From positions 55,028 through 119,027 of the forward strand of contig NZ_VFOR01000003.1 of the NCBI RefSeq assembly GCF_006716235.1: 64,000 nucleotides of DNA, written 5' to 3'. This DNA is from Propioniferax innocua. Its GTDB lineage: Bacteria; Actinomycetota; Actinomycetes; Propionibacteriales; Propionibacteriaceae. Made by a program: the position numbers and the translations under genes. Below the pieces are notes generated by a model. It did no database searches. It was not told where the DNA came from and was given only the letters and a program-made list of their open reading frames with translations. Shown in pieces: positions 1-64,000 of this stretch (its first letter is position 1; the number at the start of each line of letters is the position of its first letter).

Positions 1-43
1 CGATGACATCCGAGTCATCCGTCGTGGGGCCGGGGCGCTGCCG

Positions 44-1204
44 GTGCCAGATGTTTCTCCCGAGGATGGGCGCGGCAAACTGCCGTTGGTGTTCGAAGCG
101 CCTCGTCGGGGCAAGCCTCCGCGGCACTGGTCGGACCTCGATCCCGATGGCCGCGTGGAGGCGATGAAAGAGAACGGTCTTCCGTCGTTCCGCGCCAAAC
201 AGATCTCCACCCACTGGTACGAGCATCTTTCCGAGGACCCCGCAGCTTGGACAGATCTGCCCACGAACCTGCGGAACCGCGTTGCGGAAACCTTCTTCCC
301 ACAGCTCCTCGAGCCGGTCCGCGCGCTGACCTGTGACGGGGACGCCACCATCAAGGACCTGTGGCGGTTGCACGACGGCACGCTGGTGGAGTCGGTGCTG
401 ATGCGTTACGGGCACCACAACCGGGAAGCCCGCACCCGAACGACGATCTGCATCAGCTCCCAGGCCGGTTGCGGTATGGCATGCCCGTTCTGCGCCACTG
501 GGCAAGGAGGGCTGAACCGCAATCTTTCACAGGCGGAGATCGTGGAGCAGGTGCTCGCCGGTGCTCGCCGGACCGCACGTGGTGACCTTCCCGGCGGGCC
601 CGGGCGCATCTCCAATGTGGTTTTCATGGGGATGGGCGAGCCGATGGCGAACTACAAGGCGGTGCTCGGCGCGGTGCGGACGCTTCTGGCCGAGACCCCG
701 AACGGGTACGGCATGTCTGCCCGTGGCATCACCATCTCGACCGTGGGGCTCGTGCCGCAGATCCTCCGGCTCACCGAGGAAGAGCTACCGGTCACACTCG
801 CGGTGAGCCTGCACGCCCCAGATGACGAGCTCCGAGACAACCTCGTGCCGATCAACCAGCGGTACAAGGTTGGAGAACTGCTGGACGCGGCGTGGGGCTA
901 TGCCCAGCGGACGAAGCGGCGTGTCTCCATCGAATACGCCCTCATCAAGGACATCAACGATCAGGCACACCGCGCCGACCTCCTCGCCGATGTGTTGACC
1001 GCACGTGGCGACTGGGGTTGGGTCCACGTGAACCTCATCCCGCTCAATCCGACCCCCGGTTCCAAATGGACCGCCTCACGGCCCGAGGACGAACGCGAAT
1101 TCGTGCGGCGTCTCGAAGCCAGAGGCGTGCCGGTGACCGTCCGTGACACCCGTGGCCAGGAGATCGATGGTGCATGCGGTCAGCTGGCCGCTTCGGAGAG
1201 CTGA
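44..1204 (+). CDS. rlmN: 23S rRNA (adenine2503-C2)-methyltransferase RlmN
   Basis: This radical-SAM enzyme methylates C2 of A2503 in 23S rRNA and of A37 in some tRNAs, in the cytoplasm. The protein has 386 residues, normal for the family. It carries the CX3CX2C cluster motif (CGMACPFC, about residues 143-150) for the 4Fe-4S cluster, the SAM-binding GMGEPMANY segment, and the C-terminal [12 protein letters not shown] with the acceptor cysteine near residue 378. I chose the GTG at 44 because the family-like sequence [18 protein letters not shown] begins soon after it. The frame stays open to the window edge, so a start further upstream cannot be excluded. In related actinobacteria it follows cdsA and precedes dxr. 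A strong hairpin terminator follows directly. Confidence 0.95.
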
Positions 1205-1239
1205 CTCGACACCGCAAGCACAAGAGGTGAAGACGCCAG

Positions 1240-1278
1240 GAAGGCCGCCTCGGGGATCTGCTCCCCGAGGCGGCCTTC
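1240..1278. terminator. Bidirectional intrinsic terminator between rlmN and the LPXTG nuclease
   Basis: A perfect 17-bp stem (GAAGGCCGCCTCGGGGA and its complement) closes a 5-nt loop, with TT following on the plus strand. It lies between the convergent ends of rlmN (stop 1204) and the minus-strand nuclease gene (stop 1299), so it can serve both. Confidence 0.85.
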
Positions 1279-1298
1279 TTCATGCGTGAACATGCACG

Positions 1299-4130
1299 TC
1301 AGTCACGGCGACGCAGCAACATCGTTCCTGCTGCCAGGGCCGTGATGCTGAGCACAGCCAGACCCATCACGTCGGCTGCACCGGTGCTCGGCAGCTTGCC
1401 GCCGGAAGGCGGATCGGCCTGCACCGGCCCAGTCGATGGGGTGGGGTCCTGCGCCGGAGCACTGGGGTCCTCCGGTGCCGGGTCGCTGGGGTCCTGCGCT
1501 GGAGCGCTGGGATCTTCCGGTGCCGGGTCGCTGGGCTTCACCGTCGGGTCAGCACTTGGCGTGGGTTCCGGTGTCGGTTCCGGGGTGGGCTCGGGCGTCG
1601 GTTCCGGGGTTGGCTCGGGCGTGGGTTCCGGGGTTGGCTCCGGGGTGGGCTCGGGCGTGGGCTCCGGGGTCGGAGTTGGCGTCGGCTTGGGGAACGTCAG
1701 ACCCACGACGACGGGGTCGTGGTCCGAGGAGGCGAAGGCGTTGTCCTCGTGGAAGTCGGTGACGTTGTAGTTGCGACGCGAGTACTGGTGGGCGATCGAC
1801 TCGTCACCGTTGATGTTCCAGACGGCGGCCTGCGTGCCCTCGGTGGCGTTGATCAGATCCATCGCGCTGCCATTGCCGAAGATGTGGTCCAGCGAGCCGA
1901 GGCGGCCGCTGAACTGGTACGACGCGTCGTCGGCACCGACGGACTTGGGCGCGTTGACCCAACCGGCGTCCTCCAGCGTCTTCAGCGGGTCCTCCATGGT
2001 GTAGGCGTTGAAGTCACCGAGAAGCAGCTGCGGCTTGTCGGTGAACTCATCCATTTCATCCATCCAGGCGGCGAGCGCCTCGGCCTGCGCGATGCGATCG
2101 GGGTTCGCATTGCCCTGCCCCGTTCCATCGTCCTCACCGGAACCCTTCGACTTGAAGTGATTCACCACGGCGACGAATTCGTGTTCGGGATCGTCCACGC
2201 GTGCGAAGGTCTGAGCCAGCGGATGACGAGCGTTCGAGAACGCGGGGTCCGCGAGCATCAGGGCAGGACCGGTCGGCTCGACGACGTCCTTTTTGTAGAT
2301 GAAGGCCGTGCGGATCACATCGGTATTGGTCCAGACATCGGGTGAGGGCGAATACGCCCACACCTCGGAACCGGCAGCGGCGTTGAGGGCGTCGACCAGT
2401 GCGGCCAACGCCAGATCGGGATTCTTCTTGTGCCCCTGCGACTGCGGCACGTTGAAGGTGTCCTCGATCTCCATCAGACCGACGACGTCGGCGTCGAGCT
2501 CGTTGATCGCCTTGACGATCTTGGACTCCTGATCGGCGAAGGCCTCCGGCGTGTACGCGCCGCGCACGGCGCAGTAGTCCGACGCCACCGGAGTGCCATT
2601 GCGGTCGGTGTACGCCTCACACCCCTCCTCGTCCTGGCCGAGGTCGGTGAAGTAGTTGAGTACGTTGAACGACGCGACCTTCACGTCGCCGCCCACTTCA
2701 GGGGCGGGCACACGGGTGTCCTCGATGTCCACGAAGGTGGGCTCGTCACCGCCCAGGGGCGTGGTCGGCTGGAAATTCCACGAGTCGTAGCGGTAGTCCA
2801 GGATCACCGGCTCGGTGAAGGTCGCGTGAGCACCGGTGCGCATCGTGGAGTGAGCCAGATACGGGAGCGGCTCGTCCATGCCGGCGTCACGCATGTAGTT
2901 GATGCTGGCACCGTCGTCGAGCGTCACGGCCTTCTTCTGGTTCTCGGCCTCATAGGCCTCGGCCTCGGTGCCCGGGCGCACCTTGTCGGTGGCTTGGTAC
3001 AGCGGCTCGTCCCCGAAAGCGAGACCCACCGAACCGTACTGGTTGAGCGTGTAATTGTTGGTGATGGTGTACGTGCCCGTCGGCTGGACGGACATGCCCT
3101 CGTAACGCTCACGCTCGGCGTCGGTGGTGGGCCACTCGGCGAGTTCGGTCGGGGCGACCGGGTCGCAGCCCTCCACGGTCTCGGCGGAGGTGACGTTGCT
3201 GATCTGGGTCATCGAGTAATGCTCACCAGCGGTTCCGGTGATCTCCAGGCACTGACCGATCTCAAGGGTGTCCAGCCCGGTGGGTTGATACACGAAGATG
3301 CCATCGGACGCGGCCTGGTCATCCTTGGCGGTGCCGCCGGTGCCAGGCGTCTGGATGTAGATGCCATCGAAACCACCGGCGGAGTACACCGCGGTGATCA
3401 CGCCGCGTGTGGTCACCGTCTGGCCGTCCAGCAAGGTGACGTCTCCGGGGCCCTGGATCTCTGAGATGGGAGTCAGCTCCGGTTCTGGTTCCACGGTGGG
3501 CTCAGGAGCCGGTGTGGTGTTTGCGCCCGGGTTGGCGGCACCGGGGGACACCTCATCGAAGAAGGTGAAGTCGGTGGTGTTGTCATCGCTGTCAGCGCCG
3601 TCGGTGCGGCCGATCGAGCCCGGGGTCTGGTTGGTCCCGTCGTAGGTGGCGGCGTTTCCCTCGGCGACCTGAGCGGTTCCGTAGCCGACGATGTCGAGGG
3701 CGGTGCCGGCTTCGAGCAGCCCCAGCGATCCATTGGTGCCGGAGGGAGAGAGATTGCTGCACTCCTGATTCGATGTGACGGCTTCACCGACCTCGCCGTT
3801 GCCGGGCATCGTGACGACGAAGTAGCCGCCGGGAGCAACCTCTCCGGTCAGGGCACAGGTGCCGACCGGGTCGTCCTGCGTGCGACTGCTCGACCAGTAC
3901 GCAGCTTCGACGCCGTCGAGGCTGAGCGCAGTGTCAGTCGGGTTGTGGATTTCGATGAATTTGTCGGTGTAGGGCTGATTCGCCGAGCCTCCTCGGGCGT
4001 ACACCTCATTTATCACAAGATCGGCGGTGGCGGCATCGGCTGGAACAGCTGGGAGCAGGGTGCCCGCCAGTGCCAGCGTGCCCATCGCGGCCAGTACACG
4101 TGCGGGCCGGCGCGTGAACGGAGACGACAT
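1299..4130 (-). CDS. Secreted, LPXTG-anchored endonuclease/exonuclease/phosphatase-family nuclease with lamin-tail domain
   Basis: This is a 943-residue cell-surface protein, probably an extracellular DNase or phosphodiesterase. The order is: signal peptide (about 1-33, ending PADA), lamin-tail domain (about 35-170, opening DLVINEVYARGG), an OB-fold-like segment (about 220-360), and an endonuclease/exonuclease/phosphatase domain (about 475-800) with SFNVLNYF, GLMEIED, LLLGDFNAY and SSDHDPVVVGL. A Thr-Pro-Glu-Pro repeat stalk follows (about 800-910), then LPSTG at 913-917, a hydrophobic segment and a terminal RRRD. The architecture resembles YhcR/ExeM-like extracellular nucleases. The start ATG has an AAGGA ribosome site. 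No sortase gene is in the window. A role in scavenging nucleic-acid phosphate or shaping biofilm is inference. Confidence 0.9.
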   Translation of the reverse strand: MSSPFTRRPARVLAAMGTLALAGTLLPAVPADAATADLVINEVYARGGSANQPYTDKFIEIHNPTDTALSLDGVEAAYWSSSRTQDDPVGTCALTGEVAPGGYFVVTMPGNGEVGEAVTSNQECSNLSPSGTNGSLGLLEAGTALDIVGYGTAQVAEGNAATYDGTNQTPGSIGRTDGADSDDNTTDFTFFDEVSPGAANPGANTTPAPEPTVEPEPELTPISEIQGPGDVTLLDGQTVTTRGVITAVYSAGGFDGIYIQTPGTGGTAKDDQAASDGIFVYQPTGLDTLEIGQCLEITGTAGEHYSMTQISNVTSAETVEGCDPVAPTELAEWPTTDAERERYEGMSVQPTGTYTITNNYTLNQYGSVGLAFGDEPLYQATDKVRPGTEAEAYEAENQKKAVTLDDGASINYMRDAGMDEPLPYLAHSTMRTGAHATFTEPVILDYRYDSWNFQPTTPLGGDEPTFVDIEDTRVPAPEVGGDVKVASFNVLNYFTDLGQDEEGCEAYTDRNGTPVASDYCAVRGAYTPEAFADQESKIVKAINELDADVVGLMEIEDTFNVPQSQGHKKNPDLALAALVDALNAAAGSEVWAYSPSPDVWTNTDVIRTAFIYKKDVVEPTGPALMLADPAFSNARHPLAQTFARVDDPEHEFVAVVNHFKSKGSGEDDGTGQGNANPDRIAQAEALAAWMDEMDEFTDKPQLLLGDFNAYTMEDPLKTLEDAGWVNAPKSVGADDASYQFSGRLGSLDHIFGNGSAMDLINATEGTQAAVWNINGDESIAHQYSRRNYNVTDFHEDNAFASSDHDPVVVGLTFPKPTPTPTPEPTPEPTPEPTPEPTPEPTPEPTPEPTPEPTPEPTPSADPTVKPSDPAPEDPSAPAQDPSDPAPEDPSAPAQDPTPSTGPVQADPPSGGKLPSTGAADVMGLAVLSITALAAGTMLLRRRD
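1558..1692 (-). repeat. Minisatellite encoding the Pro-Glu-Pro-Thr wall-spanning stalk
   Basis: About eleven imperfect 12-bp units (of the type GGCTCGGGCGTG or GGTTCCGGGGTT on the plus strand) encode tandem Thr-Pro-Glu-Pro. They form the stalk between the nuclease domain and the LPSTG sorting signal. Repeat number is prone to change by slippage. Confidence 0.8.
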
Positions 4131-4274
4131 GACAATCCTTGTTTTGGGGATAGGACGCCAAGCAACCTAGGAAACAAGAAGGTGGGAAGTCATCCCGATT
4201 CCAGCCTTGATGCAATGCCCTGTGGATTGTTCGTCTGGGCCTTGAATGTCGTTAACCAACTGGTCAACTGAAGG

Positions 4275-5414
4275 TCACTTCTGGAGAATCGCGAGTGCCT
4301 CATCAACCTGGTCGACGAGATGGATGTGTCGGCCCATCATCCGGTCCCGGCTCAATGCCTGCAGCAGCGGCCACACCGGCAGACGCCGTTGCCAGTGGTC
4401 GCTGTTCACAAGTACGAGGGGCATGATGTCCGCCTCATCGGAGGCGTAGTAGTTCCATGTCGTGGCCTGGAACACTTCCTGGGTGGTTCCGGCAGCGCCG
4501 GGAAGCACGACGATACCGCCACGGCAGCGATGCAACAGTGTGTCCTCACGCAGGGCATTGTTGAAGAACTTCGCGATATCGGTGGCGAACACGTTCGGTG
4601 GCTCGTGCCCGTAGAACCATGTCGGAATACCGATCGATCGGCCCCGTTCACCGGCCGGCCAACGTTCGGCGACGCCGAAGGCCGCGCGGGCCCATGCATC
4701 GATGCTGGGGCGGAAGTCAGGAACCTGCGCAAGTTCGGTCAGGGCCTCCTCCAGTGCGGATTCGGGGTGTGCAGCGAGGCTTGCGCCAAGATTCGCCGCT
4801 TCCATAGCACCCGGTCCGCCACCGGTCACGATCACGTGGCCACCTTGAGCCAGTCGCCTGGCGAGGTCGGCGGCCGCTGCGTACTCCGCCGTTCCCCGGC
4901 GCACCGCGTGTCCACCCATGATCCCGACGAATTCCTCGTGCTCATGGGGAAGTTCGGCGAGGGCGTCACCGATGGCGTGATCGTGCAGGGTCATGGCGAG
5001 TTCGGCGGCGATGTCGGGATGGGGGCCGAGGTCGTTGTACCAGCCGTAGACGATGCCGTCATAGGTCGCTTCGTAGGCCGGTGTGGTGGCTGCTGTGGAC
5101 AGACTCGGCTGGGTGCCCGGAGGGGAGAACAGCTCCTTGGCGTTGTAGAGCGATGAGCGGTAGGCGTCGAAGGGCAGGCCCGGCAGCGCCGGGAAGACGA
5201 GAGCGCCCCGGCTGGTCAGGGAAACCAACGCACCGTCGGCGAAGGTGCAGCCCAGGAACACCGCATTGCGCACATCGAGGTTCTCCAGCAGAGCCGTGAC
5301 GCCGGACAGGTCGACGGACTGGATGAACCACCCACGCAATGACGAGACATGCTGGGCCTGCTCGATGAAGGCGTCGAGGTCATGGATCTCGGTCGGGCTT
5401 GAAGTGGTGCGCAC
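4275..5414 (-). CDS. LOG-family (lysine decarboxylase-like) Rossmann-fold nucleotide-binding protein
   Basis: This 379-residue cytoplasmic protein has the family's two signatures: a GGGPGAMEAAN phosphate-binding turn and a PGAAGTTQEVFQ segment, the counterpart of PGGxGTxxE. Members of the wider LOG family hydrolyse cytokinin riboside monophosphates or act as nucleotide phosphoribohydrolases. The substrate here is unknown, and the protein is longer at its N-terminus than classical LOG enzymes. I chose GTG at 5414 because a TAGGTT -10 hexamer ends 7 nt upstream, fitting a leaderless transcript. An ATG at 5456 has no ribosome site. It is transcribed divergently from dxr. Confidence 0.75.
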   Translation of the reverse strand: MRTTSSPTEIHDLDAFIEQAQHVSSLRGWFIQSVDLSGVTALLENLDVRNAVFLGCTFADGALVSLTSRGALVFPALPGLPFDAYRSSLYNAKELFSPPGTQPSLSTAATTPAYEATYDGIVYGWYNDLGPHPDIAAELAMTLHDHAIGDALAELPHEHEEFVGIMGGHAVRRGTAEYAAAADLARRLAQGGHVIVTGGGPGAMEAANLGASLAAHPESALEEALTELAQVPDFRPSIDAWARAAFGVAERWPAGERGRSIGIPTWFYGHEPPNVFATDIAKFFNNALREDTLLHRCRGGIVVLPGAAGTTQEVFQATTWNYYASDEADIMPLVLVNSDHWQRRLPVWPLLQALSRDRMMGRHIHLVDQVDEALAILQK

Positions 5415-5421
5415 GCGCTCC

Positions 5422-5427
5422 AACCTA
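5422..5427 (-). promoter_or_regulatory. -10 element of leaderless LOG-family gene
   Basis: TAGGTT on the minus strand ends 7 nt before the GTG at 5414, so transcription would begin at or next to the start codon. No ribosome-binding site would then be needed. Confidence 0.55.
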
Positions 5428-5482
5428 GACGGTCCCTTCCCGTATCCGCCTGTCATCTGTATTTGTCTGCCACACTGGCGGA

Positions 5483-6763
5483 GTGCGTGAAGTGGTGATT
5501 CTCGGCAGCACCGGTTCGATCGGAACCCAGGCCCTCGAAGTTGTGGGGGAGCGGCGCGACGATTTTCGTGTGACCGCCCTCGCCGCGGGGGGATCTGACA
5601 CCGATCTGCTCGCCCGCCAGATCTTGGACCACGCCCCGGACGTGGTCGCGGTGGCCCGGCCCACGGTGGTTCAGGATCTTCAACTCGCTTTGTACGCCCA
5701 AGCGCAGCAGCGCGGTTGGAACCGCGGTGATGTGCGGTTGCCACGGATCACCGCCGGCCCCGACGCAGCCGGTGAGGTGGCCGCATTGCCGTGTGACGTG
5801 GTGCTGAACGGCATCACCGGGGCCGCAGGCCTCGACGCCACCTTGGCGACACTCGCTGCCGGAACCACATTGGCCCTGGCCAACAAGGAATCCCTCGTGA
5901 TCGGTGGGAGCCTCGTCACCGATGCCGCCGCCCCCGGCCAGTTGGTGCCCGTGGACTCGGAGCACTCCGCCATCGCGCAGTGTCTGCGCGCCGGGCGTCG
6001 CGACGAGGTCAGCCGCATCATCCTCACCGCATCCGGCGGGCCATTCCGTGGCCGATCCCGGGATGAACTGGTATCGGTGACCCCCGAACAGGCCATGCAA
6101 CATCCGACGTGGTCGATGGGGCGGGTGGTCACGATCAACTCGGCGACGTTGATGAACAAGGGCCTCGAGCTCCTCGAGGCGGGTCTTTTGTTCAACATGC
6201 CGCTCGATGACGTGCACGTCACCGTGCACCCCCAATCGATCGTGCATTCCATGGTCGAATTCATCGACGGATCCACGATCGTCCAAGCTTCGCCGCCATC
6301 GATGAAGATCCCGATCGCCCTGGGGCTGTCCTGGCCCGGCCGCGTCACCGCCGCCGACGTCCCGTGCGACTGGACGACTGCTGCGGCATGGACCTTCGAA
6401 CCGCTCGACGATGAGGCGTTCCCTGCGGTGCGGCTCGCACGTCGCGTCGGGAAGGCCGCCGGAACCGCACCCGCTGTGTACAACGGCGCGAATGAGGTCC
6501 TGGTGGATGCCTTCTGTGGCGGACGGATCGGATTCTGTGACATCGTCGACACGGTCTCGCGCATCGTTGACGAGCATCTCGGGGACGCGCCCGAACACAC
6601 GACCGCGCCCGGACCCACACCCGACCTACACTTGCCCGGTGCTCGGCACACCGAGGAACACACCCGCGACGACGTTCTCGCTGCAGACGCCTGGGCCCGG
6701 CATCGCGCCGGGGAACTCACCGGGACTGCGCAGGGCGCCGCAGGAGAGAACACCAGGAAGTAG
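5483..6763 (+). CDS. dxr: 1-deoxy-D-xylulose 5-phosphate reductoisomerase
   Basis: Dxr converts DXP to 2-C-methyl-D-erythritol 4-phosphate with NADPH, the committed step of the MEP isoprenoid pathway. The 426-residue protein starts with the NADPH-binding GSTGSIGTQ. It has LANKESLV, the metal-binding VDSEHSAI, the ASGGPFRG flexible loop, and HPTWSMG followed by NKGLELLEA. Its C-terminal tail after about residue 385 is somewhat longer than usual. The GTG start has GGCGGA directly upstream. It heads a unit with rip1, ispG and a GNAT gene, the same order as in mycobacteria. The window therefore carries two MEP-pathway enzymes, dxr and ispG. Confidence 0.97.
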   Translation: MREVVILGSTGSIGTQALEVVGERRDDFRVTALAAGGSDTDLLARQILDHAPDVVAVARPTVVQDLQLALYAQAQQRGWNRGDVRLPRITAGPDAAGEVAALPCDVVLNGITGAAGLDATLATLAAGTTLALANKESLVIGGSLVTDAAAPGQLVPVDSEHSAIAQCLRAGRRDEVSRIILTASGGPFRGRSRDELVSVTPEQAMQHPTWSMGRVVTINSATLMNKGLELLEAGLLFNMPLDDVHVTVHPQSIVHSMVEFIDGSTIVQASPPSMKIPIALGLSWPGRVTAADVPCDWTTAAAWTFEPLDDEAFPAVRLARRVGKAAGTAPAVYNGANEVLVDAFCGGRIGFCDIVDTVSRIVDEHLGDAPEHTTAPGPTPDLHLPGARHTEEHTRDDVLAADAWARHRAGELTGTAQGAAGENTRK

Positions 6764-6768
6764 GTCCA

Positions 6769-8070
6769 GTGGACACGTTGGTCTATGGCGGCGGAGCCGT
6801 ACTGTTCTTCGCGCTCATCATGCTCTCGATCGCCCTGCACGAGATCGGACACATGGTGCCGGCCAAGTTGTTCGGTGTGAAGGTCACCGAGTACTTCGTG
6901 GGATTCGGCCGCACTCTGAAGTCGTGGCGTCGCGGGGAGACCGAGTACGGATTCAAACTGCTGCCCCTGGGCGGCTACGTACGGCTGGTGGGGATGTATC
7001 CACCGGCCAAGGACACCGGCAAGGTACGGGCCGGGTCGAGCAACCCTGTCGCCGGATTGATCGATGCCTCCCGTGACGCGGAGTGGTCCGAGATCCAACC
7101 CGAGGACGACGGGCGCTTGTTCTTCCAGAAGAAGACCTGGCAGAAACTCATCATCATGGCCTCGGGCCCGCTGATGAACATCGTGCTGGCGTTCTTCATC
7201 CTGTGGGGTGTCATGGGCACCTACGGCGTCTACCAGTCACAGACCGTGGTGCAGACCGTCGATCAGTGCGTCGTGCCCGCGCAGGATTCGGGCCGGAAAT
7301 GCGAACCCGAAGACCCGGAGACCCCCGCGTATGCCATGGGGCTGCGACCCGGCGACCGGATCGTGGAGTTCAATGGAACGGCGATCCACGATTGGGAACA
7401 GATGCGCGTCCTGATCCGCGAGAATCTGGACCGGCCCGCGACGATCACCGTCGAACGTTCTGGTGATCGCGTCGTGCTGCCCACCACGGACACGATGATC
7501 ACCGGGGTGCCGGATCTGGACAATCCGTCCAAGATCGTGGAGGCCGGGTTCCTCGGCGTCGCTCCCACCGTGGAACGCGTCACCGGTGGGCCGGGAATGG
7601 TCGTGGAACAGATGAGCGACATGACCGTCCAGACCTTCCGCGCGCTCCTGCGCTTCCCCGTGCTCGTGTACCAGACCGCAGCTGATCTGGTCACCGGTCA
7701 GGAACGCGATCCTTACGGGCCCATGAGCATCGTCGGTGCCTCCCGCGCGGCGGGGGAGATCTCATCGACCGATCAGATCTCGGCAGCTGACAAAGTCGCC
7801 TCGTTCGTGAGCCTGATCGGTTCGGTGAACCTGTTCGTCGGTCTGTTCAATTTCGTGCCGCTGTTGCCGCTCGACGGCGGTCATATCCTGGGCGCGATCA
7901 TCGAGTGGATCCGGCGCCAAGGGGCCCGCGTCTTCGGACGAAACGACCCCGGGTACCTGGACACTGCGAAGTTTCTCCCGGTGGCGTACGTTGTGTTCGT
8001 GTTCATCGCGGTATCGGGCGTGATCCTCATCGCGGCCGATGTCGTGAGTCCGATACGTCTGTTCGGCTGA
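6769..8070 (+). CDS. rip1: Site-2 intramembrane zinc metalloprotease (Rip1/RseP type)
   Basis: This M50-family protease cuts membrane-bound anti-sigma factors within the membrane. The 433-residue protein has HEIGH (about residues 24-28) in the first membrane helix, a PDZ domain (about 175-270) and the third-ligand motif LLPLDGGH near residue 370, followed by further membrane segments. The GTG start is 5 bp after dxr, preceded by AGGAAGTAGG. The position between dxr and ispG matches mycobacterial rip1 (Rv2869c). Its substrates, probably anti-sigma factors or cell-division proteins, are not encoded in this window. Confidence 0.93.
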
Positions 8071-8092
8071 CGCCGCTGCGAGGAGATGCGAG

Positions 8093-9238
8093 ATGACGAC
8101 CGATCTGCCCATGCCCGAAGGACCTGCTCCGGTACTTGCACCTCGACGCAGGACGCGCCGCATCAAGGTGGGGTCGGTGGATGTCGGCGGCGACGCACCG
8201 ATCTCGGTGCAGTCGATGACCACGACGGCCACCACCGATGTGAATTCGACGCTGCAACAGATCGCTGAGCTGACCGCATCGGGCTGTGACATCGTGCGGG
8301 TGGCCTGCCCGAGCCAGGACGATGCCGAGGCGCTGCCCGAGATCGCCCGGCACTCGCAGATCCCGGTGATCGCCGACATCCACTTCCAGCCCAAGTACGT
8401 GTTCGCCGCCATCGAAGCGGGCTGTGCGGCTGTGCGTGTCAACCCCGGCAACATCCGCAAGTTCGATGATCAGGTCAAGCAGATCGCACAGGCGGCCAAG
8501 GACCACGGGGTGTCGCTGCGTATTGGCGTGAACGCTGGTTCGCTCGACAAGCGCCTGCTCGAGAAGTACGGGAGCGCCACACCCGAGGCCCTCGTGGAAT
8601 CCGCGGTCTGGGAGGCCTCACTGTTCGAGGAACACGACTTCCACGACTTCAAGATCTCGGTCAAGCACCACGACCCGGTGGTGATGGTGCAGGCCTACCG
8701 GCAGCTGGCCGCCGCCGGTGACTGGCCCCTGCATCTCGGCGTCACCGAGGCCGGTCCCGCGTTCCAGGGCACGATCAAGTCGGCGACGGCTTTCGGCGCG
8801 CTCCTCAGCGAGGGGATCGGTGACACGATTCGAGTCTCGCTCTCCGCCGACCCCGTGGAGGAGGTGAAGGTCGGGACGAAGATCCTCGAGTCGCTGAACC
8901 TGCGCCCACGCAAGCTCGAGATCGTGTCCTGCCCTTCGTGTGGCCGTGCCCAGGTGGACGTCTACACACTCGCAGAGAAGGTCACAGCGGGGCTTGAGGG
9001 GCTGACCGTGCCGCTGCGAGTGGCTGTGATGGGTTGCGTCGTCAACGGGCCGGGTGAGGCACGTGAGGCGGACCTCGGTGTCGCGTCGGGCAACGGTAAG
9101 GGCCAGATCTTCGTTCGTGGTGAGGTCATCAAGACCGTGAAGGAAGCCGACATCGTCGAGACGCTGATCGAGGAAGCCATGCGGATCGCGGAGACGATGG
9201 AGGGCGAAGGCACTCCGGACGTGACCGTCACCGGCTGA
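8093..9238 (+). CDS. ispG: 4-hydroxy-3-methylbut-2-enyl-diphosphate synthase (flavodoxin-dependent)
   Basis: IspG (GcpE) is the 4Fe-4S enzyme that reduces methylerythritol cyclodiphosphate to HMBPP in the MEP pathway. The 381-residue protein has the N-terminal TIM-barrel sequences [10 protein letters not shown] and [11 protein letters not shown]. The C-terminal cluster-binding cysteines lie in VSCPSCGR and [12 protein letters not shown]. The length fits the short bacterial form. The ATG is preceded by GAGGAGATGCGAG, 22 bp after rip1. It shares an operon with dxr. Confidence 0.97.
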
Positions 9239-9244
9239 CCGACC

Positions 9245-10084
9245 ATGGGTGGTACCCGACTGCGGGCGCTTGCCCCATCGGATGAGGGCCTGCTCCGCCA
9301 TTTTCTTGCGCGTGACCCGGTGGAACGGGTGTTCATCGCCGCACGGGTCGATGCGTTGGGGCTGCGCCGGATGGGCTGTCGTGTCTGGGGATGGTTCGAG
9401 TACGGCGAGCTGATGGCGGTGTGCCATCAGGGCGCCAACCTGATGAGCGTCGGAGCCGATGACGCTGCTCTGGCCGGATTCGCGGGTGTGGTGGGGCGCA
9501 CGCGCCGGACGAGCACCTCGTTGGTGGGGGAGTCGATGCAGACGATGGAGCTGTTCCGACTTCTGGTGGAGGCCGACGAGTCATGGGCGGATCCCCGCGA
9601 CATCCGGCCTTCACAGCCCATGCTCGCAATCAGCACAGATCCCGGTATCGAGGGGGATGAGCGAGTCAGGCCCGTCACGATGGCCGATTTCGCCCCGTAC
9701 TTCGAGGCTTCCGTGGCGATGTACACCGAAGAGGTCGGGGTGTCCCCACTGGGTCTGGACGCGACGCAGGGCTACATGCAGCACGTGCGTACCCTGATCG
9801 AGACGGGGCGAGCCTTCGCGATCATCGAAGAAGGTCGGGTGATCTTCAAGGCCGATCTGGGAGCGACCGCCGGACCCGTGGCGCAGGTGCAGGGTGTGTG
9901 GGTCGATCCCAAACTACGTGGGCGGGGTCTGGCCGCCCCCGCCATGGCGCAGGTGGTGCGTCTGGCTCGACGGCGTTTTCGCACGATCTCGCTCTATGTG
10001 AACGACTTCAATCTGCCGGCCCGAGCCACCTATGCCCGCTGTGGTTTCGAGCAGGTGGGAGAGTTCGCCACCGTGCTGTATTGA
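9245..10084 (+). CDS. GNAT acetyltransferase with N-terminal DUF4081 domain
   Basis: This 279-residue protein has an N-terminal DUF4081-type half (about 1-130) and a C-terminal GNAT half with the acetyl-CoA-binding pattern VWVDPKLRGRGLAAPAM (about residues 218-234). Mycobacteria carry a homologue at the same place, next to ispG (Rv2867c). The substrate is unknown. It begins 6 bp after ispG with no clear ribosome site, so it is probably translationally coupled. Confidence 0.85.
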   Translation: MGGTRLRALAPSDEGLLRHFLARDPVERVFIAARVDALGLRRMGCRVWGWFEYGELMAVCHQGANLMSVGADDAALAGFAGVVGRTRRTSTSLVGESMQTMELFRLLVEADESWADPRDIRPSQPMLAISTDPGIEGDERVRPVTMADFAPYFEASVAMYTEEVGVSPLGLDATQGYMQHVRTLIETGRAFAIIEEGRVIFKADLGATAGPVAQVQGVWVDPKLRGRGLAAPAMAQVVRLARRRFRTISLYVNDFNLPARATYARCGFEQVGEFATVLY

Positions 10085-10125
10085 CCGGCAGGGGTTGTCC
10101 TGAGCGGCGCGGATGAGGCCACCGC

Positions 10126-10131
10126 TAGGGT
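10126..10131 (+). promoter_or_regulatory. Putative -10 element of proS
   Basis: TAGGGT lies 66 nt before the proS GTG, in the gap after the GNAT gene. No convincing -35 is seen at 16-18 nt. Transcription would begin at about 10138. Confidence 0.45.
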
Positions 10132-10137
10132 GTGAGC

Positions 10138-10169
10138 GCGGTGTGGACGACACACAGAATCCACACCGC
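10138..10169 (+). promoter_or_regulatory. Stem-loop in the proS leader
   Basis: A perfect 10-bp inverted repeat (GCGGTGTGGA and TCCACACCGC) with a 12-nt loop sits between the putative -10 and the GAAGGAGAG ribosome site of proS. It is either an operator dyad or an RNA hairpin at the 5' end of the message. Confidence 0.5.
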
Positions 10170-10196
10170 CAGATTTCCGGCCCTGAAGGAGAGTCC

Positions 10197-11957
10197 GTGA
10201 GCATCACTCGGATGTCGCAGTTGTTCGTGCGCACGTTGCGGGAGGACCCCGCCGACGCCGAGGTCGCCAGCCATCGTTGGCTTGTGCGGGCCGGCTACAT
10301 CCGTCGTGTGGCACCGGGCATCTACTCGTGGTTGCCGCTCGGCCTGCGCGTCCTGCACAACGTGGAACGCATCGTGCGCGAGGAGATGGACGCCATCGGC
10401 GCCCAGGAGGTCTCATTCCCCGCGCTGTTGCCGCGGGAGCCGTACGAGGCGACCGGACGCTGGGACGACTACGGCGACAACCTGTTCCGACTCAGGGACC
10501 GCCGCGACAACGACATGCTTCTGGGCCCCACCCACGAGGAGATGTTCACGCTCGTGGTCAAGGACCTCTATTCGTCCTACAAGGATCTCCCGCTCGCGAT
10601 CTATCAGATCCAGAACAAGTACAGGGACGAAGCACGGCCTCGTGCCGGGTTGCTGCGAGGCCGCGAGTTCATCATGAAGGACTCCTACTCCTTCGACATC
10701 GACGATGCAGGGCTCGATGAGTCCTACCGCAGGCACCGTGAGGCCTACATCCGTATCTTCGATCGCCTCGGCTTCGACTATGAGATCGTCCAGGCCACCG
10801 CCGGCGCCATGGGCGGCTCCAAATCCGAGGAGTTCCTGGCGGTCTCCGATATCGGTGAGGACACCTTCGTGCGCTCACCCGGCGGCTATGCGGCCAATGT
10901 CGAAGCGGTGCAGACGCTGCGTCCCGAACCGGTCGATGCCAGCAACACCCCGGCCGCCCATGTCGAGGACACCCCCGAGACCCCCACGATCGACACGCTC
11001 GTGGCCGTGGCGCGTGAACTCTTCCCCGATCGTGAGTGGAGCGCCGCCGACACGTTGAAGAATGTGGTCGTCAAACTTCGCCACCCCGATGGCAGCACCG
11101 AGGCACTCGCCATCGGCATCCCTGGCGACCGACAGGTGGATGCCAAGCGTCTGGAGGCGTGGGCCGATCCGTCGGTGGTGGAGGAATTCACCGCGGAGGA
11201 CTTCGCACAGAACCCCGCCCTGGTGCAGGGGTACATCGGCCCGCAGGCTCTGGGCGAGGAATCGGCGTCGGGTGTGCGGTACCTGACCGATCCTCGGATC
11301 GTTGAGGGCACTGCGTGGGTCACGGGCGCGAATGAGGCCGGGCGCCACGTGTTCGATCTTGTGTGCGGACGTGACTTCACCAGCGACGGTTCGATCGATG
11401 TGGCCGAAGTGTTCGACGGCGACCCTGCTCCGGACGGCTCGGGGCCGCTCACCCTGGCCCGCGGCATGGAGATGGGGCACATCTTCCAGCTCGGCCGCAA
11501 GTACGCCGAAGCGCTCGAGCTGAAGGTCCTCGACCCCAACGGCAAGCAGGTCGTGGTGACCATGGGCTCCTATGGAATCGGTGTCTCGCGTGCCGTGGCC
11601 GCCGTCGCCGAGGGGACCTGCGACGACAAGGGCCTGTCCTGGCCCCGTGATCTCGCGCCCTTCGAAGTGCACGTGCTCGCCACGGGCAAGGGTGAGGACG
11701 TGTTCGCCAAGGCGACCGAGATCGCCGAGGAACTCGACGCCGCCGGTGTCACCGTGCTGCTGGACGACCGCAAGGCCTCGCCTGGCGTCAAGTTCGCGGA
11801 TTCCGAACTGCTCGGTATGCCGGTCTCCGTCGTGGTCGGGCGTGGCCTCGCCGATGGCGTGGTTGAGGTTCGCACCCGGAGCACCGGAGACCGCGTTGAT
11901 GTGCCGGTGGCCGACGCGGTCGGGGCGATACGGGAGACGCTGGAACGGCTGGGCTGA
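10197..11957 (+). CDS. proS: Prolyl-tRNA synthetase, bacterial type with editing domain
   Basis: ProS charges tRNA-Pro. From the GTG at 10197 the protein has 586 residues, the size of the bacterial form with an inserted editing (INS) domain in the middle. Class II motifs are visible: the [13 protein letters not shown] region, motif 2 with [17 protein letters not shown], and motif 3 with [13 protein letters not shown]. The anticodon-binding domain is C-terminal. GTG at 10197 is preferred over the upstream start at 10113 because GAAGGAGAG lies at the right distance and the family begins at ITRMSQLF. An M23 lipoprotein gene follows with no gap. Confidence 0.97.
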
Positions 11958-11958
11958 G

Positions 11959-12663
11959 ATGCGCTCCCGGCTGCGGATCCGACAGGTGCTCGCCGTTGTG
12001 GCGGCTCTGCTGCTCGCGGCCTGCGCTCAGGGCCAACCCGGTGATGATCCGACGCCGGTGCCCACGATCACGGTGACACCCAAGCCGTTGCCCGGATCGC
12101 GGACTGCGACACCGACTCCCACGCCCTCATCCACCCCGACGCCGTCGGAGGAGGAGCGGATGATCGCCGAGTTCGAGGCATCGGTCGATGAGCGATGGCA
12201 GTTCTATGACACCGACGAGAACGCCTTCCACACCTCACCGTGGTACGCGGGAGCCGGGAAGGTGATGGTGCCGTTCGGCTGTTCGAGTGCGCCGTGGTAC
12301 GCGTCTGACCCCAGGTGCCCCGGTGAGCAGGGGTTCCATCACGGGACCGATGTCGCGCTGCCCTGCGGCGTCGATATCCGTTCGGCGGTCGATGGAGAAG
12401 TGGTCGTCGGCGGTCTGGGCGACGCGTATGGTTCGCTCGCGTTCATGGTGCGCTCGGGGGAGAAGGATCACGTGATCGGCCATGTCAGTCAACGCTTCGT
12501 GGAGGCGGGGGATTCGGTGCGGAAGGGGGACCGGATCGCCATCAACGGCGCCGATGGTGCTCCGGATGGTTGCCATCTCCACTTCGAGGTGCGCCCCGCG
12601 GGTGGCGCGGTGGATTCAGCGGTCGATCCCGCCGCCGATCTGTGTCTGACCGGTCTGGGCTGA
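11959..12663 (+). CDS. M23-family peptidase lipoprotein
   Basis: This 234-residue protein has a lipoprotein signal with lipobox LLAAC (cysteine near residue 22) and a Pro/Thr linker. The C-terminal M23 (lysostaphin/LytM) domain shows HHGTDVALPCG, SAVDGEVV and HLHFEVRP. The H-x3-D and HLH zinc ligands are present, so it may be an active peptidoglycan endopeptidase at the outer face of the membrane. Its ATG starts one base after the proS stop, indicating coupling. It ends 3 bp from the convergent ferritin-like lipoprotein gene. Confidence 0.85.
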   Translation: MRSRLRIRQVLAVVAALLLAACAQGQPGDDPTPVPTITVTPKPLPGSRTATPTPTPSSTPTPSEEERMIAEFEASVDERWQFYDTDENAFHTSPWYAGAGKVMVPFGCSSAPWYASDPRCPGEQGFHHGTDVALPCGVDIRSAVDGEVVVGGLGDAYGSLAFMVRSGEKDHVIGHVSQRFVEAGDSVRKGDRIAINGADGAPDGCHLHFEVRPAGGAVDSAVDPAADLCLTGLG

Positions 12664-12666
12664 CGG

Positions 12667-13632
12667 TCAGTCCACGGGGTCGGGCCATCCCGGCCACACG
12701 ATCAGGGCCGCGCCCCACCGCACCGAGCTGGCATGGGCGTCGGCCAACAGGTTCGTGCCGTACTCGCGCATCGGCTCGACCGCGGCGATCATCGGACCGA
12801 CGAATCGTGCATAGCGGGCTTCGACCTTCGCGATCAGACGTCGGGCTTCGGCGGCGTCCCCCCTGAGCGTCGGAACGTCGTAAGCCGGAAGCGCGGCGGG
12901 GGCATCGGCGTCCATGGCGGCCAGCTCGGAGGTCAGGCGAGCGCGTACATCGCGACGCCGCCCCAGCGTGGTTTCCAACGCCCGCGCCTCGTTGCCGCCG
13001 AGGATCCCCAGGGCGGTCTGCATCACGTAGATGACCGCGTGGGTCTCGGCGAGCAGATCACCCATGCACTTGGCCGGTGTCGTCTCCGGCAGCAGGGTAG
13101 GCGTGGTCGGGACGAGTTCGGGGCGACGGGTGTCGCCCAGAGCCTCGGGTTCGGCGGCACAGGCTGCGCTGAGGCTGGCCCACAACAGTGCTGCAGCGCC
13201 GGTGGCCTCGAGAGCACGTTCCCGGTGGGCGGCGTGGGTGGCCTTCAGCTGCGTGCGCATGAGCCGTGCCGCTTCACGACGGTCGCGGGGCGGAGGCGCA
13301 TCGGTCGCGGGCATCGGTTCCGGGGTGAAACCTGGTTGGGGTGTCGGCTCGGTGGTGGGACGCAGTTGCGGCTCGGGATGGCGCAGCGCGGTCAGACGTG
13401 CGGTGTGTGCCTGCTGGAGATCCTTGCCCGAGGGAAGTCCGTGTTCGGCCAGCGAACGGGCCGTCTGCTGCAAGGCGAATTCCTGCGCCTGAGCCTCCTT
13501 GGCTCCCGGGAACTCGGGGAGGGGCGGCACTTCGGGAGGAGCGGTGGGGCCTCCGGTGATCGTGGGGGCGGGGGAACAACCGGCCACCGCAACCACGGCC
13601 GATCCCAGCAGAAGCGCACGGCGGGTCAACAC
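12667..13632 (-). CDS. Lipoprotein with ferritin-like DUF4439 domain
   Basis: The product is a 321-residue putative lipoprotein: LLLGSAVVAVAGC supplies the lipobox. A helical C-terminal half (about 170-310) looks like the DUF4439 ferritin-like family, with repeated alanine-rich helices and the pattern EARYARFVGPMIAAVEPM. The function is unknown; the proline-rich middle segment is probably unstructured. I chose GTG at 13632 because TACGGT ends 7 nt upstream. The longer frame to 13743 merely translates a tandem repeat in the rimP leader. Confidence 0.7.
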   Translation of the reverse strand: MLTRRALLLGSAVVAVAGCSPAPTITGGPTAPPEVPPLPEFPGAKEAQAQEFALQQTARSLAEHGLPSGKDLQQAHTARLTALRHPEPQLRPTTEPTPQPGFTPEPMPATDAPPPRDRREAARLMRTQLKATHAAHRERALEATGAAALLWASLSAACAAEPEALGDTRRPELVPTTPTLLPETTPAKCMGDLLAETHAVIYVMQTALGILGGNEARALETTLGRRRDVRARLTSELAAMDADAPAALPAYDVPTLRGDAAEARRLIAKVEARYARFVGPMIAAVEPMREYGTNLLADAHASSVRWGAALIVWPGWPDPVD

Positions 13633-13639
13633 GCCGCTG

Positions 13640-13645
13640 ACCGTA
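13640..13645 (-). promoter_or_regulatory. -10 element of leaderless DUF4439 lipoprotein gene
   Basis: TACGGT on the minus strand ends 7 nt before the GTG at 13632, the spacing expected for a leaderless transcript. Confidence 0.55.
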
Positions 13646-13674
13646 CCACCGGGACGCCATTCGCCGCGTCCGCA

Positions 13675-13680
13675 TAGGCT
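13675..13680 (+). promoter_or_regulatory. Putative -10 element of the rimP-nusA operon
   Basis: TAGGCT lies 95 nt before the rimP ATG and just before a tandem 24-bp repeat, which would then be transcribed in the leader. It is divergent from the lipoprotein promoter 30 bp away. Confidence 0.45.
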
Positions 13681-13684
13681 GGGG

Positions 13685-13732
13685 CACAATCCACGAACGA
13701 CGCATTCGCACAATCCACGAACGACGCATTCG
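13685..13732 (+). repeat. Perfect tandem duplication of a 24-bp unit in the rimP leader
   Basis: The unit CACAATCCACGAACGACGCATTCG occurs twice head to tail without a mismatch. Each copy contains the short inverted repeat CGAA(N7)TTCG. It lies between the putative TAGGCT -10 and the AAGGGA ribosome site of rimP. Confidence 0.9.
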
Positions 13733-13775
13733 ATGGACATCACAATCGACGGACAACAGGATCGAAGGGACGACG

Positions 13776-14291
13776 ATGGCTGATACCGAACGCCTCACCA
13801 CGGCCGTGACTTCAGTGCTGGACGAGTTCGAACTTGAGCTGGAGAGCCTCGACGTCATCGGGGGCGGAAAGAGTCGAAAGCTCCGCATCATCGTCGACGG
13901 GGACGGCCCCGAAGGGCGAGGTCCCTTGGTCGACGACATCGCTTCCGCGTCCCGCGCGATCTCCGGCATGCTCGATGAGACGGGCCTGATGGGTGAGCAG
14001 TCCTATGCGCTCGAACTCTCCTCCCGTGGGACGAGCCGTCCGCTCACCCATCCCAAGCATTGGCGTCGGAACAACGGGCGTCTCGTACGGTGCGTCACCG
14101 CCGACGACACCACCGTGGGGCGCATTGCCCGCAGCGATGACGAGGGCGTCGAGCTGACAGTGATGGTCAACGAGAAGAAGGGACTCACCGAATCGGTGCG
14201 TCTGGAGTACTGCGATATCGACAAGGCCACCATCGAGGTGGAACTGGGGCGCGGCAACAGGTCGGCCGCCGGGAGTGGAAAGGACAGCTGA
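13776..14291 (+). CDS. rimP: Ribosome maturation factor RimP
   Basis: RimP assists 30S subunit assembly in the cytoplasm. The 171-residue protein has the N-terminal alpha/beta domain with [21 protein letters not shown], and the family segment [20 protein letters not shown] near residues 75-95, where typical members read EVSSPGxxRPL. The proline after serine is replaced by arginine here. The ATG at 13776 has GAAGGGACGACG upstream. The stop overlaps the nusA ATG by one base, the standard rimP-nusA arrangement. Confidence 0.92.
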
Positions 14292-15265
14292 TGGATATCG
14301 ACATGGCTGCGTTGCGGGCGATCGAGAAGGACAAGGAGATCAGCATGGATGTGCTGGTCACCGCTTTGGAAGAGGCGCTGCTCAATGCCTACGACAAGAC
14401 CGAGGCTCCCAAGAAGGGCGCTCGCGTCGAGGTCAACCGCAAGACCGGAAAGGTCACGGTTCTGGCGCCGGAGCTGGATTCCGAGGGTAACCAGATCGCC
14501 GAGTACGACGACACGCCGCAGGATTTCGGCCGTGTGGCCGCGTCCACCGCGCGTCAGGTGATATTCCAGCGTCTCCGCGACGCCGAGGACGAGCGCAAGT
14601 ACGGACGGCTGTCCGCTTCGGAGGGTGACATTCTCGTCGGCACCGTCCAGCAGGATGGTGACGCACGCACGGTACGCGTCGATCTCGGCACGATGGAGGC
14701 GATCATGCCGCAGGCCGAGCAGACTCCAGGTGAGGTCTATGAGCACGGCAAACGTCTGCGTGTGTTCGTCGTTTCGGTGCGCAAGGAGTTGCGCGGCCCG
14801 CAGGTGGTCGTCTCCCGCACCCATCCGGGTCTGGTGGAGGCCCTGTTCCGCTCCGAGGTGCCCGAGATCGAGCAGGGGATCGTGCAGATCAAATCGGTGG
14901 CGCGTGAGGCCGGACATCGGACGAAGATCGCGGTGACGTCGAAGAACCCCGATGTCTCGGCCAAGGGTGCCTGTATCGGCCCCATGGGGCAGCGCGTGCG
15001 AGCGGTGATGCATGAGCTGAACGAGGAGAAGATCGACATCATCGACCACCACGAGGATCCGGCCAAGTTCGTCGGTGAGGCACTCTCGCCGGCGAAGGTG
15101 AGCTCGGTGACGGTGGTGGATGAGCGCATGAAGGCCGCTCGGGTCATCGTGCCCGATTATCAGCTCTCCCTCGCGATTGGACGCGAAGGACAGAACGCGC
15201 GGTTGGCGGCGCGTCTGACCGGCTGGCGCATCGACATCCGGCCCGACACAGATCCGGGCAACTGA
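14291..15265 (+). CDS. nusA: Transcription termination/antitermination factor NusA
   Basis: NusA binds RNA polymerase and nascent RNA and controls pausing, termination and antitermination. The 324-residue protein has the N-terminal polymerase-binding domain, an S1 domain (about 110-180, [17 protein letters not shown]) and two KH domains. KH1 contains [19 protein letters not shown] and KH2 contains [19 protein letters not shown]. It lacks the C-terminal acidic repeats of enterobacterial NusA, as usual in actinobacteria. It overlaps rimP by one base and ends 10 bp from a convergent gene. Confidence 0.97.
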
Positions 15266-15275
15266 CGCCAGGCCC

Positions 15276-15764
15276 TCAGTGCTGGTAGACCACCGGCAAT
15301 TCTCGTCGGCCATGCCGACGCACACCGGCCTCCACCTGGGCCAGGGCGTCGTGGCGGATGCATCCGACCACGGCGCCCGGCGCGACACGGAGGCGCTTGG
15401 CCTGGATCCAGTCCCAAGGGTGGATGAGGCCTGCCGGCGCGGATGTCGAGATCAGGGCGACGGCCTGGCCCTTCTTCGCGATCCACAGGTTGTCCAGATC
15501 TGACCAGGCGCACACGCGGGTCATCGTGCCCCGTCGCCAGGCGATGCCTCGATCATCGATCGTGACGCGCAGCGGCGTCCATCCGAGCCCGAAGAACAGA
15601 CCCAGCAGGGCCAGGATGGCCAGGCCCACCGTTGAGAGCCAGGTGAGCCACGATGCCTGCCCGCCACCCACGATGCCGATGATCGTGAGGGTCGCTTCGA
15701 TGGTCAGGACGACGCCGACCATCAGCAGGATGAACGTCAGCCATTCCCACTTGCGCACTGTCAC
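15276..15764 (-). CDS. Small membrane protein with PH-like domain
   Basis: This 162-residue protein has two N-terminal membrane segments (about residues 9-32 and 40-62). A bacterial PH-like domain follows, with LRVTIDDRGIAWRRG and IHPWDWIQAKRLRV. Similar small membrane PH-domain proteins are common in actinobacteria and have no known function. It sits antisense between nusA and ylxR, which are usually adjacent. GTG at 15764 is supported by a TAGGCT -10 ending 7 nt upstream. No ribosome site is visible. Confidence 0.75.
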   Translation of the reverse strand: MTVRKWEWLTFILLMVGVVLTIEATLTIIGIVGGGQASWLTWLSTVGLAILALLGLFFGLGWTPLRVTIDDRGIAWRRGTMTRVCAWSDLDNLWIAKKGQAVALISTSAPAGLIHPWDWIQAKRLRVAPGAVVGCIRHDALAQVEAGVRRHGRRELPVVYQH

Positions 15765-15771
15765 GGACCAC

Positions 15772-15777
15772 AGCCTA
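15772..15777 (-). promoter_or_regulatory. -10 element of leaderless PH-domain gene
   Basis: TAGGCT on the minus strand ends 7 nt before the GTG at 15764. It is divergent from, and only 12 bp from, the ylxR -10. Confidence 0.6.
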
Positions 15778-15789
15778 GGTCAGGAGCGC

Positions 15790-15795
15790 TACCGT
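15790..15795 (+). promoter_or_regulatory. -10 element of leaderless ylxR
   Basis: TACCGT ends 6 nt before the ylxR GTG at 15802, and no ribosome site is present. Each of the two divergent promoters must place its -35 region across the other's -10. Confidence 0.55.
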
Positions 15796-15801
15796 GCCCC
15801 T

Positions 15802-16071
15802 GTGAACACACCCATTCGTACCTGTGTGGGATGCCGCCGCACAGAACCTGTGCAGAGATTGGTGCGTTTCGTGGCGCTGGAAGGCGTCCTCGTCGTCGAT
15901 GATGAGCGACGCATTCCTGGTCGTGGTGCCCATCTGCATCGTGATGAGGCAGGGGGAGTGTCTTTGGCCTGCGCTCGGCAGGCCCTTCGAAAGCGCGCGA
16001 TGCCGCGTGCCCTGCGGGTGTCGGTTCTGGATTGCGGTGTCTTGGAGAACGTGCCACCGGACGCTCGATGA
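15802..16071 (+). CDS. ylxR: YlxR/RnpM family RNA-binding protein (DUF448)
   Basis: This 89-residue protein opens with TPIRTCVGCRRTEP, the DUF448 signature, and contains the conserved GRGAHLHRD. YlxR proteins bind RNA; in Bacillus the homologue binds and modulates RNase P. The position between nusA and infB is conserved. The GTG start is leaderless by its -10 spacing. It is normally cotranscribed from rimP-nusA, but here the antisense PH-domain gene separates it, so it needs its own promoter. Confidence 0.88.
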   Translation: MNTPIRTCVGCRRTEPVQRLVRFVALEGVLVVDDERRIPGRGAHLHRDEAGGVSLACARQALRKRAMPRALRVSVLDCGVLENVPPDAR

Positions 16072-16116
16072 CATGACGCGCGACGGTGACGCTTCGCGTG
16101 ATGGAGGCGATCGCGA

Positions 16117-16122
16117 TACACT
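16117..16122 (+). promoter_or_regulatory. Possible -10 element upstream of infB
   Basis: TACACT in the 219-bp ylxR-infB gap is the best TANNNT hexamer there; no good -35 accompanies it. The rest of the gap holds no gene that I can support, only a leader of about 165 nt. Confidence 0.3.
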
Positions 16123-16290
16123 GACCGATGCGCCACGGCCGAATCCGGCTGGTGCGTTGGCAGTGTCCCCGCCGGGGGCACCGATCAGAAGGTGGGTTTG
16201 ACGCTCATGACCACTCGATGAGTAAGCACGAATGAGCATGTTCGACAACTAACCGGTCCGCGCCCGCCGGCACGGACCTGAAGGAGAGTA

Positions 16291-19221
16291 GTGGCCAAGG
16301 TCCGTGTCTACGAGCTCGCAAAAGAGCTCGGACTCGAAAGCAAGCAGGTTCTCGCAACCCTGAAGGACATGGGGGAGTTCGTCCGGTCGGCATCGTCGAC
16401 CATCGAGGCTCCCGTGGTGCGTCGTCTCCGGGATCGTCTTGATTCCGATGGCTCCGCGTCGGATGGGAAGAAGGCCGAAGACAAGTCGGCAGCAAAAAAG
16501 GCTGCCCCCAAGCCCAAAGCTGGATCCGCCCCGACGAAGCGGGCCAGTTCTGCCGGTGGGTCTGCTCCGGCATCGGCAAAGCCCTCCGATGCGGCACCCA
16601 AGCCCGGCCCCAAGCCTGGCGTCGCTCCGGGGACGCGTGCGCCGCGCCCCGGCCCCCGTGTTCCACGGGTCCCGGGAACTCCCGGCACGCCGCGCTCGGC
16701 TTCCCAGCCGGTGACGCGGACGACGCCGAAACCCGGCCCGGCTGTGCCGAAGCCCGGCCCCAAGCCGCCCGCCGCGCCCATGTCGGAGAAGCCTGCGGAG
16801 AAGAAGCCTGCGGAGAACACGCCCAAGCCATCGGCGGCTCCGAAGCCAACGCCTCCGACGGGCGCGCGTCCCACTGCTCCGAAGCCGGGTCCGGCTCCGA
16901 AGCCCGCGCCGCGTCCCGGTGGTCCGCGTCCTCGCCCGGGGACGCCGCGCCCCGGCAACAACCCCTTCGCCCCGTCGCAGGGCATGGGGACCCAGAACCG
17001 TCGCCCCCGTCCCGAGGGCGGACGACCCGAACGAGGCGGCGATCGTCCCGGTGGGCCGCGCCCGCAGGCTCCTGCTGCGCGCGGCGGTGGCCCGCGCCCC
17101 GGTGGAGGCTCGCCGAGTGGGATCCCGCGTCCCAATCCGGCCATGATGCCCAAGCAGTCAGCCGTCGGTGGGCCTGCCCGCGGTGGTCGTGGTGGCGGTC
17201 GTGGCCGTCCCGGTGGCGGTCGTGGACCAGGTGGTGGCCCCGGTGGTCCGCCGCCGTTCGGTCCTCCCGGTGGCGGCGGTGGCCGCGGTCGCCGCGGTGG
17301 AACGCAGGGCGCTTTCGGCCGCGGAGGCGGCCCTCGCCGTGGTCGCAAGTCGAAGCGTCAGAAGCGCCAAGAGTTCGACCAGATGGAGGCACCGTCGATC
17401 GGCGGTGTGCGTGTTCGCAAGGGCGACGGCCAGACCGTCCGGATGCGTCGCGGCGCTTCGTTGGCAGACTTCGCTGAGAAGATCGGCGTCGATCCCGCAT
17501 CGCTTGTGCAGGTTCTGTTCCATCTGGGTGAGATGGTCACCGCCAACCAGTCGATCAATGACGAGACCCTGCAGTTGCTGGGCGCGGAGTTGAACTACGA
17601 CATCCAGGTGGTTTCGCCCGAAGACGAGGAGCGCGAGCTGCTGGAGCGGTTCGATCTCGAATTCGGTGAGAACGAGGGTGACGAGGACGACCTCATGCCA
17701 CGTCCGGCCGTCGTGACCGTCATGGGTCACGTCGACCACGGTAAGACGCGGCTGTTGGACGCGTTGCGGCACAGCAACGTCCAGGCCAAGGAGGCCGGTG
17801 GCATCACCCAGACCATCGGTGCGTACCAGGTCGAGACCGAGGTCGACGATGAGGACCGTACGATCACCTTCATCGACACCCCGGGTCACGAGGCGTTCAC
17901 TGCCATGCGTGCCCGTGGTGCGAAGTCGACCGATATCGCCGTGCTCGTCGTGGCGGCCGATGATGGCGCGATGCCGCAGACCATCGAGGCGTTGAACCAC
18001 GCCACGGCGGCCGATGTCCCGGTCGTGGTTGCGGTCAACAAGGTGGACAAGCCCACTGCTGATCCGGCGAAGGTCCGGGGTCAGCTGACCGAGTACGGAC
18101 TCGTCCCCGAGGAGTACGGCGGCGACACCATGTTCGTGGATGTGTCTGCGACCAAGGGTGAGGGTCTCGACGAGCTGCTCGAGGCGATCGTTCTCACTGC
18201 GGATGCCGCTCTCGAGTTGCAGGCAAACCCCGAGATGGACGCTCAGGGCGTCGCTATCGAGGCACATCTCGACAAGGGGCGTGGCCCCGTGGCGACAGTT
18301 CTTGTCCAGCGCGGAACATTGCATGTCGGCGATTCGATCGTGGCGGGCCCGGCCCACGGCCGCGTTCGAGCGTTGATCAACGATGTGGGCGAATCGGTGG
18401 AAGCGGCAGAGCCGTCGATGCCGGTCCAGGTTCTCGGCCTGACATCGGTGCCCGGCGCCGGTGACGCCTTCATGGTTGTTCCCGATGACCGCACGGCTCG
18501 CCAGATCGCCGATCAGCGTGAGGCGCGCAAGCGTGCTGCGGCTCAGGCTGCGGGTGCTCGCCGCAAGACTCTCGACCAGCTGTTCGAGCAGCTCGAGAAG
18601 GGCGAGACCGAGGAACTGCTCCTCATCCTCAAGGGTGATGGTGCTGGCTCGGTCGAGGCCCTCGAGGAAGCTCTCATGAAGATCGAGGTCTCCGAGGAGG
18701 TGTCGCTGCGGGTCATCGACCGTGGTGTCGGTGCCATCACCGAGACCAATGTGTCGCTGGCTGCGGCATCCGGTGCGGTGATCCTGGGCTTCAACGTTCG
18801 GGCACAGGGCAAGGCCACCGAGATGGCGGATCGCGAGAATGTCGATATCCGCTACTACTCGGTGATCTACCGCGCGATCGAGGAGATCGAGGCCGCCCTG
18901 AAGGGCATGCTGAAGCCCATCTACGAGGAGAAGCAGCTCGGCCAGGCCGAGGTCCGCGAGATCTTCAAGTCGTCGAAGGTCGGCACCATCGCCGGCTGCA
19001 TGGTGACCTCGGGCATCATGCGACGCAACGCGAAGGCTCGCCTGCTCCGCGACGGCGTCGTGGTCACCGAGACCGAGATCGGCTCGCTGCGTCGTGAGAA
19101 GGATGACGTCACCGAGGTGCGTGATGGCTTCGAATGCGGCCTGACGCTCGGCAGCTTCAACGACATCAAGCACGGCGACATCATCGAGACCTACGAGATG
19201 GTGGAGAAGCCGCGCGACTGA
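16291..19221 (+). CDS. infB: Translation initiation factor IF-2
   Basis: IF-2 is the GTPase that delivers initiator tRNA to the 30S subunit and promotes subunit joining. The 976-residue protein has an N-terminal IF2N domain ([18 protein letters not shown]). A very long Pro/Gly/Arg/Lys-rich region spans about 60-355, and a second IF2N follows near 375-430. The G domain has G1 GHVDHGKT, G3 DTPGHEAF and G4 NKVDK, and then domains II-IV. The GTG start has GAAGGAGAG upstream. The low-complexity arm is typical of actinobacterial IF-2. Confidence 0.97.
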
Positions 19222-19246
19222 TCCCTCGTTGGTGATCCATGTCGGT

Positions 19247-19277
19247 CTGCCGCCGGTCTCTCAGGGGCCGGCGGCAG
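19247..19277 (+). terminator. GC-rich hairpin just after infB
   Basis: A 10-bp perfect stem (CTGCCGCCGG and CCGGCGGCAG) with an 11-nt loop lies 25 nt after the infB stop. No T-tract follows, so it may be a 3'-end stabilising hairpin more than a classical terminator. Confidence 0.45.
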
Positions 19278-19374
19278 ATTGCGTTGTGGGCACAGATTGC
19301 TTTGTGGGGCGGCCGGGCTGTCGGTCGCGCAAGGCGTTGGGCAGTTCGCTCCAGCCAAGCAGCGTGGGGATGGC

Positions 19375-19408
19375 GAAGGCCCCTCCGGATCACACCGGAG
19401 GGGCCTTC
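19375..19408. terminator. Bidirectional hairpin terminator between infB and the secreted LPKTG protein
   Basis: A perfect 14-bp stem (GAAGGCCCCTCCGG and its complement) with a 6-nt loop lies between the convergent ends of infB and the minus-strand secreted-protein gene. Confidence 0.75.
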
Positions 19409-19447
19409 ATCGATGTCGTGCGTCAGCCGTGGATTACGGCCGTGGGC

Positions 19448-20803
19448 TCATCGGCCGGTCTTGGGCAGACCGCCGCCCTTCTTGGGAGCGGGCTTCACCG
19501 GTGCGGACTTCTCGGGAGCAGGTGTCGTCGGCTCGGCCGATACCGAGGGCTCGGGGGTGGTGGTCGGCTCCGGGGTTGCACTGGGCTCGGGTGTCACGCT
19601 GGGCTCAGGCGTGGCGGTGGGTTCGGGCGTGCTCGTCGGGCCGGGGGTCGAGGTGCCCTCGGCCACGGTCAGCGTGGTGCTCGATTCGATCACCGGAGCA
19701 CCGGAGGCAGAGGTGCCGGTCAGCGAGAGGGCGCCCGAGGTGGTGGCCTGGACGTCGAAGGTGAACTCCAGCGATCCACCGGCAGCATCGAGCGCTGCAG
19801 CGGGGACGATGAGTGCATCACCCTCGACGGTTGCGTCGACCGAGGCCGAGCCATCCACGTAGGTGACGCCCTCGGGGAGGGCGATGCGCAGATCGACCGA
19901 CTGGGCGTCGCTGTTCGGGTTCTCGATCGACGCAGTGATCGTCGAAACGCCCGGGCCGTCCAGCTCGGCCGGGGAGGCCGAGATCTGCGTCGGCAGCGAC
20001 AGGATGCCGGTGGGGGAGAAGTTCGTCAGACGCTTGTACTCGGCCGATGCGCCGGGGGCGAGATCGACGGCCCAGCCGAGGGCCATGCCATTGTCGATGT
20101 GCGTGTCCGCATCGTCCAGCATGTTCGGCAGGGGATCGCGGGTCTCGATCATGTTCCAGACGTCGGAGTACCGGCCGTAGTAGTAGGTGCTGTCGGCCGT
20201 GAGCGGGATGAACTGCTCGACGCGGGTGCCGGCGGCCTTCTCGCCGTTCTCATCCGGGGCCTGGCAGGTGATCGTGCCGGTGGCTGCGTCATGGGTGCCG
20301 TAGCCGTAATCGGAGTCCTGCAGGTAGCAGTCGGCACCGTGGTACACGTAGCCGTCGATGGCGGCGTCGGAGATGTTCTTGACGCTCGTGGTGGTGCGGT
20401 ACGCGTTCTCGCCCACGACATATCGGTCGGTCTGGGTGATCTCGACCGATCCACCGGTCACGACCGTCACGATCGTGTAGGGGTCCTGCGCAGTGCCGGA
20501 GCCGCTGGTCTCCTGCGAGACAGGCGTCCAGCCCTCACGTCCGATCATGCTGCCCGCGGGAACATGATCCGGGCCGAAAAGCTCCTCGCCGGAAGCGAAG
20601 AACGTGCCGCAGGCGGTCTCCGAGAAGAACTCCGAATATGTGTCACCGAGATAGTCGACGCGGCAGTTCAGGTCCGGCGAGATCTGCACCTTGGTCAAGG
20701 GGCCCTCGGGGCTGTCGATGTCCGCTGCGAGAGCGGGCACCCCAACGGCGAGAGCCAAGCCGGTCCCGGCGGCCAGCATGCTGAGAATGCGATTGCCACG
20801 CAT
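19448..20803 (-). CDS. Secreted repeat-domain protein ending in a truncated LPXTG signal (LPKTGR)
   Basis: This 451-residue exported protein has a signal peptide (about 1-27, LALAVGVPALA before ADIDS). A beta-rich ectodomain with several cysteines follows. Near 265-345 is a DUF11-like adhesin-type domain (ASIENPNSDAQSVDLRIALP), then a Thr/Pro/Glu stalk. It ends in GGGLPKTGR and stops: the hydrophobic segment and basic tail of a sortase signal are missing, and none is encoded just downstream in this frame. Start ATG at 20803 has GGAGGAAAC; the frame upstream to 20845 lacks one. No specific function is recognised. Confidence 0.8.
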   Translation of the reverse strand: MRGNRILSMLAAGTGLALAVGVPALAADIDSPEGPLTKVQISPDLNCRVDYLGDTYSEFFSETACGTFFASGEELFGPDHVPAGSMIGREGWTPVSQETSGSGTAQDPYTIVTVVTGGSVEITQTDRYVVGENAYRTTTSVKNISDAAIDGYVYHGADCYLQDSDYGYGTHDAATGTITCQAPDENGEKAAGTRVEQFIPLTADSTYYYGRYSDVWNMIETRDPLPNMLDDADTHIDNGMALGWAVDLAPGASAEYKRLTNFSPTGILSLPTQISASPAELDGPGVSTITASIENPNSDAQSVDLRIALPEGVTYVDGSASVDATVEGDALIVPAAALDAAGGSLEFTFDVQATTSGALSLTGTSASGAPVIESSTTLTVAEGTSTPGPTSTPEPTATPEPSVTPEPSATPEPTTTPEPSVSAEPTTPAPEKSAPVKPAPKKGGGLPKTGR

Positions 20804-20835
20804 GTTTCCTCCACGTCGATCAAGACTTTGCGCGA

Positions 20836-20841
20836 ATCTTA
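20836..20841 (-). promoter_or_regulatory. Putative -10 element of the secreted LPKTG protein gene
   Basis: TAAGAT on the minus strand lies 33 nt before the ATG at 20803, in the 167-bp divergent gap to rbfA. The -35 match is weak. The rbfA side of the gap shows no clear promoter. Confidence 0.4.
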
Positions 20842-20970
20842 ACATCGCCTGAGAGAGAACCCATCGTTGAAATGGAAACCTTGCTGTTGTGGCGATATCC
20901 GGGTGTTCGAGTCGGCGTCGTCGATGAGGAAGAACGCAGGAGGGTTTCGAGTCTGGGGTGATCTGGAACC

Positions 20971-21453
20971 ATGGGAGTCATGAAGAACCCGCGTGTGCTC
21001 AAACTGGCCGACCAGATCAAGCAGATCACTGCTCAGATGCTGGAGCGGCGGATCAAGGACCCGCGCCTGGGCTTCGTCACGGTGACCGATGTGAAACTCA
21101 CCGGCGACACCCGGGAAGCGACCATCTATTACACCGTCCTGGGAGAGGACGCCGACGTGGCGTCGACGCAGGCGGCCTTGGACTCGGCCAAGGGATTGAT
21201 CAGGTCGACCATCGGAAAGCAGCTGGGCTTGCGCTTCGCGCCGAGCCTCGCCTTCATGCCCGACGCGATGCCGGAGAACGCCCGCCACATCGAAGACCTG
21301 CTCGCGCGTACCCAGTACGAGGACGCCCAGCGTGCCGCCGCCGCGGCAGGGGCCCAGTACGCGGCCGGGGAGGACCCCTACCGCAAGCCACATCAGGATG
21401 ACGCCGACGAGGAGCCCGCGTCGGTGGAGGACCGGTCGGACGACGCTCGGTGA
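20971..21453 (+). CDS. rbfA: 30S ribosome-binding factor A
   Basis: RbfA is a late 30S assembly factor of the KH type. The 160-residue protein has the family opening NPRVLKLADQIKQITAQML and DPRLGFVTVTDVKLTGD, followed by a variable acidic tail. The ATG at 20971 or the one at 20980 could be the start. The stop overlaps the truB GTG by 4 bp. It follows infB in the conserved order, although a minus-strand gene lies between them. Confidence 0.93.
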   Translation: MGVMKNPRVLKLADQIKQITAQMLERRIKDPRLGFVTVTDVKLTGDTREATIYYTVLGEDADVASTQAALDSAKGLIRSTIGKQLGLRFAPSLAFMPDAMPENARHIEDLLARTQYEDAQRAAAAAGAQYAAGEDPYRKPHQDDADEEPASVEDRSDDAR

Positions 21454-22337
21454 GCGGTTTCCTCGACCCCGGTGTCGTGATCGTCGACAAGCCCAAGGGC
21501 TGGACGTCACATCAGGTGGTCGGACGCCTGCGTCGTGTTCTGGGCACCCGCAAGGTGGGGCATGCCGGCACGCTCGATCCCATGGCGACCGGGGTGCTGG
21601 TCGTGGGCGTCAACCGGGCCACGCGCCTGCTGGGGCACCTGATGCTGACCCAGAAGCGCTACACCGCGACGATGCGTTTAGGGGTGACCACCACCACCGA
21701 CGACGCCGAAGGTGAGATCACGTCGTCACCGGGGGCGAGCGGAGTCACCGAGGACGATGTGCGTCGCGCCATGGCGCAGTTCACCGGGCGCATCGAGCAG
21801 GTTCCCACGGCGGTGTCGGCGATCAAGGTCGATGGCAAGCGTGCCTATCAACGCGTGCGGGACGGGGAGGACGTCGAGTTGGCTGCGCGTCCGGTCACCG
21901 TGGAGCGCTTCGACCTTCTGGAGGTCCGTCATGCCGGGGATGCCGTCCCGGTGCTGGACTGCGACGTCGAGGTCGTCTGCAGCTCCGGCACGTACATCCG
22001 GGCGTTGGCGCGGGATGTGGGGAAGGCGCTGGGCGTGGGCGGGCATCTGATCGCGTTGCGTCGGACGCAGGTCGGGCCGTTCACGCTCCACCATGCGCAG
22101 GCGTTGGATGATGGGATGACGGTTGCAGATGTGGACATGCTGCCGATCGCGGATGTGGCGCGACTGTGCTTTCCGGGTCGCCAGCTCGACGGTGATGCAG
22201 CGACACGCGTACGACACGGGAGGCGACTCGAAGGATGGGCGCTGACTGGGGTGACAGCGCTCTTCGATGGTCCAGAGTTTCTTGCGCTCTATGGGCCTGA
22301 CGGGCGGGACGCCGTCGCGACCGCAGTGTTCGTGTGA
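21450..22337 (+). CDS. truB: tRNA pseudouridine-55 synthase
   Basis: TruB makes pseudouridine 55 in the T-loop of tRNAs. The 295-residue protein has the catalytic motif GHAGTLDPMATGVL, whose aspartate near residue 44 is the nucleophile. It also has KRYTATMRLG, VPTAVSAIKVDGKRAY and the CSSGTYIRALARD segment. The GTG start overlaps rbfA (GTGA). In most relatives ribF follows closely. Here a 22-kb biosynthetic island intervenes before ribF. Confidence 0.96.
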   Translation: MSGFLDPGVVIVDKPKGWTSHQVVGRLRRVLGTRKVGHAGTLDPMATGVLVVGVNRATRLLGHLMLTQKRYTATMRLGVTTTTDDAEGEITSSPGASGVTEDDVRRAMAQFTGRIEQVPTAVSAIKVDGKRAYQRVRDGEDVELAARPVTVERFDLLEVRHAGDAVPVLDCDVEVVCSSGTYIRALARDVGKALGVGGHLIALRRTQVGPFTLHHAQALDDGMTVADVDMLPIADVARLCFPGRQLDGDAATRVRHGRRLEGWALTGVTALFDGPEFLALYGPDGRDAVATAVFV

Positions 22338-22511
22338 GTACCGGGCATACGTAGGTAATGACGCATCCGGGGACGCAGACGGATTCGTGCACATACCGAG
22401 TGTTTCGGAGGTCCAAGTTCCGCATCTGCTCGGTGTCGTTAGGCATGGTTTTCGCCCCTGCGCTTCCACGAATCTTGAGTCATCGGACCACGACACACTA
22501 AGGAGAATCCG
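22338..22511 (+). promoter_or_regulatory. Leader region of the precursor-peptide genes (left edge of the island)
   Basis: This 174-bp gap between truB and precursor 1 must hold the promoter of the precursor unit. No confident -35/-10 pair is visible. It contains the palindromes TACGTA (22348-22353) and GTGCAC (22387-22392), both also found in the divergent control region at 32.3 kb. The ribosome site AAGGAGA lies 6 nt before the ATG at 22512. Confidence 0.4.
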
Positions 22512-22907
22512 ATGGCGCTCAACGAAGCAGAGAAGAACGACTTCATCGACAAGTACACCAAGGTCCTCGTCGGCAGCTGGTCGGACGAGGAGTTCAAGAG
22601 CCGCCTCGAGAACGAGCCCCGCGCCGTTCTCGCCGAGGTTGGTCTTGAGATCCCCGCTGATGCCGATCTGAAGATCATCGCCACTGATCCGCAGTCCGGC
22701 GAGAAGGATGAGAATGGCAACCACGTCGGCCACCTCGATCGCCAGATTGCCCTGTGGGAGGTCGGCCTGAGCACCGGTCTCTACCAGCTGTTCATCCCGG
22801 AGACCCCGATGGTGAACATGGAAGACCTCGACCTCGAGCAGCTCGAAGCCGTTGCTGCCGGTGGCGACATCTACTGCTGCTGCTGCCCCTGCTGCTGCTG
22901 CGCCTGA
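22512..22907 (+). CDS. NHLP-type TOMM precursor peptide 1, polycysteine core (CCCCPCCCC)
   Basis: This 131-residue RiPP precursor has a nitrile-hydratase-like leader: FKSRLENEPRAVLAEVGLEI followed by a PADADLKII-type strand. The leader ends in a double glycine at about 117-118 (LEAVAAGG). The core DIYCCCCPCCCCA has eight cysteines in two blocks of four around a proline, coded almost wholly by TGC. NHLP leaders are known substrates of YcaO cyclodehydratases and NHLM exporters, and both are encoded in this island. Cleavage after GG by the C39 peptidase is expected. It is cotranscribed with precursor 2, 67 bp downstream, and has a strong AAGGAGA site. Confidence 0.93.
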   Translation: MALNEAEKNDFIDKYTKVLVGSWSDEEFKSRLENEPRAVLAEVGLEIPADADLKIIATDPQSGEKDENGNHVGHLDRQIALWEVGLSTGLYQLFIPETPMVNMEDLDLEQLEAVAAGGDIYCCCCPCCCCA

Positions 22908-22974
22908 CGACCGTCCCGGCCAGGTCCCGCAGGGATCGGGCCCTGAATCAACCACTCACTCCAAGGAGATTGAC

Positions 22975-23328
22975 ATGGCCATGACCGATGCCGAGCGCGA
23001 ACAGTTCAAGAAGCAGTACAGCGACATCATGGTGACTGCCTGGGCCGATGACGACTTCCGTCGTCAGCTGGTGGAGGCGCCTCGTGACGTTCTCGTCGAC
23101 CGTGGAATCGAAGCTCCCGCCGACGCCACCATCGAAGTGGTGACCGAGGGTGTCGCCACCGCCGAGGACGGCCTTGAGACCCAGCTGGAAGCCTGGGAGA
23201 AGGGGCTGACGTCGGGTTCGATCAAGCTCTACGTCCCGAAGGCACCCGAGCTGGACCAGAAGGGGCTGAGCCCTGAAGAGTTGGCCACCGTTACCGGCGG
23301 CTACTGCTGCTCTTGCTGCTGCGCCTGA
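22975..23328 (+). CDS. NHLP-type TOMM precursor peptide 2, core YCCSCCCA
   Basis: This is a 117-residue paralogue of precursor 1 with the same leader pattern (FRRQLVEAPRDVLVDRGIEA) and a double-glycine site (ELATVTGG, about 108-109). Its shorter core YCCSCCCA has five cysteines and one serine. The serine codon TCT is one base from the cysteine codon TGT. If the serine is also cyclised, the product would be a mixed thiazole/oxazole peptide. ATG at 22975 has CCAAGGAGA upstream; the longer frame to 22852 overlaps precursor 1 and is not used. A strong terminator follows. Confidence 0.92.
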   Translation: MAMTDAEREQFKKQYSDIMVTAWADDDFRRQLVEAPRDVLVDRGIEAPADATIEVVTEGVATAEDGLETQLEAWEKGLTSGSIKLYVPKAPELDQKGLSPEELATVTGGYCCSCCCA

Positions 23329-23338
23329 TATTTGACCC

Positions 23339-23386
23339 AACAGACCGGATGCCGGGATGACCGGCATCCGGTCTGTTTTATATAAT
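23339..23386 (+). terminator. Intrinsic terminator after the precursor pair
   Basis: A perfect 17-bp stem (AACAGACCGGATGCCGG and its complement) with loop GATGA is followed by TTTTATATAAT. It isolates the two-gene precursor transcript from the downstream regulator gene, allowing high precursor levels. The tail also contains a perfect TATAAT (23381-23386) that might act as a -10 for the regulator. Confidence 0.9.
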
Positions 23387-23401
23387 GAGCCCTTGTATTG
23401 C

Positions 23402-23407
23402 TAGGGT
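23402..23407 (+). promoter_or_regulatory. Candidate -10 of the LuxR-type regulator gene
   Basis: TAGGGT lies 41 nt before the ATG at 23449; TATAAT at 23381-23386 is an alternative. The hexamer GTGCAC, part of CGGTGCACG, lies just downstream at 23428-23433. Confidence 0.35.
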
Positions 23408-23448
23408 CGCGGAGTCACATACGAGCGGTGCACGTGGGGCGGTTAACC

Positions 23449-25863
23449 ATGAATCCGAGGGTGTCTCGAGAGCAGTCCTTGTTGCGGTTTGAAGAACTCA
23501 CTTGGTTGCGCGACCGGATGCACGACCGCAACGAGCACGGCCGCTCGGCTGTCGTCGTCGCCTCCCCGGACACCGGACTCACCGCGCTGCTTCAGGCTCA
23601 TGCCGCGACTGTGGAGCCAGCGGCCTACTTGGGGTGCCCCAGGAACGGCAATGACGACGTGCGGTTCTGGATTCACCGTGGGGGAGGCGAGCTTGAGTCT
23701 TTGTCGATTCCCTGGGATCAAGCCTTGGAATCCGTGGATCGGCTCGTGGCCGCCGACTTGAAGTTGCTGTGCATAGATGACGTGGCCAATCTTGCGGCGC
23801 CGCAGCGGGATGAGCTTTTCGCCGATATCGACCGATGGACGATGCAGGGTACGGCCACGCACGTAGGGCTGGTCGCAACCGGGGAAGCATGGGTGAAGGA
23901 TCTGACAAGTCGTGCTGAAGGAGCCGTCTTGGATCTGGGACCCCTGCCGATCGTCGACTTGGCTCAGTTCTTGGTTGCTTCGGAACGTCTTGAGGAGGAA
24001 GTGGCCGGAGCCGTTGCCGAAGTCAGCCATGGCTTCCCGGGGATAGCTCGACGCATCTGTCGCGATCTGTCCCGCAGCAAGCGCTTCGGCATCGACATGA
24101 CGCGGTCGTGGGTCCTCTCTCGCGGCGAGGGGGTGCTGCGTGACTATGTACAGCAGTACGTTCCCCCATGCGGCGAGGCGTGGAGACTGCTTGTCCTGAG
24201 CGTCTTCCTGCAGCCCCACGTTCGCTTCGAGGATGTCCGTCGGGCCACCGGGCTGGGTTACACCATGACGGCGGAGGTTCGTGCAGCCGAGGACTTCGCA
24301 TGGGTTCCGTGTGCTCAGGACGTCAACGATGTGCTTGCGAGGGCCCTTGTCAGCGACGTTCCCATCGAGGCTCGAGAGCAGGTTGGCCGGGAGCTTGAGA
24401 TCCTGACCGAGCGGTTTTCCCTCCCACCCATCAAACGCTTGGCAAATCTGGGAATCCTGGGGTTGAGTGACGCTCACTTGGCAGCCGCGAAAACCATCGC
24501 CGAGGACGCCGCGAACAACGGCGATACCGAGACGTTGGGAGCCGTGGGTGACCAGGTGATGCGTACTGCTGCGAACCTCCGTCAGGTGCGTTGGGCGCAA
24601 CAACTCCGCCTCATGTCATGGCAGGGCCGAGATTGGAATGGCCTGATCGAAGCGGCCACGGTCCGTAGTGAGACGACCACTGCGATGGACTGGACCGGAT
24701 TGAGCCCGCTGTTCGCACTGGAGAACCCAGGTGTTGCCTACAAGCTCATGGATGTGGGAGGCAACGGGGCACGTCATGTCGCACAGCAGCAGGGGCCTTT
24801 GTGGATGGCGCTGGTGGCCAACGAAGCAGTGGGTGACGGCTTCTCCGCTCGGGAATGGTTGCGACGCAACCGTTGCCGTCGAAACGAGTGCGAGATGTTC
24901 TTGGCCAGACTCCTCATCCGAGCGTGGACCGGTGGGGCGGCTCATGCGTCGCTGCGGCGGGTGGAAGCTCGCATGAGGAGTCAAACCATCGTGGCCGACA
25001 TGGGCGCGGACACCGCATTCATTCTGGCCTTGGCCCATTTGGCACTTGGCGACGCTGCTGCACTCTCGCTGTGGGCTCGAGTGGGTGCGGTCAGTGCTCG
25101 AGATGACCGCATCGTGGACGCTGCGTTCGGGGATCTCCTCTTGGCCCAGAGCCGCGTTCGCCAAGACGCCCCGGAGGCGGCGTGTGAGTTGGCAGAGTCC
25201 GCGCGGAGTCAGTTTGCTGCAATCAGAGCCGTGAATCTTGAGCGGCTGGCCCATTACACAGTGCTCCATGCAGCGTTGGAAGCGGCATCAACCGATATGG
25301 AGCACGCTGCCCCGGCCATTGATGATCCCACCATGCACCCAGTCATCGAGGCGTACGGATGCTATATCGCCGGAAGAATCCACGATGCCGCTGGACGGTC
25401 GGATGAAGCAGTTGAGCATCTTTTCCGGGCTGGAAAGACGCTGCAGCGGTCGAAACTGCATAACCCGACCCTCATACCATGGCGGCAGGAACTGGTGCAG
25501 ATCTATCGCAAGGCTGGCGAATCGAAGTTGGCTCACCTGATCGATGCCGAGCGTGACCGGGCACTTGCTCGCTGGAACGACCGGAATCCCATCCCCGACC
25601 TAGCGTTGCGCCAAACGTCGGAATCGGTCGACGACCTCGCATCCCGTGTTTCGCAGGCCGAAGCACGCGTCGTGGAACTGGCATTGCAGGGGAAGACGAA
25701 TATTCAGATTGCCCAAACACTCATCATCAGCAAACGCACCGTCGACACACACCTGAGCAACGTCTACAAGAAGTTGGGACTGAGTGGTCGTGCCCAGCTG
25801 CATGAGACGTTCCCGATGGGCTGGCCCATGCAGGGAGCCGAGCCCATCGTCCGCATAGTCTGA
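23449..25863 (+). CDS. Large LuxR-family transcriptional regulator of the island (LAL/STAND-like)
   Basis: This 804-residue cytoplasmic protein ends in a LuxR-type helix-turn-helix (about 735-790) with NIQIAQTLIISKRTVDTHLS followed by NVYKKLGL. The N-terminal third resembles a STAND/LAL ATPase: it has a Walker B-like LKLLCIDDV. Its P-loop region reads ASPDTGLTA and lacks the Walker A lysine, so ATP binding may be lost or altered. The middle is helical, TPR-like. It is probably the cluster-specific activator, placed between the precursor pair and the tailoring operon. ATG 23449 is preferred over TTG 23398, which lies at the candidate promoter. Confidence 0.82.
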   Translation: MNPRVSREQSLLRFEELTWLRDRMHDRNEHGRSAVVVASPDTGLTALLQAHAATVEPAAYLGCPRNGNDDVRFWIHRGGGELESLSIPWDQALESVDRLVAADLKLLCIDDVANLAAPQRDELFADIDRWTMQGTATHVGLVATGEAWVKDLTSRAEGAVLDLGPLPIVDLAQFLVASERLEEEVAGAVAEVSHGFPGIARRICRDLSRSKRFGIDMTRSWVLSRGEGVLRDYVQQYVPPCGEAWRLLVLSVFLQPHVRFEDVRRATGLGYTMTAEVRAAEDFAWVPCAQDVNDVLARALVSDVPIEAREQVGRELEILTERFSLPPIKRLANLGILGLSDAHLAAAKTIAEDAANNGDTETLGAVGDQVMRTAANLRQVRWAQQLRLMSWQGRDWNGLIEAATVRSETTTAMDWTGLSPLFALENPGVAYKLMDVGGNGARHVAQQQGPLWMALVANEAVGDGFSAREWLRRNRCRRNECEMFLARLLIRAWTGGAAHASLRRVEARMRSQTIVADMGADTAFILALAHLALGDAAALSLWARVGAVSARDDRIVDAAFGDLLLAQSRVRQDAPEAACELAESARSQFAAIRAVNLERLAHYTVLHAALEAASTDMEHAAPAIDDPTMHPVIEAYGCYIAGRIHDAAGRSDEAVEHLFRAGKTLQRSKLHNPTLIPWRQELVQIYRKAGESKLAHLIDAERDRALARWNDRNPIPDLALRQTSESVDDLASRVSQAEARVVELALQGKTNIQIAQTLIISKRTVDTHLSNVYKKLGLSGRAQLHETFPMGWPMQGAEPIVRIV

Positions 25864-25944
25864 AGGTCGACATCGTGATACCGGTTTGAGGTGCCGAAAC
25901 ATGGCCATCACATGCTGCGAAGCAGCACGAGCAGTTGTGGTGAA

Positions 25945-26685
25945 TCAGTGGCGCAACATGAAGGGGGCCATATGGTCAACGCATTCCTGTGGCGCCTCCA
26001 ACAGGGGAAGGTGCCCCAGACCTTCAAGGTGGACCAAGGTTGAGTTCGGTACCCTCGCGCGCAGCCGCTGGGCCGAGTCGCGGAATTGGGGAATGTCTTG
26101 GGTGCCGGAGAGGACCAGCGTGGGGACCGTCAGCTCGCCCAATGCCTGATCGGAGTGATCCAACGTCGTGAGTCCCGCCATCTCGTCGGAGCCAAGTTCT
26201 GCAAACGAGTGCTGATCGATCAGTTCCACCACCTGGTCGTAGCGCTCGGGGTGCTGACGCAGACCACTGAAGATCCGCGGGGGCTCGGCCATCCAGACCT
26301 TCGTGAGAGCGGAGCCGCGAACCCCGAATGCGTAGAGCCCCGCCAGCAGGCGGTACTTCGCGGCAGCTTCGGGGTCGTCTTCGCCTTGCGCAAGGGTTGG
26401 TGCAGCCAAGGTCAGGCTTCGCAGTCGGTGACGGAGTTGCATGGCAACCTGGAGAGCGATCCCGGATCCGTAGGAGAGTCCCACGAGGTGTTCGACTTGG
26501 TGGTCTTCGATGGTCTGTACCGCGCGGCTGGTGGCTTCTTCGACGTTCATCCGAACGTGTGTCAAGGAACCGTGTCGGGGCAGGTCGATGCCCACATGCT
26601 GCCAGTCTGGAAGCAACTCCCAGATGCATTCGAATACTTCTGATCGCATGGTGTACCCGTGGACCCACGCGACTACGGGGGTCAT
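25945..26685 (-). CDS. Alpha/beta hydrolase of the TOMM island
   Basis: This 246-residue cytoplasmic hydrolase has the oxyanion-region HG motif (VHGYTM), the nucleophile elbow GLSYGSG, an acid in SGTQDIPQF and a histidine in GLGHLPLLEAP, so the catalytic triad looks intact. It is the last gene of the minus-strand tailoring operon, overlapping the Rieske gene by 4 bp. Possible roles are peptide or ester hydrolysis, thioesterase-like release, or self-resistance. None can be assigned from sequence alone. Only a weak hairpin (TGCTGC GAA GCAGCA) lies between it and the convergent regulator gene. Confidence 0.8.
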   Translation of the reverse strand: MTPVVAWVHGYTMRSEVFECIWELLPDWQHVGIDLPRHGSLTHVRMNVEEATSRAVQTIEDHQVEHLVGLSYGSGIALQVAMQLRHRLRSLTLAAPTLAQGEDDPEAAAKYRLLAGLYAFGVRGSALTKVWMAEPPRIFSGLRQHPERYDQVVELIDQHSFAELGSDEMAGLTTLDHSDQALGELTVPTLVLSGTQDIPQFRDSAQRLRARVPNSTLVHLEGLGHLPLLEAPQECVDHMAPFMLRH

Positions 26686-27662
26686 TTGCCCTCACCCGAC
26701 GTGGCGCCCGCGCAACTCGTGTCCCCAGCTACCGGTGGGATGGTTTGGAACCCAGCGCAGAATTGACGGAATGCACGTACCGTGCCGTCCAGAACATCCA
26801 GATGGTCACACCCTGGGGTCAACCCCTCCCATACCGGGATATCTTGCTGGAAGGCACGCTCGGCGCCAGCGACAGCGTGTTGCAGTTTCTCTTGGGGAAG
26901 GTTGGCAGAGATGGCAACGCGAACGGCGCACCCTCCCTCAGGCAGAGGAAGGACACCGGTCACGACGAGAGGATCATCAGGAGTACTGCCGTATCGCGTC
27001 AGGACGAGGCTGGGGCTGACTGCAACCGCGTGGAATTCGCTGTCCTGCGAATCCGCCCCGCCACGAACAGCTGCGACCAGTTCCGCCGGATCATCGTCCC
27101 GGGCTTCTTGGGCGAATGGGTCCGTACCGGTGCGGAAGGTCGCGTGGATATGACATGCGCCTGCGTCATCCTTCCGGGTGCGAGCATTCATCACGAGGGG
27201 AACCCCGTGGACTGGAGCGAAGTGATGAATGTCGAACGCATTCTCGGGGATCAGCCGAGGTTCAGCCGAGACCGTGGTGTGGACGGCGCTGTGCACATCA
27301 CCCTGTAGGAGCTCACCGAGGAGGGCCGCGAGCCCTCGGTCTCCCGAATCAGAGTCAGTGAGGCGGCCAAAGATCATGCCTCCCTTTTCCATGACCGGGT
27401 AACGGGTCAATGACCCCACGCGGAAGGATCGCGCATGGAACGGACATGCGACCACGTCGTTGCCCCGTTTGGTGCGCAGCAGGGTTCCACCTGAGAGATC
27501 CGCACCACGGTGTGGGCAGACGGCGTCTGCGAACACCACTTCATCGGCGAGCCGGAGCAACATGAGTCTTCGGTGACCGATTCGAACAGGCGTGATCGTT
27601 TCGGTGAGTTCTTCGACAAGGGCGAGTAGGTACCACCCGTTGTGTAGATCGTTGGTGGTCAT
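26682..27662 (-). CDS. Rieske non-heme iron oxygenase
   Basis: This 326-residue enzyme has an N-terminal Rieske 2Fe-2S domain with CPHRGADLSGG and CPFHARSF (CxH and CxxH ligands, about residues 49-75). The C-terminal catalytic domain carries the mononuclear-iron motif ENAFDIHHFAPVHG near residue 140, as in KshA-like or aromatic-ring oxygenases. It could hydroxylate, desaturate or cyclise the azole peptide. A partner reductase is not encoded in the island. ATG has AGGAGAG upstream. It overlaps the hydrolase gene and follows the flavoenzyme gene by about 9 bp. Confidence 0.87.
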   Translation of the reverse strand: MTTNDLHNGWYLLALVEELTETITPVRIGHRRLMLLRLADEVVFADAVCPHRGADLSGGTLLRTKRGNDVVACPFHARSFRVGSLTRYPVMEKGGMIFGRLTDSDSGDRGLAALLGELLQGDVHSAVHTTVSAEPRLIPENAFDIHHFAPVHGVPLVMNARTRKDDAGACHIHATFRTGTDPFAQEARDDDPAELVAAVRGGADSQDSEFHAVAVSPSLVLTRYGSTPDDPLVVTGVLPLPEGGCAVRVAISANLPQEKLQHAVAGAERAFQQDIPVWEGLTPGCDHLDVLDGTVRAFRQFCAGFQTIPPVAGDTSCAGATSGEGK

Positions 27663-27671
27663 GGAACTCTC

Positions 27672-28922
27672 CTAATTCCTGATGTGCTGACGTACTTCGC
27701 TGGCGGCTCGAACTCCAGATGCATGAGCTTGATCCAAGAACGGAGCGCGTCCCTGTGCCTGGCTGGCTTCGCCGGCGAAGAACACCCGCTCTTCCCACGG
27801 TTGTCGCCATGTGGCGGCTGCGGCGGCCACTTCGGGCCCCGGTTTCGTGAAAGCACCGGCACGCCAGGGTCCCGAGGACCAATCCTCGATCAGTGGCGGA
27901 TCATCGGTGATCTTCAACGTGGGATCGAGGGCCGTCACAGCGCGCGTCAAGGCTGTCGGTGAGGACGCGAGAGCACGCAGTTTCGATGCCTGCGGCCCCT
28001 TGCTCACGGCCACGACATACTGCTGATTGCCGAGTACGGTGACGTGGCCCAAACCGCCGTCGCCGTCGAATGTGAAGCGTTCGCCGGTTGCGCGCTGTTC
28101 GAGTCGCAGAGCCACGACAACACCGTCGCCGGCCTCGAGTCGACCAGCTGCTGTGATACGCGAAGACGGTAGACCGGTGACCCTGAGAGTACCGTTGGCG
28201 ACCAGCGGCGGGGGGATGGTGATGACAACCTTGTCGGCGTCCACGACTCCGTGTTCCAGCACGAGTTGAACCCCATCATTGGTCAGACGGATCTCGTGAA
28301 CGGCATGGCTGAGGCGCACATCCAAGCCTGCGGCCCAACGATGCAAATGGGTTTCCAATCCCGTACCCGCTCGTAGTTGTTGATCGGAGGAGCCGGCGTA
28401 CCAGTCCTCGGTGCAGAACGAGCCGAGTGACGTATGGGCCACGGCGGTTGCAGTGTTCTGTTGGAACCATTCGATGAACACCTGCTGGTCAAGGCGGGAC
28501 ACTCGCGCCATGCGCAACGCTTGCTGTACGCTCACCGAGCCCATCCCCATCCCGGACAGTTGTTTGTGAATGTGTCTCAAGATGGTGAGGGTACGAAGGG
28601 GGGAGGAGACCTGGGTGTCCCCGGTCAGCGGGCGAGCGGCTCCATCGACCACGATCACTCCACGTTCGAGTGAGGTTGCCGCCGGGGAGCAGTCGCTGGC
28701 GAGCATCGCGTCATGGAGCAGCGGGTTGTCGGAGCCATGGATGACCTGGGCTCCGAGCTCCACGACAGGATCCGTTGTGGACTGTCCTTCCTGCGGACGT
28801 AGTGAGCGGACTCGACCGCCGATTCGGTTGGTCGCTTCCAACACGCTCACCTCGTGGTCGACCGCGAGACTTCCGGCACAGGTGAGGCCAGCCAGGCCGG
28901 CTCCCACGACCACGATCTTCAT
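27672..28922 (-). CDS. FAD-dependent amine oxidase/NAD(P)-binding flavoprotein
   Basis: This 416-residue flavoprotein has the N-terminal dinucleotide-binding motif VVVGAGLAGLTCAGSL and the family segment EATNRIGGRVRS. A C-terminal FAD-binding motif VFFAGEASQAQGRAPFLDQA follows, the pattern of monoamine oxidase-like enzymes. In a RiPP island it may oxidise an amine such as the peptide N-terminus, or desaturate a residue; this is inference. ATG at 28922 starts directly at MKIVVVGAG and has AAAGG upstream. A start at 28952 would overlap the P450 gene. Confidence 0.85.
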   Translation of the reverse strand: MKIVVVGAGLAGLTCAGSLAVDHEVSVLEATNRIGGRVRSLRPQEGQSTTDPVVELGAQVIHGSDNPLLHDAMLASDCSPAATSLERGVIVVDGAARPLTGDTQVSSPLRTLTILRHIHKQLSGMGMGSVSVQQALRMARVSRLDQQVFIEWFQQNTATAVAHTSLGSFCTEDWYAGSSDQQLRAGTGLETHLHRWAAGLDVRLSHAVHEIRLTNDGVQLVLEHGVVDADKVVITIPPPLVANGTLRVTGLPSSRITAAGRLEAGDGVVVALRLEQRATGERFTFDGDGGLGHVTVLGNQQYVVAVSKGPQASKLRALASSPTALTRAVTALDPTLKITDDPPLIEDWSSGPWRAGAFTKPGPEVAAAAATWRQPWEERVFFAGEASQAQGRAPFLDQAHASGVRAASEVRQHIRN

Positions 28923-28936
28923 CCGACCATGACCTT

Positions 28937-30091
28937 TCACCGTGCTGCCCATCGCAGGGCAGCCGGTCGCATGCGGCGGGGGAAGGGCTCAGAGGTCCAC
29001 GACGAATCACCTTCCAACACGAACTCGTGCCATCGGTCGAGCATGGCTGTCCAGATTGTCGGGAGTGCGATGCGGGTCAACGCCGCTCCCATGCAGTAGT
29101 GCGCGCCATGACCGAATCCCAGAGGCCGGCCTTGTTCGCGACTGGGATCGAAGAGAGAAGGGTTCTCGAACTGTTCCGGATCGTGGTTGGCAGCGCCAAG
29201 GTGCACCAAGCAGCGTTGTCCACCACGAACGGTTCCGGAAGGCAGATCGATGTCTTGCAGGGCTTGGCGCGCGGCGAAAGGAACGGGGCTCTGCCACCGC
29301 ACGAGTTCTTCGAGAAACGCTGTTGGCGCTTCGAGCATCTTGCTGCGTAGCTCGGGGTCCCTTGCAAGCATGAGACCCGAGGTGACCAAATCGGTGAGGG
29401 GACTGAACCCACCGATTATGCACAGCCCCATTGTTGCCGCCTTCTCCTGCGACGAGAGTCGTGGATCTGTGGCGAATCGCTCTGCTGGGCACTGTGGCTC
29501 GGAAACGTCCGCCAGTGTCGCCACGTGGCTGGTCGTCCACCGATCCACCATCGTCGAGGCGGCCACCGTCTGCAACCGCAGGGCGGGTTGGGGCAGTGGG
29601 TTGAGTACGAGTCGCGAGGCTCTCACCATCTGGAGGAACTTCGCGGACAACTCGGTCGTGAGGACGGCAGCCAACGCGGCGGCAGCGGTGTGGTCCGCGA
29701 GTACCTTGTCAACCGGGCCTTCGTTGCCAACGACCGAATCGATGGACGCTTCAACTGAACGGGCGATCTGTGGACGCATGGTTGCGACAGCGGCTGGCCC
29801 CAGCAACGCTTGGGCGGGAGCTCGGAGACGGGCTTGTTCGGCGCCGTCAGTGGTGAGCATGGAAGTAACAACCCCGCCTGCGTCTCGTCGATCCTGCTGG
29901 GCTTGCTCGGCCGACATGTTTGGAGAGCTGAGGGCGGCCATCACGTCGCGATGACGTGTGATCACCAGCAATCCGCTGGCCGGGTCCAGATGTAGGGGAT
30001 CTTCACGCTGAAGTCGATGCCACGTCGGTATCGGGTTGCGAAGAGTTTGGGGGGCCCAGATTCCAGCCCGTTTGGTGGCATCAGCGGACAC
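28937..30091 (-). CDS. Cytochrome P450 (first of two), atypical I-helix
   Basis: This 384-residue soluble P450 has the heme-cysteine motif GFGHGAHYCMG (cysteine near residue 333) and the ExxR motif in EELVRW. The I-helix segment reads IIGGFSPLTDLV where most P450s have AGxxT with an acid-alcohol pair, so proton delivery, and perhaps the reaction type, may differ. The GTG at 30091 overlaps the ABC permease gene by 11 bp. It lies in the precursor-3 operon with a Rieske oxygenase and a flavin oxidase. The substrate is unknown; a modified polyazole peptide is the natural guess. Confidence 0.88.
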   Translation of the reverse strand: MSADATKRAGIWAPQTLRNPIPTWHRLQREDPLHLDPASGLLVITRHRDVMAALSSPNMSAEQAQQDRRDAGGVVTSMLTTDGAEQARLRAPAQALLGPAAVATMRPQIARSVEASIDSVVGNEGPVDKVLADHTAAAALAAVLTTELSAKFLQMVRASRLVLNPLPQPALRLQTVAASTMVDRWTTSHVATLADVSEPQCPAERFATDPRLSSQEKAATMGLCIIGGFSPLTDLVTSGLMLARDPELRSKMLEAPTAFLEELVRWQSPVPFAARQALQDIDLPSGTVRGGQRCLVHLGAANHDPEQFENPSLFDPSREQGRPLGFGHGAHYCMGAALTRIALPTIWTAMLDRWHEFVLEGDSSWTSEPFPRRMRPAALRWAAR

Positions 30092-30938
30092 GGGGCCCTC
30101 GCCACTTGAACGTGATAGCGGTGAGGAAGGTGCCGAGGATGATCCAAGCCACCAGGGTGACCACGATTCCTTGGAGATTCCAGACTCCGCCAGCTTCCAC
30201 GGCCTTGAACGTGTCCGGAAGGAAGACGTGTCGGAAGCCGCGGGTCATGGGAGCCAGGGGAAAGACGGAGGCGATGGTTTGCATCCACCCTGGAAGCATG
30301 TGGAAGGGGTAGAAGACGCCGGAGATGAACTGGAGGATCATGAAAGGTGGAGTCGTGACTGCGGCTGCGGACTTCGCATTGGGAATCAGCGCGCAGTAGG
30401 CGAAACCCGCCATCGTGCAGGCCGCTGTGCCGAGCAACAACACCCAGATGAATGTGCCCCACAGTGCGGCTGTCGCCGGCAGGTCCAGCTGGAACAACAG
30501 CACAGCCACAAGCAACAGGAGAGCGACCTCCAACACCGTTGTGATGAGGACCATCAGTACCTTGCCGATGAAGTAGGCCGATTTCGGCATGGGTGAGGAG
30601 GCCATCCGGCGGATGATGCCGTGCTCTCGTTCGATGACGACGCTGATCGTCAAGCCGCTGAAGGCTGTGCTCATGGCGCCAGCAGCAATGATGCCGCTGA
30701 TGAACACTTGGCGGAAGTCGACGTCGGTTCCCTCAACCGGGCCTGAGAACACAGATCCGAAGATCAGCATGAGCAGCAGGGGCAGTGACACGGTGAAGAC
30801 GAGCGATTGAGGATTGCGGATGAAGCCCAGAAGCTCCACCTTGATTCGCGCAAGGGTGGCAGGCACGATGCCAGGCATGCTCGGTTCGTCGGCGTGGACC
30901 GCGGCCACGTTCGCGAGTTGGGCAGTCATCTCTTTCAC
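30081..30938 (-). CDS. ABC-2 type transporter permease
   Basis: This 285-residue membrane protein has about six membrane segments in the ABC2_membrane pattern, with IEREHGIIRRMASSPM in the cytosolic loop and the family-typical PLAPMTRGFRHVFL near the C-terminus. It pairs with the ATPase gene immediately upstream (GTGA overlap of 4 bp). DrrB-like exporters in antibiotic clusters usually give self-resistance or export. It is the second export system of the island, separate from the NHLM set. Confidence 0.9.
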   Translation of the reverse strand: MKEMTAQLANVAAVHADEPSMPGIVPATLARIKVELLGFIRNPQSLVFTVSLPLLLMLIFGSVFSGPVEGTDVDFRQVFISGIIAAGAMSTAFSGLTISVVIEREHGIIRRMASSPMPKSAYFIGKVLMVLITTVLEVALLLLVAVLLFQLDLPATAALWGTFIWVLLLGTAACTMAGFAYCALIPNAKSAAAVTTPPFMILQFISGVFYPFHMLPGWMQTIASVFPLAPMTRGFRHVFLPDTFKAVEAGGVWNLQGIVVTLVAWIILGTFLTAITFKWRGPRVR

Positions 30939-31852
30939 TCCGTCTTCTCGAGGGATACGAGGGCAAGATAGGTGTCTTCCAGCGTGGGACGTTTCACGAT
31001 GAGGCCAGGGACTTCATCGTGTCCGCGTTCCTTGGCCCATGACGCGAGCTCCTGGACGACGCGGGTCGGCTGGTCCGTGGCGAGCGACACTCGGCCGGTG
31101 TGATCGTTGAAGGGGACAGCCAGTTCCTTCGGGAGCCGAGGCTCGTCCTTGTCGATTGGATCGCAGATGACCTGGGTGGTGTGACCGGCGAGCGTCGTGA
31201 GTTCGCTCAAGGTACCGACCTGACGCATGCGTCCACGCGCGATGATGCCAGCCCTGTCGGCGAGTGCTTCGGCCTCGTCCAGATAGTGCGTGGTGAGCAC
31301 TGTGGTCACGTTGCGTTCCTTGAAGAAGCGCACCAGATCCCAAGCTTGGCGACGCGCTTCAGGGTCCAAGCCAGTGGTTGGCTCATCGAGGAACAGCACG
31401 TCGGGTCGGCCGGCCATTCCCACAGCAACGTCGAGCCGACGTCGCTGACCTCCGGACATCGAGGATGCTCGGGAGCGGCTCTTCGCGGTCAGTCCCACCA
31501 TCTCGATGAGTTCATCAGGGTCGAAGGGGTTCGGGTAGAACGCTGTGAAGTGCGAGACGACTTCGCGCACGGTGAGTTCTGCGAAGTCGGCCGTGTTCTG
31601 CGGGACAACGCCGACTCGTGCTCGCCAAGCTCGGCGGTCCTTCCCGGGATCCTCTCCGAGGATGGAGACCTCGCCCGAGGTGCGGGTGCGGGTACCCACC
31701 ATGATCTCCACGGCGGTGGTCTTGCCTGCACCGTTCGGGCCCAATAGTGCGAACACTTCTCCGCGGTGGACGACCATGTCCAACCCGTCCACCGCGTTGA
31801 AATCGCCGTAGGTCTTGACGAGTTGTTTGACCTCGATCGGATTCTCGCTCAT
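30935..31852 (-). CDS. ABC transporter ATP-binding protein (DrrA-like)
   Basis: This ATPase of about 305 residues has Walker A GPNGAGKTT, signature SGGQRRRLDVA, Walker B DVLFLDEPTTGLD and the H-loop TTHYLDEA, followed by a C-terminal accessory region typical of DrrA-type exporters. ATG at 31852 has GAGGAG 5 nt upstream; GTG at 31858 is an alternative. It lies 22 bp after precursor 3 and is coupled to its permease. Export of, or immunity to, the mature product is inferred. Confidence 0.92.
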   Translation of the reverse strand: MSENPIEVKQLVKTYGDFNAVDGLDMVVHRGEVFALLGPNGAGKTTAVEIMVGTRTRTSGEVSILGEDPGKDRRAWRARVGVVPQNTADFAELTVREVVSHFTAFYPNPFDPDELIEMVGLTAKSRSRASSMSGGQRRRLDVAVGMAGRPDVLFLDEPTTGLDPEARRQAWDLVRFFKERNVTTVLTTHYLDEAEALADRAGIIARGRMRQVGTLSELTTLAGHTTQVICDPIDKDEPRLPKELAVPFNDHTGRVSLATDQPTRVVQELASWAKERGHDEVPGLIVKRPTLEDTYLALVSLEKTE

Positions 31853-31874
31853 CGTCACTCCTCGTTGCTTGGCA

Positions 31875-32243
31875 TCAGATGCTGCAGCAGCACGGGCAAC
31901 AGCAGCAGTGCCCGGCCACGTTGATTTGGCTCAGCTCGGACACGTCCAGCGGACTGGACGGGATCTGTGGAACGTTGGGGATGACGAGCCGACAAACGCC
32001 GTTGGTGTGTCCCTCCACCCATGCCTGGTAGTGCTCGCGCAGTTTGGTGGCTTCGGGCTCAGGACTCGCTGTGGTGGAGGGTTCGAAGCTTATGGTCACG
32101 TCTGCCGATTCGGGGACGATGAGGCCCTTTTCCGCCAGGGCATCCCGTGGGGAATCGCGGAGCTTCTCGGCGTAGTCGTCGTCGGACCAGAACTGCACGA
32201 GCACTGCCGCATAGAGCCGTATGAACTCTTCCTCCGCGATCAC
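31875..32243 (-). CDS. NHLP-type TOMM precursor peptide 3, core HCCCCPCCCSI
   Basis: This 122-residue precursor heads the minus-strand tailoring operon. The leader has the NHLP pattern (YAEKLRDSPRDALAEKGLIV, then PESADVTI), and its last residues are SQINVAG. The core HCCCCPCCCSI copies the CCCCPCCCC plan of precursor 1, with the last cysteine changed to serine (AGC against TGC). The cleavage site reads AG in place of GG. I chose GTG at 32243 because AGAGGGA lies 5 nt upstream and the paralogues begin at the same leader position. The longer frame to 32696 crosses the divergent P450 start. Confidence 0.88.
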   Translation of the reverse strand: MIAEEEFIRLYAAVLVQFWSDDDYAEKLRDSPRDALAEKGLIVPESADVTISFEPSTTASPEPEATKLREHYQAWVEGHTNGVCRLVIPNVPQIPSSPLDVSELSQINVAGHCCCCPCCCSI

Positions 32244-32477
32244 GCTGTCCCTCTCGTCTTGCCATGTGTCGGCACCTGCCCAAGCCTCGCCGGAGCACTG
32301 GGCCCCAACAAGTGCATTCGGTACTGAAGGGGTACGTAACTTCGCTGCCGCGTTCGGCTCGATGCGTACGGTGCACGCAGTGGTGAAGGTGAACAGTCGG
32401 AGAACGATTCGCATTGGACGATTCCGCATACGCAGGGGTGCTCGGAGCCCTTCCCAAACCCGCATGCCAGTGGATGA
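32244..32477. promoter_or_regulatory. Divergent control region of the two large island operons
   Basis: These 234 bp separate precursor 3 (minus) from the second P450 (plus) and must contain both operon promoters. No consensus -35/-10 pair can be defended. It contains TACGTA (32333-32338) and CGGTGCACG (around 32371), each shared with another control region of the island, which makes it a candidate target for the LuxR-type regulator. Confidence 0.4.
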
Positions 32478-33818
32478 ATGGTGGTCATGCAGCAACCAGC
32501 CGAAGCGCCCGCTTCTCGGGGAATGTGCTCCCCACGGACCGCGTCGGAACACAGCCGTGTCCCGACGCGTGCTGTGAGCCTCGACGAGGTGCGGAACCAC
32601 CCATTGCGCTTCCTCGCGGAACAGGCCGGGTATGGAGACCTCTCTGTATACGAGGCCGGCGGAGAGCAGATCGTTCTCGCCAACCATCCCGACCACGTCA
32701 AACAGGTCCTCGGCTCCGCGGCCGGGTGTTTCACGAAGGCAGGCACGCCGGATGATCTATTGCTGCGTGGTCTCGTCGGAGAAGGCCTGCTCACCGCAGA
32801 AGCCGGTCCTTGGCGGCGTCAACGGAGCGTTCTGGCTCCCATGTTTCGTCGAGCGCGGGTGGTACCAGCCGCCGAACGCATTCTTGACATCGCCGAGTCG
32901 CTCACAGAGGCATGGGAGCGTGAGCCCGGCGCGCGCTGTGTGGACGGCGAAATGTCCAGCGTCGCGCTGGACGTGCTGGTAGGGGTGCTGCTCGACGTCG
33001 ATGCGGCCACCATTGGACCGGCGTTCGGGGAGGCCGTTGCCGAGCTCAATGCCCATCTTGGGAGAGGTGCCAACCGGACCGGAACTCCCCCTCAAAAGGT
33101 GAGTGAGGCACGACGGTTGATTCGTGCCATCGCAGGCGCGTTGATCCAGTCCGGCGCCTACCGGAGTGATGGACCCGAGTCGAACATGCACGAGTTGATG
33201 CGTCTTCACCGCGGGCCCGACCTGGCCGATCAGGTGCTCACGCTGATCATGGCAGGTCACGAAACGACAGCTCGGGCGATGAGTTGGACACTGCTGTTGT
33301 TGGCACGACACGAAGACGTGCAGGAGCAGGTTCGCACCGAGGCACGCCAGGTTCTGGGCAGGGAAGGCTCAATACGCGACAAGGTCGCCCAGATGCCACT
33401 CACCGAGGCCGTGGTGCGCGAGTCGATGCGGTTGTTCCCTCCAGTTTGGTCCATGAGTCGTCGCTCCACGACGGAGACGTCCATCGGGGGGATCGAGATT
33501 GCTTCGGGGACGCTCGTGGTGCTCAGCCAATGGCTGCAGCATCACGATGCTCGGTGGTGGGACGATCCATATGAGTTCAAGCCCGAGCGGTTCCTTGAAG
33601 CGGGCCCCTTGCCTGCCGCCTACTTCCCGTTCGGAGCCGGGGATCGCATTTGCATTGGGCAACATCTGGCCCTGATGGAAGTCGTGTTGGTGGTGGCTAC
33701 GATCCTGCGACGCTTGCGCTTGCGTGCGGTGGGCCCCATGCCGGTCCCCGAAGCCCTGATCAGCCTGCGGCCGGCAGACGGGGCTCGTGTCATTGTGGAA
33801 ACGGAGCGCGGGATATGA
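32478..33818 (+). CDS. Cytochrome P450 (second), canonical
   Basis: This P450 of about 446 residues has an I-helix MAGHETTARA with the usual acid-threonine pair, the ExxR motif in ESMRLFPP, and the heme motif FPFGAGDRICIG with the cysteine near residue 392. It resembles CYP102/CYP4-like class enzymes. ATG at 32478 and ATG at 32487 are both possible; neither ribosome site is strong. It opens the plus-strand operon containing the methyltransferase, cyclodehydratase, dehydrogenase and NHLM exporter, and its stop overlaps the methyltransferase start. The likely role is oxidative tailoring of the azole peptide; the exact reaction is unknown. Confidence 0.9.
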   Translation: MVVMQQPAEAPASRGMCSPRTASEHSRVPTRAVSLDEVRNHPLRFLAEQAGYGDLSVYEAGGEQIVLANHPDHVKQVLGSAAGCFTKAGTPDDLLLRGLVGEGLLTAEAGPWRRQRSVLAPMFRRARVVPAAERILDIAESLTEAWEREPGARCVDGEMSSVALDVLVGVLLDVDAATIGPAFGEAVAELNAHLGRGANRTGTPPQKVSEARRLIRAIAGALIQSGAYRSDGPESNMHELMRLHRGPDLADQVLTLIMAGHETTARAMSWTLLLLARHEDVQEQVRTEARQVLGREGSIRDKVAQMPLTEAVVRESMRLFPPVWSMSRRSTTETSIGGIEIASGTLVVLSQWLQHHDARWWDDPYEFKPERFLEAGPLPAAYFPFGAGDRICIGQHLALMEVVLVVATILRRLRLRAVGPMPVPEALISLRPADGARVIVETERGI

Positions 33819-34648
33819 GTTACGACCCCAAGGATATGGGGCCCAGTCTGGCATGGGAACTGCGTCGGCTGGAACGTCAAGCGGAACTGTCGTTCGAAGC
33901 CGAACTGAGAATCCTGGAGAAGCTGCTCACAGGACGCACGCCATCCCGAGTGTTGGATCTTGGGTGCGGCTCGGGGGCTTTCACCCGTCGACTGCGGGAC
34001 GCCTGGCCGGCTACCACCGTGGTAGGGGCCGATATCGACGGCGACATGTTGGCGCTGGTGGCCGAACCCACCAAGCTCATCGGACCCGACGAGACGTTGG
34101 TGCATGAATCGGAATCGGCCTACGAACTCATCATCATCCGATACGTGGCCCAGCATCTGTCCCCAGAGAGCCGTGGATCGATGTGGGCTCGTTGCCGGGC
34201 TGCCTTGGCCGAAGGCGGCCATGTGGTGGTGATTGATGTCGATGACTCCGATTGGGGAACCGTCCAGCCTCAGGACCACACTCTGGAGCCGATCTATCAA
34301 CGCATCTCCGCATTCCAAACGCGCGGTGGGAGCGACAGATCAGTGGTCGGCCATCTGCCCGACGAGCTCAAGGCCGCTGGCTTCATCGAAGTCAGCCGGG
34401 TAAGGGATCACGTGGCTTCGTCAACCCGTCCGATCGACGATTTCGAGCCTCATCTGTCACCCACCCGACATGCCGGCCTAGTCGTGCAAAAGGTTCTGTC
34501 CTTGGCGGAGATGGCACGGCTTGCAGCTGCATGGCAGTCGGTTCGCTCCGATCCCGATGCCTTCATCTCCCTCAACATCCACGCTGTCCACGCCACCAAC
34601 CCGAGCCAAACCACGTCAGTCCACACAAGACCGGAAGGGGTCATGTAA
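33815..34648 (+). CDS. SAM-dependent class I methyltransferase
   Basis: This 277-residue enzyme has the SAM-binding motif VLDLGCGSGAFTRRL (about 49-63), motif II ADIDGDM and a motif IV-like HVVVIDVDDSDWG. It overlaps the P450 gene by 4 bp (ATGA). Candidate methylation sites are the peptide N-terminus, as in plantazolicin, a C-terminal carboxylate, or a hydroxyl made by the oxygenases. The choice is not decidable here. Confidence 0.85.
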   Translation: MSYDPKDMGPSLAWELRRLERQAELSFEAELRILEKLLTGRTPSRVLDLGCGSGAFTRRLRDAWPATTVVGADIDGDMLALVAEPTKLIGPDETLVHESESAYELIIIRYVAQHLSPESRGSMWARCRAALAEGGHVVVIDVDDSDWGTVQPQDHTLEPIYQRISAFQTRGGSDRSVVGHLPDELKAAGFIEVSRVRDHVASSTRPIDDFEPHLSPTRHAGLVVQKVLSLAEMARLAAAWQSVRSDPDAFISLNIHAVHATNPSQTTSVHTRPEGVM

Positions 34649-34833
34649 TGAATGCCAACCTGCGAATCTTCATCGCAATCTTCTTCTTCATCAGCGGCAT
34701 CGTCGGGGTGGTGCTCTCGGTGGTCAATTTCAACCAGCAACCGATGGCCGTTGCACCCGGAACCATCTTCGGCGTCGTAGGGCTCGTGGCCTTGGTGGCC
34801 GGCTGGCTGCTGGTCCGCAAGCCCCGGTACTGA
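34648..34833 (+). CDS. 61-residue two-helix membrane protein
   Basis: This tiny protein has two hydrophobic segments, IFIAIFFFISGIVGVVLSVV and TIFGVVGLVALVAGWLLV, joined by a short NFNQQPMAVAPG loop, and ends in RKPRY. It overlaps the methyltransferase stop by one base and precedes the cyclodehydratase by 45 bp, so it is firmly inside the operon. I do not recognise a family. An immunity protein or membrane scaffold for the biosynthetic enzymes would fit. Confidence 0.75.
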   Translation: MNANLRIFIAIFFFISGIVGVVLSVVNFNQQPMAVAPGTIFGVVGLVALVAGWLLVRKPRY

Positions 34834-34878
34834 GATCGCCCCACACACCAATAGACACAAGTAAGGAAGTTCGTCAGC

Positions 34879-37170
34879 ATGACCCCGTTGCGTTTCCGAG
34901 AGAGCCTCGACGTGCACTTCGTCGATACCGACAAGTTGTTCTTGTTGTCGGAGAACATGAACGTCCTGTTGGACAACCCGGTTGCGGTAGCGGTAGCACG
35001 GCAGGTGAATGGGCAACGCAACCTGTCTCAGGTGGTGGCGGCCTTGGCGCCTGAGATCTCGCCCATGACGGCCTTCGCAGTCACCAAGGGCATGTGTCAG
35101 GCGGGCTACCTCATGGAGGGAGCACCCACCGGTGACGACTTCGCCGCCTACCTGGATGGCCATGGTCTGGACTCCTCCGCAGTGCGGGGGCGTGCAGGCT
35201 CGACCACGGTGGGCATCGTTCTTCTGGATGAACGAGCAGCTGCTGCCCAGGCCGCTGAACAGTCGCGACAGGCACTGGAGGGGCTCGGGTGTGCCGTGAC
35301 AGTGGTTGCCGCCAGTGAGTGGCGACAGGTGGGGGATTCCTCCCTGCTCGTGGTCATGTGCGATGACTACTTGCAGCCCTCGCTCCGAGAGATCAACGAG
35401 TACCGAGTCGCTACCGAGTCCCCTTGGCTCCTCACACGTCCTTTGGGAAGCACCCTGTGGGTGGGCCCCACGTTCATGCCGGGTGAGACTGGATGCTGGC
35501 GCTGCCTCGACCAGCGCCTGACGGCGAATCGGCAAGTCGAACGCTATCTGGCGGAGAAGAACAGCCACGACTATGCGGCTGCATCGGTCCGGGGGTTCCT
35601 GCCGGGTAGCGAAGGCCTGATTGCAGGCTTTCTTGCACGTGAGGTGGCGAATCTCATCGGCGAAACCCAGATGCGTACCAGCGGCGTGATGTTGAGTGTT
35701 GATCCAGGGACACTCGAGGTGGAAGAGCACGCCTTGATTCACCAGCCGCAGTGCAGTGCTTGCGGCGACCCGGATCGCGCCTTGAACACTGCAGGGTTCG
35801 AGCTTGGTGAAGCCACTGCGACCGATCTCAAGGATGGTGGCTTCCGCGTGTGTAGCCCCGAGGAAACGGTGGCACGTCTCGAGCACCACATCAGCCCCTA
35901 CCTGGGTGCAGTGTCACGCCTGGAGAGCCTGGGAGTGGACACCGAGGGCGTCACGTACTCATTCGGGGCTGGACACAACTTCGCGATGATCAGTGATGAC
36001 GTGGCGCTGCTGCGCAGCAACATGCGGGGGCAAAGTGGCGGCAAGGGACGCACCGAGGCGCAGGCCAAGGCAAGTGCCATCTGTGAGGCGTTGGAACGTT
36101 ACTGCGGCGTCTGGAGTCCTCAGGTTCCTGCTGTGCGGGGTAGCTTCAATCGCCTGCGGGACGAAGCACGCGTCCTGCACCCCCACGATTCACTGCTGTT
36201 TTCGGAGACCCAGTACGACAACCGAGCAACGCTCAACAAGCTGCCAGATCATCGTTTGCACCGGATTCCCAAGCGGTTCGATGAAGATCGTGAAACGAAC
36301 TTCACCAAGGCGCGGTCGCTCACCACAGGTGAGGAGGTACTCGTGCCCGGTGGCCTCATCTGGTACGGGGAACCTGATACGAGAACCCACCACTATGTGA
36401 GCACTGACTCCAATGGTGGCGCGGCCGGCAACACTCTGGAAGAAGCCATTCTCCAAGGACTCTGTGAGGTGCTCGAACGAGACTCGGTTGCACTGTGGTG
36501 GTTCAGCCGGGTGCAGCGGCCGGCAGTCGATCTCGATTCGTTCGGTGACCCTTACATCGCACGGTTGCAGGAGTTCTATGCCGAGATGGATCGCAGCCTG
36601 TGGATGCTCGATCTGACCTCCGACATCGGTGTTCCGACGTTCGCAGCGCTGTCCCGCCGGGAGCACGACGTCGAGGACATCATGCTTGGGTTCGGATGTC
36701 ATCCCGACCCCCACGTCGCGATGTTCCGATCGATGACCGAGCTCAACCAGTTCCTGCCCTACGTGGTCCGCAGGGATGCCCAAGGCAACACCCTGTACCA
36801 GACCGACGACGACGCCACGCTGAACTGGTGCAAGACCGTCACGTTGGACACCGATCCGTGGCTGCGACCCCACGATGGCCTCAAGGCCTACACCAAGGCC
36901 GACGCTGATGCCACGCGTCCGAGCGCTCGTATCGACCTGGCCGTGGGGAACCTCGTGGAGCGACTGCAGGGGGCTGGCGTGGAGACACTCGTGGTGAACC
37001 AGACCCGCCCAGACATTGATTTGTCGGTGGTCAAGGTCATCACCCCTGGGCTGCGGCACTTCTGGCCCCGTAGCGCACCGGGCCGTCTCTACGACGCGCC
37101 TGTTGCCATGGGCTGGCTCGAGGAACCGCTGACTGAAGCGCAGCTCAACCCGCGAGGGGTGTTCTTCTGA
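34879..37170 (+). CDS. TOMM cyclodehydratase: fused ThiF-like leader-binding domain and YcaO
   Basis: This 763-residue enzyme fuses the C-protein (leader recognition, E1-ubiquitin-activating-like) and the D-protein (YcaO). The N-terminal half has two zinc cysteine pairs, CWRC (206, 209) and CSAC (292, 295). The YcaO half (about 340-760) has SFGAGHNF, the ATP-site segments RTEAQAKASAICEALERYCG and LCEVLERDSVALWW, and ends in NPRGVFF where many YcaO proteins end in PxPxP. It uses ATP to cyclise cysteine or serine side chains onto the backbone, giving azolines. It is the defining enzyme of this island. RBS AAGGAAGTTCGTCAGC. Confidence 0.95.
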   Translation: MTPLRFRESLDVHFVDTDKLFLLSENMNVLLDNPVAVAVARQVNGQRNLSQVVAALAPEISPMTAFAVTKGMCQAGYLMEGAPTGDDFAAYLDGHGLDSSAVRGRAGSTTVGIVLLDERAAAAQAAEQSRQALEGLGCAVTVVAASEWRQVGDSSLLVVMCDDYLQPSLREINEYRVATESPWLLTRPLGSTLWVGPTFMPGETGCWRCLDQRLTANRQVERYLAEKNSHDYAAASVRGFLPGSEGLIAGFLAREVANLIGETQMRTSGVMLSVDPGTLEVEEHALIHQPQCSACGDPDRALNTAGFELGEATATDLKDGGFRVCSPEETVARLEHHISPYLGAVSRLESLGVDTEGVTYSFGAGHNFAMISDDVALLRSNMRGQSGGKGRTEAQAKASAICEALERYCGVWSPQVPAVRGSFNRLRDEARVLHPHDSLLFSETQYDNRATLNKLPDHRLHRIPKRFDEDRETNFTKARSLTTGEEVLVPGGLIWYGEPDTRTHHYVSTDSNGGAAGNTLEEAILQGLCEVLERDSVALWWFSRVQRPAVDLDSFGDPYIARLQEFYAEMDRSLWMLDLTSDIGVPTFAALSRREHDVEDIMLGFGCHPDPHVAMFRSMTELNQFLPYVVRRDAQGNTLYQTDDDATLNWCKTVTLDTDPWLRPHDGLKAYTKADADATRPSARIDLAVGNLVERLQGAGVETLVVNQTRPDIDLSVVKVITPGLRHFWPRSAPGRLYDAPVAMGWLEEPLTEAQLNPRGVFF

Positions 37171-37171
37171 C

Positions 37172-38596
37172 ATGACCACCATCAACATCGAATCCCCAAC
37201 CGGCGGCTCCCATGTGGTGGGGAGCGACGCCGCGGTTCATGTGCGTCTTCGAGACGGGATGAGCGCAGAGGCAGCCGATACCCGGCTGAGGTTGACCCAC
37301 GAAGGGACGACGCGTGAGGTCACCGTCGGCATGGCCGTGGTTGCGGAGACCCTGGCGAGACTGGGAGAACCGTGTCTCAGCAAGGACCTCCTGCACTCAG
37401 TGGTGGCCAACAGCGGTGATGCGGGTTTGCAGGCCGTGGCCGTATTCCAAGTGGCTCTCCGACGACTTGAAATGGCAGGGCTGCTGGAGCATGTGGTGGT
37501 GCTCGACGGGCGTGTCGTGGCCCGCCTCGGCACCGATGGCGGTCTACCCGTGCAGTTGACGAAGGCCCCCTCCAAGGGATTGAAACTTGCACGGCTGGCA
37601 GTGCTGCGGGTCTTGGATGACGGGTGGGTCCGGGCGGAAGGAGGACGGAGTCACCTTGTGGTCCACGTACACCGAGACCACGTTCCCGCGCTCATGGATG
37701 GGTTTGCGGACGATCGTGACCAACTCGATGCATGTCTTGCCGATCTTCTGTGGTCGGCATCACTGCTCGATGAGCGGGACGCTGAGGAAGCGCCGGAGAG
37801 CCGCATGTGGTCTCCGGCGGAACTGTGGATGCACCGCCAGTTCCATGATGGGCGTGGCGTCGCGGCCTACGGCGGAACGTATCCGCTGGAAGACGTGGAA
37901 CCAGAACCGTTCGACACGTTCGATGGCGAGTTGGGGGAGGAGATACCTCTTCCCCCGGTGGATCTCCACGTTCGTGGCCTGTCGGAGATGTCCCTGGCCG
38001 AGGCCATCGAGCAGCGACGATCTGTCCGGGAGTTCAGCGCTGAACGTGCGCCGACCTTGGCCATGTTGTCAGAGCTCTTGTTCCGCACCATGCGAGCCCG
38101 TGGCGTCCGCTCAGGGGAGAAGGGACTCGACGTGGTCGATCGGCCGTACCCGTCCGGCGGGGCAATCCACGAGATCAACACCTACGTGGTGGTCACTCGC
38201 TGTGATGAGTTGGCGCCTGGGCTGTGGCGATATCAGGCAAGAAAGCATGCTCTGGCTCGTGTCGAGGCATCAGACGATGTAGTGGCGACGATTGCTGCCG
38301 ATGCGGGCAGGGTGGCCGGTGGTGAGCCAGCTCCGGTGACCGTGCTGCTCACCGCTCGCTTCTCCCGCATCATGTGGAAGTACCAGACCGTGGCGTATCC
38401 GTTGGCCTTGAAACACGTGGGTGTGGTCACACAGAACATGTATCTGGTGGCTTCGGCCATGGGGCTTGGTGTGTGCGCGCTGGGTGGGGGAAGCGGTGGT
38501 CTATTCAACGAAGCCACCAAGATCGACCCGCTCATCGAGGGTCAAGTGGGCGCTCTCGTGGTTGGAATTCCGGGAGATGAGGAACAGCGTTCATGA
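37172..38596 (+). CDS. SagB-type FMN azoline dehydrogenase
   Basis: This 474-residue protein has a C-terminal nitroreductase-fold domain (about 270-474) with QRRSVREFSAERAP for FMN binding, YPSGGAIHEI, and the Lys-Tyr pair of SagB enzymes in MWKYQTVAYPLALKH (K403, Y404). It oxidises thiazolines and oxazolines to azoles. The N-terminal 260 residues contain a winged-helix-like segment and are not catalytic. The ATG follows the cyclodehydratase stop by one base, and the stop overlaps the HlyD-like gene. Cyclodehydratase and dehydrogenase together are the minimal azole-forming set. Confidence 0.93.
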   Translation: MTTINIESPTGGSHVVGSDAAVHVRLRDGMSAEAADTRLRLTHEGTTREVTVGMAVVAETLARLGEPCLSKDLLHSVVANSGDAGLQAVAVFQVALRRLEMAGLLEHVVVLDGRVVARLGTDGGLPVQLTKAPSKGLKLARLAVLRVLDDGWVRAEGGRSHLVVHVHRDHVPALMDGFADDRDQLDACLADLLWSASLLDERDAEEAPESRMWSPAELWMHRQFHDGRGVAAYGGTYPLEDVEPEPFDTFDGELGEEIPLPPVDLHVRGLSEMSLAEAIEQRRSVREFSAERAPTLAMLSELLFRTMRARGVRSGEKGLDVVDRPYPSGGAIHEINTYVVVTRCDELAPGLWRYQARKHALARVEASDDVVATIAADAGRVAGGEPAPVTVLLTARFSRIMWKYQTVAYPLALKHVGVVTQNMYLVASAMGLGVCALGGGSGGLFNEATKIDPLIEGQVGALVVGIPGDEEQRS

Positions 38597-39360
38597 TGTA
38601 TCGGTTCAAGGCGCTTGAGAAGAAGCGCCAGTTCGATCAACTTGACACCACGATCCAGTTGGCCCGTCCTCGAGGTTGGGTTGCCGTGTTCGTGATCCTC
38701 ATCGTGACGGCACTTCTGGGCATCTGGGGTTTCTTGGGCAGTATTCCAAGAACGACGACCGCCAGTGGTCTGCTGGGCTATCCCGAAGGGATGATCTCCA
38801 TCCAAGCCGTGTCGAGTGGGCAGGTGTTGGACGTCCCAGTACGACCGGGAAGCGTCGTGGAGGAGGGCGAAGTCGTCCTGGTCATCGAGCCGGCTCAAGG
38901 CGAACCGATCGAGATTGAAAGCCCGAGTGATGGGCGCATTGTGAGCACCGAGTGCATGCCGGGAGAGATCGTCCAGCCGGGCTCGGATTGCATTTCACTC
39001 GAACGTGGTTTCCGAGAGGACGGGCACCTTGTGGCAACGCTGTTCATCGATGCCGATGTGATTCCGATGGTCGAGCCCGACCAGGTGGTCCTGATTCGAG
39101 TACCCGGCGTCAACTCCAGGCAATTCGGACTCTTGCGGGGGCGTGTTTCCACGGTGGCGGAGTTCCCCTTGGCTGGTGGAGAGCAACATGCTGCACCGCC
39201 CACAGCCGTGACAGTGGAACTTGAAGTCTCTGACGACACACCCAGCGGCTACGTATGGACCAGCCGCACGGGTCCAGATCATGAGCTTAGGTCCCAAACG
39301 CCGATCACTGCCGACATTCGGTTGGGAGAGGCATCTCCGATCAGCTTGGTGGGGTCATGA
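38593..39360 (+). CDS. NHLM-type secretion adaptor (HlyD-like)
   Basis: This 255-residue membrane-fusion-like protein has one N-terminal membrane helix (about 28-50, WVAVFVILIVTALLGIWGFL). A lipoyl/barrel-sandwich hybrid domain follows, with VSSGQVLDVPVRPGSVVEEG. It matches the HlyD-like partner encoded beside NHLM ABC exporters. It overlaps sagB by 4 bp and the first NHLM ABC gene by 4 bp. Confidence 0.88.
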   Translation: MMYRFKALEKKRQFDQLDTTIQLARPRGWVAVFVILIVTALLGIWGFLGSIPRTTTASGLLGYPEGMISIQAVSSGQVLDVPVRPGSVVEEGEVVLVIEPAQGEPIEIESPSDGRIVSTECMPGEIVQPGSDCISLERGFREDGHLVATLFIDADVIPMVEPDQVVLIRVPGVNSRQFGLLRGRVSTVAEFPLAGGEQHAAPPTAVTVELEVSDDTPSGYVWTSRTGPDHELRSQTPITADIRLGEASPISLVGS

Positions 39361-41693
39361 CGACATCCTTCGAACACGAGACGCGCAGCGCGGATGGCAC
39401 TGGCCGTCTGCAGACACGCTCTGCCAAGAAGCGCCCAAGTCTGAAGGAAGCCCTCGAGAAACGTGTTGCTCGGGGGCGTCCGGAGCGCACTCCAACGCTG
39501 ATCCAGATGGAGGCGGTGGAATGTGGTGCCGCGTCCTTGGGCATTCTGCTGCGGTACCACGGACGCCACGTGCCGCTCGAGGAGCTGCGTCGTGAGTGCG
39601 CAGTGTCCCGCGACGGCGCCAATGCAGCGAAGGTCGTCACTGCCGGCCATAGTTATGGCTTGGTGGGATCAGGAAAGACCATCGACCTTCCGGACCTCGC
39701 CGAACTGGATCATCCAGTGATCATCCACTGGGCCTTCCAGCACTTCATGGTGTTGGAAGGGTTCCAACGGCGTGGCAAGTCGATCGTGGTCCATGTCAAT
39801 GACCCGGCCATGGGACGTCGCACCATGACGCTGCGGGAATTCGACGAGGGTTTCACTGGAGTCATTCTGGATCTCGTCCCTGGGCCGGAATTTGAACCTG
39901 GTGGTGACCAGCCCCTTCTGGCGGGGGACTACTCACGTCGGTTGAATCGCAATGGGCGAGCCCTGCCTCTGGCGATGCTGGCCGCTGTCGTTCTCGTGGT
40001 GCCAGGGTTGGCAGTTCCCTTCCTTGGCAGACTCTTCCTCGACCGTGGGTTCGAAGGGTCTGCTGTGGCCCTTGCGATCTGTGTTGCTGGGTTGTCACTG
40101 AGCACCATTGCGACAATCGTGCTGACGATCACGCAGAACTACTACCTGAGGGCTGCGGAGACCAGACTGGGTCTGGCACGGTCCACACAATTGGTGCGGC
40201 ATCTCCTACGGCTACCGCTGCATTTCTTCGTGCAACGAAACCCCGCGGAGTTGGCGCGACGAGTGATGACGAGCACCATCGTCATCCACACCTTGACGCG
40301 TGACATCCTCCGCGGACTCGCGAACATCCTGCTCATCGGGGTGTACGGCATTGCGATGCTGCACCGCGATCTGTTCCTCGGAGCGTTGGCGTTGGCGGTG
40401 TCCGGGATCAATCTGGGAGTGCTGCAACTGGTCATTCGAACCCGCACCGAGGCAGCCGCTGCGCTAGAGGCCAGAGAGGCATCGCTGACGGTGACCACTC
40501 TGCAGACGCTGGCCACCATCGAGACGGTCAAGGCTTCTGGCGCCGAGGATGTGTCCTTCAACCGATGGGCCGGTTTCATGGCCCGGGTCATCACCGAGGG
40601 CCAACGGCTCGGTCAGGCCACTGCGGCACTCTCGGTGCTGCCCACGCTTCTCTCCACCATCAACGCGGCTCTGGTGGTCACGATCGGGGGACTTCGTGCA
40701 GCAGATGGAGCCCTGACGATAGGAATCCTGTTTGCCTTTCAAACCCTTCTCGGCTCCATCAACGTGCCGTTGACCCAGATCACGAATCAGGCGAGTCGGC
40801 TGCAAGAACTGGGCGTACAGGTTGCGCGACTGCGTGACGTGGAGAACTACGAGACGGACCTTCTGGAGCAGGGCGAGCCTCCCGTCGACACACCAGAAGC
40901 ATCGGAAGCAGTCGAAGACCGCGTGCGCAGTGATGACAAGCCCAGCGGTGCGATCAGACTGGAGTCGGTCGGGTTCGCCTTCCCCGGGCAGGAGGAGGAG
41001 TGGATCACCGATCTGAGTTTCACCGTGGAACCTGGCATGCGACTTGCATTGGTGGGTGCTTCGGGGAGTGGCAAGTCCACGGTCGGGCGGATCGTCGCAG
41101 GCTTGGAGTCTCCCACTTCAGGTTCGGTGCTGATCGATGGACGTCCACGGACCGAATGGAGCGCGGAAGCGTTGACGGGGGCGATCGGCTATGTCGACCA
41201 GAACGTTGTCCTGTTCGAGGGCTCGGTGCGTGACAATGTGTCGATGTGGGACCCCGACATGCCCGATGAAGTGGTGATTCAGGCCCTCGAGGACGCCGAG
41301 CTGTTCGAGGACACCGCCAAGCGAGCTGGAGCGACGAACGCCCGTGTTGTCGAAGGGGGCCGAAACCTCTCCGGCGGGCAACGGCAGCGTCTCGAGCTTG
41401 CGCGAGCTCTGGCTGCCTCGCCCAGCCTTTTGATTCTCGATGAGGCCACAAGTGCTTTGGATCCGGTCACCGAGACGCGGGTGATCGACAACATCCGCCG
41501 ACGTGGTTGTGCGGTGATGCTGATTGCACACAGGTTGTCCACCATTCGTGACGCGGACCGGATCTTGGTGCTGGAGCGTGGGCGCGTCGTCGAATCGGGA
41601 CGTCATCACGAGTTGCTGGAAGCCAGAGGCTATTACCACCGCCTCATCACAAGTGGCGCCACGAGTTCTCAGGAAGGGCAGGAGTCCGCATGA
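39357..41693 (+). CDS. NHLM-type peptidase/permease/ATP-binding exporter (C39 protease)
   Basis: This 778-residue protein cuts leaders after a glycine pair and exports the core. The N-terminal C39 peptidase has ECGAASLGILLRYHG with catalytic Cys56, a histidine near 129 in FQHFMVLEG and an aspartate near 149 in VNDPAMG. A six-helix membrane domain spans about 200-470. The ATPase has GASGSGKST, LSGGQRQRLELARAL and LILDEATSALD. It should process the GG sites of precursors 1 and 2; processing of the AG site in precursor 3 is less certain. Confidence 0.93.
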   Translation: MTTSFEHETRSADGTGRLQTRSAKKRPSLKEALEKRVARGRPERTPTLIQMEAVECGAASLGILLRYHGRHVPLEELRRECAVSRDGANAAKVVTAGHSYGLVGSGKTIDLPDLAELDHPVIIHWAFQHFMVLEGFQRRGKSIVVHVNDPAMGRRTMTLREFDEGFTGVILDLVPGPEFEPGGDQPLLAGDYSRRLNRNGRALPLAMLAAVVLVVPGLAVPFLGRLFLDRGFEGSAVALAICVAGLSLSTIATIVLTITQNYYLRAAETRLGLARSTQLVRHLLRLPLHFFVQRNPAELARRVMTSTIVIHTLTRDILRGLANILLIGVYGIAMLHRDLFLGALALAVSGINLGVLQLVIRTRTEAAAALEAREASLTVTTLQTLATIETVKASGAEDVSFNRWAGFMARVITEGQRLGQATAALSVLPTLLSTINAALVVTIGGLRAADGALTIGILFAFQTLLGSINVPLTQITNQASRLQELGVQVARLRDVENYETDLLEQGEPPVDTPEASEAVEDRVRSDDKPSGAIRLESVGFAFPGQEEEWITDLSFTVEPGMRLALVGASGSGKSTVGRIVAGLESPTSGSVLIDGRPRTEWSAEALTGAIGYVDQNVVLFEGSVRDNVSMWDPDMPDEVVIQALEDAELFEDTAKRAGATNARVVEGGRNLSGGQRQRLELARALAASPSLLILDEATSALDPVTETRVIDNIRRRGCAVMLIAHRLSTIRDADRILVLERGRVVESGRHHELLEARGYYHRLITSGATSSQEGQESA

Positions 41694-44617
41694 CGCAGGT
41701 GGTTGCCGTCCCATCTGTCTGGGACGGTTTCATCGAGGAACAGATCGTCCACGATTCGGGCTCGGCGACGATCGTCGAGCCGGGTCAGCTCTACGTCGTC
41801 GCATCGGGCAGTGTGGATGTCTTCGCTGTCACGATGAGTGACGACGGAACTCCGGTGGGTCAATGGGTGTCTGCTGGACGTCTCGGTCCTGGAGATCTGC
41901 TCATCGGTCCCGCGCCTGGGCCGATGCGCCGCTTCTTGGCACGGTTGCTTGAAGATGGCTGCCTTCTGAGGGTCGACTTCGCAGCAGTTCGCACAGCGGT
42001 GGCCCACGAGCCCACTGGAGCACTTGCGATGGCCTTGGCCAAGGGCTTCGACACGACGGTGAGCAAGGTGGGCCGTACAAGGGAAGATGAGCTACCGCCG
42101 CAGGACTTCACGGCACTGGAAGCGGGAAGAACCGTTTCGGTGATCGCGGGTTCGGTCGTCCGCCCGGTGCGCGAAGCAGTCTGGGTCCAAGTTGCGCACG
42201 GTGAACTGCAGGTGCACGGCCTGTTGTCAAACCGGTACCGCGATGGTGAATGGATCTGCATGTCGCGACGCCATTGGGCGACAGCGAAGAGCGGCACGAC
42301 CGTACGATGCTGGGACTCGGCCGAGGTTCTCGTGGAGGAGGACTTCTGGGTCCTCGCCATCACGAGTTTCACCCGACTCCTCTACGGTTACGACCGACGG
42401 GCGCGTCGCGAGGGGCGAGCAGCCGCGGCGCGTGCCGCGGCGCGACGGGACCAGAACTCCGCGCTCGTCGATGGTATTCGGCGTCGTCAGGACCGGTTGG
42501 TGGTTGAAGCCGGACGCCCGACACTCGGTAGTACAAGTGTTTCGCACCTGACCGCGGTGATGCGTGTCTTGGCTGAGATGGGCCATCGATGGGCGCCACC
42601 ATCGGCGGTCCGCCACTCTCTGGAACGGATGAAGAGTTTCGACGAGCTGGGGCGGACTGGATGGATTCGCGCACGGCGCGTGCGTCTGGAGAAGGGCTGG
42701 TGGCTGGAAGAGTTGGGCCCGCTGGTGGCCGAACGCAGTGGAGAGCCGGTCGCGCTGATCCCAGATGATCGCGGCTATCTGTTCGAATTCGGCGACGATC
42801 GCGACCCCGAGCGTGTGAACAGCACCAACCAACGGCTCGTGGACCGCCATGCGTGGATGATCTACCCCTCGCTTCCCGAGGACGCCGGAACGATCGGCGA
42901 CCTCTTGCGTTTCGCGGCACGGGGGCTCCATCCCGAGATCTTGAGGTTCTTTCTGGTCACGGTCATCGTGGTGACACTGAGCCTGGTCACACCGATTCTC
43001 AACGGTCGGATCATGGGCAGTCTGATCGAACAGACCGATCGTCCGCTCATCGTGCAGGCGGGCATCGCAATGGTTCTGGCAGCGTTGGTGGTGGCGGCCT
43101 TCTCCGCGGTGCAGAATCTCACCGTTCTCAGAGCCCAGGGACTATTGACATCGCGGAGTCAATCGGCGATCTGGGGCAAGGTACTGCGCTTGCCGCTACC
43201 GTTCTTCGCCAACATGTCGACTGGCCGCTTGGGCACCATCGTGCTCGGTGTGGCGAGAGCCTCCGAATTGTTGTCGAGCGCGTTCGTCAGTGCCATCCTC
43301 GGCCTTCTCACAGGGGCCGCCCAACTGGTGGTCATGTTGGTTTCAGTGCCAACATTCGCCGCGGTCATCGTCGGAGAACTTGCCCTGTTCGGGCTCGTCA
43401 TGGGTCTCACCATGCGTAGTGACCTGAGGCTCCAGATGCAGAGATATGTCGCCAGTCAGCGCGTTGAAGCGATGTCGTTTGAACTGTTGAGTGCCGTGCC
43501 CAAACTGCGTATCGCCGGAGCTGAGGAGCGCGCTTTGGCCCGATGGGCATTGCTGAAGGAGCGCGCTGAGGATCTCGGGCAGCGCAGTCGTGAGCTTCAG
43601 GATCGCCTGCAGATGCTGGCCGCGGCAGCGCTCCCTGTGACGATGGTCACCATCGTGGCCCTGACCCTCTACTCACAGGATCGCAGCCCCGGCCTGGTGA
43701 ACCTCATCACTTTCATCACGGCTGCGCAGTTGCTCATGGGGTCGGTCGTGCAGTTCGTGTTCAACATCCCCCTGTTCACTCAGGCCGCGCCTTTGTTGAA
43801 GGGCGTTGAGCCGATCTTGGCATCCGAGCCAGAAGCCAGCGTCGAGAAGGCTCAGCCCGGTGAGGTCTCTGGCCACATAGCCATGCGCAACGTCTCGTTC
43901 CGCTACGGGAACGACGGGCCGATGGTGCTGGACAACGTGAGCTTCGAGGTTCAGCCCGGAGAGTTCGTTGGTATCGTCGGGCCCTCCGGCAGCGGCAAAT
44001 CCTCCGTGTTGCGACTGCTGCTGGGATTCGAACGCCCAGATTCGGGCAGCGTCTTGATCGACCGAACCGACCTGTGGGAGCTGGATGTTGCAGCGGTACG
44101 CCGTCAGTGGGGGGTCGTCCTTCAGAACGGTGAGGTGATGAATGGCTCGATCGGTGAAAACATCGCTGCTTCGGGGAACTTCACGGAGAAGGAGATCTGG
44201 GACGCGGCCACGATGGCCGGACTCGCTGATGATGTTCGCGCGATGCCCATGAAGATGGAGACCCTGATCAACTCTGGTGCCACCGGGATCTCAGGTGGGC
44301 AGCGGCAGCGAATCTTGATCGCTCGGGCCCTGATCAAGCGTCCCCGCCTCGTGGTGTTCGATGAAGCGACGAGCGCTTTGGACAACCCCACCCAGAGAGT
44401 TGTGGCTGAATCCACTCGCATGCTCAACGCGAGTCGCATCGTGGTTGCGCATCGACTGTCGACCATTGCCGAGGCTGACAAGATCTTGGTGTTGGATCGC
44501 GGGAAGATCGTGCAGACGGGCACCTATCAAGAACTGCTCCAGGATCAGGATGGGCTGTTCGCGAAGCTGGCCGCCACACAAGAGGCCGAGGACCGTCTCC
44601 ACTCCGAAGGGGTGTGA
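41690..44617 (+). CDS. Second NHLM-type ABC transporter (permease/ATP-binding)
   Basis: This 975-residue protein has a long N-terminal soluble region (about 1-400) that begins like a cyclic-nucleotide-binding beta roll (PGQLYVVASGSVDVFAV). A six-helix membrane domain follows (about 420-700), then an ATPase with GPSGSGKSS, ISGGQRQRILIARAL and VVFDEATSALD. It corresponds to the second ATP-binding NHLM subunit, which lacks a C39 domain, and probably forms a heterodimer with the preceding exporter. It is the last gene of the plus-strand operon and of the island, ending 69 bp before ribF. Confidence 0.92.
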   Translation: MTQVVAVPSVWDGFIEEQIVHDSGSATIVEPGQLYVVASGSVDVFAVTMSDDGTPVGQWVSAGRLGPGDLLIGPAPGPMRRFLARLLEDGCLLRVDFAAVRTAVAHEPTGALAMALAKGFDTTVSKVGRTREDELPPQDFTALEAGRTVSVIAGSVVRPVREAVWVQVAHGELQVHGLLSNRYRDGEWICMSRRHWATAKSGTTVRCWDSAEVLVEEDFWVLAITSFTRLLYGYDRRARREGRAAAARAAARRDQNSALVDGIRRRQDRLVVEAGRPTLGSTSVSHLTAVMRVLAEMGHRWAPPSAVRHSLERMKSFDELGRTGWIRARRVRLEKGWWLEELGPLVAERSGEPVALIPDDRGYLFEFGDDRDPERVNSTNQRLVDRHAWMIYPSLPEDAGTIGDLLRFAARGLHPEILRFFLVTVIVVTLSLVTPILNGRIMGSLIEQTDRPLIVQAGIAMVLAALVVAAFSAVQNLTVLRAQGLLTSRSQSAIWGKVLRLPLPFFANMSTGRLGTIVLGVARASELLSSAFVSAILGLLTGAAQLVVMLVSVPTFAAVIVGELALFGLVMGLTMRSDLRLQMQRYVASQRVEAMSFELLSAVPKLRIAGAEERALARWALLKERAEDLGQRSRELQDRLQMLAAAALPVTMVTIVALTLYSQDRSPGLVNLITFITAAQLLMGSVVQFVFNIPLFTQAAPLLKGVEPILASEPEASVEKAQPGEVSGHIAMRNVSFRYGNDGPMVLDNVSFEVQPGEFVGIVGPSGSGKSSVLRLLLGFERPDSGSVLIDRTDLWELDVAAVRRQWGVVLQNGEVMNGSIGENIAASGNFTEKEIWDAATMAGLADDVRAMPMKMETLINSGATGISGGQRQRILIARALIKRPRLVVFDEATSALDNPTQRVVAESTRMLNASRIVVAHRLSTIAEADKILVLDRGKIVQTGTYQELLQDQDGLFAKLAATQEAEDRLHSEGV

Positions 44618-44634
44618 GACGTCATCGCTGTCGC

Positions 44635-44640
44635 TATGAT
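44635..44640 (+). promoter_or_regulatory. Possible -10 element of ribF at the right island edge
   Basis: TATGAT lies 46 nt before the ribF ATG, in the 69-bp gap after the island. The -35 match is poor. It may give ribF its own promoter now that it is separated from truB. Confidence 0.4.
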
Positions 44641-44686
44641 CTCGTTCGGTCTAATGGGGATGCTGTTTGCTGAATGAGGATAAGTA

Positions 44687-45664
44687 ATGCCGCTTGAGGT
44701 TGAGCCCGCGCGAGAGGATGCATCGGAGCGAGCCTCGGTGGTGGTCATCGGCAATTTCGATGGCGTCCACCGGGGCCACCAAGCCGTTCTGGAGCAGGCG
44801 TCCCGCATCCATCCTGGGCGCAAACTCGTGGCGGTGACGTTCTGGCCCCACCCGATGGCCGTGGTACGGCCCGAGAAGGCCCCGCGGCTGTTGACGAGCT
44901 TGGAGGAGCGCGCGAGCCTGCTGACCGATGCGGGAGCCGACCACGTCGAGGTCGTGGGCTTCACTCCCGAGCTGGCGAGCTGGGAGCCGGAGCGTTTCAT
45001 CGAGGAGATCCTGCGTCCGTTGAACGCCGGAACCGTCGTGGTGGGCAGCAACTTCCGGTTCGGGCACCGGGCCAGCGGAACGGTGGATGATCTCCGAGCC
45101 GCAGGGCTCGAGGTACTCGATGTCGACCTCATCCAGACCGGCCACACCACCACCTCATCCACCGAGATCCGGCGCCTCGTCGCTGCTGGCGATGTGGCCG
45201 AGGCCGAGCAACATCTGGGGCGCCGCTTCCGGTTCAGCGGAATCGTGGTGCGTGGCCACCAGCGCGGGCGTGAGCTCGGTTTCCCCACGGCGAACCTGCC
45301 CGTGCCGCGTGATCGTGCGGTCCCGGCCGATGGGGTCTACAGCGGATACATGCGTCGTCTCGATGTGGATGAACCCGAAGTGTGGCCTGCCGCGATCTCG
45401 GTGGGGAAGAACCCGACCTTCGATGATGTGGCGGATGCGGTGGTCGAGGCCCATGTCATCGACCGGGATGATCTGGATCTTTATGGGGTTCCCGTCGCGG
45501 TGGACTTCGTCGACTTTCTTCGGGGCAATGTGAAGTTCACCGGCATCGACTCCCTCATCGACCAGATCGGCCTCGACGTCGATCACTGTCGGGCCTCGCT
45601 CAGGGCGCTCCCAGAAGGCGAGCGATGGCTGCGGCGACCGCTCCGGCCACGACCACGAGAATGA
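44687..45664 (+). CDS. ribF: Bifunctional riboflavin kinase/FAD synthetase
   Basis: RibF makes FMN from riboflavin and then FAD. The 325-residue protein has the N-terminal FAD-synthetase domain with IGNFDGVHRGHQAVL and VVGSNFRFGHRASG. The C-terminal flavokinase domain has RGRELGFPTANLPV and GVYSGYMRRL. GAGG lies before the ATG. It normally follows truB directly. The two flavoenzymes of the island use its products, though no special link is implied. Its 3' end overlaps the antisense azlD gene by 65 bp. Confidence 0.96.
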   Translation: MPLEVEPAREDASERASVVVIGNFDGVHRGHQAVLEQASRIHPGRKLVAVTFWPHPMAVVRPEKAPRLLTSLEERASLLTDAGADHVEVVGFTPELASWEPERFIEEILRPLNAGTVVVGSNFRFGHRASGTVDDLRAAGLEVLDVDLIQTGHTTTSSTEIRRLVAAGDVAEAEQHLGRRFRFSGIVVRGHQRGRELGFPTANLPVPRDRAVPADGVYSGYMRRLDVDEPEVWPAAISVGKNPTFDDVADAVVEAHVIDRDDLDLYGVPVAVDFVDFLRGNVKFTGIDSLIDQIGLDVDHCRASLRALPEGERWLRRPLRPRPRE

Positions 45665-45905
45665 ACGGCGCCCGCAGGGCGAGAGCCGCAGCGCCCGCGG
45701 CCAGGGCGGCGAGTCGTGCGTCGATGGTCAGGGTCTGACCATCGGTGAACGTGTTGGTGACCACGAGTGAGGCCAACAGCCCTGCGGTGAGCCCTGCTGC
45801 CACATGCAGGAACCGCGGGTGCTGGAGCCTGTCGGCGTCCATCAGGTAGCCGACCGCCTTGATGGCGAACGAGATGACGCAGGCGCCGAGGAGCCACCAC
45901 CACAT
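45600..45905 (-). CDS. azlD: AzlD-family branched-chain amino-acid exporter subunit
   Basis: This 101-residue protein has about three to four membrane segments with the AzlD pattern (AIKAVGYLMDADRLQHPRFL near the start, then GLTAGLLASLVVTNTFT). It partners AzlC, encoded just upstream with a one-base overlap. AzlCD homologues export branched-chain amino acids. The gene runs antisense into the end of ribF. Confidence 0.85.
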   Translation of the reverse strand: MWWWLLGACVISFAIKAVGYLMDADRLQHPRFLHVAAGLTAGLLASLVVTNTFTDGQTLTIDARLAALAAGAAALALRAPFILVVVAGAVAAAIARLLGAP

Positions 45906-46603
45906 CAGCGATCACTCCTGATGCCACGTCCGGTCCACAGCGTGATCGTGGTGGCGACGAGAGCGGCCACGAGGATCGGCACCCCCGCCGGTGCCCAGGG
46001 GACACACAATGCCGTGACCAGGGCTCCTGCCACGGCGATGCCTGCCGGTTCGCGCTTCTTCAAGTGCGGCCACAGGAGCCCCAGGAAGGCGGCCACCGCT
46101 GCGCCATCGAGCCCCCAGGCGTTCGGGTCGCCCATCGTCTCGCCGACGAGAGCGCCGACGAGGGTGAACAGATTCCACAGGATGAAGACACCCAGCCCTG
46201 CGGTCCAGAAACCGCGTCGACGCTCTGTCGGCCCCTCCTGCCCGAGCGCAGTGGCAGCAGACTCGTCGATGGTGACATGGGCCGCCACGGGTTTGAGACG
46301 CTTCGGCGGTCGGATCAGCGCATTCATCTGGACGCCGTACACACCATTGCGGACGCCCAGCAGACTGGCCGCTCCGAGTGCGGCGCCGGGGGAGCCGCCG
46401 CCGCTGAGAACACCGATGAACGCGAACTGCGATCCGCCTGTGAACATGAGGGCGCTGAGCGCCATTGCCTGCAGGGTGGTGAGCCCCGCAGCGATGGCCA
46501 GTGCACCGAAGCTGATGCCATAGAGCCCCACCGCGACTGCGATCGAGATGCCCGCACGAAAGCCGGGGGAGTCGCGCAGCGGCAGGGTGGTGGCGACTGG
46601 CAT
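45905..46603 (-). CDS. azlC: AzlC-family amino-acid exporter subunit
   Basis: This 232-residue membrane protein begins [20 protein letters not shown] and has [18 protein letters not shown], both typical of AzlC, with about five membrane helices. The ATG has AGGTAGGAAAGG upstream. With azlD it forms a two-gene minus-strand operon inserted between ribF and rpsO, which are neighbours in many relatives. Confidence 0.9.
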
Positions 46604-46766
46604 GGGCCTTTCCTACCTGATTTCGCGACTGGATGCACCCTTGGTATCCTGTCGAGGTTGCCGTCACGACGGCCGCGGATCACCAAGAGCATCCATCGGC
46701 ACGCACCACCTGGTGCGCAGGTCCCGGATGCGCCGCGCAACGGGAAACCCCGGGAGGAGGGCGTTC

Positions 46767-47030
46767 ATGGACGCCGATACGAAGAAGAAGATCATCGAAG
46801 AGTACGCGACCAAGCCGGGTGACACCGGGTCGCCGGACATCCAGATCGCTCTGCTCACGCACCGTATCTCGAGCCTGACCGAGCACCTCAAGGAGCACAA
46901 GCATGACCATCACAGCCGTCGCGGCCTGATGCTCATGGTCGGTCAGCGTCGTCGTCTGCTCAACTATGTCGCGAAGCAGGACATCGAGCACTACCGCGAG
47001 CTCATCAAGAAGCTCGGCCTGCGTCGTTGA
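46767..47030 (+). CDS. rpsO: 30S ribosomal protein S15
   Basis: S15 is an early-binding protein of the 30S platform. The 87-residue protein begins [13 protein letters not shown] and contains [17 protein letters not shown] and [20 protein letters not shown], all diagnostic. ATG at 46767 has GGAGGAGGG upstream; longer frames to 46548 are not real. A TATCCT hexamer at 46645-46650 may be its -10. The pnp gene follows, as in most bacteria. Confidence 0.97.
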
Positions 47031-47049
47031 CGTCTGCATGATCTTCACT

Positions 47050-47086
47050 GCGACCCCCGCCCGGACGCCGTCCGGGCGGGGGTCGC
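47050..47086 (+). terminator. Strong hairpin after rpsO
   Basis: A perfect 16-bp stem (GCGACCCCCGCCCGGA and its complement) with a 5-nt loop lies 20 nt after the rpsO stop. No T-tract follows, so it may terminate inefficiently or act as an RNase processing/stability hairpin between rpsO and pnp. Confidence 0.65.
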
Positions 47087-47107
47087 AGCGCATCTGGCCC
47101 ACTTCGC

Positions 47108-47113
47108 TAGGCT
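47108..47113 (+). promoter_or_regulatory. Putative -10 element of pnp
   Basis: TAGGCT lies 176 nt before the pnp ATG, giving a leader of about 170 nt. Long pnp leaders are known targets of PNPase autoregulation in other bacteria. No other gene is seen in the 259-bp gap. Confidence 0.45.
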
Positions 47114-47289
47114 GGCTGTGAAAACTGAACAACCATCCACTCACGAGCAATGTTGATACGACCGCGCCCGGATCCATCGGAGTGGGTCCTCGGTAGTGGC
47201 CTGCGGGGCGAACGAACCCGCCGGCCTCGATCGAAGACCACCTCCTGACGAATGATCCGGACGCGGAGTCGCGTACAGGAAGGAATCCC

Positions 47290-49632
47290 ATGGAGGGATC
47301 TGACATCAAATACACCGAGGCCATTCTCGACAACGGCGAGTACGGCAAACACGTCGTCCGATTCGAAGCCGGCCTCCTGGCTCAGCAGGCAGCCGGTTCG
47401 GCCGCCGTCTACATCGATGAGGACACGATGCTCCTCTCGGCCACCAGCGCCGCCAAGTCGCCGCGCGACTCGATCGATTTCTTCCCGCTGACCGTCGACG
47501 TCGAAGAGCGCATGTACGCCGCGGGCCGCATCCCCGGCTCGTTCTTCCGCCGTGAGGGACGCCCCAGCGAGGGTGCCATCCTGGCCTGCCGACTGATCGA
47601 CCGTCCGCTGCGTCCGAGCTTCACCAAGGGGCTCCGCAACGAGGTCCAGGTCGTCGTCACGGTCATGGCGCTCAATCCGAGCGTCCTCTACGACGCGGTG
47701 GCGATCAACGCCGCCTCCATGTCGACGCAGCTTGCAGGCCTTCCTTTCTCCGGGCCCATCGGTGGCGTGCGTATCGCCCTCATCGAAGACCAGTGGGTCG
47801 CCTTCCCGACGGTGCAGCAGCTCGACAGCGCGACATTCTCGATGGTCGTCGCCGGACGGGTCCTGGCTGACGGTGATGTCGCCATCATGATGGTCGAGGC
47901 CGAGTCCACCGAGCAGACCTGGGATCTGGTCCGCTCGGGCCGCACCGCTCCCACCGAGGATGTCGTCGGGCAGGGCCTGGAGGCCTCCAAGCCCTTCATC
48001 AAGGCACTCTGCGATGCGCAGGCCAAGCTTGCAGCACAGTTCCCCAAGGAGACCGCGGACTTCCCGGTCTTCAAGGACTACGAGGATGACGTCTACGAGG
48101 CCGTCGAAGCAGAGGCGCGTGACCGCGTCGCCGAGGCCATGCAGATCGCTGACAAGACCGAGCGCAATGACGCCACCCATGCCATCCGCCAAGAGCTGCA
48201 GGAGAAGTTCGCCGAGAAGTTCCCCGGCCGTGAGAACGAGGTCTCCGGGGCGCTCAAGGCGCTCACCAAGCAGATCGTGCGTCGCCGCACGTTGACCGAG
48301 CAGGTACGCATCGATGGCCGCGGCCCTCGGGACATCCGCACGCTGTCAGCCGAGGTCAGCGTCATCCCGCGCGTTCACGGTTCGGCGTTGTTCCAGCGTG
48401 GCGAGACCCAGATCCTGGGCGTCACCACGCTGAACATGCTGGGTCTGGAGCAGAAGCTCGACACGCTGGCGCCCGAGGACCACAAGCGCTACATGCACCA
48501 CTACAACTTCCCGCCGTACTCCACGGGGGAGACTGGACGTGTCGGGTCGCCGAAGCGCCGCGAGATCGGCCATGGCGCACTTGCCGAACGCTCCCTGGTT
48601 CCCGTGCTTCCCACCCGCGACGAATTCCCTTACGCGATCCGTCAGGTGTCCGAGGCGCTGGGGTCGAACGGATCCACCTCGATGGGGTCGGTCTGTGCCT
48701 CCACCATGTCGCTGCTGAACTCCGGTGTGCCCCTGCGCGCCCCGGTGGCCGGTATCGCCATGGGCCTCATGAGTGAGGAGATCGACGGCAAGATGTCATA
48801 CCTCGCGCTCACCGACATCCTCGGTGACGAGGACGCCCTGGGTGACATGGACTTCAAGGTCGCCGGCACCAAGGACTTCGTGACCGCATTGCAGCTGGAC
48901 ACCAAGCTCGACGGCATTCCTGCCGATGAGCTGGCCAAGGCCCTGCTGCAGGCGCGTGAGGCACGCCACGCGATCCTCGACGTCATGAACGAGGCGATCG
49001 ACGGGCCTGACGAGATGGGTCAGTACGCACCCCGGATCATCACGATGCACGTCCCGGTGGACAAGATCGGCGAAGTCATCGGCCCCAAGGGCAAGATGAT
49101 CAACCAGATCCAGGAGGACACCGGGGCCGAGATCACGATCGAGGACGACGGCACGATCTACATCGGCGCAGAGAACGGCGAATCCGCCGAGCAGGCGCGA
49201 TCCACGATCAACGCGATCGCCAACCCGACGATGCCTGAGAAGGGTGAACGCTACCTGGGCACGGTGGTCAAGACCACGAACTTCGGTGCCTTCGTGTCCC
49301 TGCTTCCGGGTAAGGACGGACTCCTGCACATCTCGAAGCTGCGTGGGCTGAACGACGGAAACCGCGTTGAGGACGTGGAGGATGTCGTGTCGGTGGGCCA
49401 GAAGCTCCAGGTCGAGATCAGCGAGGTCGATGATCGCGGCAAGCTTTCGCTCGTGCCCGTGATCGAGGGCGAGGACGCCGAGGCGTCCGAGTCCTCCGAG
49501 GCGTCCACAGGGGAGGCAGAGGCAGCAGAGGACGAGCCGAAGAAGACGCCGCGCAAGCGCACGCGTCGCCGTCGCAACTCCGACGATGCGAAGAAGGACG
49601 ACGCGAAGAAGGAATCCTCCGACCAGGAGTGA
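47290..49632 (+). CDS. pnp: Polyribonucleotide nucleotidyltransferase (PNPase/GPSI)
   Basis: PNPase degrades RNA 3'-5' phosphorolytically and can add tails. The 780-residue protein has two RNase PH cores (about 10-230 and 330-560; [19 protein letters not shown], and [18 protein letters not shown] in the second). The KH domain has [20 protein letters not shown] and the S1 domain has [21 protein letters not shown] charged tail of Glu/Ala, then Lys/Arg, follows. ATG has AGGAA upstream. Its partners RNase J and dapB follow downstream in the conserved order. Confidence 0.97.
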
Positions 49633-49662
49633 CCTCGGCGTCCCGGCCACACAGGCCTGATC

Positions 49663-49699
49663 GATCGCCCCGTGCCACGGAATGTGGTGCGGGGCGATC
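49663..49699 (+). terminator. Hairpin terminator after pnp
   Basis: A 16-nt stem (GATCGCCCCGTGCCAC against GTGGTGCGGGGCGATC, imperfect near the loop) lies 30 nt after the pnp stop, before dapB. A TAAGGT -10-like hexamer for dapB follows at 49718-49723. Confidence 0.6.
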
Positions 49700-49720
49700 G
49701 CCGTCTTGGTGACCCTCTAA

Positions 49721-51258
<1,538 letters not shown>

Positions 51259-51264
51259 GCGGCG

Positions 51265-51819
51265 TCAGCTGATGTCGCTGTGCAGACGAACCTGCTTGAT
51301 GCGGACCTCGTCGTCGCCGATCTCCCGGTGACCGCCGTCGGGGCCCCAGCCGGACTCGGTGAGGAATCTGCGCAGGGCATCATCGGTGCTGGTGATCCAC
51401 CAGACCGCCCGGGTGAAGCCGTCGGCGCGGAGGGTGTCGACGCAGGCGTTGAGCAGTCTCGAACCGTGACCATGCCCACGCGCTGGGGGATCCACGACGA
51501 ATTCGGAGATCTCACCGTCACGCCCACCCACCGCATCGGGTGAATCGTCCGGCTCGGTGGTGGCGAAGGCGGCCGGCGCACCGTCGTCGTTCACGGCGAT
51601 GAGTACACGGAACGTGGCCAGCGGAGGGTTGTTGATGGCGGCAGCCCACACCTGCGTCATCTGATCGAGAGTGACCTGGGTGAGCATCCGTGCGCCCAGG
51701 TCGCCGCTGCCGTCCCATGCACGGCGCTGCATCTCGGCGAGTACACGCGCTTCCGACGGCATGGCCAGACGAACCGAGTTGGGCGTGGACAGGGGAGCGC
51801 TACCGGATGAATCAGTCAC
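51265..51819 (-). CDS. GNAT-family N-acetyltransferase
   Basis: This 184-residue acetyltransferase has the motif A segment ISEFVVDPPARGHGHGSRLL and a downstream ESGW segment typical of GNAT proteins. The substrate is unknown. GTG at 51819 is supported by a TAGGGT -10 ending 6 nt upstream, with no ribosome site. It is convergent with the DUF2993 gene (6-bp gap) and divergent from rnj. Confidence 0.83.
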   Translation of the reverse strand: MTDSSGSAPLSTPNSVRLAMPSEARVLAEMQRRAWDGSGDLGARMLTQVTLDQMTQVWAAAINNPPLATFRVLIAVNDDGAPAAFATTEPDDSPDAVGGRDGEISEFVVDPPARGHGHGSRLLNACVDTLRADGFTRAVWWITSTDDALRRFLTESGWGPDGGHREIGDDEVRIKQVRLHSDIS

Positions 51820-51825
51820 AACGGC

Positions 51826-51831
51826 ACCCTA
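51826..51831 (-). promoter_or_regulatory. -10 element of leaderless GNAT gene
   Basis: TAGGGT on the minus strand ends 6 nt before the GTG at 51819. It is 36 bp from the divergent rnj -10. Confidence 0.6.
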
Positions 51832-51867
51832 CGCGCTGCGTACCCAACACGGGGCGGGGACGCGCGA

Positions 51868-51873
51868 TACGAT
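51868..51873 (+). promoter_or_regulatory. -10 element of leaderless rnj
   Basis: TACGAT ends 7 nt before the rnj ATG at 51881. No ribosome site lies between. Confidence 0.6.
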
Positions 51874-51880
51874 CGCTGGC

Positions 51881-53560
51881 ATGTCTACCCCTACGCTTCC
51901 GCCCAAGATCGCTCGCGACACCCTCAGGGTGACCCCGCTGGGAGGGCTCGGTGACGTGGGACGCAATATGACGTCGTTCGAGATCAACGGCAAGATCCTG
52001 CTCGTTGACTGCGGCGTCCTCTTCCCCGACGAGATGCAGCCCGGCATCGATCTCATCCTTCCCGGATTCGACTCGATCCGGGATCGTCTTGACGACATCG
52101 TGGGCCTGGTGCTGACCCATGGCCACGAGGATCACATCGGTGCGGTGCCGTTCCTGCTCAAGCTCCGCGAGGACATTCCCATCTACGGGAGTCGCCTGAC
52201 GCTGGCCCTGGTGCGCAAGAAACTCAAAGAACACAAGATTCACAATCCCGAACTGCGCATCGTCGACCATGATTCGCGGGAGCCGCTGGATGGCTTCGAC
52301 ATCGAGTTCATCGCGGTGAACCATTCGATCCCCGACGCGTTGGCCGTTGTGCTCCGCACCGCTGCGGGCACCGTGCTGCACACCGGTGACTTCAAGATGG
52401 ATCAGCTTCCACTCGATGGACGGATCACCGATCTGCGTCGATTCGCGCAGGTGGGCGTCGAAGGCGTGGACCTCTTCCTCACTGACTCCACCAACTCCGA
52501 AGTGGCCGGGTTCACCACGAGTGAGCGTGAGATCCAGCCAGCCATCGAGCGGGTGTTCGCCTCCAGCAGGCAGCGGCTGATCGTCGCCTGCTTCGCATCG
52601 CACGTGCACCGTGTGCAGCAGGTTCTCAACGCAGCGGTTCGGCATGGACGCAAGGTCGCCTACATCGGCCGTTCCATGGTCAACAACATGGCCATCGCCA
52701 AGGAGCTCGGCTACCTCGACGTGCCGGAAGGCGTGTTGATCGACATCAAACAGCTGGACGACATGCCTCGGGACAAGGTGGTGCTGGTCTCCACCGGTTC
52801 ACAGGGTGAGCCACTGTCGGCGTTGTCGCGGATCGCTCGTCGTGAGCATCCGGTCATCGAACTCGAGGCCGGCGACACCGTGCTGCTCGCATCGTCCCTC
52901 ATCCCCGGCAACGAAACAGCGGTCTCGCGCGTCATCAACGGGCTGACCGAGCTGGGCGCCAACGTCGTGCACAAGGGAAATGCATTGGTACATGTCTCCG
53001 GGCACGCGAGCGCCGGGGAGCTGCTGTACTGCTACAACATCGTCAAGCCGCGCAACGTCATGCCCATCCATGGCGAGTACCGGCATCTGAATGCGAATGC
53101 GGAGCTGGCACACATGACCGGCATACCGCGGGAGAACATCGTGGTGGTCACCGATGGTGAGGTCGTCGACCTGGCCGACGGGTGCGTCGATGTGGTGGGC
53201 AAGGTGAACGCCGATTATGTCTTCGTGGATGGACAGACGGTGGGGGAGACCACCGAGGACTCCCTGCAGGACCGCCGCATCCTCGGCGAGGAGGGCTTCA
53301 TCTCGGTCATCGCGGTGGTGAACACCGAGTCGCGCATGATCGTCTCCGGACCCGAGATCCACACCCGGGGCTTCCTCCCCGATGACTCGATCTTCGACGG
53401 GATCAAGGAGGAGATCGCCGATGAACTCGCCGGTGCCCTCTCCGACGGCGTCGACCAGACCCACAAGCTGCAGCAGGTGATTCGTCGCAAGATCGGGCGT
53501 TGGGTCAACAAGAAACATCGTCGTCGACCCATGATCGTTCCGGTGGTGGTCGACACCTGA
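51881..53560 (+). CDS. rnj: Ribonuclease J
   Basis: RNase J is a metallo-beta-lactamase/beta-CASP enzyme with endonuclease and 5'-3' exonuclease activity. From ATG 51881 it has 559 residues, the family size. The zinc motif is LTHGHEDHIGAVPF, with further motifs LHTGDFKMDQ, the beta-CASP STGSQGEPLSAL, and HVSGHASAGEL with MPIHGEYRHL. The longer frame to 51671 overlaps the antisense GNAT gene. The start fits a leaderless mRNA. Placement after dapB is conserved in actinobacteria. Confidence 0.96.
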   Translation: MSTPTLPPKIARDTLRVTPLGGLGDVGRNMTSFEINGKILLVDCGVLFPDEMQPGIDLILPGFDSIRDRLDDIVGLVLTHGHEDHIGAVPFLLKLREDIPIYGSRLTLALVRKKLKEHKIHNPELRIVDHDSREPLDGFDIEFIAVNHSIPDALAVVLRTAAGTVLHTGDFKMDQLPLDGRITDLRRFAQVGVEGVDLFLTDSTNSEVAGFTTSEREIQPAIERVFASSRQRLIVACFASHVHRVQQVLNAAVRHGRKVAYIGRSMVNNMAIAKELGYLDVPEGVLIDIKQLDDMPRDKVVLVSTGSQGEPLSALSRIARREHPVIELEAGDTVLLASSLIPGNETAVSRVINGLTELGANVVHKGNALVHVSGHASAGELLYCYNIVKPRNVMPIHGEYRHLNANAELAHMTGIPRENIVVVTDGEVVDLADGCVDVVGKVNADYVFVDGQTVGETTEDSLQDRRILGEEGFISVIAVVNTESRMIVSGPEIHTRGFLPDDSIFDGIKEEIADELAGALSDGVDQTHKLQQVIRRKIGRWVNKKHRRRPMIVPVVVDT

Positions 53561-53661
53561 TCCCATTGCGGCGGATAGCGCTGGAGCGGTTGACACCCGA
53601 GCCTCTCCCGGCTTGTGCCATCATGAGTCTCTTGGCGCATGGGGCTATCCCTCCGTCGTGA

Positions 53662-53710
53662 CGAGGGCCATTACCCGTGGTGTATCCCGCACCACGTGTG
53701 ATGGCCCTCG
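53662..53710 (+). terminator. Intrinsic terminator downstream of rnj
   Basis: A stem of about 21 bp with two mismatches (CGAGGGCCATTACCCGTGG paired with the segment ending GATGGCCCTCG) is followed by TTTATTC. It ends rnj transcription before the phosphonate-type operon. Confidence 0.8.
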
Positions 53711-53740
53711 TTTATTCGTCCGTTCCGCTCACGCGTCGAT

Positions 53741-53763
53741 AGTTCACGGACAGTTCACCCAGC
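53741..53763 (+). promoter_or_regulatory. PHO-box-like 11-bp direct repeat (candidate PhoP site)
   Basis: AGTTCAC occurs twice with an 11-bp period (GTTCACGGACA then GTTCACCCAGC), followed by a weak third unit AATAACC. This matches the direct-repeat-unit form of PHO boxes bound by PhoP in Streptomyces. It lies just upstream of the expected -35 of the phn-type operon, a position suited to activation under phosphate starvation. Confidence 0.6.
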
Positions 53764-53773
53764 AATAACCAAA

Positions 53774-53803
53774 GCGTCCACTTTTGTCGATTACTGTGGA
53801 CGC
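53774..53803 (+). promoter_or_regulatory. Inverted repeat at the phn-type promoter (candidate operator)
   Basis: GCGTCCAC and GTGGACGC form a perfect 8-bp inverted repeat with a 14-nt spacer, overlapping the TACTGT -10-like hexamer. This is where a repressor such as the RpiR protein at the end of the operon could bind; the link is inferred. Confidence 0.45.
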
Positions 53804-53830
53804 ATCGTCCAGAGTGGTCCGGGAGGAACG

Positions 53831-54520
53831 ATCAACACGCTCATATTCGACTTCGACGGCACCGTCGCGCTGGGTTTGGGACCGGTTCGGGCATACGGAC
53901 GCAAAGTCTCTGAGGCCATGGCGGATGGACAGGCTTTCCAAGAAGCGCTGTTTGCCGAGCTGTCCCAAGCACAGCAGAAAGGTGCCGTTCCCGCTCCGGC
54001 CTTGGACGCTTACGATCTGGTTCGGCTGAGAGCCACGGCGCAGGGAGTCCCATCGCACGTAATCGATCAAGCATACTTGGACAGCCGCACATTGTTGGCG
54101 ACCGATGCCGCTCCGGTCGTTGTGCCTGACGGACTCGCCGATTTTTTGTCCGAAGTGGAGAGTCATCCCGGGATCCGAGTCGCTCTGGTCACGAATGCTC
54201 CTCCCGTCGGACTGGATCGGGCTCTCGAGCTCATGGGGTTGAGCGGGCGATTCGACCTCCAACGCACATCAGCGGGGAAACCCCGTGCTCTTGGACGTAT
54301 GGCGCGGGGCTGGCTCGAGCAGGGCCGTGTCCTGAGCATCGGTGACATCTGGCGCAACGACCTCAGGCCCGTTCACGACGTGGGCGGCGATACCGCACTG
54401 ATCGGGCGGCCTCCCCTCGGCGCGAGGCCAACTTTTCATGCACCCACTTTGCCGTCCCTGTACCCCGACGTCTGCCAATGGGTGGCCAACACCACCAGCA
54501 CGCATTCGACCCATATGTGA
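53831..54520 (+). CDS. HAD-superfamily hydrolase with apparent ATC start codon
   Basis: This haloacid-dehalogenase-like phosphatase of about 229 residues has motif I FDFDGTVA (about residues 6-13), LVTNAPP as a motif II-like segment, a lysine in SAGKPRAL, and motif IV IGDIWRNDLRP. Motif I is encoded upstream of the first canonical start in frame (TTG 53876), and no ATG, GTG or TTG occurs between 53759 and there. GGGAGGA sits 3-4 nt before ATC at 53831, so ATC is the likely start, or a sequence error has altered ATG. It heads the phnDCE-type operon and may dephosphorylate the imported compound. Confidence 0.75.
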   Translation: MNTLIFDFDGTVALGLGPVRAYGRKVSEAMADGQAFQEALFAELSQAQQKGAVPAPALDAYDLVRLRATAQGVPSHVIDQAYLDSRTLLATDAAPVVVPDGLADFLSEVESHPGIRVALVTNAPPVGLDRALELMGLSGRFDLQRTSAGKPRALGRMARGWLEQGRVLSIGDIWRNDLRPVHDVGGDTALIGRPPLGARPTFHAPTLPSLYPDVCQWVANTTSTHSTHM

Positions 54521-54534
54521 CAAGGAGACCCACG

Positions 54535-55455
54535 ATGACGAACCCCAAGACCCTGCGATGCCTCGCTGCCACTGTCATGACCCTGCTGTCCATTGCCGCC
54601 ACCGGATGCTCGACGGGTTCTGCTCCCACAGCCGACGAGCCGTTGGTCCTCCAGTTCGTGCCGACCCGTACTGACTCCGACATGCAGGCCGAGGCGCAGC
54701 CCTTGGCCACGCTCTTGGGGGACGAGCTCGGCCGAGAGGTGGAGGTGACCATTGCCACGGACTATTCGACGATTGTCGAAGCGATGGCCGCCGAACAGGT
54801 AGACATCGGCATCATGCCTCCGGCGACCTATGTGCTCGCTCATGAGCAGGGCGCGGCCGAGGCGCTGCTTCAAGCTCAGATACCTGCCATGGACCCCGAG
54901 ACAGCCCAGCCCACGGATGAATTGGTTGATGGCTTTCGAGGCGAGATTCTCGTCGGAGCCGACAGTGGAATAACGGATCTGGAGGACCTGAGGGGACGCA
55001 CCATCGCCGCCCAGAACGCGGCCAGCGCGAGTGGCTACATCTTTCCCGCGGTTGAGCTGGGCGAGGCCGGGTTGGATATCCACGACGATCTGACCCTCAC
55101 GACCGTTTCTGGAATCGACTCGGCGATCATGGCGGTTCTGGATGGAGACGTCGACGCCGCGTTCGCGTTCGAGGGCGGCCGGGTCCTGTTGAGCAAGGAC
55201 ATCGAGGACATCACTGATAAGGTGAAGGTTCTCTATCTCACCGACGAACGTATTCCCAACGATGCCATTGCCGTGCATCCTGCTGTCGACGACGGCCTGA
55301 AGGAGTCGATTCGCGAGGCTTTCTTCGCCATCGCCGATGATCCGGAGGGGCACGAGATCATTTCGAGCCTCTATTCGCACGAAGGCTATGTGGAGGCCGA
55401 TCAGGAGGCTTACGACATCGTCCGTGATTACACCGAACGCGCCAGCGATCTCTGA
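54535..55455 (+). CDS. phnD: PhnD-type phosphate/phosphite/phosphonate-binding lipoprotein
   Basis: This 306-residue ABC substrate-binding protein has a lipobox (IAATGC, cysteine near residue 25). The PhnD fold is marked by FVPTRTDSDMQAEAQPL, VDIGIMPPATYVLAHEQG, AQNAASASGYIFPAVEL and GDVDAAFAFEGG. The SASGY segment corresponds to the phosphonate-binding loop. It presents the ligand outside the membrane to the PhnCE transporter. ATG at 54535 has CAAGGAGA upstream. The ligand could be a phosphonate, phosphite or phosphate ester. Confidence 0.88.
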   Translation: MTNPKTLRCLAATVMTLLSIAATGCSTGSAPTADEPLVLQFVPTRTDSDMQAEAQPLATLLGDELGREVEVTIATDYSTIVEAMAAEQVDIGIMPPATYVLAHEQGAAEALLQAQIPAMDPETAQPTDELVDGFRGEILVGADSGITDLEDLRGRTIAAQNAASASGYIFPAVELGEAGLDIHDDLTLTTVSGIDSAIMAVLDGDVDAAFAFEGGRVLLSKDIEDITDKVKVLYLTDERIPNDAIAVHPAVDDGLKESIREAFFAIADDPEGHEIISSLYSHEGYVEADQEAYDIVRDYTERASDL

Positions 55456-55536
55456 GTGACGTTGGTGACGCCTGCCGTGATCCGGGCGGGATCTCTTCGT
55501 CCGGACCACGGTGTCGCTCATGGCAGGAAGGAAGCC

Positions 55537-56382
55537 GTGATGATCGCCTTCAAGGAAGTCAACAAGATCTATCCCAACGGTGTCCGTGGTCTTCGCGATG
55601 TCGATTTCGAAATGCGTCGTGGTGAGTTCGTGGCTCTCATCGGCCTGTCGGGAGCAGGAAAGTCCACTCTGTTGCGCACCGTGAATGGGATCACCGAACC
55701 CACGAGTGGCGAAGTCGAGGTGGACGGGCGAGTGGTTGGAGGGTCGCGGGAGGACCTGCGGCGTTTGCGGGGTCGGATCGGCATGATCTTCCAAGGTTTT
55801 AACCTGGTCGGGCCCAGCACTGTGCAGCATAATGTGATCGTGGGGCGACTCTCCCACAAGCACCCGGTGCTGGGCACGCTGGGTCTATTCAACCGCCGTG
55901 ACTACCAACTGGTCGAGCGCGCTTTGGACCGGGTCGGACTGGCCAACAAGCTGCACCAGCGTGCCGACCAGCTTTCGGGTGGTCAGCAGCAGCGTGTCGC
56001 GATTGCTCGGGCCCTCGTCCAAGAGCCGTCGGTGCTGCTGGCCGATGAGCCCGTCGCTTCGCTTGATCCCGTCAGCACGGATCGTGTGATGTCTGATCTG
56101 CGGCGAGTTCGCGATGAACTCGAGCTGACGGTTCTGGTGAGTCTGCATTCTGTGCCGTTGGCGCGCCGGTGGGCCACGAGGATCATTGGGATGCGAGACG
56201 GCATGGTCGTCTTCGACGGTACACCTCAGGAGGCGACCGACACGCGACTCGGGGAGATCTATGGAGACGCCTATCGGGCCATGAACGAGGCTCAGCAGCT
56301 ACCGGAATCCCGGGGCTCGGATGGCAAGGGCCCAGCAGAAGGGGGCGAGGACTGCGATGTTGAGGAGTGCCGGACGCCATGA
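55537..56382 (+). CDS. phnC: Phosphonate-type ABC transporter ATP-binding protein
   Basis: This ATPase of about 281 residues has Walker A GLSGAGKSTLLR, Q-loop GMIFQGFNLVG, signature LSGGQQQRVAIARAL, Walker B VLLADEPVASLDP and H-loop SLHSVPLA, all in PhnC style. GTG at 55537 (or ATG at 55540) has GGAAGGAAG upstream; the frame back to 55456 lacks one. It overlaps the first phnE by 4 bp. Confidence 0.92.
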   Translation: MMIAFKEVNKIYPNGVRGLRDVDFEMRRGEFVALIGLSGAGKSTLLRTVNGITEPTSGEVEVDGRVVGGSREDLRRLRGRIGMIFQGFNLVGPSTVQHNVIVGRLSHKHPVLGTLGLFNRRDYQLVERALDRVGLANKLHQRADQLSGGQQQRVAIARALVQEPSVLLADEPVASLDPVSTDRVMSDLRRVRDELELTVLVSLHSVPLARRWATRIIGMRDGMVVFDGTPQEATDTRLGEIYGDAYRAMNEAQQLPESRGSDGKGPAEGGEDCDVEECRTP

Positions 56383-57158
56383 GTATCCGGCAGACCATCC
56401 ACCGGAATCTACCGCTGCATATCGCCGTGGTGGCCATCATCGGAGCCCTTTTCTGGTTGTCTTCAGCGATGATCGGAGCCGATTTCGCGCGTCTGATCGC
56501 CAATGTTGGGCGAGCCGGTGGCCTCGTGTCCCGAATGTTGTCGCCGAACTGGGACTACCTCTTGGCCGTACTGCCTGCGTTGGCTGAAACCGTGCAGATG
56601 GCGTTGGCCGGGACGACGATCGGCGCCGCGATGGCATTGCCTGTGAGTTTCCTCGCCACCAAGACCATCACCGGCAACCATGGTGTGACAATTGTGGTTC
56701 GAAGTCTGCTGAATCTCATTCGAACCATTCCGGAAGTCTTGGCTGCTGCCCTGCTTGTGGCTCTGGTGGGTATCGGGGCGTTCACCGGCATGCTGGCCAT
56801 CGTCGTCTTCACTTTCGGATTCATCAGCAAGTTGTTCTACGAATCCATCGAGAGCATCGATGAGGGAACGCTCGAAGCCATGGCTGCGGTGGGGGCCACC
56901 CGCGCACAGGTGGCTGTCCACGCCGTCATTCCGTCGCTGTTGCCGAACATCGTCAGCTACACGTTGTATGTGTTGGAGATCAATGTGCGGTCGTCGATCG
57001 TGCTGGGCATGGTCGGGGCCGGCGGGGTGGGCGTTCCACTTCAGTCGGCCATGGCGCTGGCTCGGTATGACCGTGTCGTTGTCATCGTTCTCGCGGTGTT
57101 CGTGGTCGTCCTGATCATCGACGCACTGAGCGCATGGGCGAGGAGGCGGCTGCTGTGA
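56379..57158 (+). CDS. phnE: Phosphonate-type ABC permease, subunit 1
   Basis: This 259-residue permease has about six membrane helices and the EAA loop in EGTLEAMAAVGATRAQVAVH, followed by AVIPSLLPNIVSYTLY. The VGAGGVGVPLQSAMA segment near the end is typical of PhnE. ATG at 56379 overlaps the phnC stop. GAGGAG lies 12-13 nt upstream, a slightly long spacing. Confidence 0.9.
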   Translation: MSIRQTIHRNLPLHIAVVAIIGALFWLSSAMIGADFARLIANVGRAGGLVSRMLSPNWDYLLAVLPALAETVQMALAGTTIGAAMALPVSFLATKTITGNHGVTIVVRSLLNLIRTIPEVLAAALLVALVGIGAFTGMLAIVVFTFGFISKLFYESIESIDEGTLEAMAAVGATRAQVAVHAVIPSLLPNIVSYTLYVLEINVRSSIVLGMVGAGGVGVPLQSAMALARYDRVVVIVLAVFVVVLIIDALSAWARRRLL

Positions 57159-57928
57159 GAAGGGCTCGACGTTTTCATCATTGGGCCATGGCGATGGTGG
57201 TCGTGGGGCTCCTTGCTTGGGCTTTCAGCGGAGTAGGGCGTGGTGGCTTGGGCGACTCTTGGCGTCAGGTACTGGCCTCGATCGCCCACGGTTTTGCCCA
57301 CCCCGATCTGGAGTTCGTCTATCGAGGAACAGGGGAAGATCTCCTCGGGGCATTGGCTCTCACGATCGCGATCGCGTTCGTTGGTACGGTTTTGGCGGCC
57401 TTGGTGGCCGGGCCGTTGGCGTTCGTGGCGGCCCAGCGGTCCGGCGGACGCTTGGTGGCTTCGACAGTGATGACCGTCTTCACCGTGTTGCGCACATTTC
57501 CCGATCTCATTCTCGGCGTGATCTTCGTCGTCATCGTCGGCCCGGGGCCTTTCGCGGGTTCTCTGGCCATTGCCGCGGGTTCGATCGGAATGCTGGGACG
57601 GTTGTTCGCTGAAGAGGTCGAGCGTCTGACGCCCGGGCCAGATGACGGTCTGCGCGCGGTGGGGGCAACGGGCGTCCAAGTCTTGGTCCACTCGCAACTG
57701 CCACGTGTGATACCCGAGTTCCTTTCCCTGACACTCAATCGGCTCGAGATCTCCGTGCGATCCGCATCCATCCTAGGCATGGTAGGAGCCGGGGGGATCG
57801 GCGCCCCGATCCTGTTCGCGGTCAGCTCTCGCAGCTGGGATCGGGTGGCGATCTTGTTTTACGGGATGGTTGTGACGGTCTCGATGATCGATGCGGTTTC
57901 AGGAGCGCTGCGAAGGAGAATGCGGTGA
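57155..57928 (+). CDS. phnE: Phosphonate-type ABC permease, subunit 2
   Basis: This second PhnE-like permease (257 residues) has a comparable EAA region (GPDDGLRAVGATGVQVLVHS) and VGAGGIGAPILFAVSS. Two different PhnE subunits imply a heterodimeric channel, as in several PhnDCEE systems. GTG at 57155 overlaps the first phnE (GTGA) with GAGGAGG upstream. It overlaps the following phosphoesterase gene by 4 bp. Confidence 0.88.
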   Translation: MRRARRFHHWAMAMVVVGLLAWAFSGVGRGGLGDSWRQVLASIAHGFAHPDLEFVYRGTGEDLLGALALTIAIAFVGTVLAALVAGPLAFVAAQRSGGRLVASTVMTVFTVLRTFPDLILGVIFVVIVGPGPFAGSLAIAAGSIGMLGRLFAEEVERLTPGPDDGLRAVGATGVQVLVHSQLPRVIPEFLSLTLNRLEISVRSASILGMVGAGGIGAPILFAVSSRSWDRVAILFYGMVVTVSMIDAVSGALRRRMR

Positions 57929-59277
57929 GCATGGGGCCCGGGGAATGCGAAGCGGTGGTGTTCGCGACCAGCGACCTTCACGCCCATGTCTGGAGGGGGC
58001 AGACGCGGACCATGGGGATGGCTGGTGCCGCCACTCATATCGGTGAAGCTCGAAGTTCCATCGCTGCCTCGCTATGGGTTGACAACGGGGACACCTTGAC
58101 CGGGAGTCGTCTGGGCGCCCACCTGTCGGGTCGGGCCGAGCGTCATCCGCTGCTGCCTGCACTTGAGGCGCTGGGGCTGGACGTCGGTGTGCCGGGAAAC
58201 CATGATTTCGATCATGGTGCTGACCTGTTGAATCGTCGTGTGGACGCTCTGCGCACCGCCTGCTATGTGTGTTGCAACGTGGTGGACGCTGCTGGGTCTA
58301 CGCTCTTCGCGCCTTCGGCCGTCTTGGAGCGTGGTGGTGTCCGATTCGGTGTGATCGGTGCGGTGACCGGTCATCTGCAACGTCTGACTCGCTATTCATC
58401 GGTCGCGGGAGTGAGAGTGCTGGATCCGGTGGATACGGTCACATCCGAGGCGATCAGACTGCGTGATCTTGTGGACGTGTTGGTGTTGAGCTACCACGGC
58501 GGTTTGGAGGCAGATCCCGAATCCGGGCGCCCGTGGGAGTACGACACCGGCGAGAATCAGGGACAACGGTTGATGGCCTCGGTTTCCGGGCTCGACGGCG
58601 TGATCCTAGGCCATCAACACCGTACTGCGGCTGGTGTGGCGGCCGGGGCGTCAGGGCCCGTGGCCTACGTGCAGCCCGGTTATGGCGGGGAACGCGTCGG
58701 TACACTGCGCTTCGGTCTGCGCGATGGGCGAGTAGTGCACCGGGAGGGGCGGCTCAGCTCTCCAGAAGTCTGCGCCACCGCCACTCCATCACGGCAACGC
58801 GCGATGAGTCGGTTGACGACGGCGTGGGAGCGGAGCGAGAAATGGGCGGACCAGCCGAGTGCGGTTGATGGCGAACAGATGCATCGGCTGCTTCAGAAAC
58901 GTATGTCGGTTTCGGCCTCGGTGTTGTACCTGCCATCACGTGTGTTGTCGTGGCGGGACCTTGAGCGGGCATTCCCCGGTCCGCTCGGAACACAGGTGTA
59001 TCAGATGCCGGGGGAGGAGCTCATCGCCGTGCTGCGTGAGGCAGGGGCGGTGGCGTCTTCCGGTGGGGTTGTGACCGATGGGATTGGTCCTGAATGTTGG
59101 AGCGTGAGTATCCGTGGTGTTGACGTGGCTGTCCCACCCGCCCACGTGGAGTTCGTGGCGAACGTGCCACTTGATTGGGCTCTGCCGCAGGGGCGGGTGC
59201 AGCGAGCAGAACCTCACGACTGGCTGGATGACATTGCCAGCACGTTCGGTCGATTCCTCGACGCCGACTCAGGATGA
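57925..59277 (+). CDS. Cytoplasmic UshA-like metallophosphoesterase/5'-nucleotidase
   Basis: This 450-residue calcineurin-like phosphoesterase has the metal motifs ATSDLHAH, WVDNGDTLTGS, PGNHDFDHG, LSYHGGLE and LGHQHRTA. A C-terminal 5'-nucleotidase-type substrate domain follows (about 290-440). UshA and CpdB relatives are exported, but no signal peptide is visible here, so it should act in the cytoplasm. Coupled to the PhnDCEE genes by GTGA overlap, it probably hydrolyses the imported phosphate ester (nucleotide, cyclic nucleotide or similar). No C-P lyase genes accompany the operon. Confidence 0.85.
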   Translation: MSMGPGECEAVVFATSDLHAHVWRGQTRTMGMAGAATHIGEARSSIAASLWVDNGDTLTGSRLGAHLSGRAERHPLLPALEALGLDVGVPGNHDFDHGADLLNRRVDALRTACYVCCNVVDAAGSTLFAPSAVLERGGVRFGVIGAVTGHLQRLTRYSSVAGVRVLDPVDTVTSEAIRLRDLVDVLVLSYHGGLEADPESGRPWEYDTGENQGQRLMASVSGLDGVILGHQHRTAAGVAAGASGPVAYVQPGYGGERVGTLRFGLRDGRVVHREGRLSSPEVCATATPSRQRAMSRLTTAWERSEKWADQPSAVDGEQMHRLLQKRMSVSASVLYLPSRVLSWRDLERAFPGPLGTQVYQMPGEELIAVLREAGAVASSGGVVTDGIGPECWSVSIRGVDVAVPPAHVEFVANVPLDWALPQGRVQRAEPHDWLDDIASTFGRFLDADSG

Positions 59278-59332
59278 CATGCACGCTAACCTGAGGCGAT
59301 TTCAGGCTGGCGCATGACAAGGGGAGGGGCAG

Positions 59333-60232
59333 ATGGCCATGATCACCGATGACGCAACACCCGCAACACGGGTTTCTGCGCTGCGCAACGGGCTCGGCCC
59401 AACGGAGTTACGTGTTGCCGAAGCGATACAGGCCGAACCCGAACGCGCAGTGGAGTCCACGGCTCAGGAATTGGCCGATTCCTTGGGAGTCGCCCGCTCA
59501 TCGGTGATCCGCACCTGCCAGAAGCTCGGCTATCGTGGCTGGCCGCAGTTGCGTGTGGCACTGGCGCGGCAGTTGGCTTTGTCTATCCCCTCGAACGATG
59601 GCCCAGTGGGCAGCGACTTGCAACGTCTGCGTTCCGAAGTGGAACGCTTCGCTGCGTTGCTGCCCGAGAGTCTGGGGCTGCTTCAGGAATCAGGGTTCGA
59701 CCGGGCGGTGAGCCGGATAACCTCAGCGGCTCGCGTCCTTTGCGTGGCGAATGGGCTCTCAGCCCCGCTGGCGCAAGATTTCGCGATGCGTCTGACGGCC
59801 GGTGGCCGTCCGGCCGAGATGGTCCATGACGCCATGGCTCAGCAGATCACCGCCAGTCAGCTCTCCGGTGATGACGTGCTGGTGGCGGTGAGCGGCTCGG
59901 GTTCCAACGAATTGACTTTGCGCACGGTTGATGCAGCGCGCCGGGCGGGTGTGTGGGTGGTGGCAGTGACGTCCTTCGCCACTTCGCCACTGGTTGATCT
60001 GGCCGATGACGCGCTGACCATCGCTTCCGCTCACGATTCGTTCCGCGATGAGCTCGAGCACGCGTCTCGCATCTCGCATGCGGTTTTTCTCCACGCGTTG
60101 GTGGGGATCATCGTTTCTCGTCGTGGTCCCGGCGGGAAGGCGGCCAGATCTGATGTGTTGAGGGTCGTGGCCGCCAACCTCAGTGATGAGCAATCCTTCG
60201 TTCCTACGCAAGATGAGGGCGAATCTCGCTGA
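59333..60232 (+). CDS. MurR/RpiR-family transcriptional regulator
   Basis: This 299-residue regulator has the N-terminal RpiR helix-turn-helix (STAQELADSLGVARSSVIRT with CQKLGYRGWPQLR, about 42-80). The C-terminal SIS phosphosugar-binding domain (about 125-260) has LVAVSGSGSNELTLRTVDA and VVAVTSFATSPLVDLAD. RpiR proteins respond to phosphorylated sugars. At the end of the uptake operon it is the likely local regulator. ATG has AAGGGGAGGGG upstream. A TAACCT hexamer at 59287-59292 may give it a separate promoter. Confidence 0.9.
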   Translation: MAMITDDATPATRVSALRNGLGPTELRVAEAIQAEPERAVESTAQELADSLGVARSSVIRTCQKLGYRGWPQLRVALARQLALSIPSNDGPVGSDLQRLRSEVERFAALLPESLGLLQESGFDRAVSRITSAARVLCVANGLSAPLAQDFAMRLTAGGRPAEMVHDAMAQQITASQLSGDDVLVAVSGSGSNELTLRTVDAARRAGVWVVAVTSFATSPLVDLADDALTIASAHDSFRDELEHASRISHAVFLHALVGIIVSRRGPGGKAARSDVLRVVAANLSDEQSFVPTQDEGESR

Positions 60233-60249
60233 GTGTCGGCAGTATCAAG

Positions 60250-60279
60250 TGGACTCATGGTGGAGGATCGGGCTATAGT
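60250..60279 (+). promoter_or_regulatory. rpmB promoter (-35 TGGACT, -10 TATAGT)
   Basis: TGGACT (60250-60255) and TATAGT (60274-60279) are separated by 18 bp. This is the most consensus-like sigma-70 promoter seen in the window, and gives a leader of about 65 nt before rpmB. Confidence 0.65.
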
Positions 60280-60351
60280 GGCGCGGTTGCCGAACTGGTC
60301 CTGCGGACCTTTTCGGTGAATCCTGATCATTCCGCCCTAAGGAGAGTTCCA

Positions 60352-60537
60352 ATGGCAGCAGTGTGCGACGTGTGCGCCAAGGGACCCGGCTTCGGCCACA
60401 ACAAGCCGTGGTCGAAGAAGAAGACCAACCGCCGCTGGAACCCCAATATCCAGCGTGTGCGTGCCACCATCAGCGGTACGTCCAAGCGTATGAACGTGTG
60501 CACCGGCTGCCTCAAGGCCGGCCGCGTCTCACGCTGA
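60352..60537 (+). CDS. rpmB: 50S ribosomal protein L28, zinc-ribbon (four-cysteine) form
   Basis: This 61-residue L28 begins AAVCDVCAKGPGFGHNKPWS and ends NVCTGCLKAGRVSR. The two CxxC pairs make it the zinc-binding C-plus paralogue type. Actinobacteria often carry a zinc-free second copy controlled by Zur; none is in this window. ATG at 60352 has TAAGGAGAG upstream. Confidence 0.97.
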   Translation: MAAVCDVCAKGPGFGHNKPWSKKKTNRRWNPNIQRVRATISGTSKRMNVCTGCLKAGRVSR

Positions 60538-60559
60538 GGTCATCCCTGGCAAGACTTTT

Positions 60560-60592
60560 CGAACGGACCCACCGAAACGGTGGGTCCGTTCG
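60560..60592 (+). terminator. Intrinsic terminator after rpmB
   Basis: A perfect 14-bp stem (CGAACGGACCCACC and its complement) with loop GAAAC lies 23 nt after the rpmB stop, before recG. Its T-tail is weak. Confidence 0.75.
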
Positions 60593-60606
60593 TGTGTTCC
60601 CACCCC

Positions 60607-60612
60607 TAAGGT
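60607..60612 (+). promoter_or_regulatory. -10 element of leaderless recG
   Basis: TAAGGT ends 6 nt before the recG ATG at 60619. The intervening GAGGTC is too close to act as a good ribosome site for this ATG, although it could serve the ATG at 60622. Confidence 0.5.
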
Positions 60613-60618
60613 GAGGTC

Positions 60619-62967
60619 ATGATGAGCTGGCGGACGCAGGCCTGGAAGACGTTGTCGCAGCGTGTGGCCGGCACGGTTGGGGGATCCACGGCGGCGGCGC
60701 TGAAGTCGTTGGGGATCGTGAGCATCGATGACCTGTTGCGGCACGTGCCCAGGCGCTACATGCGCAGCACGGACAACTCATCGTTGTCGGATCTGCAGCC
60801 CGGGGACGAGGTTTCACTGCTTCTGCGAGTGGTGCGCAGTGAAGCGCACCCCACGCGTCGGGCAAGAATGTGGCGGCTGTCGGGGACGCTCACTGACGGG
60901 CACGACACGATCGACATCACCTTTTTCGGCCGTCAGCACTATGTGGAGCACTGGCACGGCCAACTCAAGCCGGGCGTCCAAGGGCTGTTCGCAGGCAAGG
61001 TCGGCGTCTACCGGGACCGGTTCCAGATCACCCATCCCGACTACATCACGTTCGATGAACAGGGCCGCGTCAACGGCGGGGCGAAACGGAACGTGGAGAA
61101 GCTTGAATGGCTGCTGTTCACCAGCGGACTCCTCGGGATCTACCCGGCGACCGCGAAACTTCCCACTTGGCGGATCGCCGAGTGCATCAGCAGCCTCGGG
61201 CTTCCCCTGGTGGAGGATCTCCCCGAACCGTTGCCCGCGGAGGTATTGGCCTCGGTGGATGTGGTGGAGCTGGCGGAGGCCGAATCCGACCCCGGCGGCT
61301 TCTGTCATCGCTATCGCATCGATCCACAGGTGTTCGCTGGACGGGGGCTGCCCACCTTGGCTGAGGCCTTTGCGTGGGTGCACCGGCCCCCGGATCTGGA
61401 GTCGGCCTTCCTGGGGCGGCAGCGACTCGTGTTCGATGAGGCCTTCGCCGTGCAGGCGACGATGGCCCACCGGCGCGTCCTCGCGCAGCGGCAACCGGCA
61501 CAGCCGCGTCCGCGCAGGGACGCCGGGATCGCCGCGGCCTTCGACCGATCGTTGCCCTTCGAACTCACCGAGGGGCAGCACCGTGTCGGTGAACAGATAG
61601 CCGAAGCCATGACGAAGGAGCACCCGATGCAGCTCCTGCTCCAAGGGGAGGTTGGTTCGGGCAAAACGCTCGTGGCGCTGCGCGCGATGCTCGATGTCGT
61701 CGACAACGGTGGGCAGGCGGTGTTGATGGCTCCCACCGAGGTGTTGGCGGCCCAGCATGCTGCGACGATCCGAGAACAGCTCGGTGAACTGGCGCAGGGG
61801 GCCGGGTTGTTTGCAGATGACCAGCACACCGAGGTGGTGCTCCTGTCGGGTTCGCTGCCGGCGGCACAACGCAAGAAGGTGTTGCTGAAGGTTGCCTCGG
61901 GGGAGGCGGGTATCGTCATCGGCACTCATGCCCTGCTGGCCGATGAGGTCCAGTACGCCGATCTGGGACTGGTGGTGGTCGACGAGCAGCACCGGTTCGG
62001 TGTGGAGCAGCGTGCCCTGCTGGCGGACCGCGCGGAACGGCGGCCGCATCTACTGGTCATGACGGCGACGCCGATACCGCGCACCGTGGCGATGACCTCG
62101 TTCGGGGACCTGGACGTGGCCACACTTCGCGAGATTCCTGCGGGCCGTGCGGAGGTGAGTACCACCGTGGTCGATGAGATCGTCCATCCGCATTGGGTGG
62201 ACCGGGCCTGGCAACGTGTCGCGGAGGAGGCCGAGGCCGGGCGTCAGACGTTCATCGTGTGTTCCCAGATCGATGGTGAGGAACTTCCTCGCCCGATGCC
62301 GCGGGACCGGCACGCGTACGCGAAACATCTCGAGGACGGTGGGGACCCCCTGCCCCCACGGGGGGCCGAACCGCTGCATGCGTGGTTGAGTTCCGAGGGC
62401 GGCCCGCTCGCACATCTGAGAGTCGGATTGTTGCACGGGCGGATGAGTACCGAGGACAAGGACCGCACCATGGAGTCCTTCGCCGCCGGTGATCTCGATG
62501 TGTTGGTGGCCACCACGGTGATCGAGGTGGGCGTCAATGTGCCGAACGCCGCGGTGATGGTGGTCAGCGATGCCGACAGGTTCGGAATCTCACAGTTGCA
62601 TCAGCTGCGGGGGAGGATCGGACGAGGAAGTCTGCCGGGGACCTGTCTGCTTCTCACCACGATGGCACCGGATTCGAATGCCCGTGCACGTCTGGATGCG
62701 TTGAGCAGGACTCGCGATGGATTCCAACTCGCTGAGGTCGATCTTGCCCAGCGGCGTGAAGGAGATGTGCTGGGTGCAGACCAGTCAGGTTCCCGCTCGT
62801 CGTTGCGGCTGCTGCGGGTTCTCGAGCACGTCGAGCTCATCGAGCAGGCCGGTACGGCTGCGGAGAAGTGGGTCACACATGACCCCGACCTCGAGCATCC
62901 GGGGGTGGCCGACGCGGTGGATCGTCTCGCCGAACGTGCCGAGGCGGAGTTCCTCGAACGTGGATGA
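60619..62967 (+). CDS. recG: ATP-dependent DNA helicase RecG
   Basis: RecG remodels stalled replication forks and Holliday junctions. The 782-residue protein has the N-terminal wedge/OB domain (about 50-190) and helicase motif I LLQGEVGSGKTLVALRAM. Motif II is VVVDEQHRFGVEQR (DEQH), motif III is MTATPIPRT, and motifs V-VI are ATTVIEVGVNVPNA and QLHQLRGRIGRG. The length is normal. The order recG-rsmD-coaD is conserved in actinobacteria. Confidence 0.96.
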   Translation: MMSWRTQAWKTLSQRVAGTVGGSTAAALKSLGIVSIDDLLRHVPRRYMRSTDNSSLSDLQPGDEVSLLLRVVRSEAHPTRRARMWRLSGTLTDGHDTIDITFFGRQHYVEHWHGQLKPGVQGLFAGKVGVYRDRFQITHPDYITFDEQGRVNGGAKRNVEKLEWLLFTSGLLGIYPATAKLPTWRIAECISSLGLPLVEDLPEPLPAEVLASVDVVELAEAESDPGGFCHRYRIDPQVFAGRGLPTLAEAFAWVHRPPDLESAFLGRQRLVFDEAFAVQATMAHRRVLAQRQPAQPRPRRDAGIAAAFDRSLPFELTEGQHRVGEQIAEAMTKEHPMQLLLQGEVGSGKTLVALRAMLDVVDNGGQAVLMAPTEVLAAQHAATIREQLGELAQGAGLFADDQHTEVVLLSGSLPAAQRKKVLLKVASGEAGIVIGTHALLADEVQYADLGLVVVDEQHRFGVEQRALLADRAERRPHLLVMTATPIPRTVAMTSFGDLDVATLREIPAGRAEVSTTVVDEIVHPHWVDRAWQRVAEEAEAGRQTFIVCSQIDGEELPRPMPRDRHAYAKHLEDGGDPLPPRGAEPLHAWLSSEGGPLAHLRVGLLHGRMSTEDKDRTMESFAAGDLDVLVATTVIEVGVNVPNAAVMVVSDADRFGISQLHQLRGRIGRGSLPGTCLLLTTMAPDSNARARLDALSRTRDGFQLAEVDLAQRREGDVLGADQSGSRSSLRLLRVLEHVELIEQAGTAAEKWVTHDPDLEHPGVADAVDRLAERAEAEFLERG

Positions 62968-63006
62968 GCAGTGTCGGCGGTGACCTGATGGCTTCAGATG
63001 GCGCGT

Positions 63007-63012
63007 TACGAT
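63007..63012 (+). promoter_or_regulatory. -10 element of leaderless rsmD
   Basis: TACGAT ends 6 nt before the ATG at 63019, and no ribosome site is present. This supports ATG 63019 over the upstream in-frame start at 62998. Confidence 0.55.
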
Positions 63013-63018
63013 CGGGCA

Positions 63019-63606
63019 ATGCCACGCATCATTTCTGGAGCCGCCAGAGGCCGCCGGTTCTCGGCGCCACCGGGCGAGCGAACCCGTCCCACCTCCGATC
63101 GTGTGCGCGAGGCGGTGTTCAACGCGGTGGTCTCGTGGGCCGACACCATCGAGGTGGATCCTGCCACGGCATTGGACGGAATCGCGTGGTTGGATCTTTT
63201 CGCAGGAAGTGGGGCGATGTCTCTGGAAGCCGCGAGCAGGGGAGCAGATCCTGTGCTGGCGGTGGAGGCTGATCGCCGGACGGCTCGTCAGATCGAACGG
63301 ACGGCCAGGGACCTGGATCTCCTCGTTCAGATACAGGTGATGAAGGTGCAGACGCACCTCTCGGCGCCACCGGCCCAACGTTTCGACGTGGTGTGGGCCG
63401 ACCCGCCGTATCCGATGGAGACCTCCGAGCTCGATGACCTGGTGGCCCAGCTGTCGGGTGGGTGGCTGGCACGTACGGCTCTGGTGATGCTCGAACGAGA
63501 TCGTCGATCAGTGGGCCCCACCTGGCCGACGGGCTTCACCGAGTCGTGGGAGCGCCGGTACGGTGACACCATCATCCACTTCGCCCACTGGGAGGGAACC
63601 CCGTGA
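63019..63606 (+). CDS. rsmD: 16S rRNA (guanine966-N2)-methyltransferase RsmD
   Basis: This 195-residue enzyme methylates G966 of 16S rRNA. It begins PRIISGAARGRRFSAPPGER, has RPTSDRVREAVFN, the SAM motif WLDLFAGSGAMSLEAASRGA and the catalytic ADPPY motif in VVWADPPYPM. The start is set by the leaderless -10. The stop overlaps coaD by 4 bp. Confidence 0.95.
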   Translation: MPRIISGAARGRRFSAPPGERTRPTSDRVREAVFNAVVSWADTIEVDPATALDGIAWLDLFAGSGAMSLEAASRGADPVLAVEADRRTARQIERTARDLDLLVQIQVMKVQTHLSAPPAQRFDVVWADPPYPMETSELDDLVAQLSGGWLARTALVMLERDRRSVGPTWPTGFTESWERRYGDTIIHFAHWEGTP

Positions 63607-64000
63607 AGGCCATCTGCCCCGGGTCATTCGACCCCGTCACCTTCGGTCATCTCGACATCATCCGACGAAGCAGCCGCATCGTCGATGAGGTGATAATCGG
63701 TGTGGGACGCAACATGAGCAAGAGTGGCCTGTTCACCCCGGAGGAACGCGTCGAGATGTTGGAGGAGGCCACCGCGGACATCCCGGGAGTCCGTCCCCAG
63801 CTGATCGATGGTCTGCTCGTGGACTTCTGCATGGCCCATGACATCGGTGTGATCGTCAAAGGACTTCGCTTTGCCGCAGACTTCGACTACGAACTGCAGA
63901 TGGCTCAGATGAACCGGCAGCTGCAGCCTGTCGAGACGGTCCTGCTGCCCACGTCCGCCCAGTGGGCGTATGTGTCCTCCACATTGGTTCGTGAGGTCGC
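63603..64000 (+). CDS. coaD: Phosphopantetheine adenylyltransferase (partial, runs off the window)
   Basis: PPAT transfers AMP from ATP to 4'-phosphopantetheine in coenzyme A synthesis. About 132 residues are visible, with the N-terminal AICPGSFDPVTFGHLDIIRR containing the T/HxGH nucleotidyltransferase motif. VIVKGLRFAADFDYELQMAQ and the later PTSAQWAYVSSTLVREV are also present. The C-terminal part lies beyond 64000. GTG overlaps the rsmD stop (GTGA). Confidence 0.95.
   Translation, partial: MKAICPGSFDPVTFGHLDIIRRSSRIVDEVIIGVGRNMSKSGLFTPEERVEMLEEATADIPGVRPQLIDGLLVDFCMAHDIGVIVKGLRFAADFDYELQMAQMNRQLQPVETVLLPTSAQWAYVSSTLVREV

What the first reader, a model, noticed from the sequence alone, without database searches (positions are those of the whole stretch)
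22512..44617. A polythiazole RiPP (NHLP-TOMM) island with almost pure polycysteine cores
Seen: three small genes share a nitrile-hydratase-like leader and end in DIYCCCCPCCCCA, YCCSCCCA and HCCCCPCCCSI. Nearby lie a ThiF-like/YcaO fused cyclodehydratase, a SagB-type dehydrogenase with the Lys-Tyr pair, and a full NHLM export set. Known: these are the components that turn Cys/Ser/Thr into azol(in)es and export NHLP-led peptides. Inferred: the products are chains of up to eight thiazoles, split four and four by a proline. I know of no characterised TOMM with a CCCCPCCCC core, so the product may be new; that is a recollection, not a search.
Basis: partly seen in the sequence, partly recalled or inferred. 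Interest (0 to 1): 0.95.

Follow-up and report, generated by a model that had tools for sequence, protein, structure and literature searches.

The report
Fixed eight-cysteine polythiazole peptide pathway
This actinobacterial gene island encodes small peptides, two of them ending in a cysteine run split by a proline, with enzymes predicted to turn those cysteines into chains of thiazole rings; nearly the same cysteine block, beside relatives of four of the same enzymes, also occurs in other bacteria on a peptide carrier with no detectable similarity, so this likely marks a new, strongly conserved antibiotic-like scaffold.

Summary
Between truB and ribF lies a 22.3 kb island with three NHLP-like precursors (cores DIYCCCCPCCCCA, YCCSCCCA, HCCCCPCCCSI), a LynD/TruD-like fused cyclodehydratase, a SagB-type dehydrogenase and an NHLM export set.

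It is not a one-off. Searches returned 26 NHLP proteins including precursor 1 (24 of 26 with CCCC(x)PCCCC) and 70 precursors with another leader (63 of 70); a profile comparison of the two families aligns only the core. In 10 of 16 other genomes with a poly-Cys core, hydrolase and Rieske each have one homologue at the limits used, always beside the precursor, including both genomes with the other leader; 6 of 16 lack them. Core and tailoring thus often travel together while leader, cyclodehydratase and exporter differ.

Best reading: a conserved bis(tetrathiazolyl)-proline RiPP family, a new variant of linear azole peptides. Ring formation, structure and activity are inferred. No paper on it turned up in an open-access library; that does not exclude one.

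The parts
22512..22907 (+). precursor 1, NHLP-like leader, core DIYCCCCPCCCCA
   Evidence: AAGGAG upstream
22975..23328 (+). precursor 2, NHLP-like leader, core YCCSCCCA
   Evidence: AAGGAG upstream of ATG 22975
23398..25863 (+). large LuxR-type regulator (ATG at 23449 possible)
   Evidence: PF00196 6.9e-14
25945..26685 (-). alpha/beta hydrolase; one homologue at E<=1e-15 in 10 of 16 other core-bearing genomes, always beside the precursor
   Evidence: PF12697 1.6e-15
26682..27662 (-). Rieske oxygenase, in the same 10 genomes
   Evidence: PF00355 3e-11
27672..28952 (-). FAD amine oxidase
   Evidence: PF01593 1.2e-31
28937..30091 (-). cytochrome P450 (P450a)
   Evidence: PF00067 9.9e-15
30081..30938 (-). 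ABC-2 permease; weak DrrB/SagH-family scores
   Evidence: PF01061 8.3e-29
30935..31858 (-). ABC ATPase, DrrA-like
   Evidence: TIGR01188 2e-68, below cut-off
31875..32243 (-). precursor 3 (GTG start), NHLP-like leader, core HCCCCPCCCSI
32478..33818 (+). cytochrome P450 (P450b)
   Evidence: PF00067 8.6e-64
33815..34648 (+). SAM-dependent methyltransferase
   Evidence: PF13489 4.5e-12
34879..37170 (+). fused ThiF-like/YcaO cyclodehydratase
   Evidence: TIGR03604, TIGR03882 above cut-off; LynD 2.4e-154, TruD 1.8e-148
37172..38596 (+). SagB-type dehydrogenase, Lys403-Tyr404
   Evidence: TIGR03605 above cut-off; CyaGox 3.6e-42
38593..39360 (+). NHLM HlyD-like secretion protein
   Evidence: TIGR03794 9.2e-37, below cut-off
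39357..41693 (+). NHLM ABC1: C39 peptidase, permease, ATPase
   Evidence: TIGR03796 4.7e-243, below cut-off; PF03412
41690..44617 (+). NHLM ABC2: permease, ATPase
   Evidence: TIGR03797 4.2e-200, below cut-off

Best explanation
The island encodes a linear azole peptide pathway predicted to convert conserved cysteine cores into two thiazole blocks joined by a proline, which oxidising enzymes in the cluster would then finish and pumps would likely export. Steps, with status. (1) The leader's L(X)4L motif docks the precursor on the cyclodehydratase (motif seen in all three precursors; docking inferred from the Microbulbifer MprE7/MprC system). (2) The fused YcaO enzyme makes thiazolines from the Cys runs and the SagB enzyme oxidises them to thiazoles (inferred from homology). 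(3) The C39 domain of NHLM ABC1 cuts the leader at the Gly-Gly or Ala-Gly boundary (inferred). (4) Rieske, FAD amine oxidase, P450a and the alpha/beta hydrolase finish the polythiazole, and here P450b and a methyltransferase add to this. That homologues of the four sit beside the core on both leader types is shown; that they act on it is inferred, and their reactions are unknown. (5) The Drr-like ABC pair exports the product or protects the producer (inferred). The product is most likely a secreted antibacterial (inferred).
For: Complete gene set. Cyclodehydratase aligns end to end with LynD and TruD. L(X)4L in all three precursors and in 24 of 26 homologues by a loose count; in one of the 24 (P0023) it lies away from the usual place. 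MprE7 needs this motif for MprC (PMC12455567, part 1 of 3 read). CCCC(x)PCCCC in 24 of 26 NHLP proteins and 63 of 70 second-leader proteins. The two precursor families align by profile only over 14 core columns; leaders alone give 0.7% probability. The 14 cyclodehydratases from poly-Cys-proline clusters stand on one side of a 100/100 branch, 22 others on the other. Hydrolase: one place per genome at E<=1e-15 in 10 of 16 other core-bearing genomes, each within about 6 kb of the precursor; Rieske: the same 10, one place each at E<=1e-12; FAD oxidase: 9 of these 10; P450a: the cluster copy is the best of 2 to 15 matches in 8 of these 10. Two of the 10 (G491, G492) use the second leader.
Against: No chemistry is shown. 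6 of the 16 other core-bearing genomes lack hydrolase, Rieske and FAD oxidase at the limits used, so the core does not always need them. None of 120 cyclodehydratase homologues ends in PxPxP, a motif I recall as important in some azoline-forming YcaO proteins; the end here is NPRGVFF. Precursor 2 lacks the proline and has a Ser. Leader and NHLM scores lie below the curated cut-offs. Homologue searches use shared 5-residue words, some possibly from the core, so 24 of 26 and 63 of 70 are biased upward. The sequence similarity of the tailoring enzymes between the two leader types is only 27-37%.
Confidence: 0.8

Rival explanations
1. The product is a membrane-lysing peptide of the streptolysin S kind: contiguous azoles as a lytic pharmacophore, exported by the ABC pair.
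For: PMC4513790 (passages) says the SagA core begins with five contiguous cysteines; the ABC-2 permease scores weakly with SagH (46 against a cut-off of 450 bits); one hit, L234, pairs a CCCCCCPCCCCC peptide with YcaO-like, SagB-like and ABC genes.
Against: Cytolysin clusters are described as having a discrete cyclodehydratase, a CaaX-like protease and a Gly followed by 10 or more cyclisable residues (PMC4603692, passages); here the enzyme is fused, no such protease was among the genes scanned, and the core has eight Cys split by Pro; leader NHLP-like; oxidative cassette.
Confidence: 0.15
2. The product is a metal-binding peptide (metallophore), with thiazole nitrogens or leftover thiols as ligands.
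For: Fixed number of Cys; no direct evidence.
Against: No metal-uptake gene among the island genes scanned; the regulator is LuxR-type.
Confidence: 0.1
3. The product targets the ribosome or nucleic acid like thiopeptides or polyazole G-quadruplex ligands.
For: A CCCCTPCCCCT core sits on a thiomuracin/GE37468-type leader in a Kitasatospora cluster (NF033399 1e-13; L232); thiopeptides and some linear azole peptides inhibit translation (PMC7136475, passages); a synthetic azole peptidomimetic with a prolinamide binds a G-quadruplex (PMC12519992, start of abstract only).
Against: No LanB-like dehydratase or pyridine synthase among the island's domain matches; a target cannot be read from sequence.
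Confidence: 0.25
4. The poly-Cys runs are microsatellite expansions of TGC without functional meaning.
For: 149 of 159 Cys codons in the cores of 20 listed precursors are TGC.
Against: Run lengths are exactly four and four in 22 of 26 NHLP and 62 of 70 second-leader proteins, the proline between them is kept, and overall identity falls to about 35% while the core stays.
Confidence: 0.03

Closest known systems
NHLP-TOMM / azole proteusins (Haft 2010; Microbulbifer Mpr system; nostatin A)
   Same: NHLP leader, YcaO cyclodehydratase and an oxidase for the azolines; export genes near NHLP clusters in Haft 2010 (PMC2887384 passages; PMC12455567 part 1 of 3; PMC11583998 passages).
   Different: Core nearly fixed and almost pure Cys instead of hypervariable; hydrolase, Rieske, FAD oxidase and P450 cassette; Drr-like ABC pair. 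The sequence figure of Haft 2010 is not held, so its cores were not seen.
Plantazolicin
   Same: Linear peptide with two contiguous azole blocks separated by other residues (recalled).
   Different: NHLP-like leader, all Cys, single proline spacer (recalled comparison).
Streptolysin S-type cytolysins
   Same: Run of contiguous Cys, SagB-type dehydrogenase (PMC4513790 passages; PMC4603692 passages).
   Different: Leader, fused enzyme, NHLM export, oxidative cassette.
Thiopeptides (thiomuracin/GE37468 type)
   Same: A Kitasatospora cluster carries a CCCCTPCCCCT core on this leader type.
   Different: The window shows no LanB-like or pyridine-forming enzyme.

Membership tests
NHLP-leader TOMM | precursor with nitrile-hydratase-like leader | tested here: inconclusive
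   TIGR03793 5.5e-12, 6e-12, 7e-7 but below curated 50.9 bits; profile of 20 precursors hits nitrile hydratase 1v29 1.2e-10 and MprE7 8tb1 5.8e-8; model mean pLDDT 78, best structural matches are nitrile hydratases and 8tb1 but none at E<=0.001
NHLP-leader TOMM | fused cyclodehydratase in the precursor's cluster | tested here: met
   TIGR03604 and TIGR03882 above cut-off; LynD, TruD
NHLP-leader TOMM | NHLM transport set | tested here: inconclusive
   best matches TIGR03796, TIGR03797, TIGR03794, each below cut-off
NHLP-leader TOMM | hypervariable core after the leader | tested here: not met
   24 of 26 CCCC(x)PCCCC; of 16 leader-only matches at 11 loci, 11 have a run of three or more Cys on both sides of P, PP, SP or SSP, one is CCCCPCSCC, and 4 differ (one CCAPCCCC, two SCSCSPCCTS, one without Cys) (counted by eye)
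[quoted passage not shown]
[quoted passage not shown]
   needs mass spectrometry or NMR
Streptolysin S-type cytolysin | discrete cyclodehydratase and CaaX-like protease; Gly followed by 10 or more cyclisable residues (PMC4603692, passages) | tested here: not met
   fused enzyme, no such protease among the genes scanned, eight Cys split by Pro
Thiopeptide | LanB-like dehydratase and pyridine synthase (recalled) | tested here: not met
   not among the island's domain matches
Plantazolicin | plantazolicin-type leader and core | not tested
   comparison from recall only; no plantazolicin sequence was compared

The most novel reading that the evidence does not exclude
The bis(tetrathiazole)-proline scaffold is a unit of its own: core and its four finishing enzymes pass as one module between unrelated RiPP chassis, an NHLP/fused-YcaO/NHLM chassis here and, in Actinopolymorpha and Tetrasphaera, a leader family with no detectable similarity and separate ThiF-like and YcaO proteins. 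RiPP evolution would here keep the core and swap the leader, the reverse of the usual fixed leader and variable core, and the product would be a new class of antibiotic with one conserved target.
Probability: 0.5. Interest if true: 0.87.

Novelty: new variant of a known kind. Interest (0 to 1): 0.72.

Why it matters
NHLP RiPPs are known for fixed leaders and varying cores. Here the core is nearly frozen (four Cys, proline, four Cys) on two leaders with no detectable similarity, and in the tailored clusters the same enzyme families sit beside it. That points to one product with one target, and it makes leader exchange between RiPP pathways testable. It also gives named carriers (Embleya, Microbispora, Nonomuraea, Nakamurella, Helcobacillus, Actinopolymorpha) in which to look for an all-thiazole metabolite.

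Tried and rejected
Microsatellite or frame artefact: rejected, run lengths nearly fixed and leaders homologous. Cytolysin membership: features not met. Own-genome extra copies: 3 precursor matches at E<=1e-6 and one full cyclodehydratase match (plus a 73-residue match at 8.3e-4) in G000. Integration repeats: no shared 11-mer between the two junction stretches compared, so no insertion mechanism can be named. Plasmid carriage: cyclodehydratase relatives lie on 21 plasmid records, at most 39% identical among the ten listed. Second-leader precursors in 394 class genomes: 0 hits, with no positive control among them. Papers; capped listings were 30 of 51, those shown matched only the short string YCCCC; 20 of 26; 12 of 44; 6 of 7.
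Full report
What is there. The island runs from 22338 to 44686 between truB (21450-22337) and ribF (44687-45664), both identified by Pfam. In the same taxonomic family truB was found in 95 of 97 genomes, own included. Loci were returned for 29 relatives: ribF starts within the 1.5 kb flank in 21 of 29, in 16 of them within about 170 bases and in 5 after 0.9-1.2 kb; in 8 it was not found there, one of these being near a contig end. So truB-ribF is the usual order and the island is probably an insertion; no junction repeat was found. G+C is 0.619 inside, 0.659 to the left and 0.639 to the right in the window. The genome has 2.79 Mb in 6 contigs, with three precursor matches and one full cyclodehydratase match.

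Precursors. Precursors 1, 2 and 3 have 131, 117 and 122 residues. They match the NHLP leader family below its curated cut-off, and a profile of 20 precursors finds nitrile hydratase and the MprE7 leader structure 8tb1. An AlphaFold model of precursor 1 (25 sequences, mean pLDDT 78, core at low confidence) resembles nitrile hydratase alpha chains and 8tb1 only weakly (none at E<=0.001). All three have L(X)4L before the cleavage site, the motif that MprE7 needs for its YcaO enzyme (PMC12455567, part 1 of 3).

Enzymes. The cyclodehydratase aligns along its whole length with LynD and TruD, and in part with MusD. It ends NPRGVFF; similar ends are shared by the homologues printed, and none of 120 has PxPxP. 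The dehydrogenase matches CyaGox over its C-terminal part and keeps Lys-Tyr. NHLM HlyD, ABC1 with C39 peptidase, and ABC2 follow. The opposite-strand block holds a hydrolase, Rieske, FAD amine oxidase, P450, and a Drr-like ABC pair behind precursor 3; P450b and a methyltransferase precede the cyclodehydratase.

The family. A homologue search with precursor 1 gave 26 proteins including itself, each with a Cys-rich end, 24 of 26 with CCCC(x)PCCCC. That search uses shared words, some possibly from the core. A profile of whole precursors, core included, matched 11 of 394 class genomes: 8 have a Cys-run, proline, Cys-run core, 2 have CCCC-TGLCTCT and CCCPCASCT types, and for 1 (G239) no such core was seen. 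Two tests do not use the core. First, the cyclodehydratase alone finds 30 of 394 class genomes at E<=1e-60. I fetched 20 of the more distant places (G479, G259 and a second G369 place were left out) and searched them with a leader-only profile: 18 of 20 have no hit, 2 have hits with other cores. Second, the same leader-only profile in the 13 nearer loci L216-L228 gave 16 matches at 11 loci, 11 of 16 with Cys runs of three or more on both sides of the proline; 2 loci had none in the stretch fetched, though their contigs carry such a precursor further off (L060, L114). In a tree the 14 cyclodehydratases of these clusters lie on one side of a 100/100 branch and 22 others on the other; the root is a midpoint only. 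All 23 handles tested with a core or a precursor match carry some YcaO match at E<=1e-10; two of them, G393 and G496, give the same coordinates and are probably one genome, and the G239 match (4e-19) is not of this clade.

The same core on other leaders. A scan of genome contigs for the core DNA stopped at 120 stretches. Among 131 in-frame places I judged 13 loci genuine by eye: nine NHLP, and four on other leaders: Tetrasphaera MAG (L051), Actinopolymorpha pittospori (L056), Kitasatospora paracochleata (L059) and a Cloacimonadota MAG (L092). The Kitasatospora leader is of the thiomuracin/GE37468 kind (NF033399 1e-13) and its cluster has two YcaO-like matches. The Tetrasphaera leader matches no NCBIfam or Pfam family at the limits used, yet the protein database gave 70 proteins, one identical to it; 63 of 70 have CCCC(x)PCCCC, and 68 of 70 have Ser before the block. 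A profile comparison of the two precursor families aligns 14 columns, all at the core; the leaders alone give a probability of 0.7%. The second-leader clusters hold a ThiF-like protein (below Pfam's cut-off), a separate YcaO protein and a nitroreductase-type dehydrogenase, and in the Tetrasphaera one LuxC and JmjC-like proteins were confirmed by Pfam; an SDR-like protein was recognised by eye only.

The shared cassette. In NHLP clusters of Helcobacillus, Nonomuraea and three genomes of one genus (G387, G472, G363) the ABC pair, P450a, FAD oxidase, Rieske and hydrolase stand together in whole or large part (in Helcobacillus P450a is missing and the hydrolase lies on the other side of the precursor; in Nonomuraea P450a is turned and the hydrolase lies just outside the stretch). 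Hydrolase, Rieske, FAD oxidase and P450a matches, at 27-37% identity, also lie near the second-leader precursors in both clusters examined. To ask whether these are merely common enzymes I searched whole genomes: own plus 16 others with a poly-Cys core. Hydrolase: 10 of 16, one place each at E<=1e-15, each within about 6 kb of the precursor, although 7 to 72 first-look candidates per genome were scored. Rieske: the same 10, one place each at E<=1e-12. FAD oxidase: 9 of these 10, not Nakamurella (G499); in G387 and G496 the one gene is reported in two pieces. P450a: the cluster copy is the best of 2-15 matches in 8 of 10; Helcobacillus and Nakamurella have no match at E<=1e-15. The other six (Arachnia G500, Embleya G495 and G488, Kitasatospora G493, G191, G218) have none of hydrolase, Rieske or FAD oxidase at these limits. 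So two tiers exist, a minimal and a tailored pathway, and the tailored one spans both leader types.

Mechanism and limits. The steps in the best explanation follow from these homologies; no chemistry was measured. I cannot tell what the oxidising enzymes do, whether all eight Cys are cyclised, or the target. Against the membrane-lysis reading: leader, fused enzyme, no CaaX-like protease among the genes scanned. In favour of a defined target: 22 of 26 and 62 of 70 proteins with exactly four and four Cys by run count.

Novelty. Ten searches of an open-access library showed no paper on a CCCCPCCCC or polythiazole NHLP product (four listings were capped); subscription papers are not held. Haft 2010 describes NHLP cores as hypervariable (passages; its sequence figures are not held), and Cox 2015 treats NHLP TOMMs without the string CCCC in its main text (passages). 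I file it as a new variant of a known kind.

Noticed in passing
L233:7932-8354, L231 (Actinopolymorpha): A second precursor family whose leader matches nothing in Pfam or NCBIfam but has 70 proteins in the database; core SCCCCTPCCCCAA nearly invariant; the L233 cluster includes a LuxC-type acyl reductase.
   Followed up: partly
L232:18087-19095: Kitasatospora cluster with two precursors, cores SSCCCCTPCCCCT and SSCCCCTPCCSCT; the first was tested and has a thiomuracin-type leader; two YcaO-like matches nearby.
   Followed up: partly
L229:6508-6942 and L230: NHLP-like precursors with CCCCTGLCTCT (L230: CCCCSGLCTCT) and CCCPCASCT cores in two 2.4 Mb genomes of one genus.
   Followed up: no
L228 (G191): A second NHLP precursor beside the poly-Cys one has a core without any Cys (VNIVVIAIVI).
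   Followed up: no
L234:6838-6984: Cloacimonadota MAG: short peptide with CCCCCCPCCCCC near YcaO-like, SagB-like and ABC matches.
   Followed up: no
window 47182-47242 +: Actino-pnp RNA (RF01688) ahead of pnp, right of the island, an ordinary landmark.
   Followed up: no
window 34879-37170: Cyclodehydratase C-terminus NPRGVFF; similar ends in the homologues printed, PxPxP in 0 of 120.
   Followed up: partly
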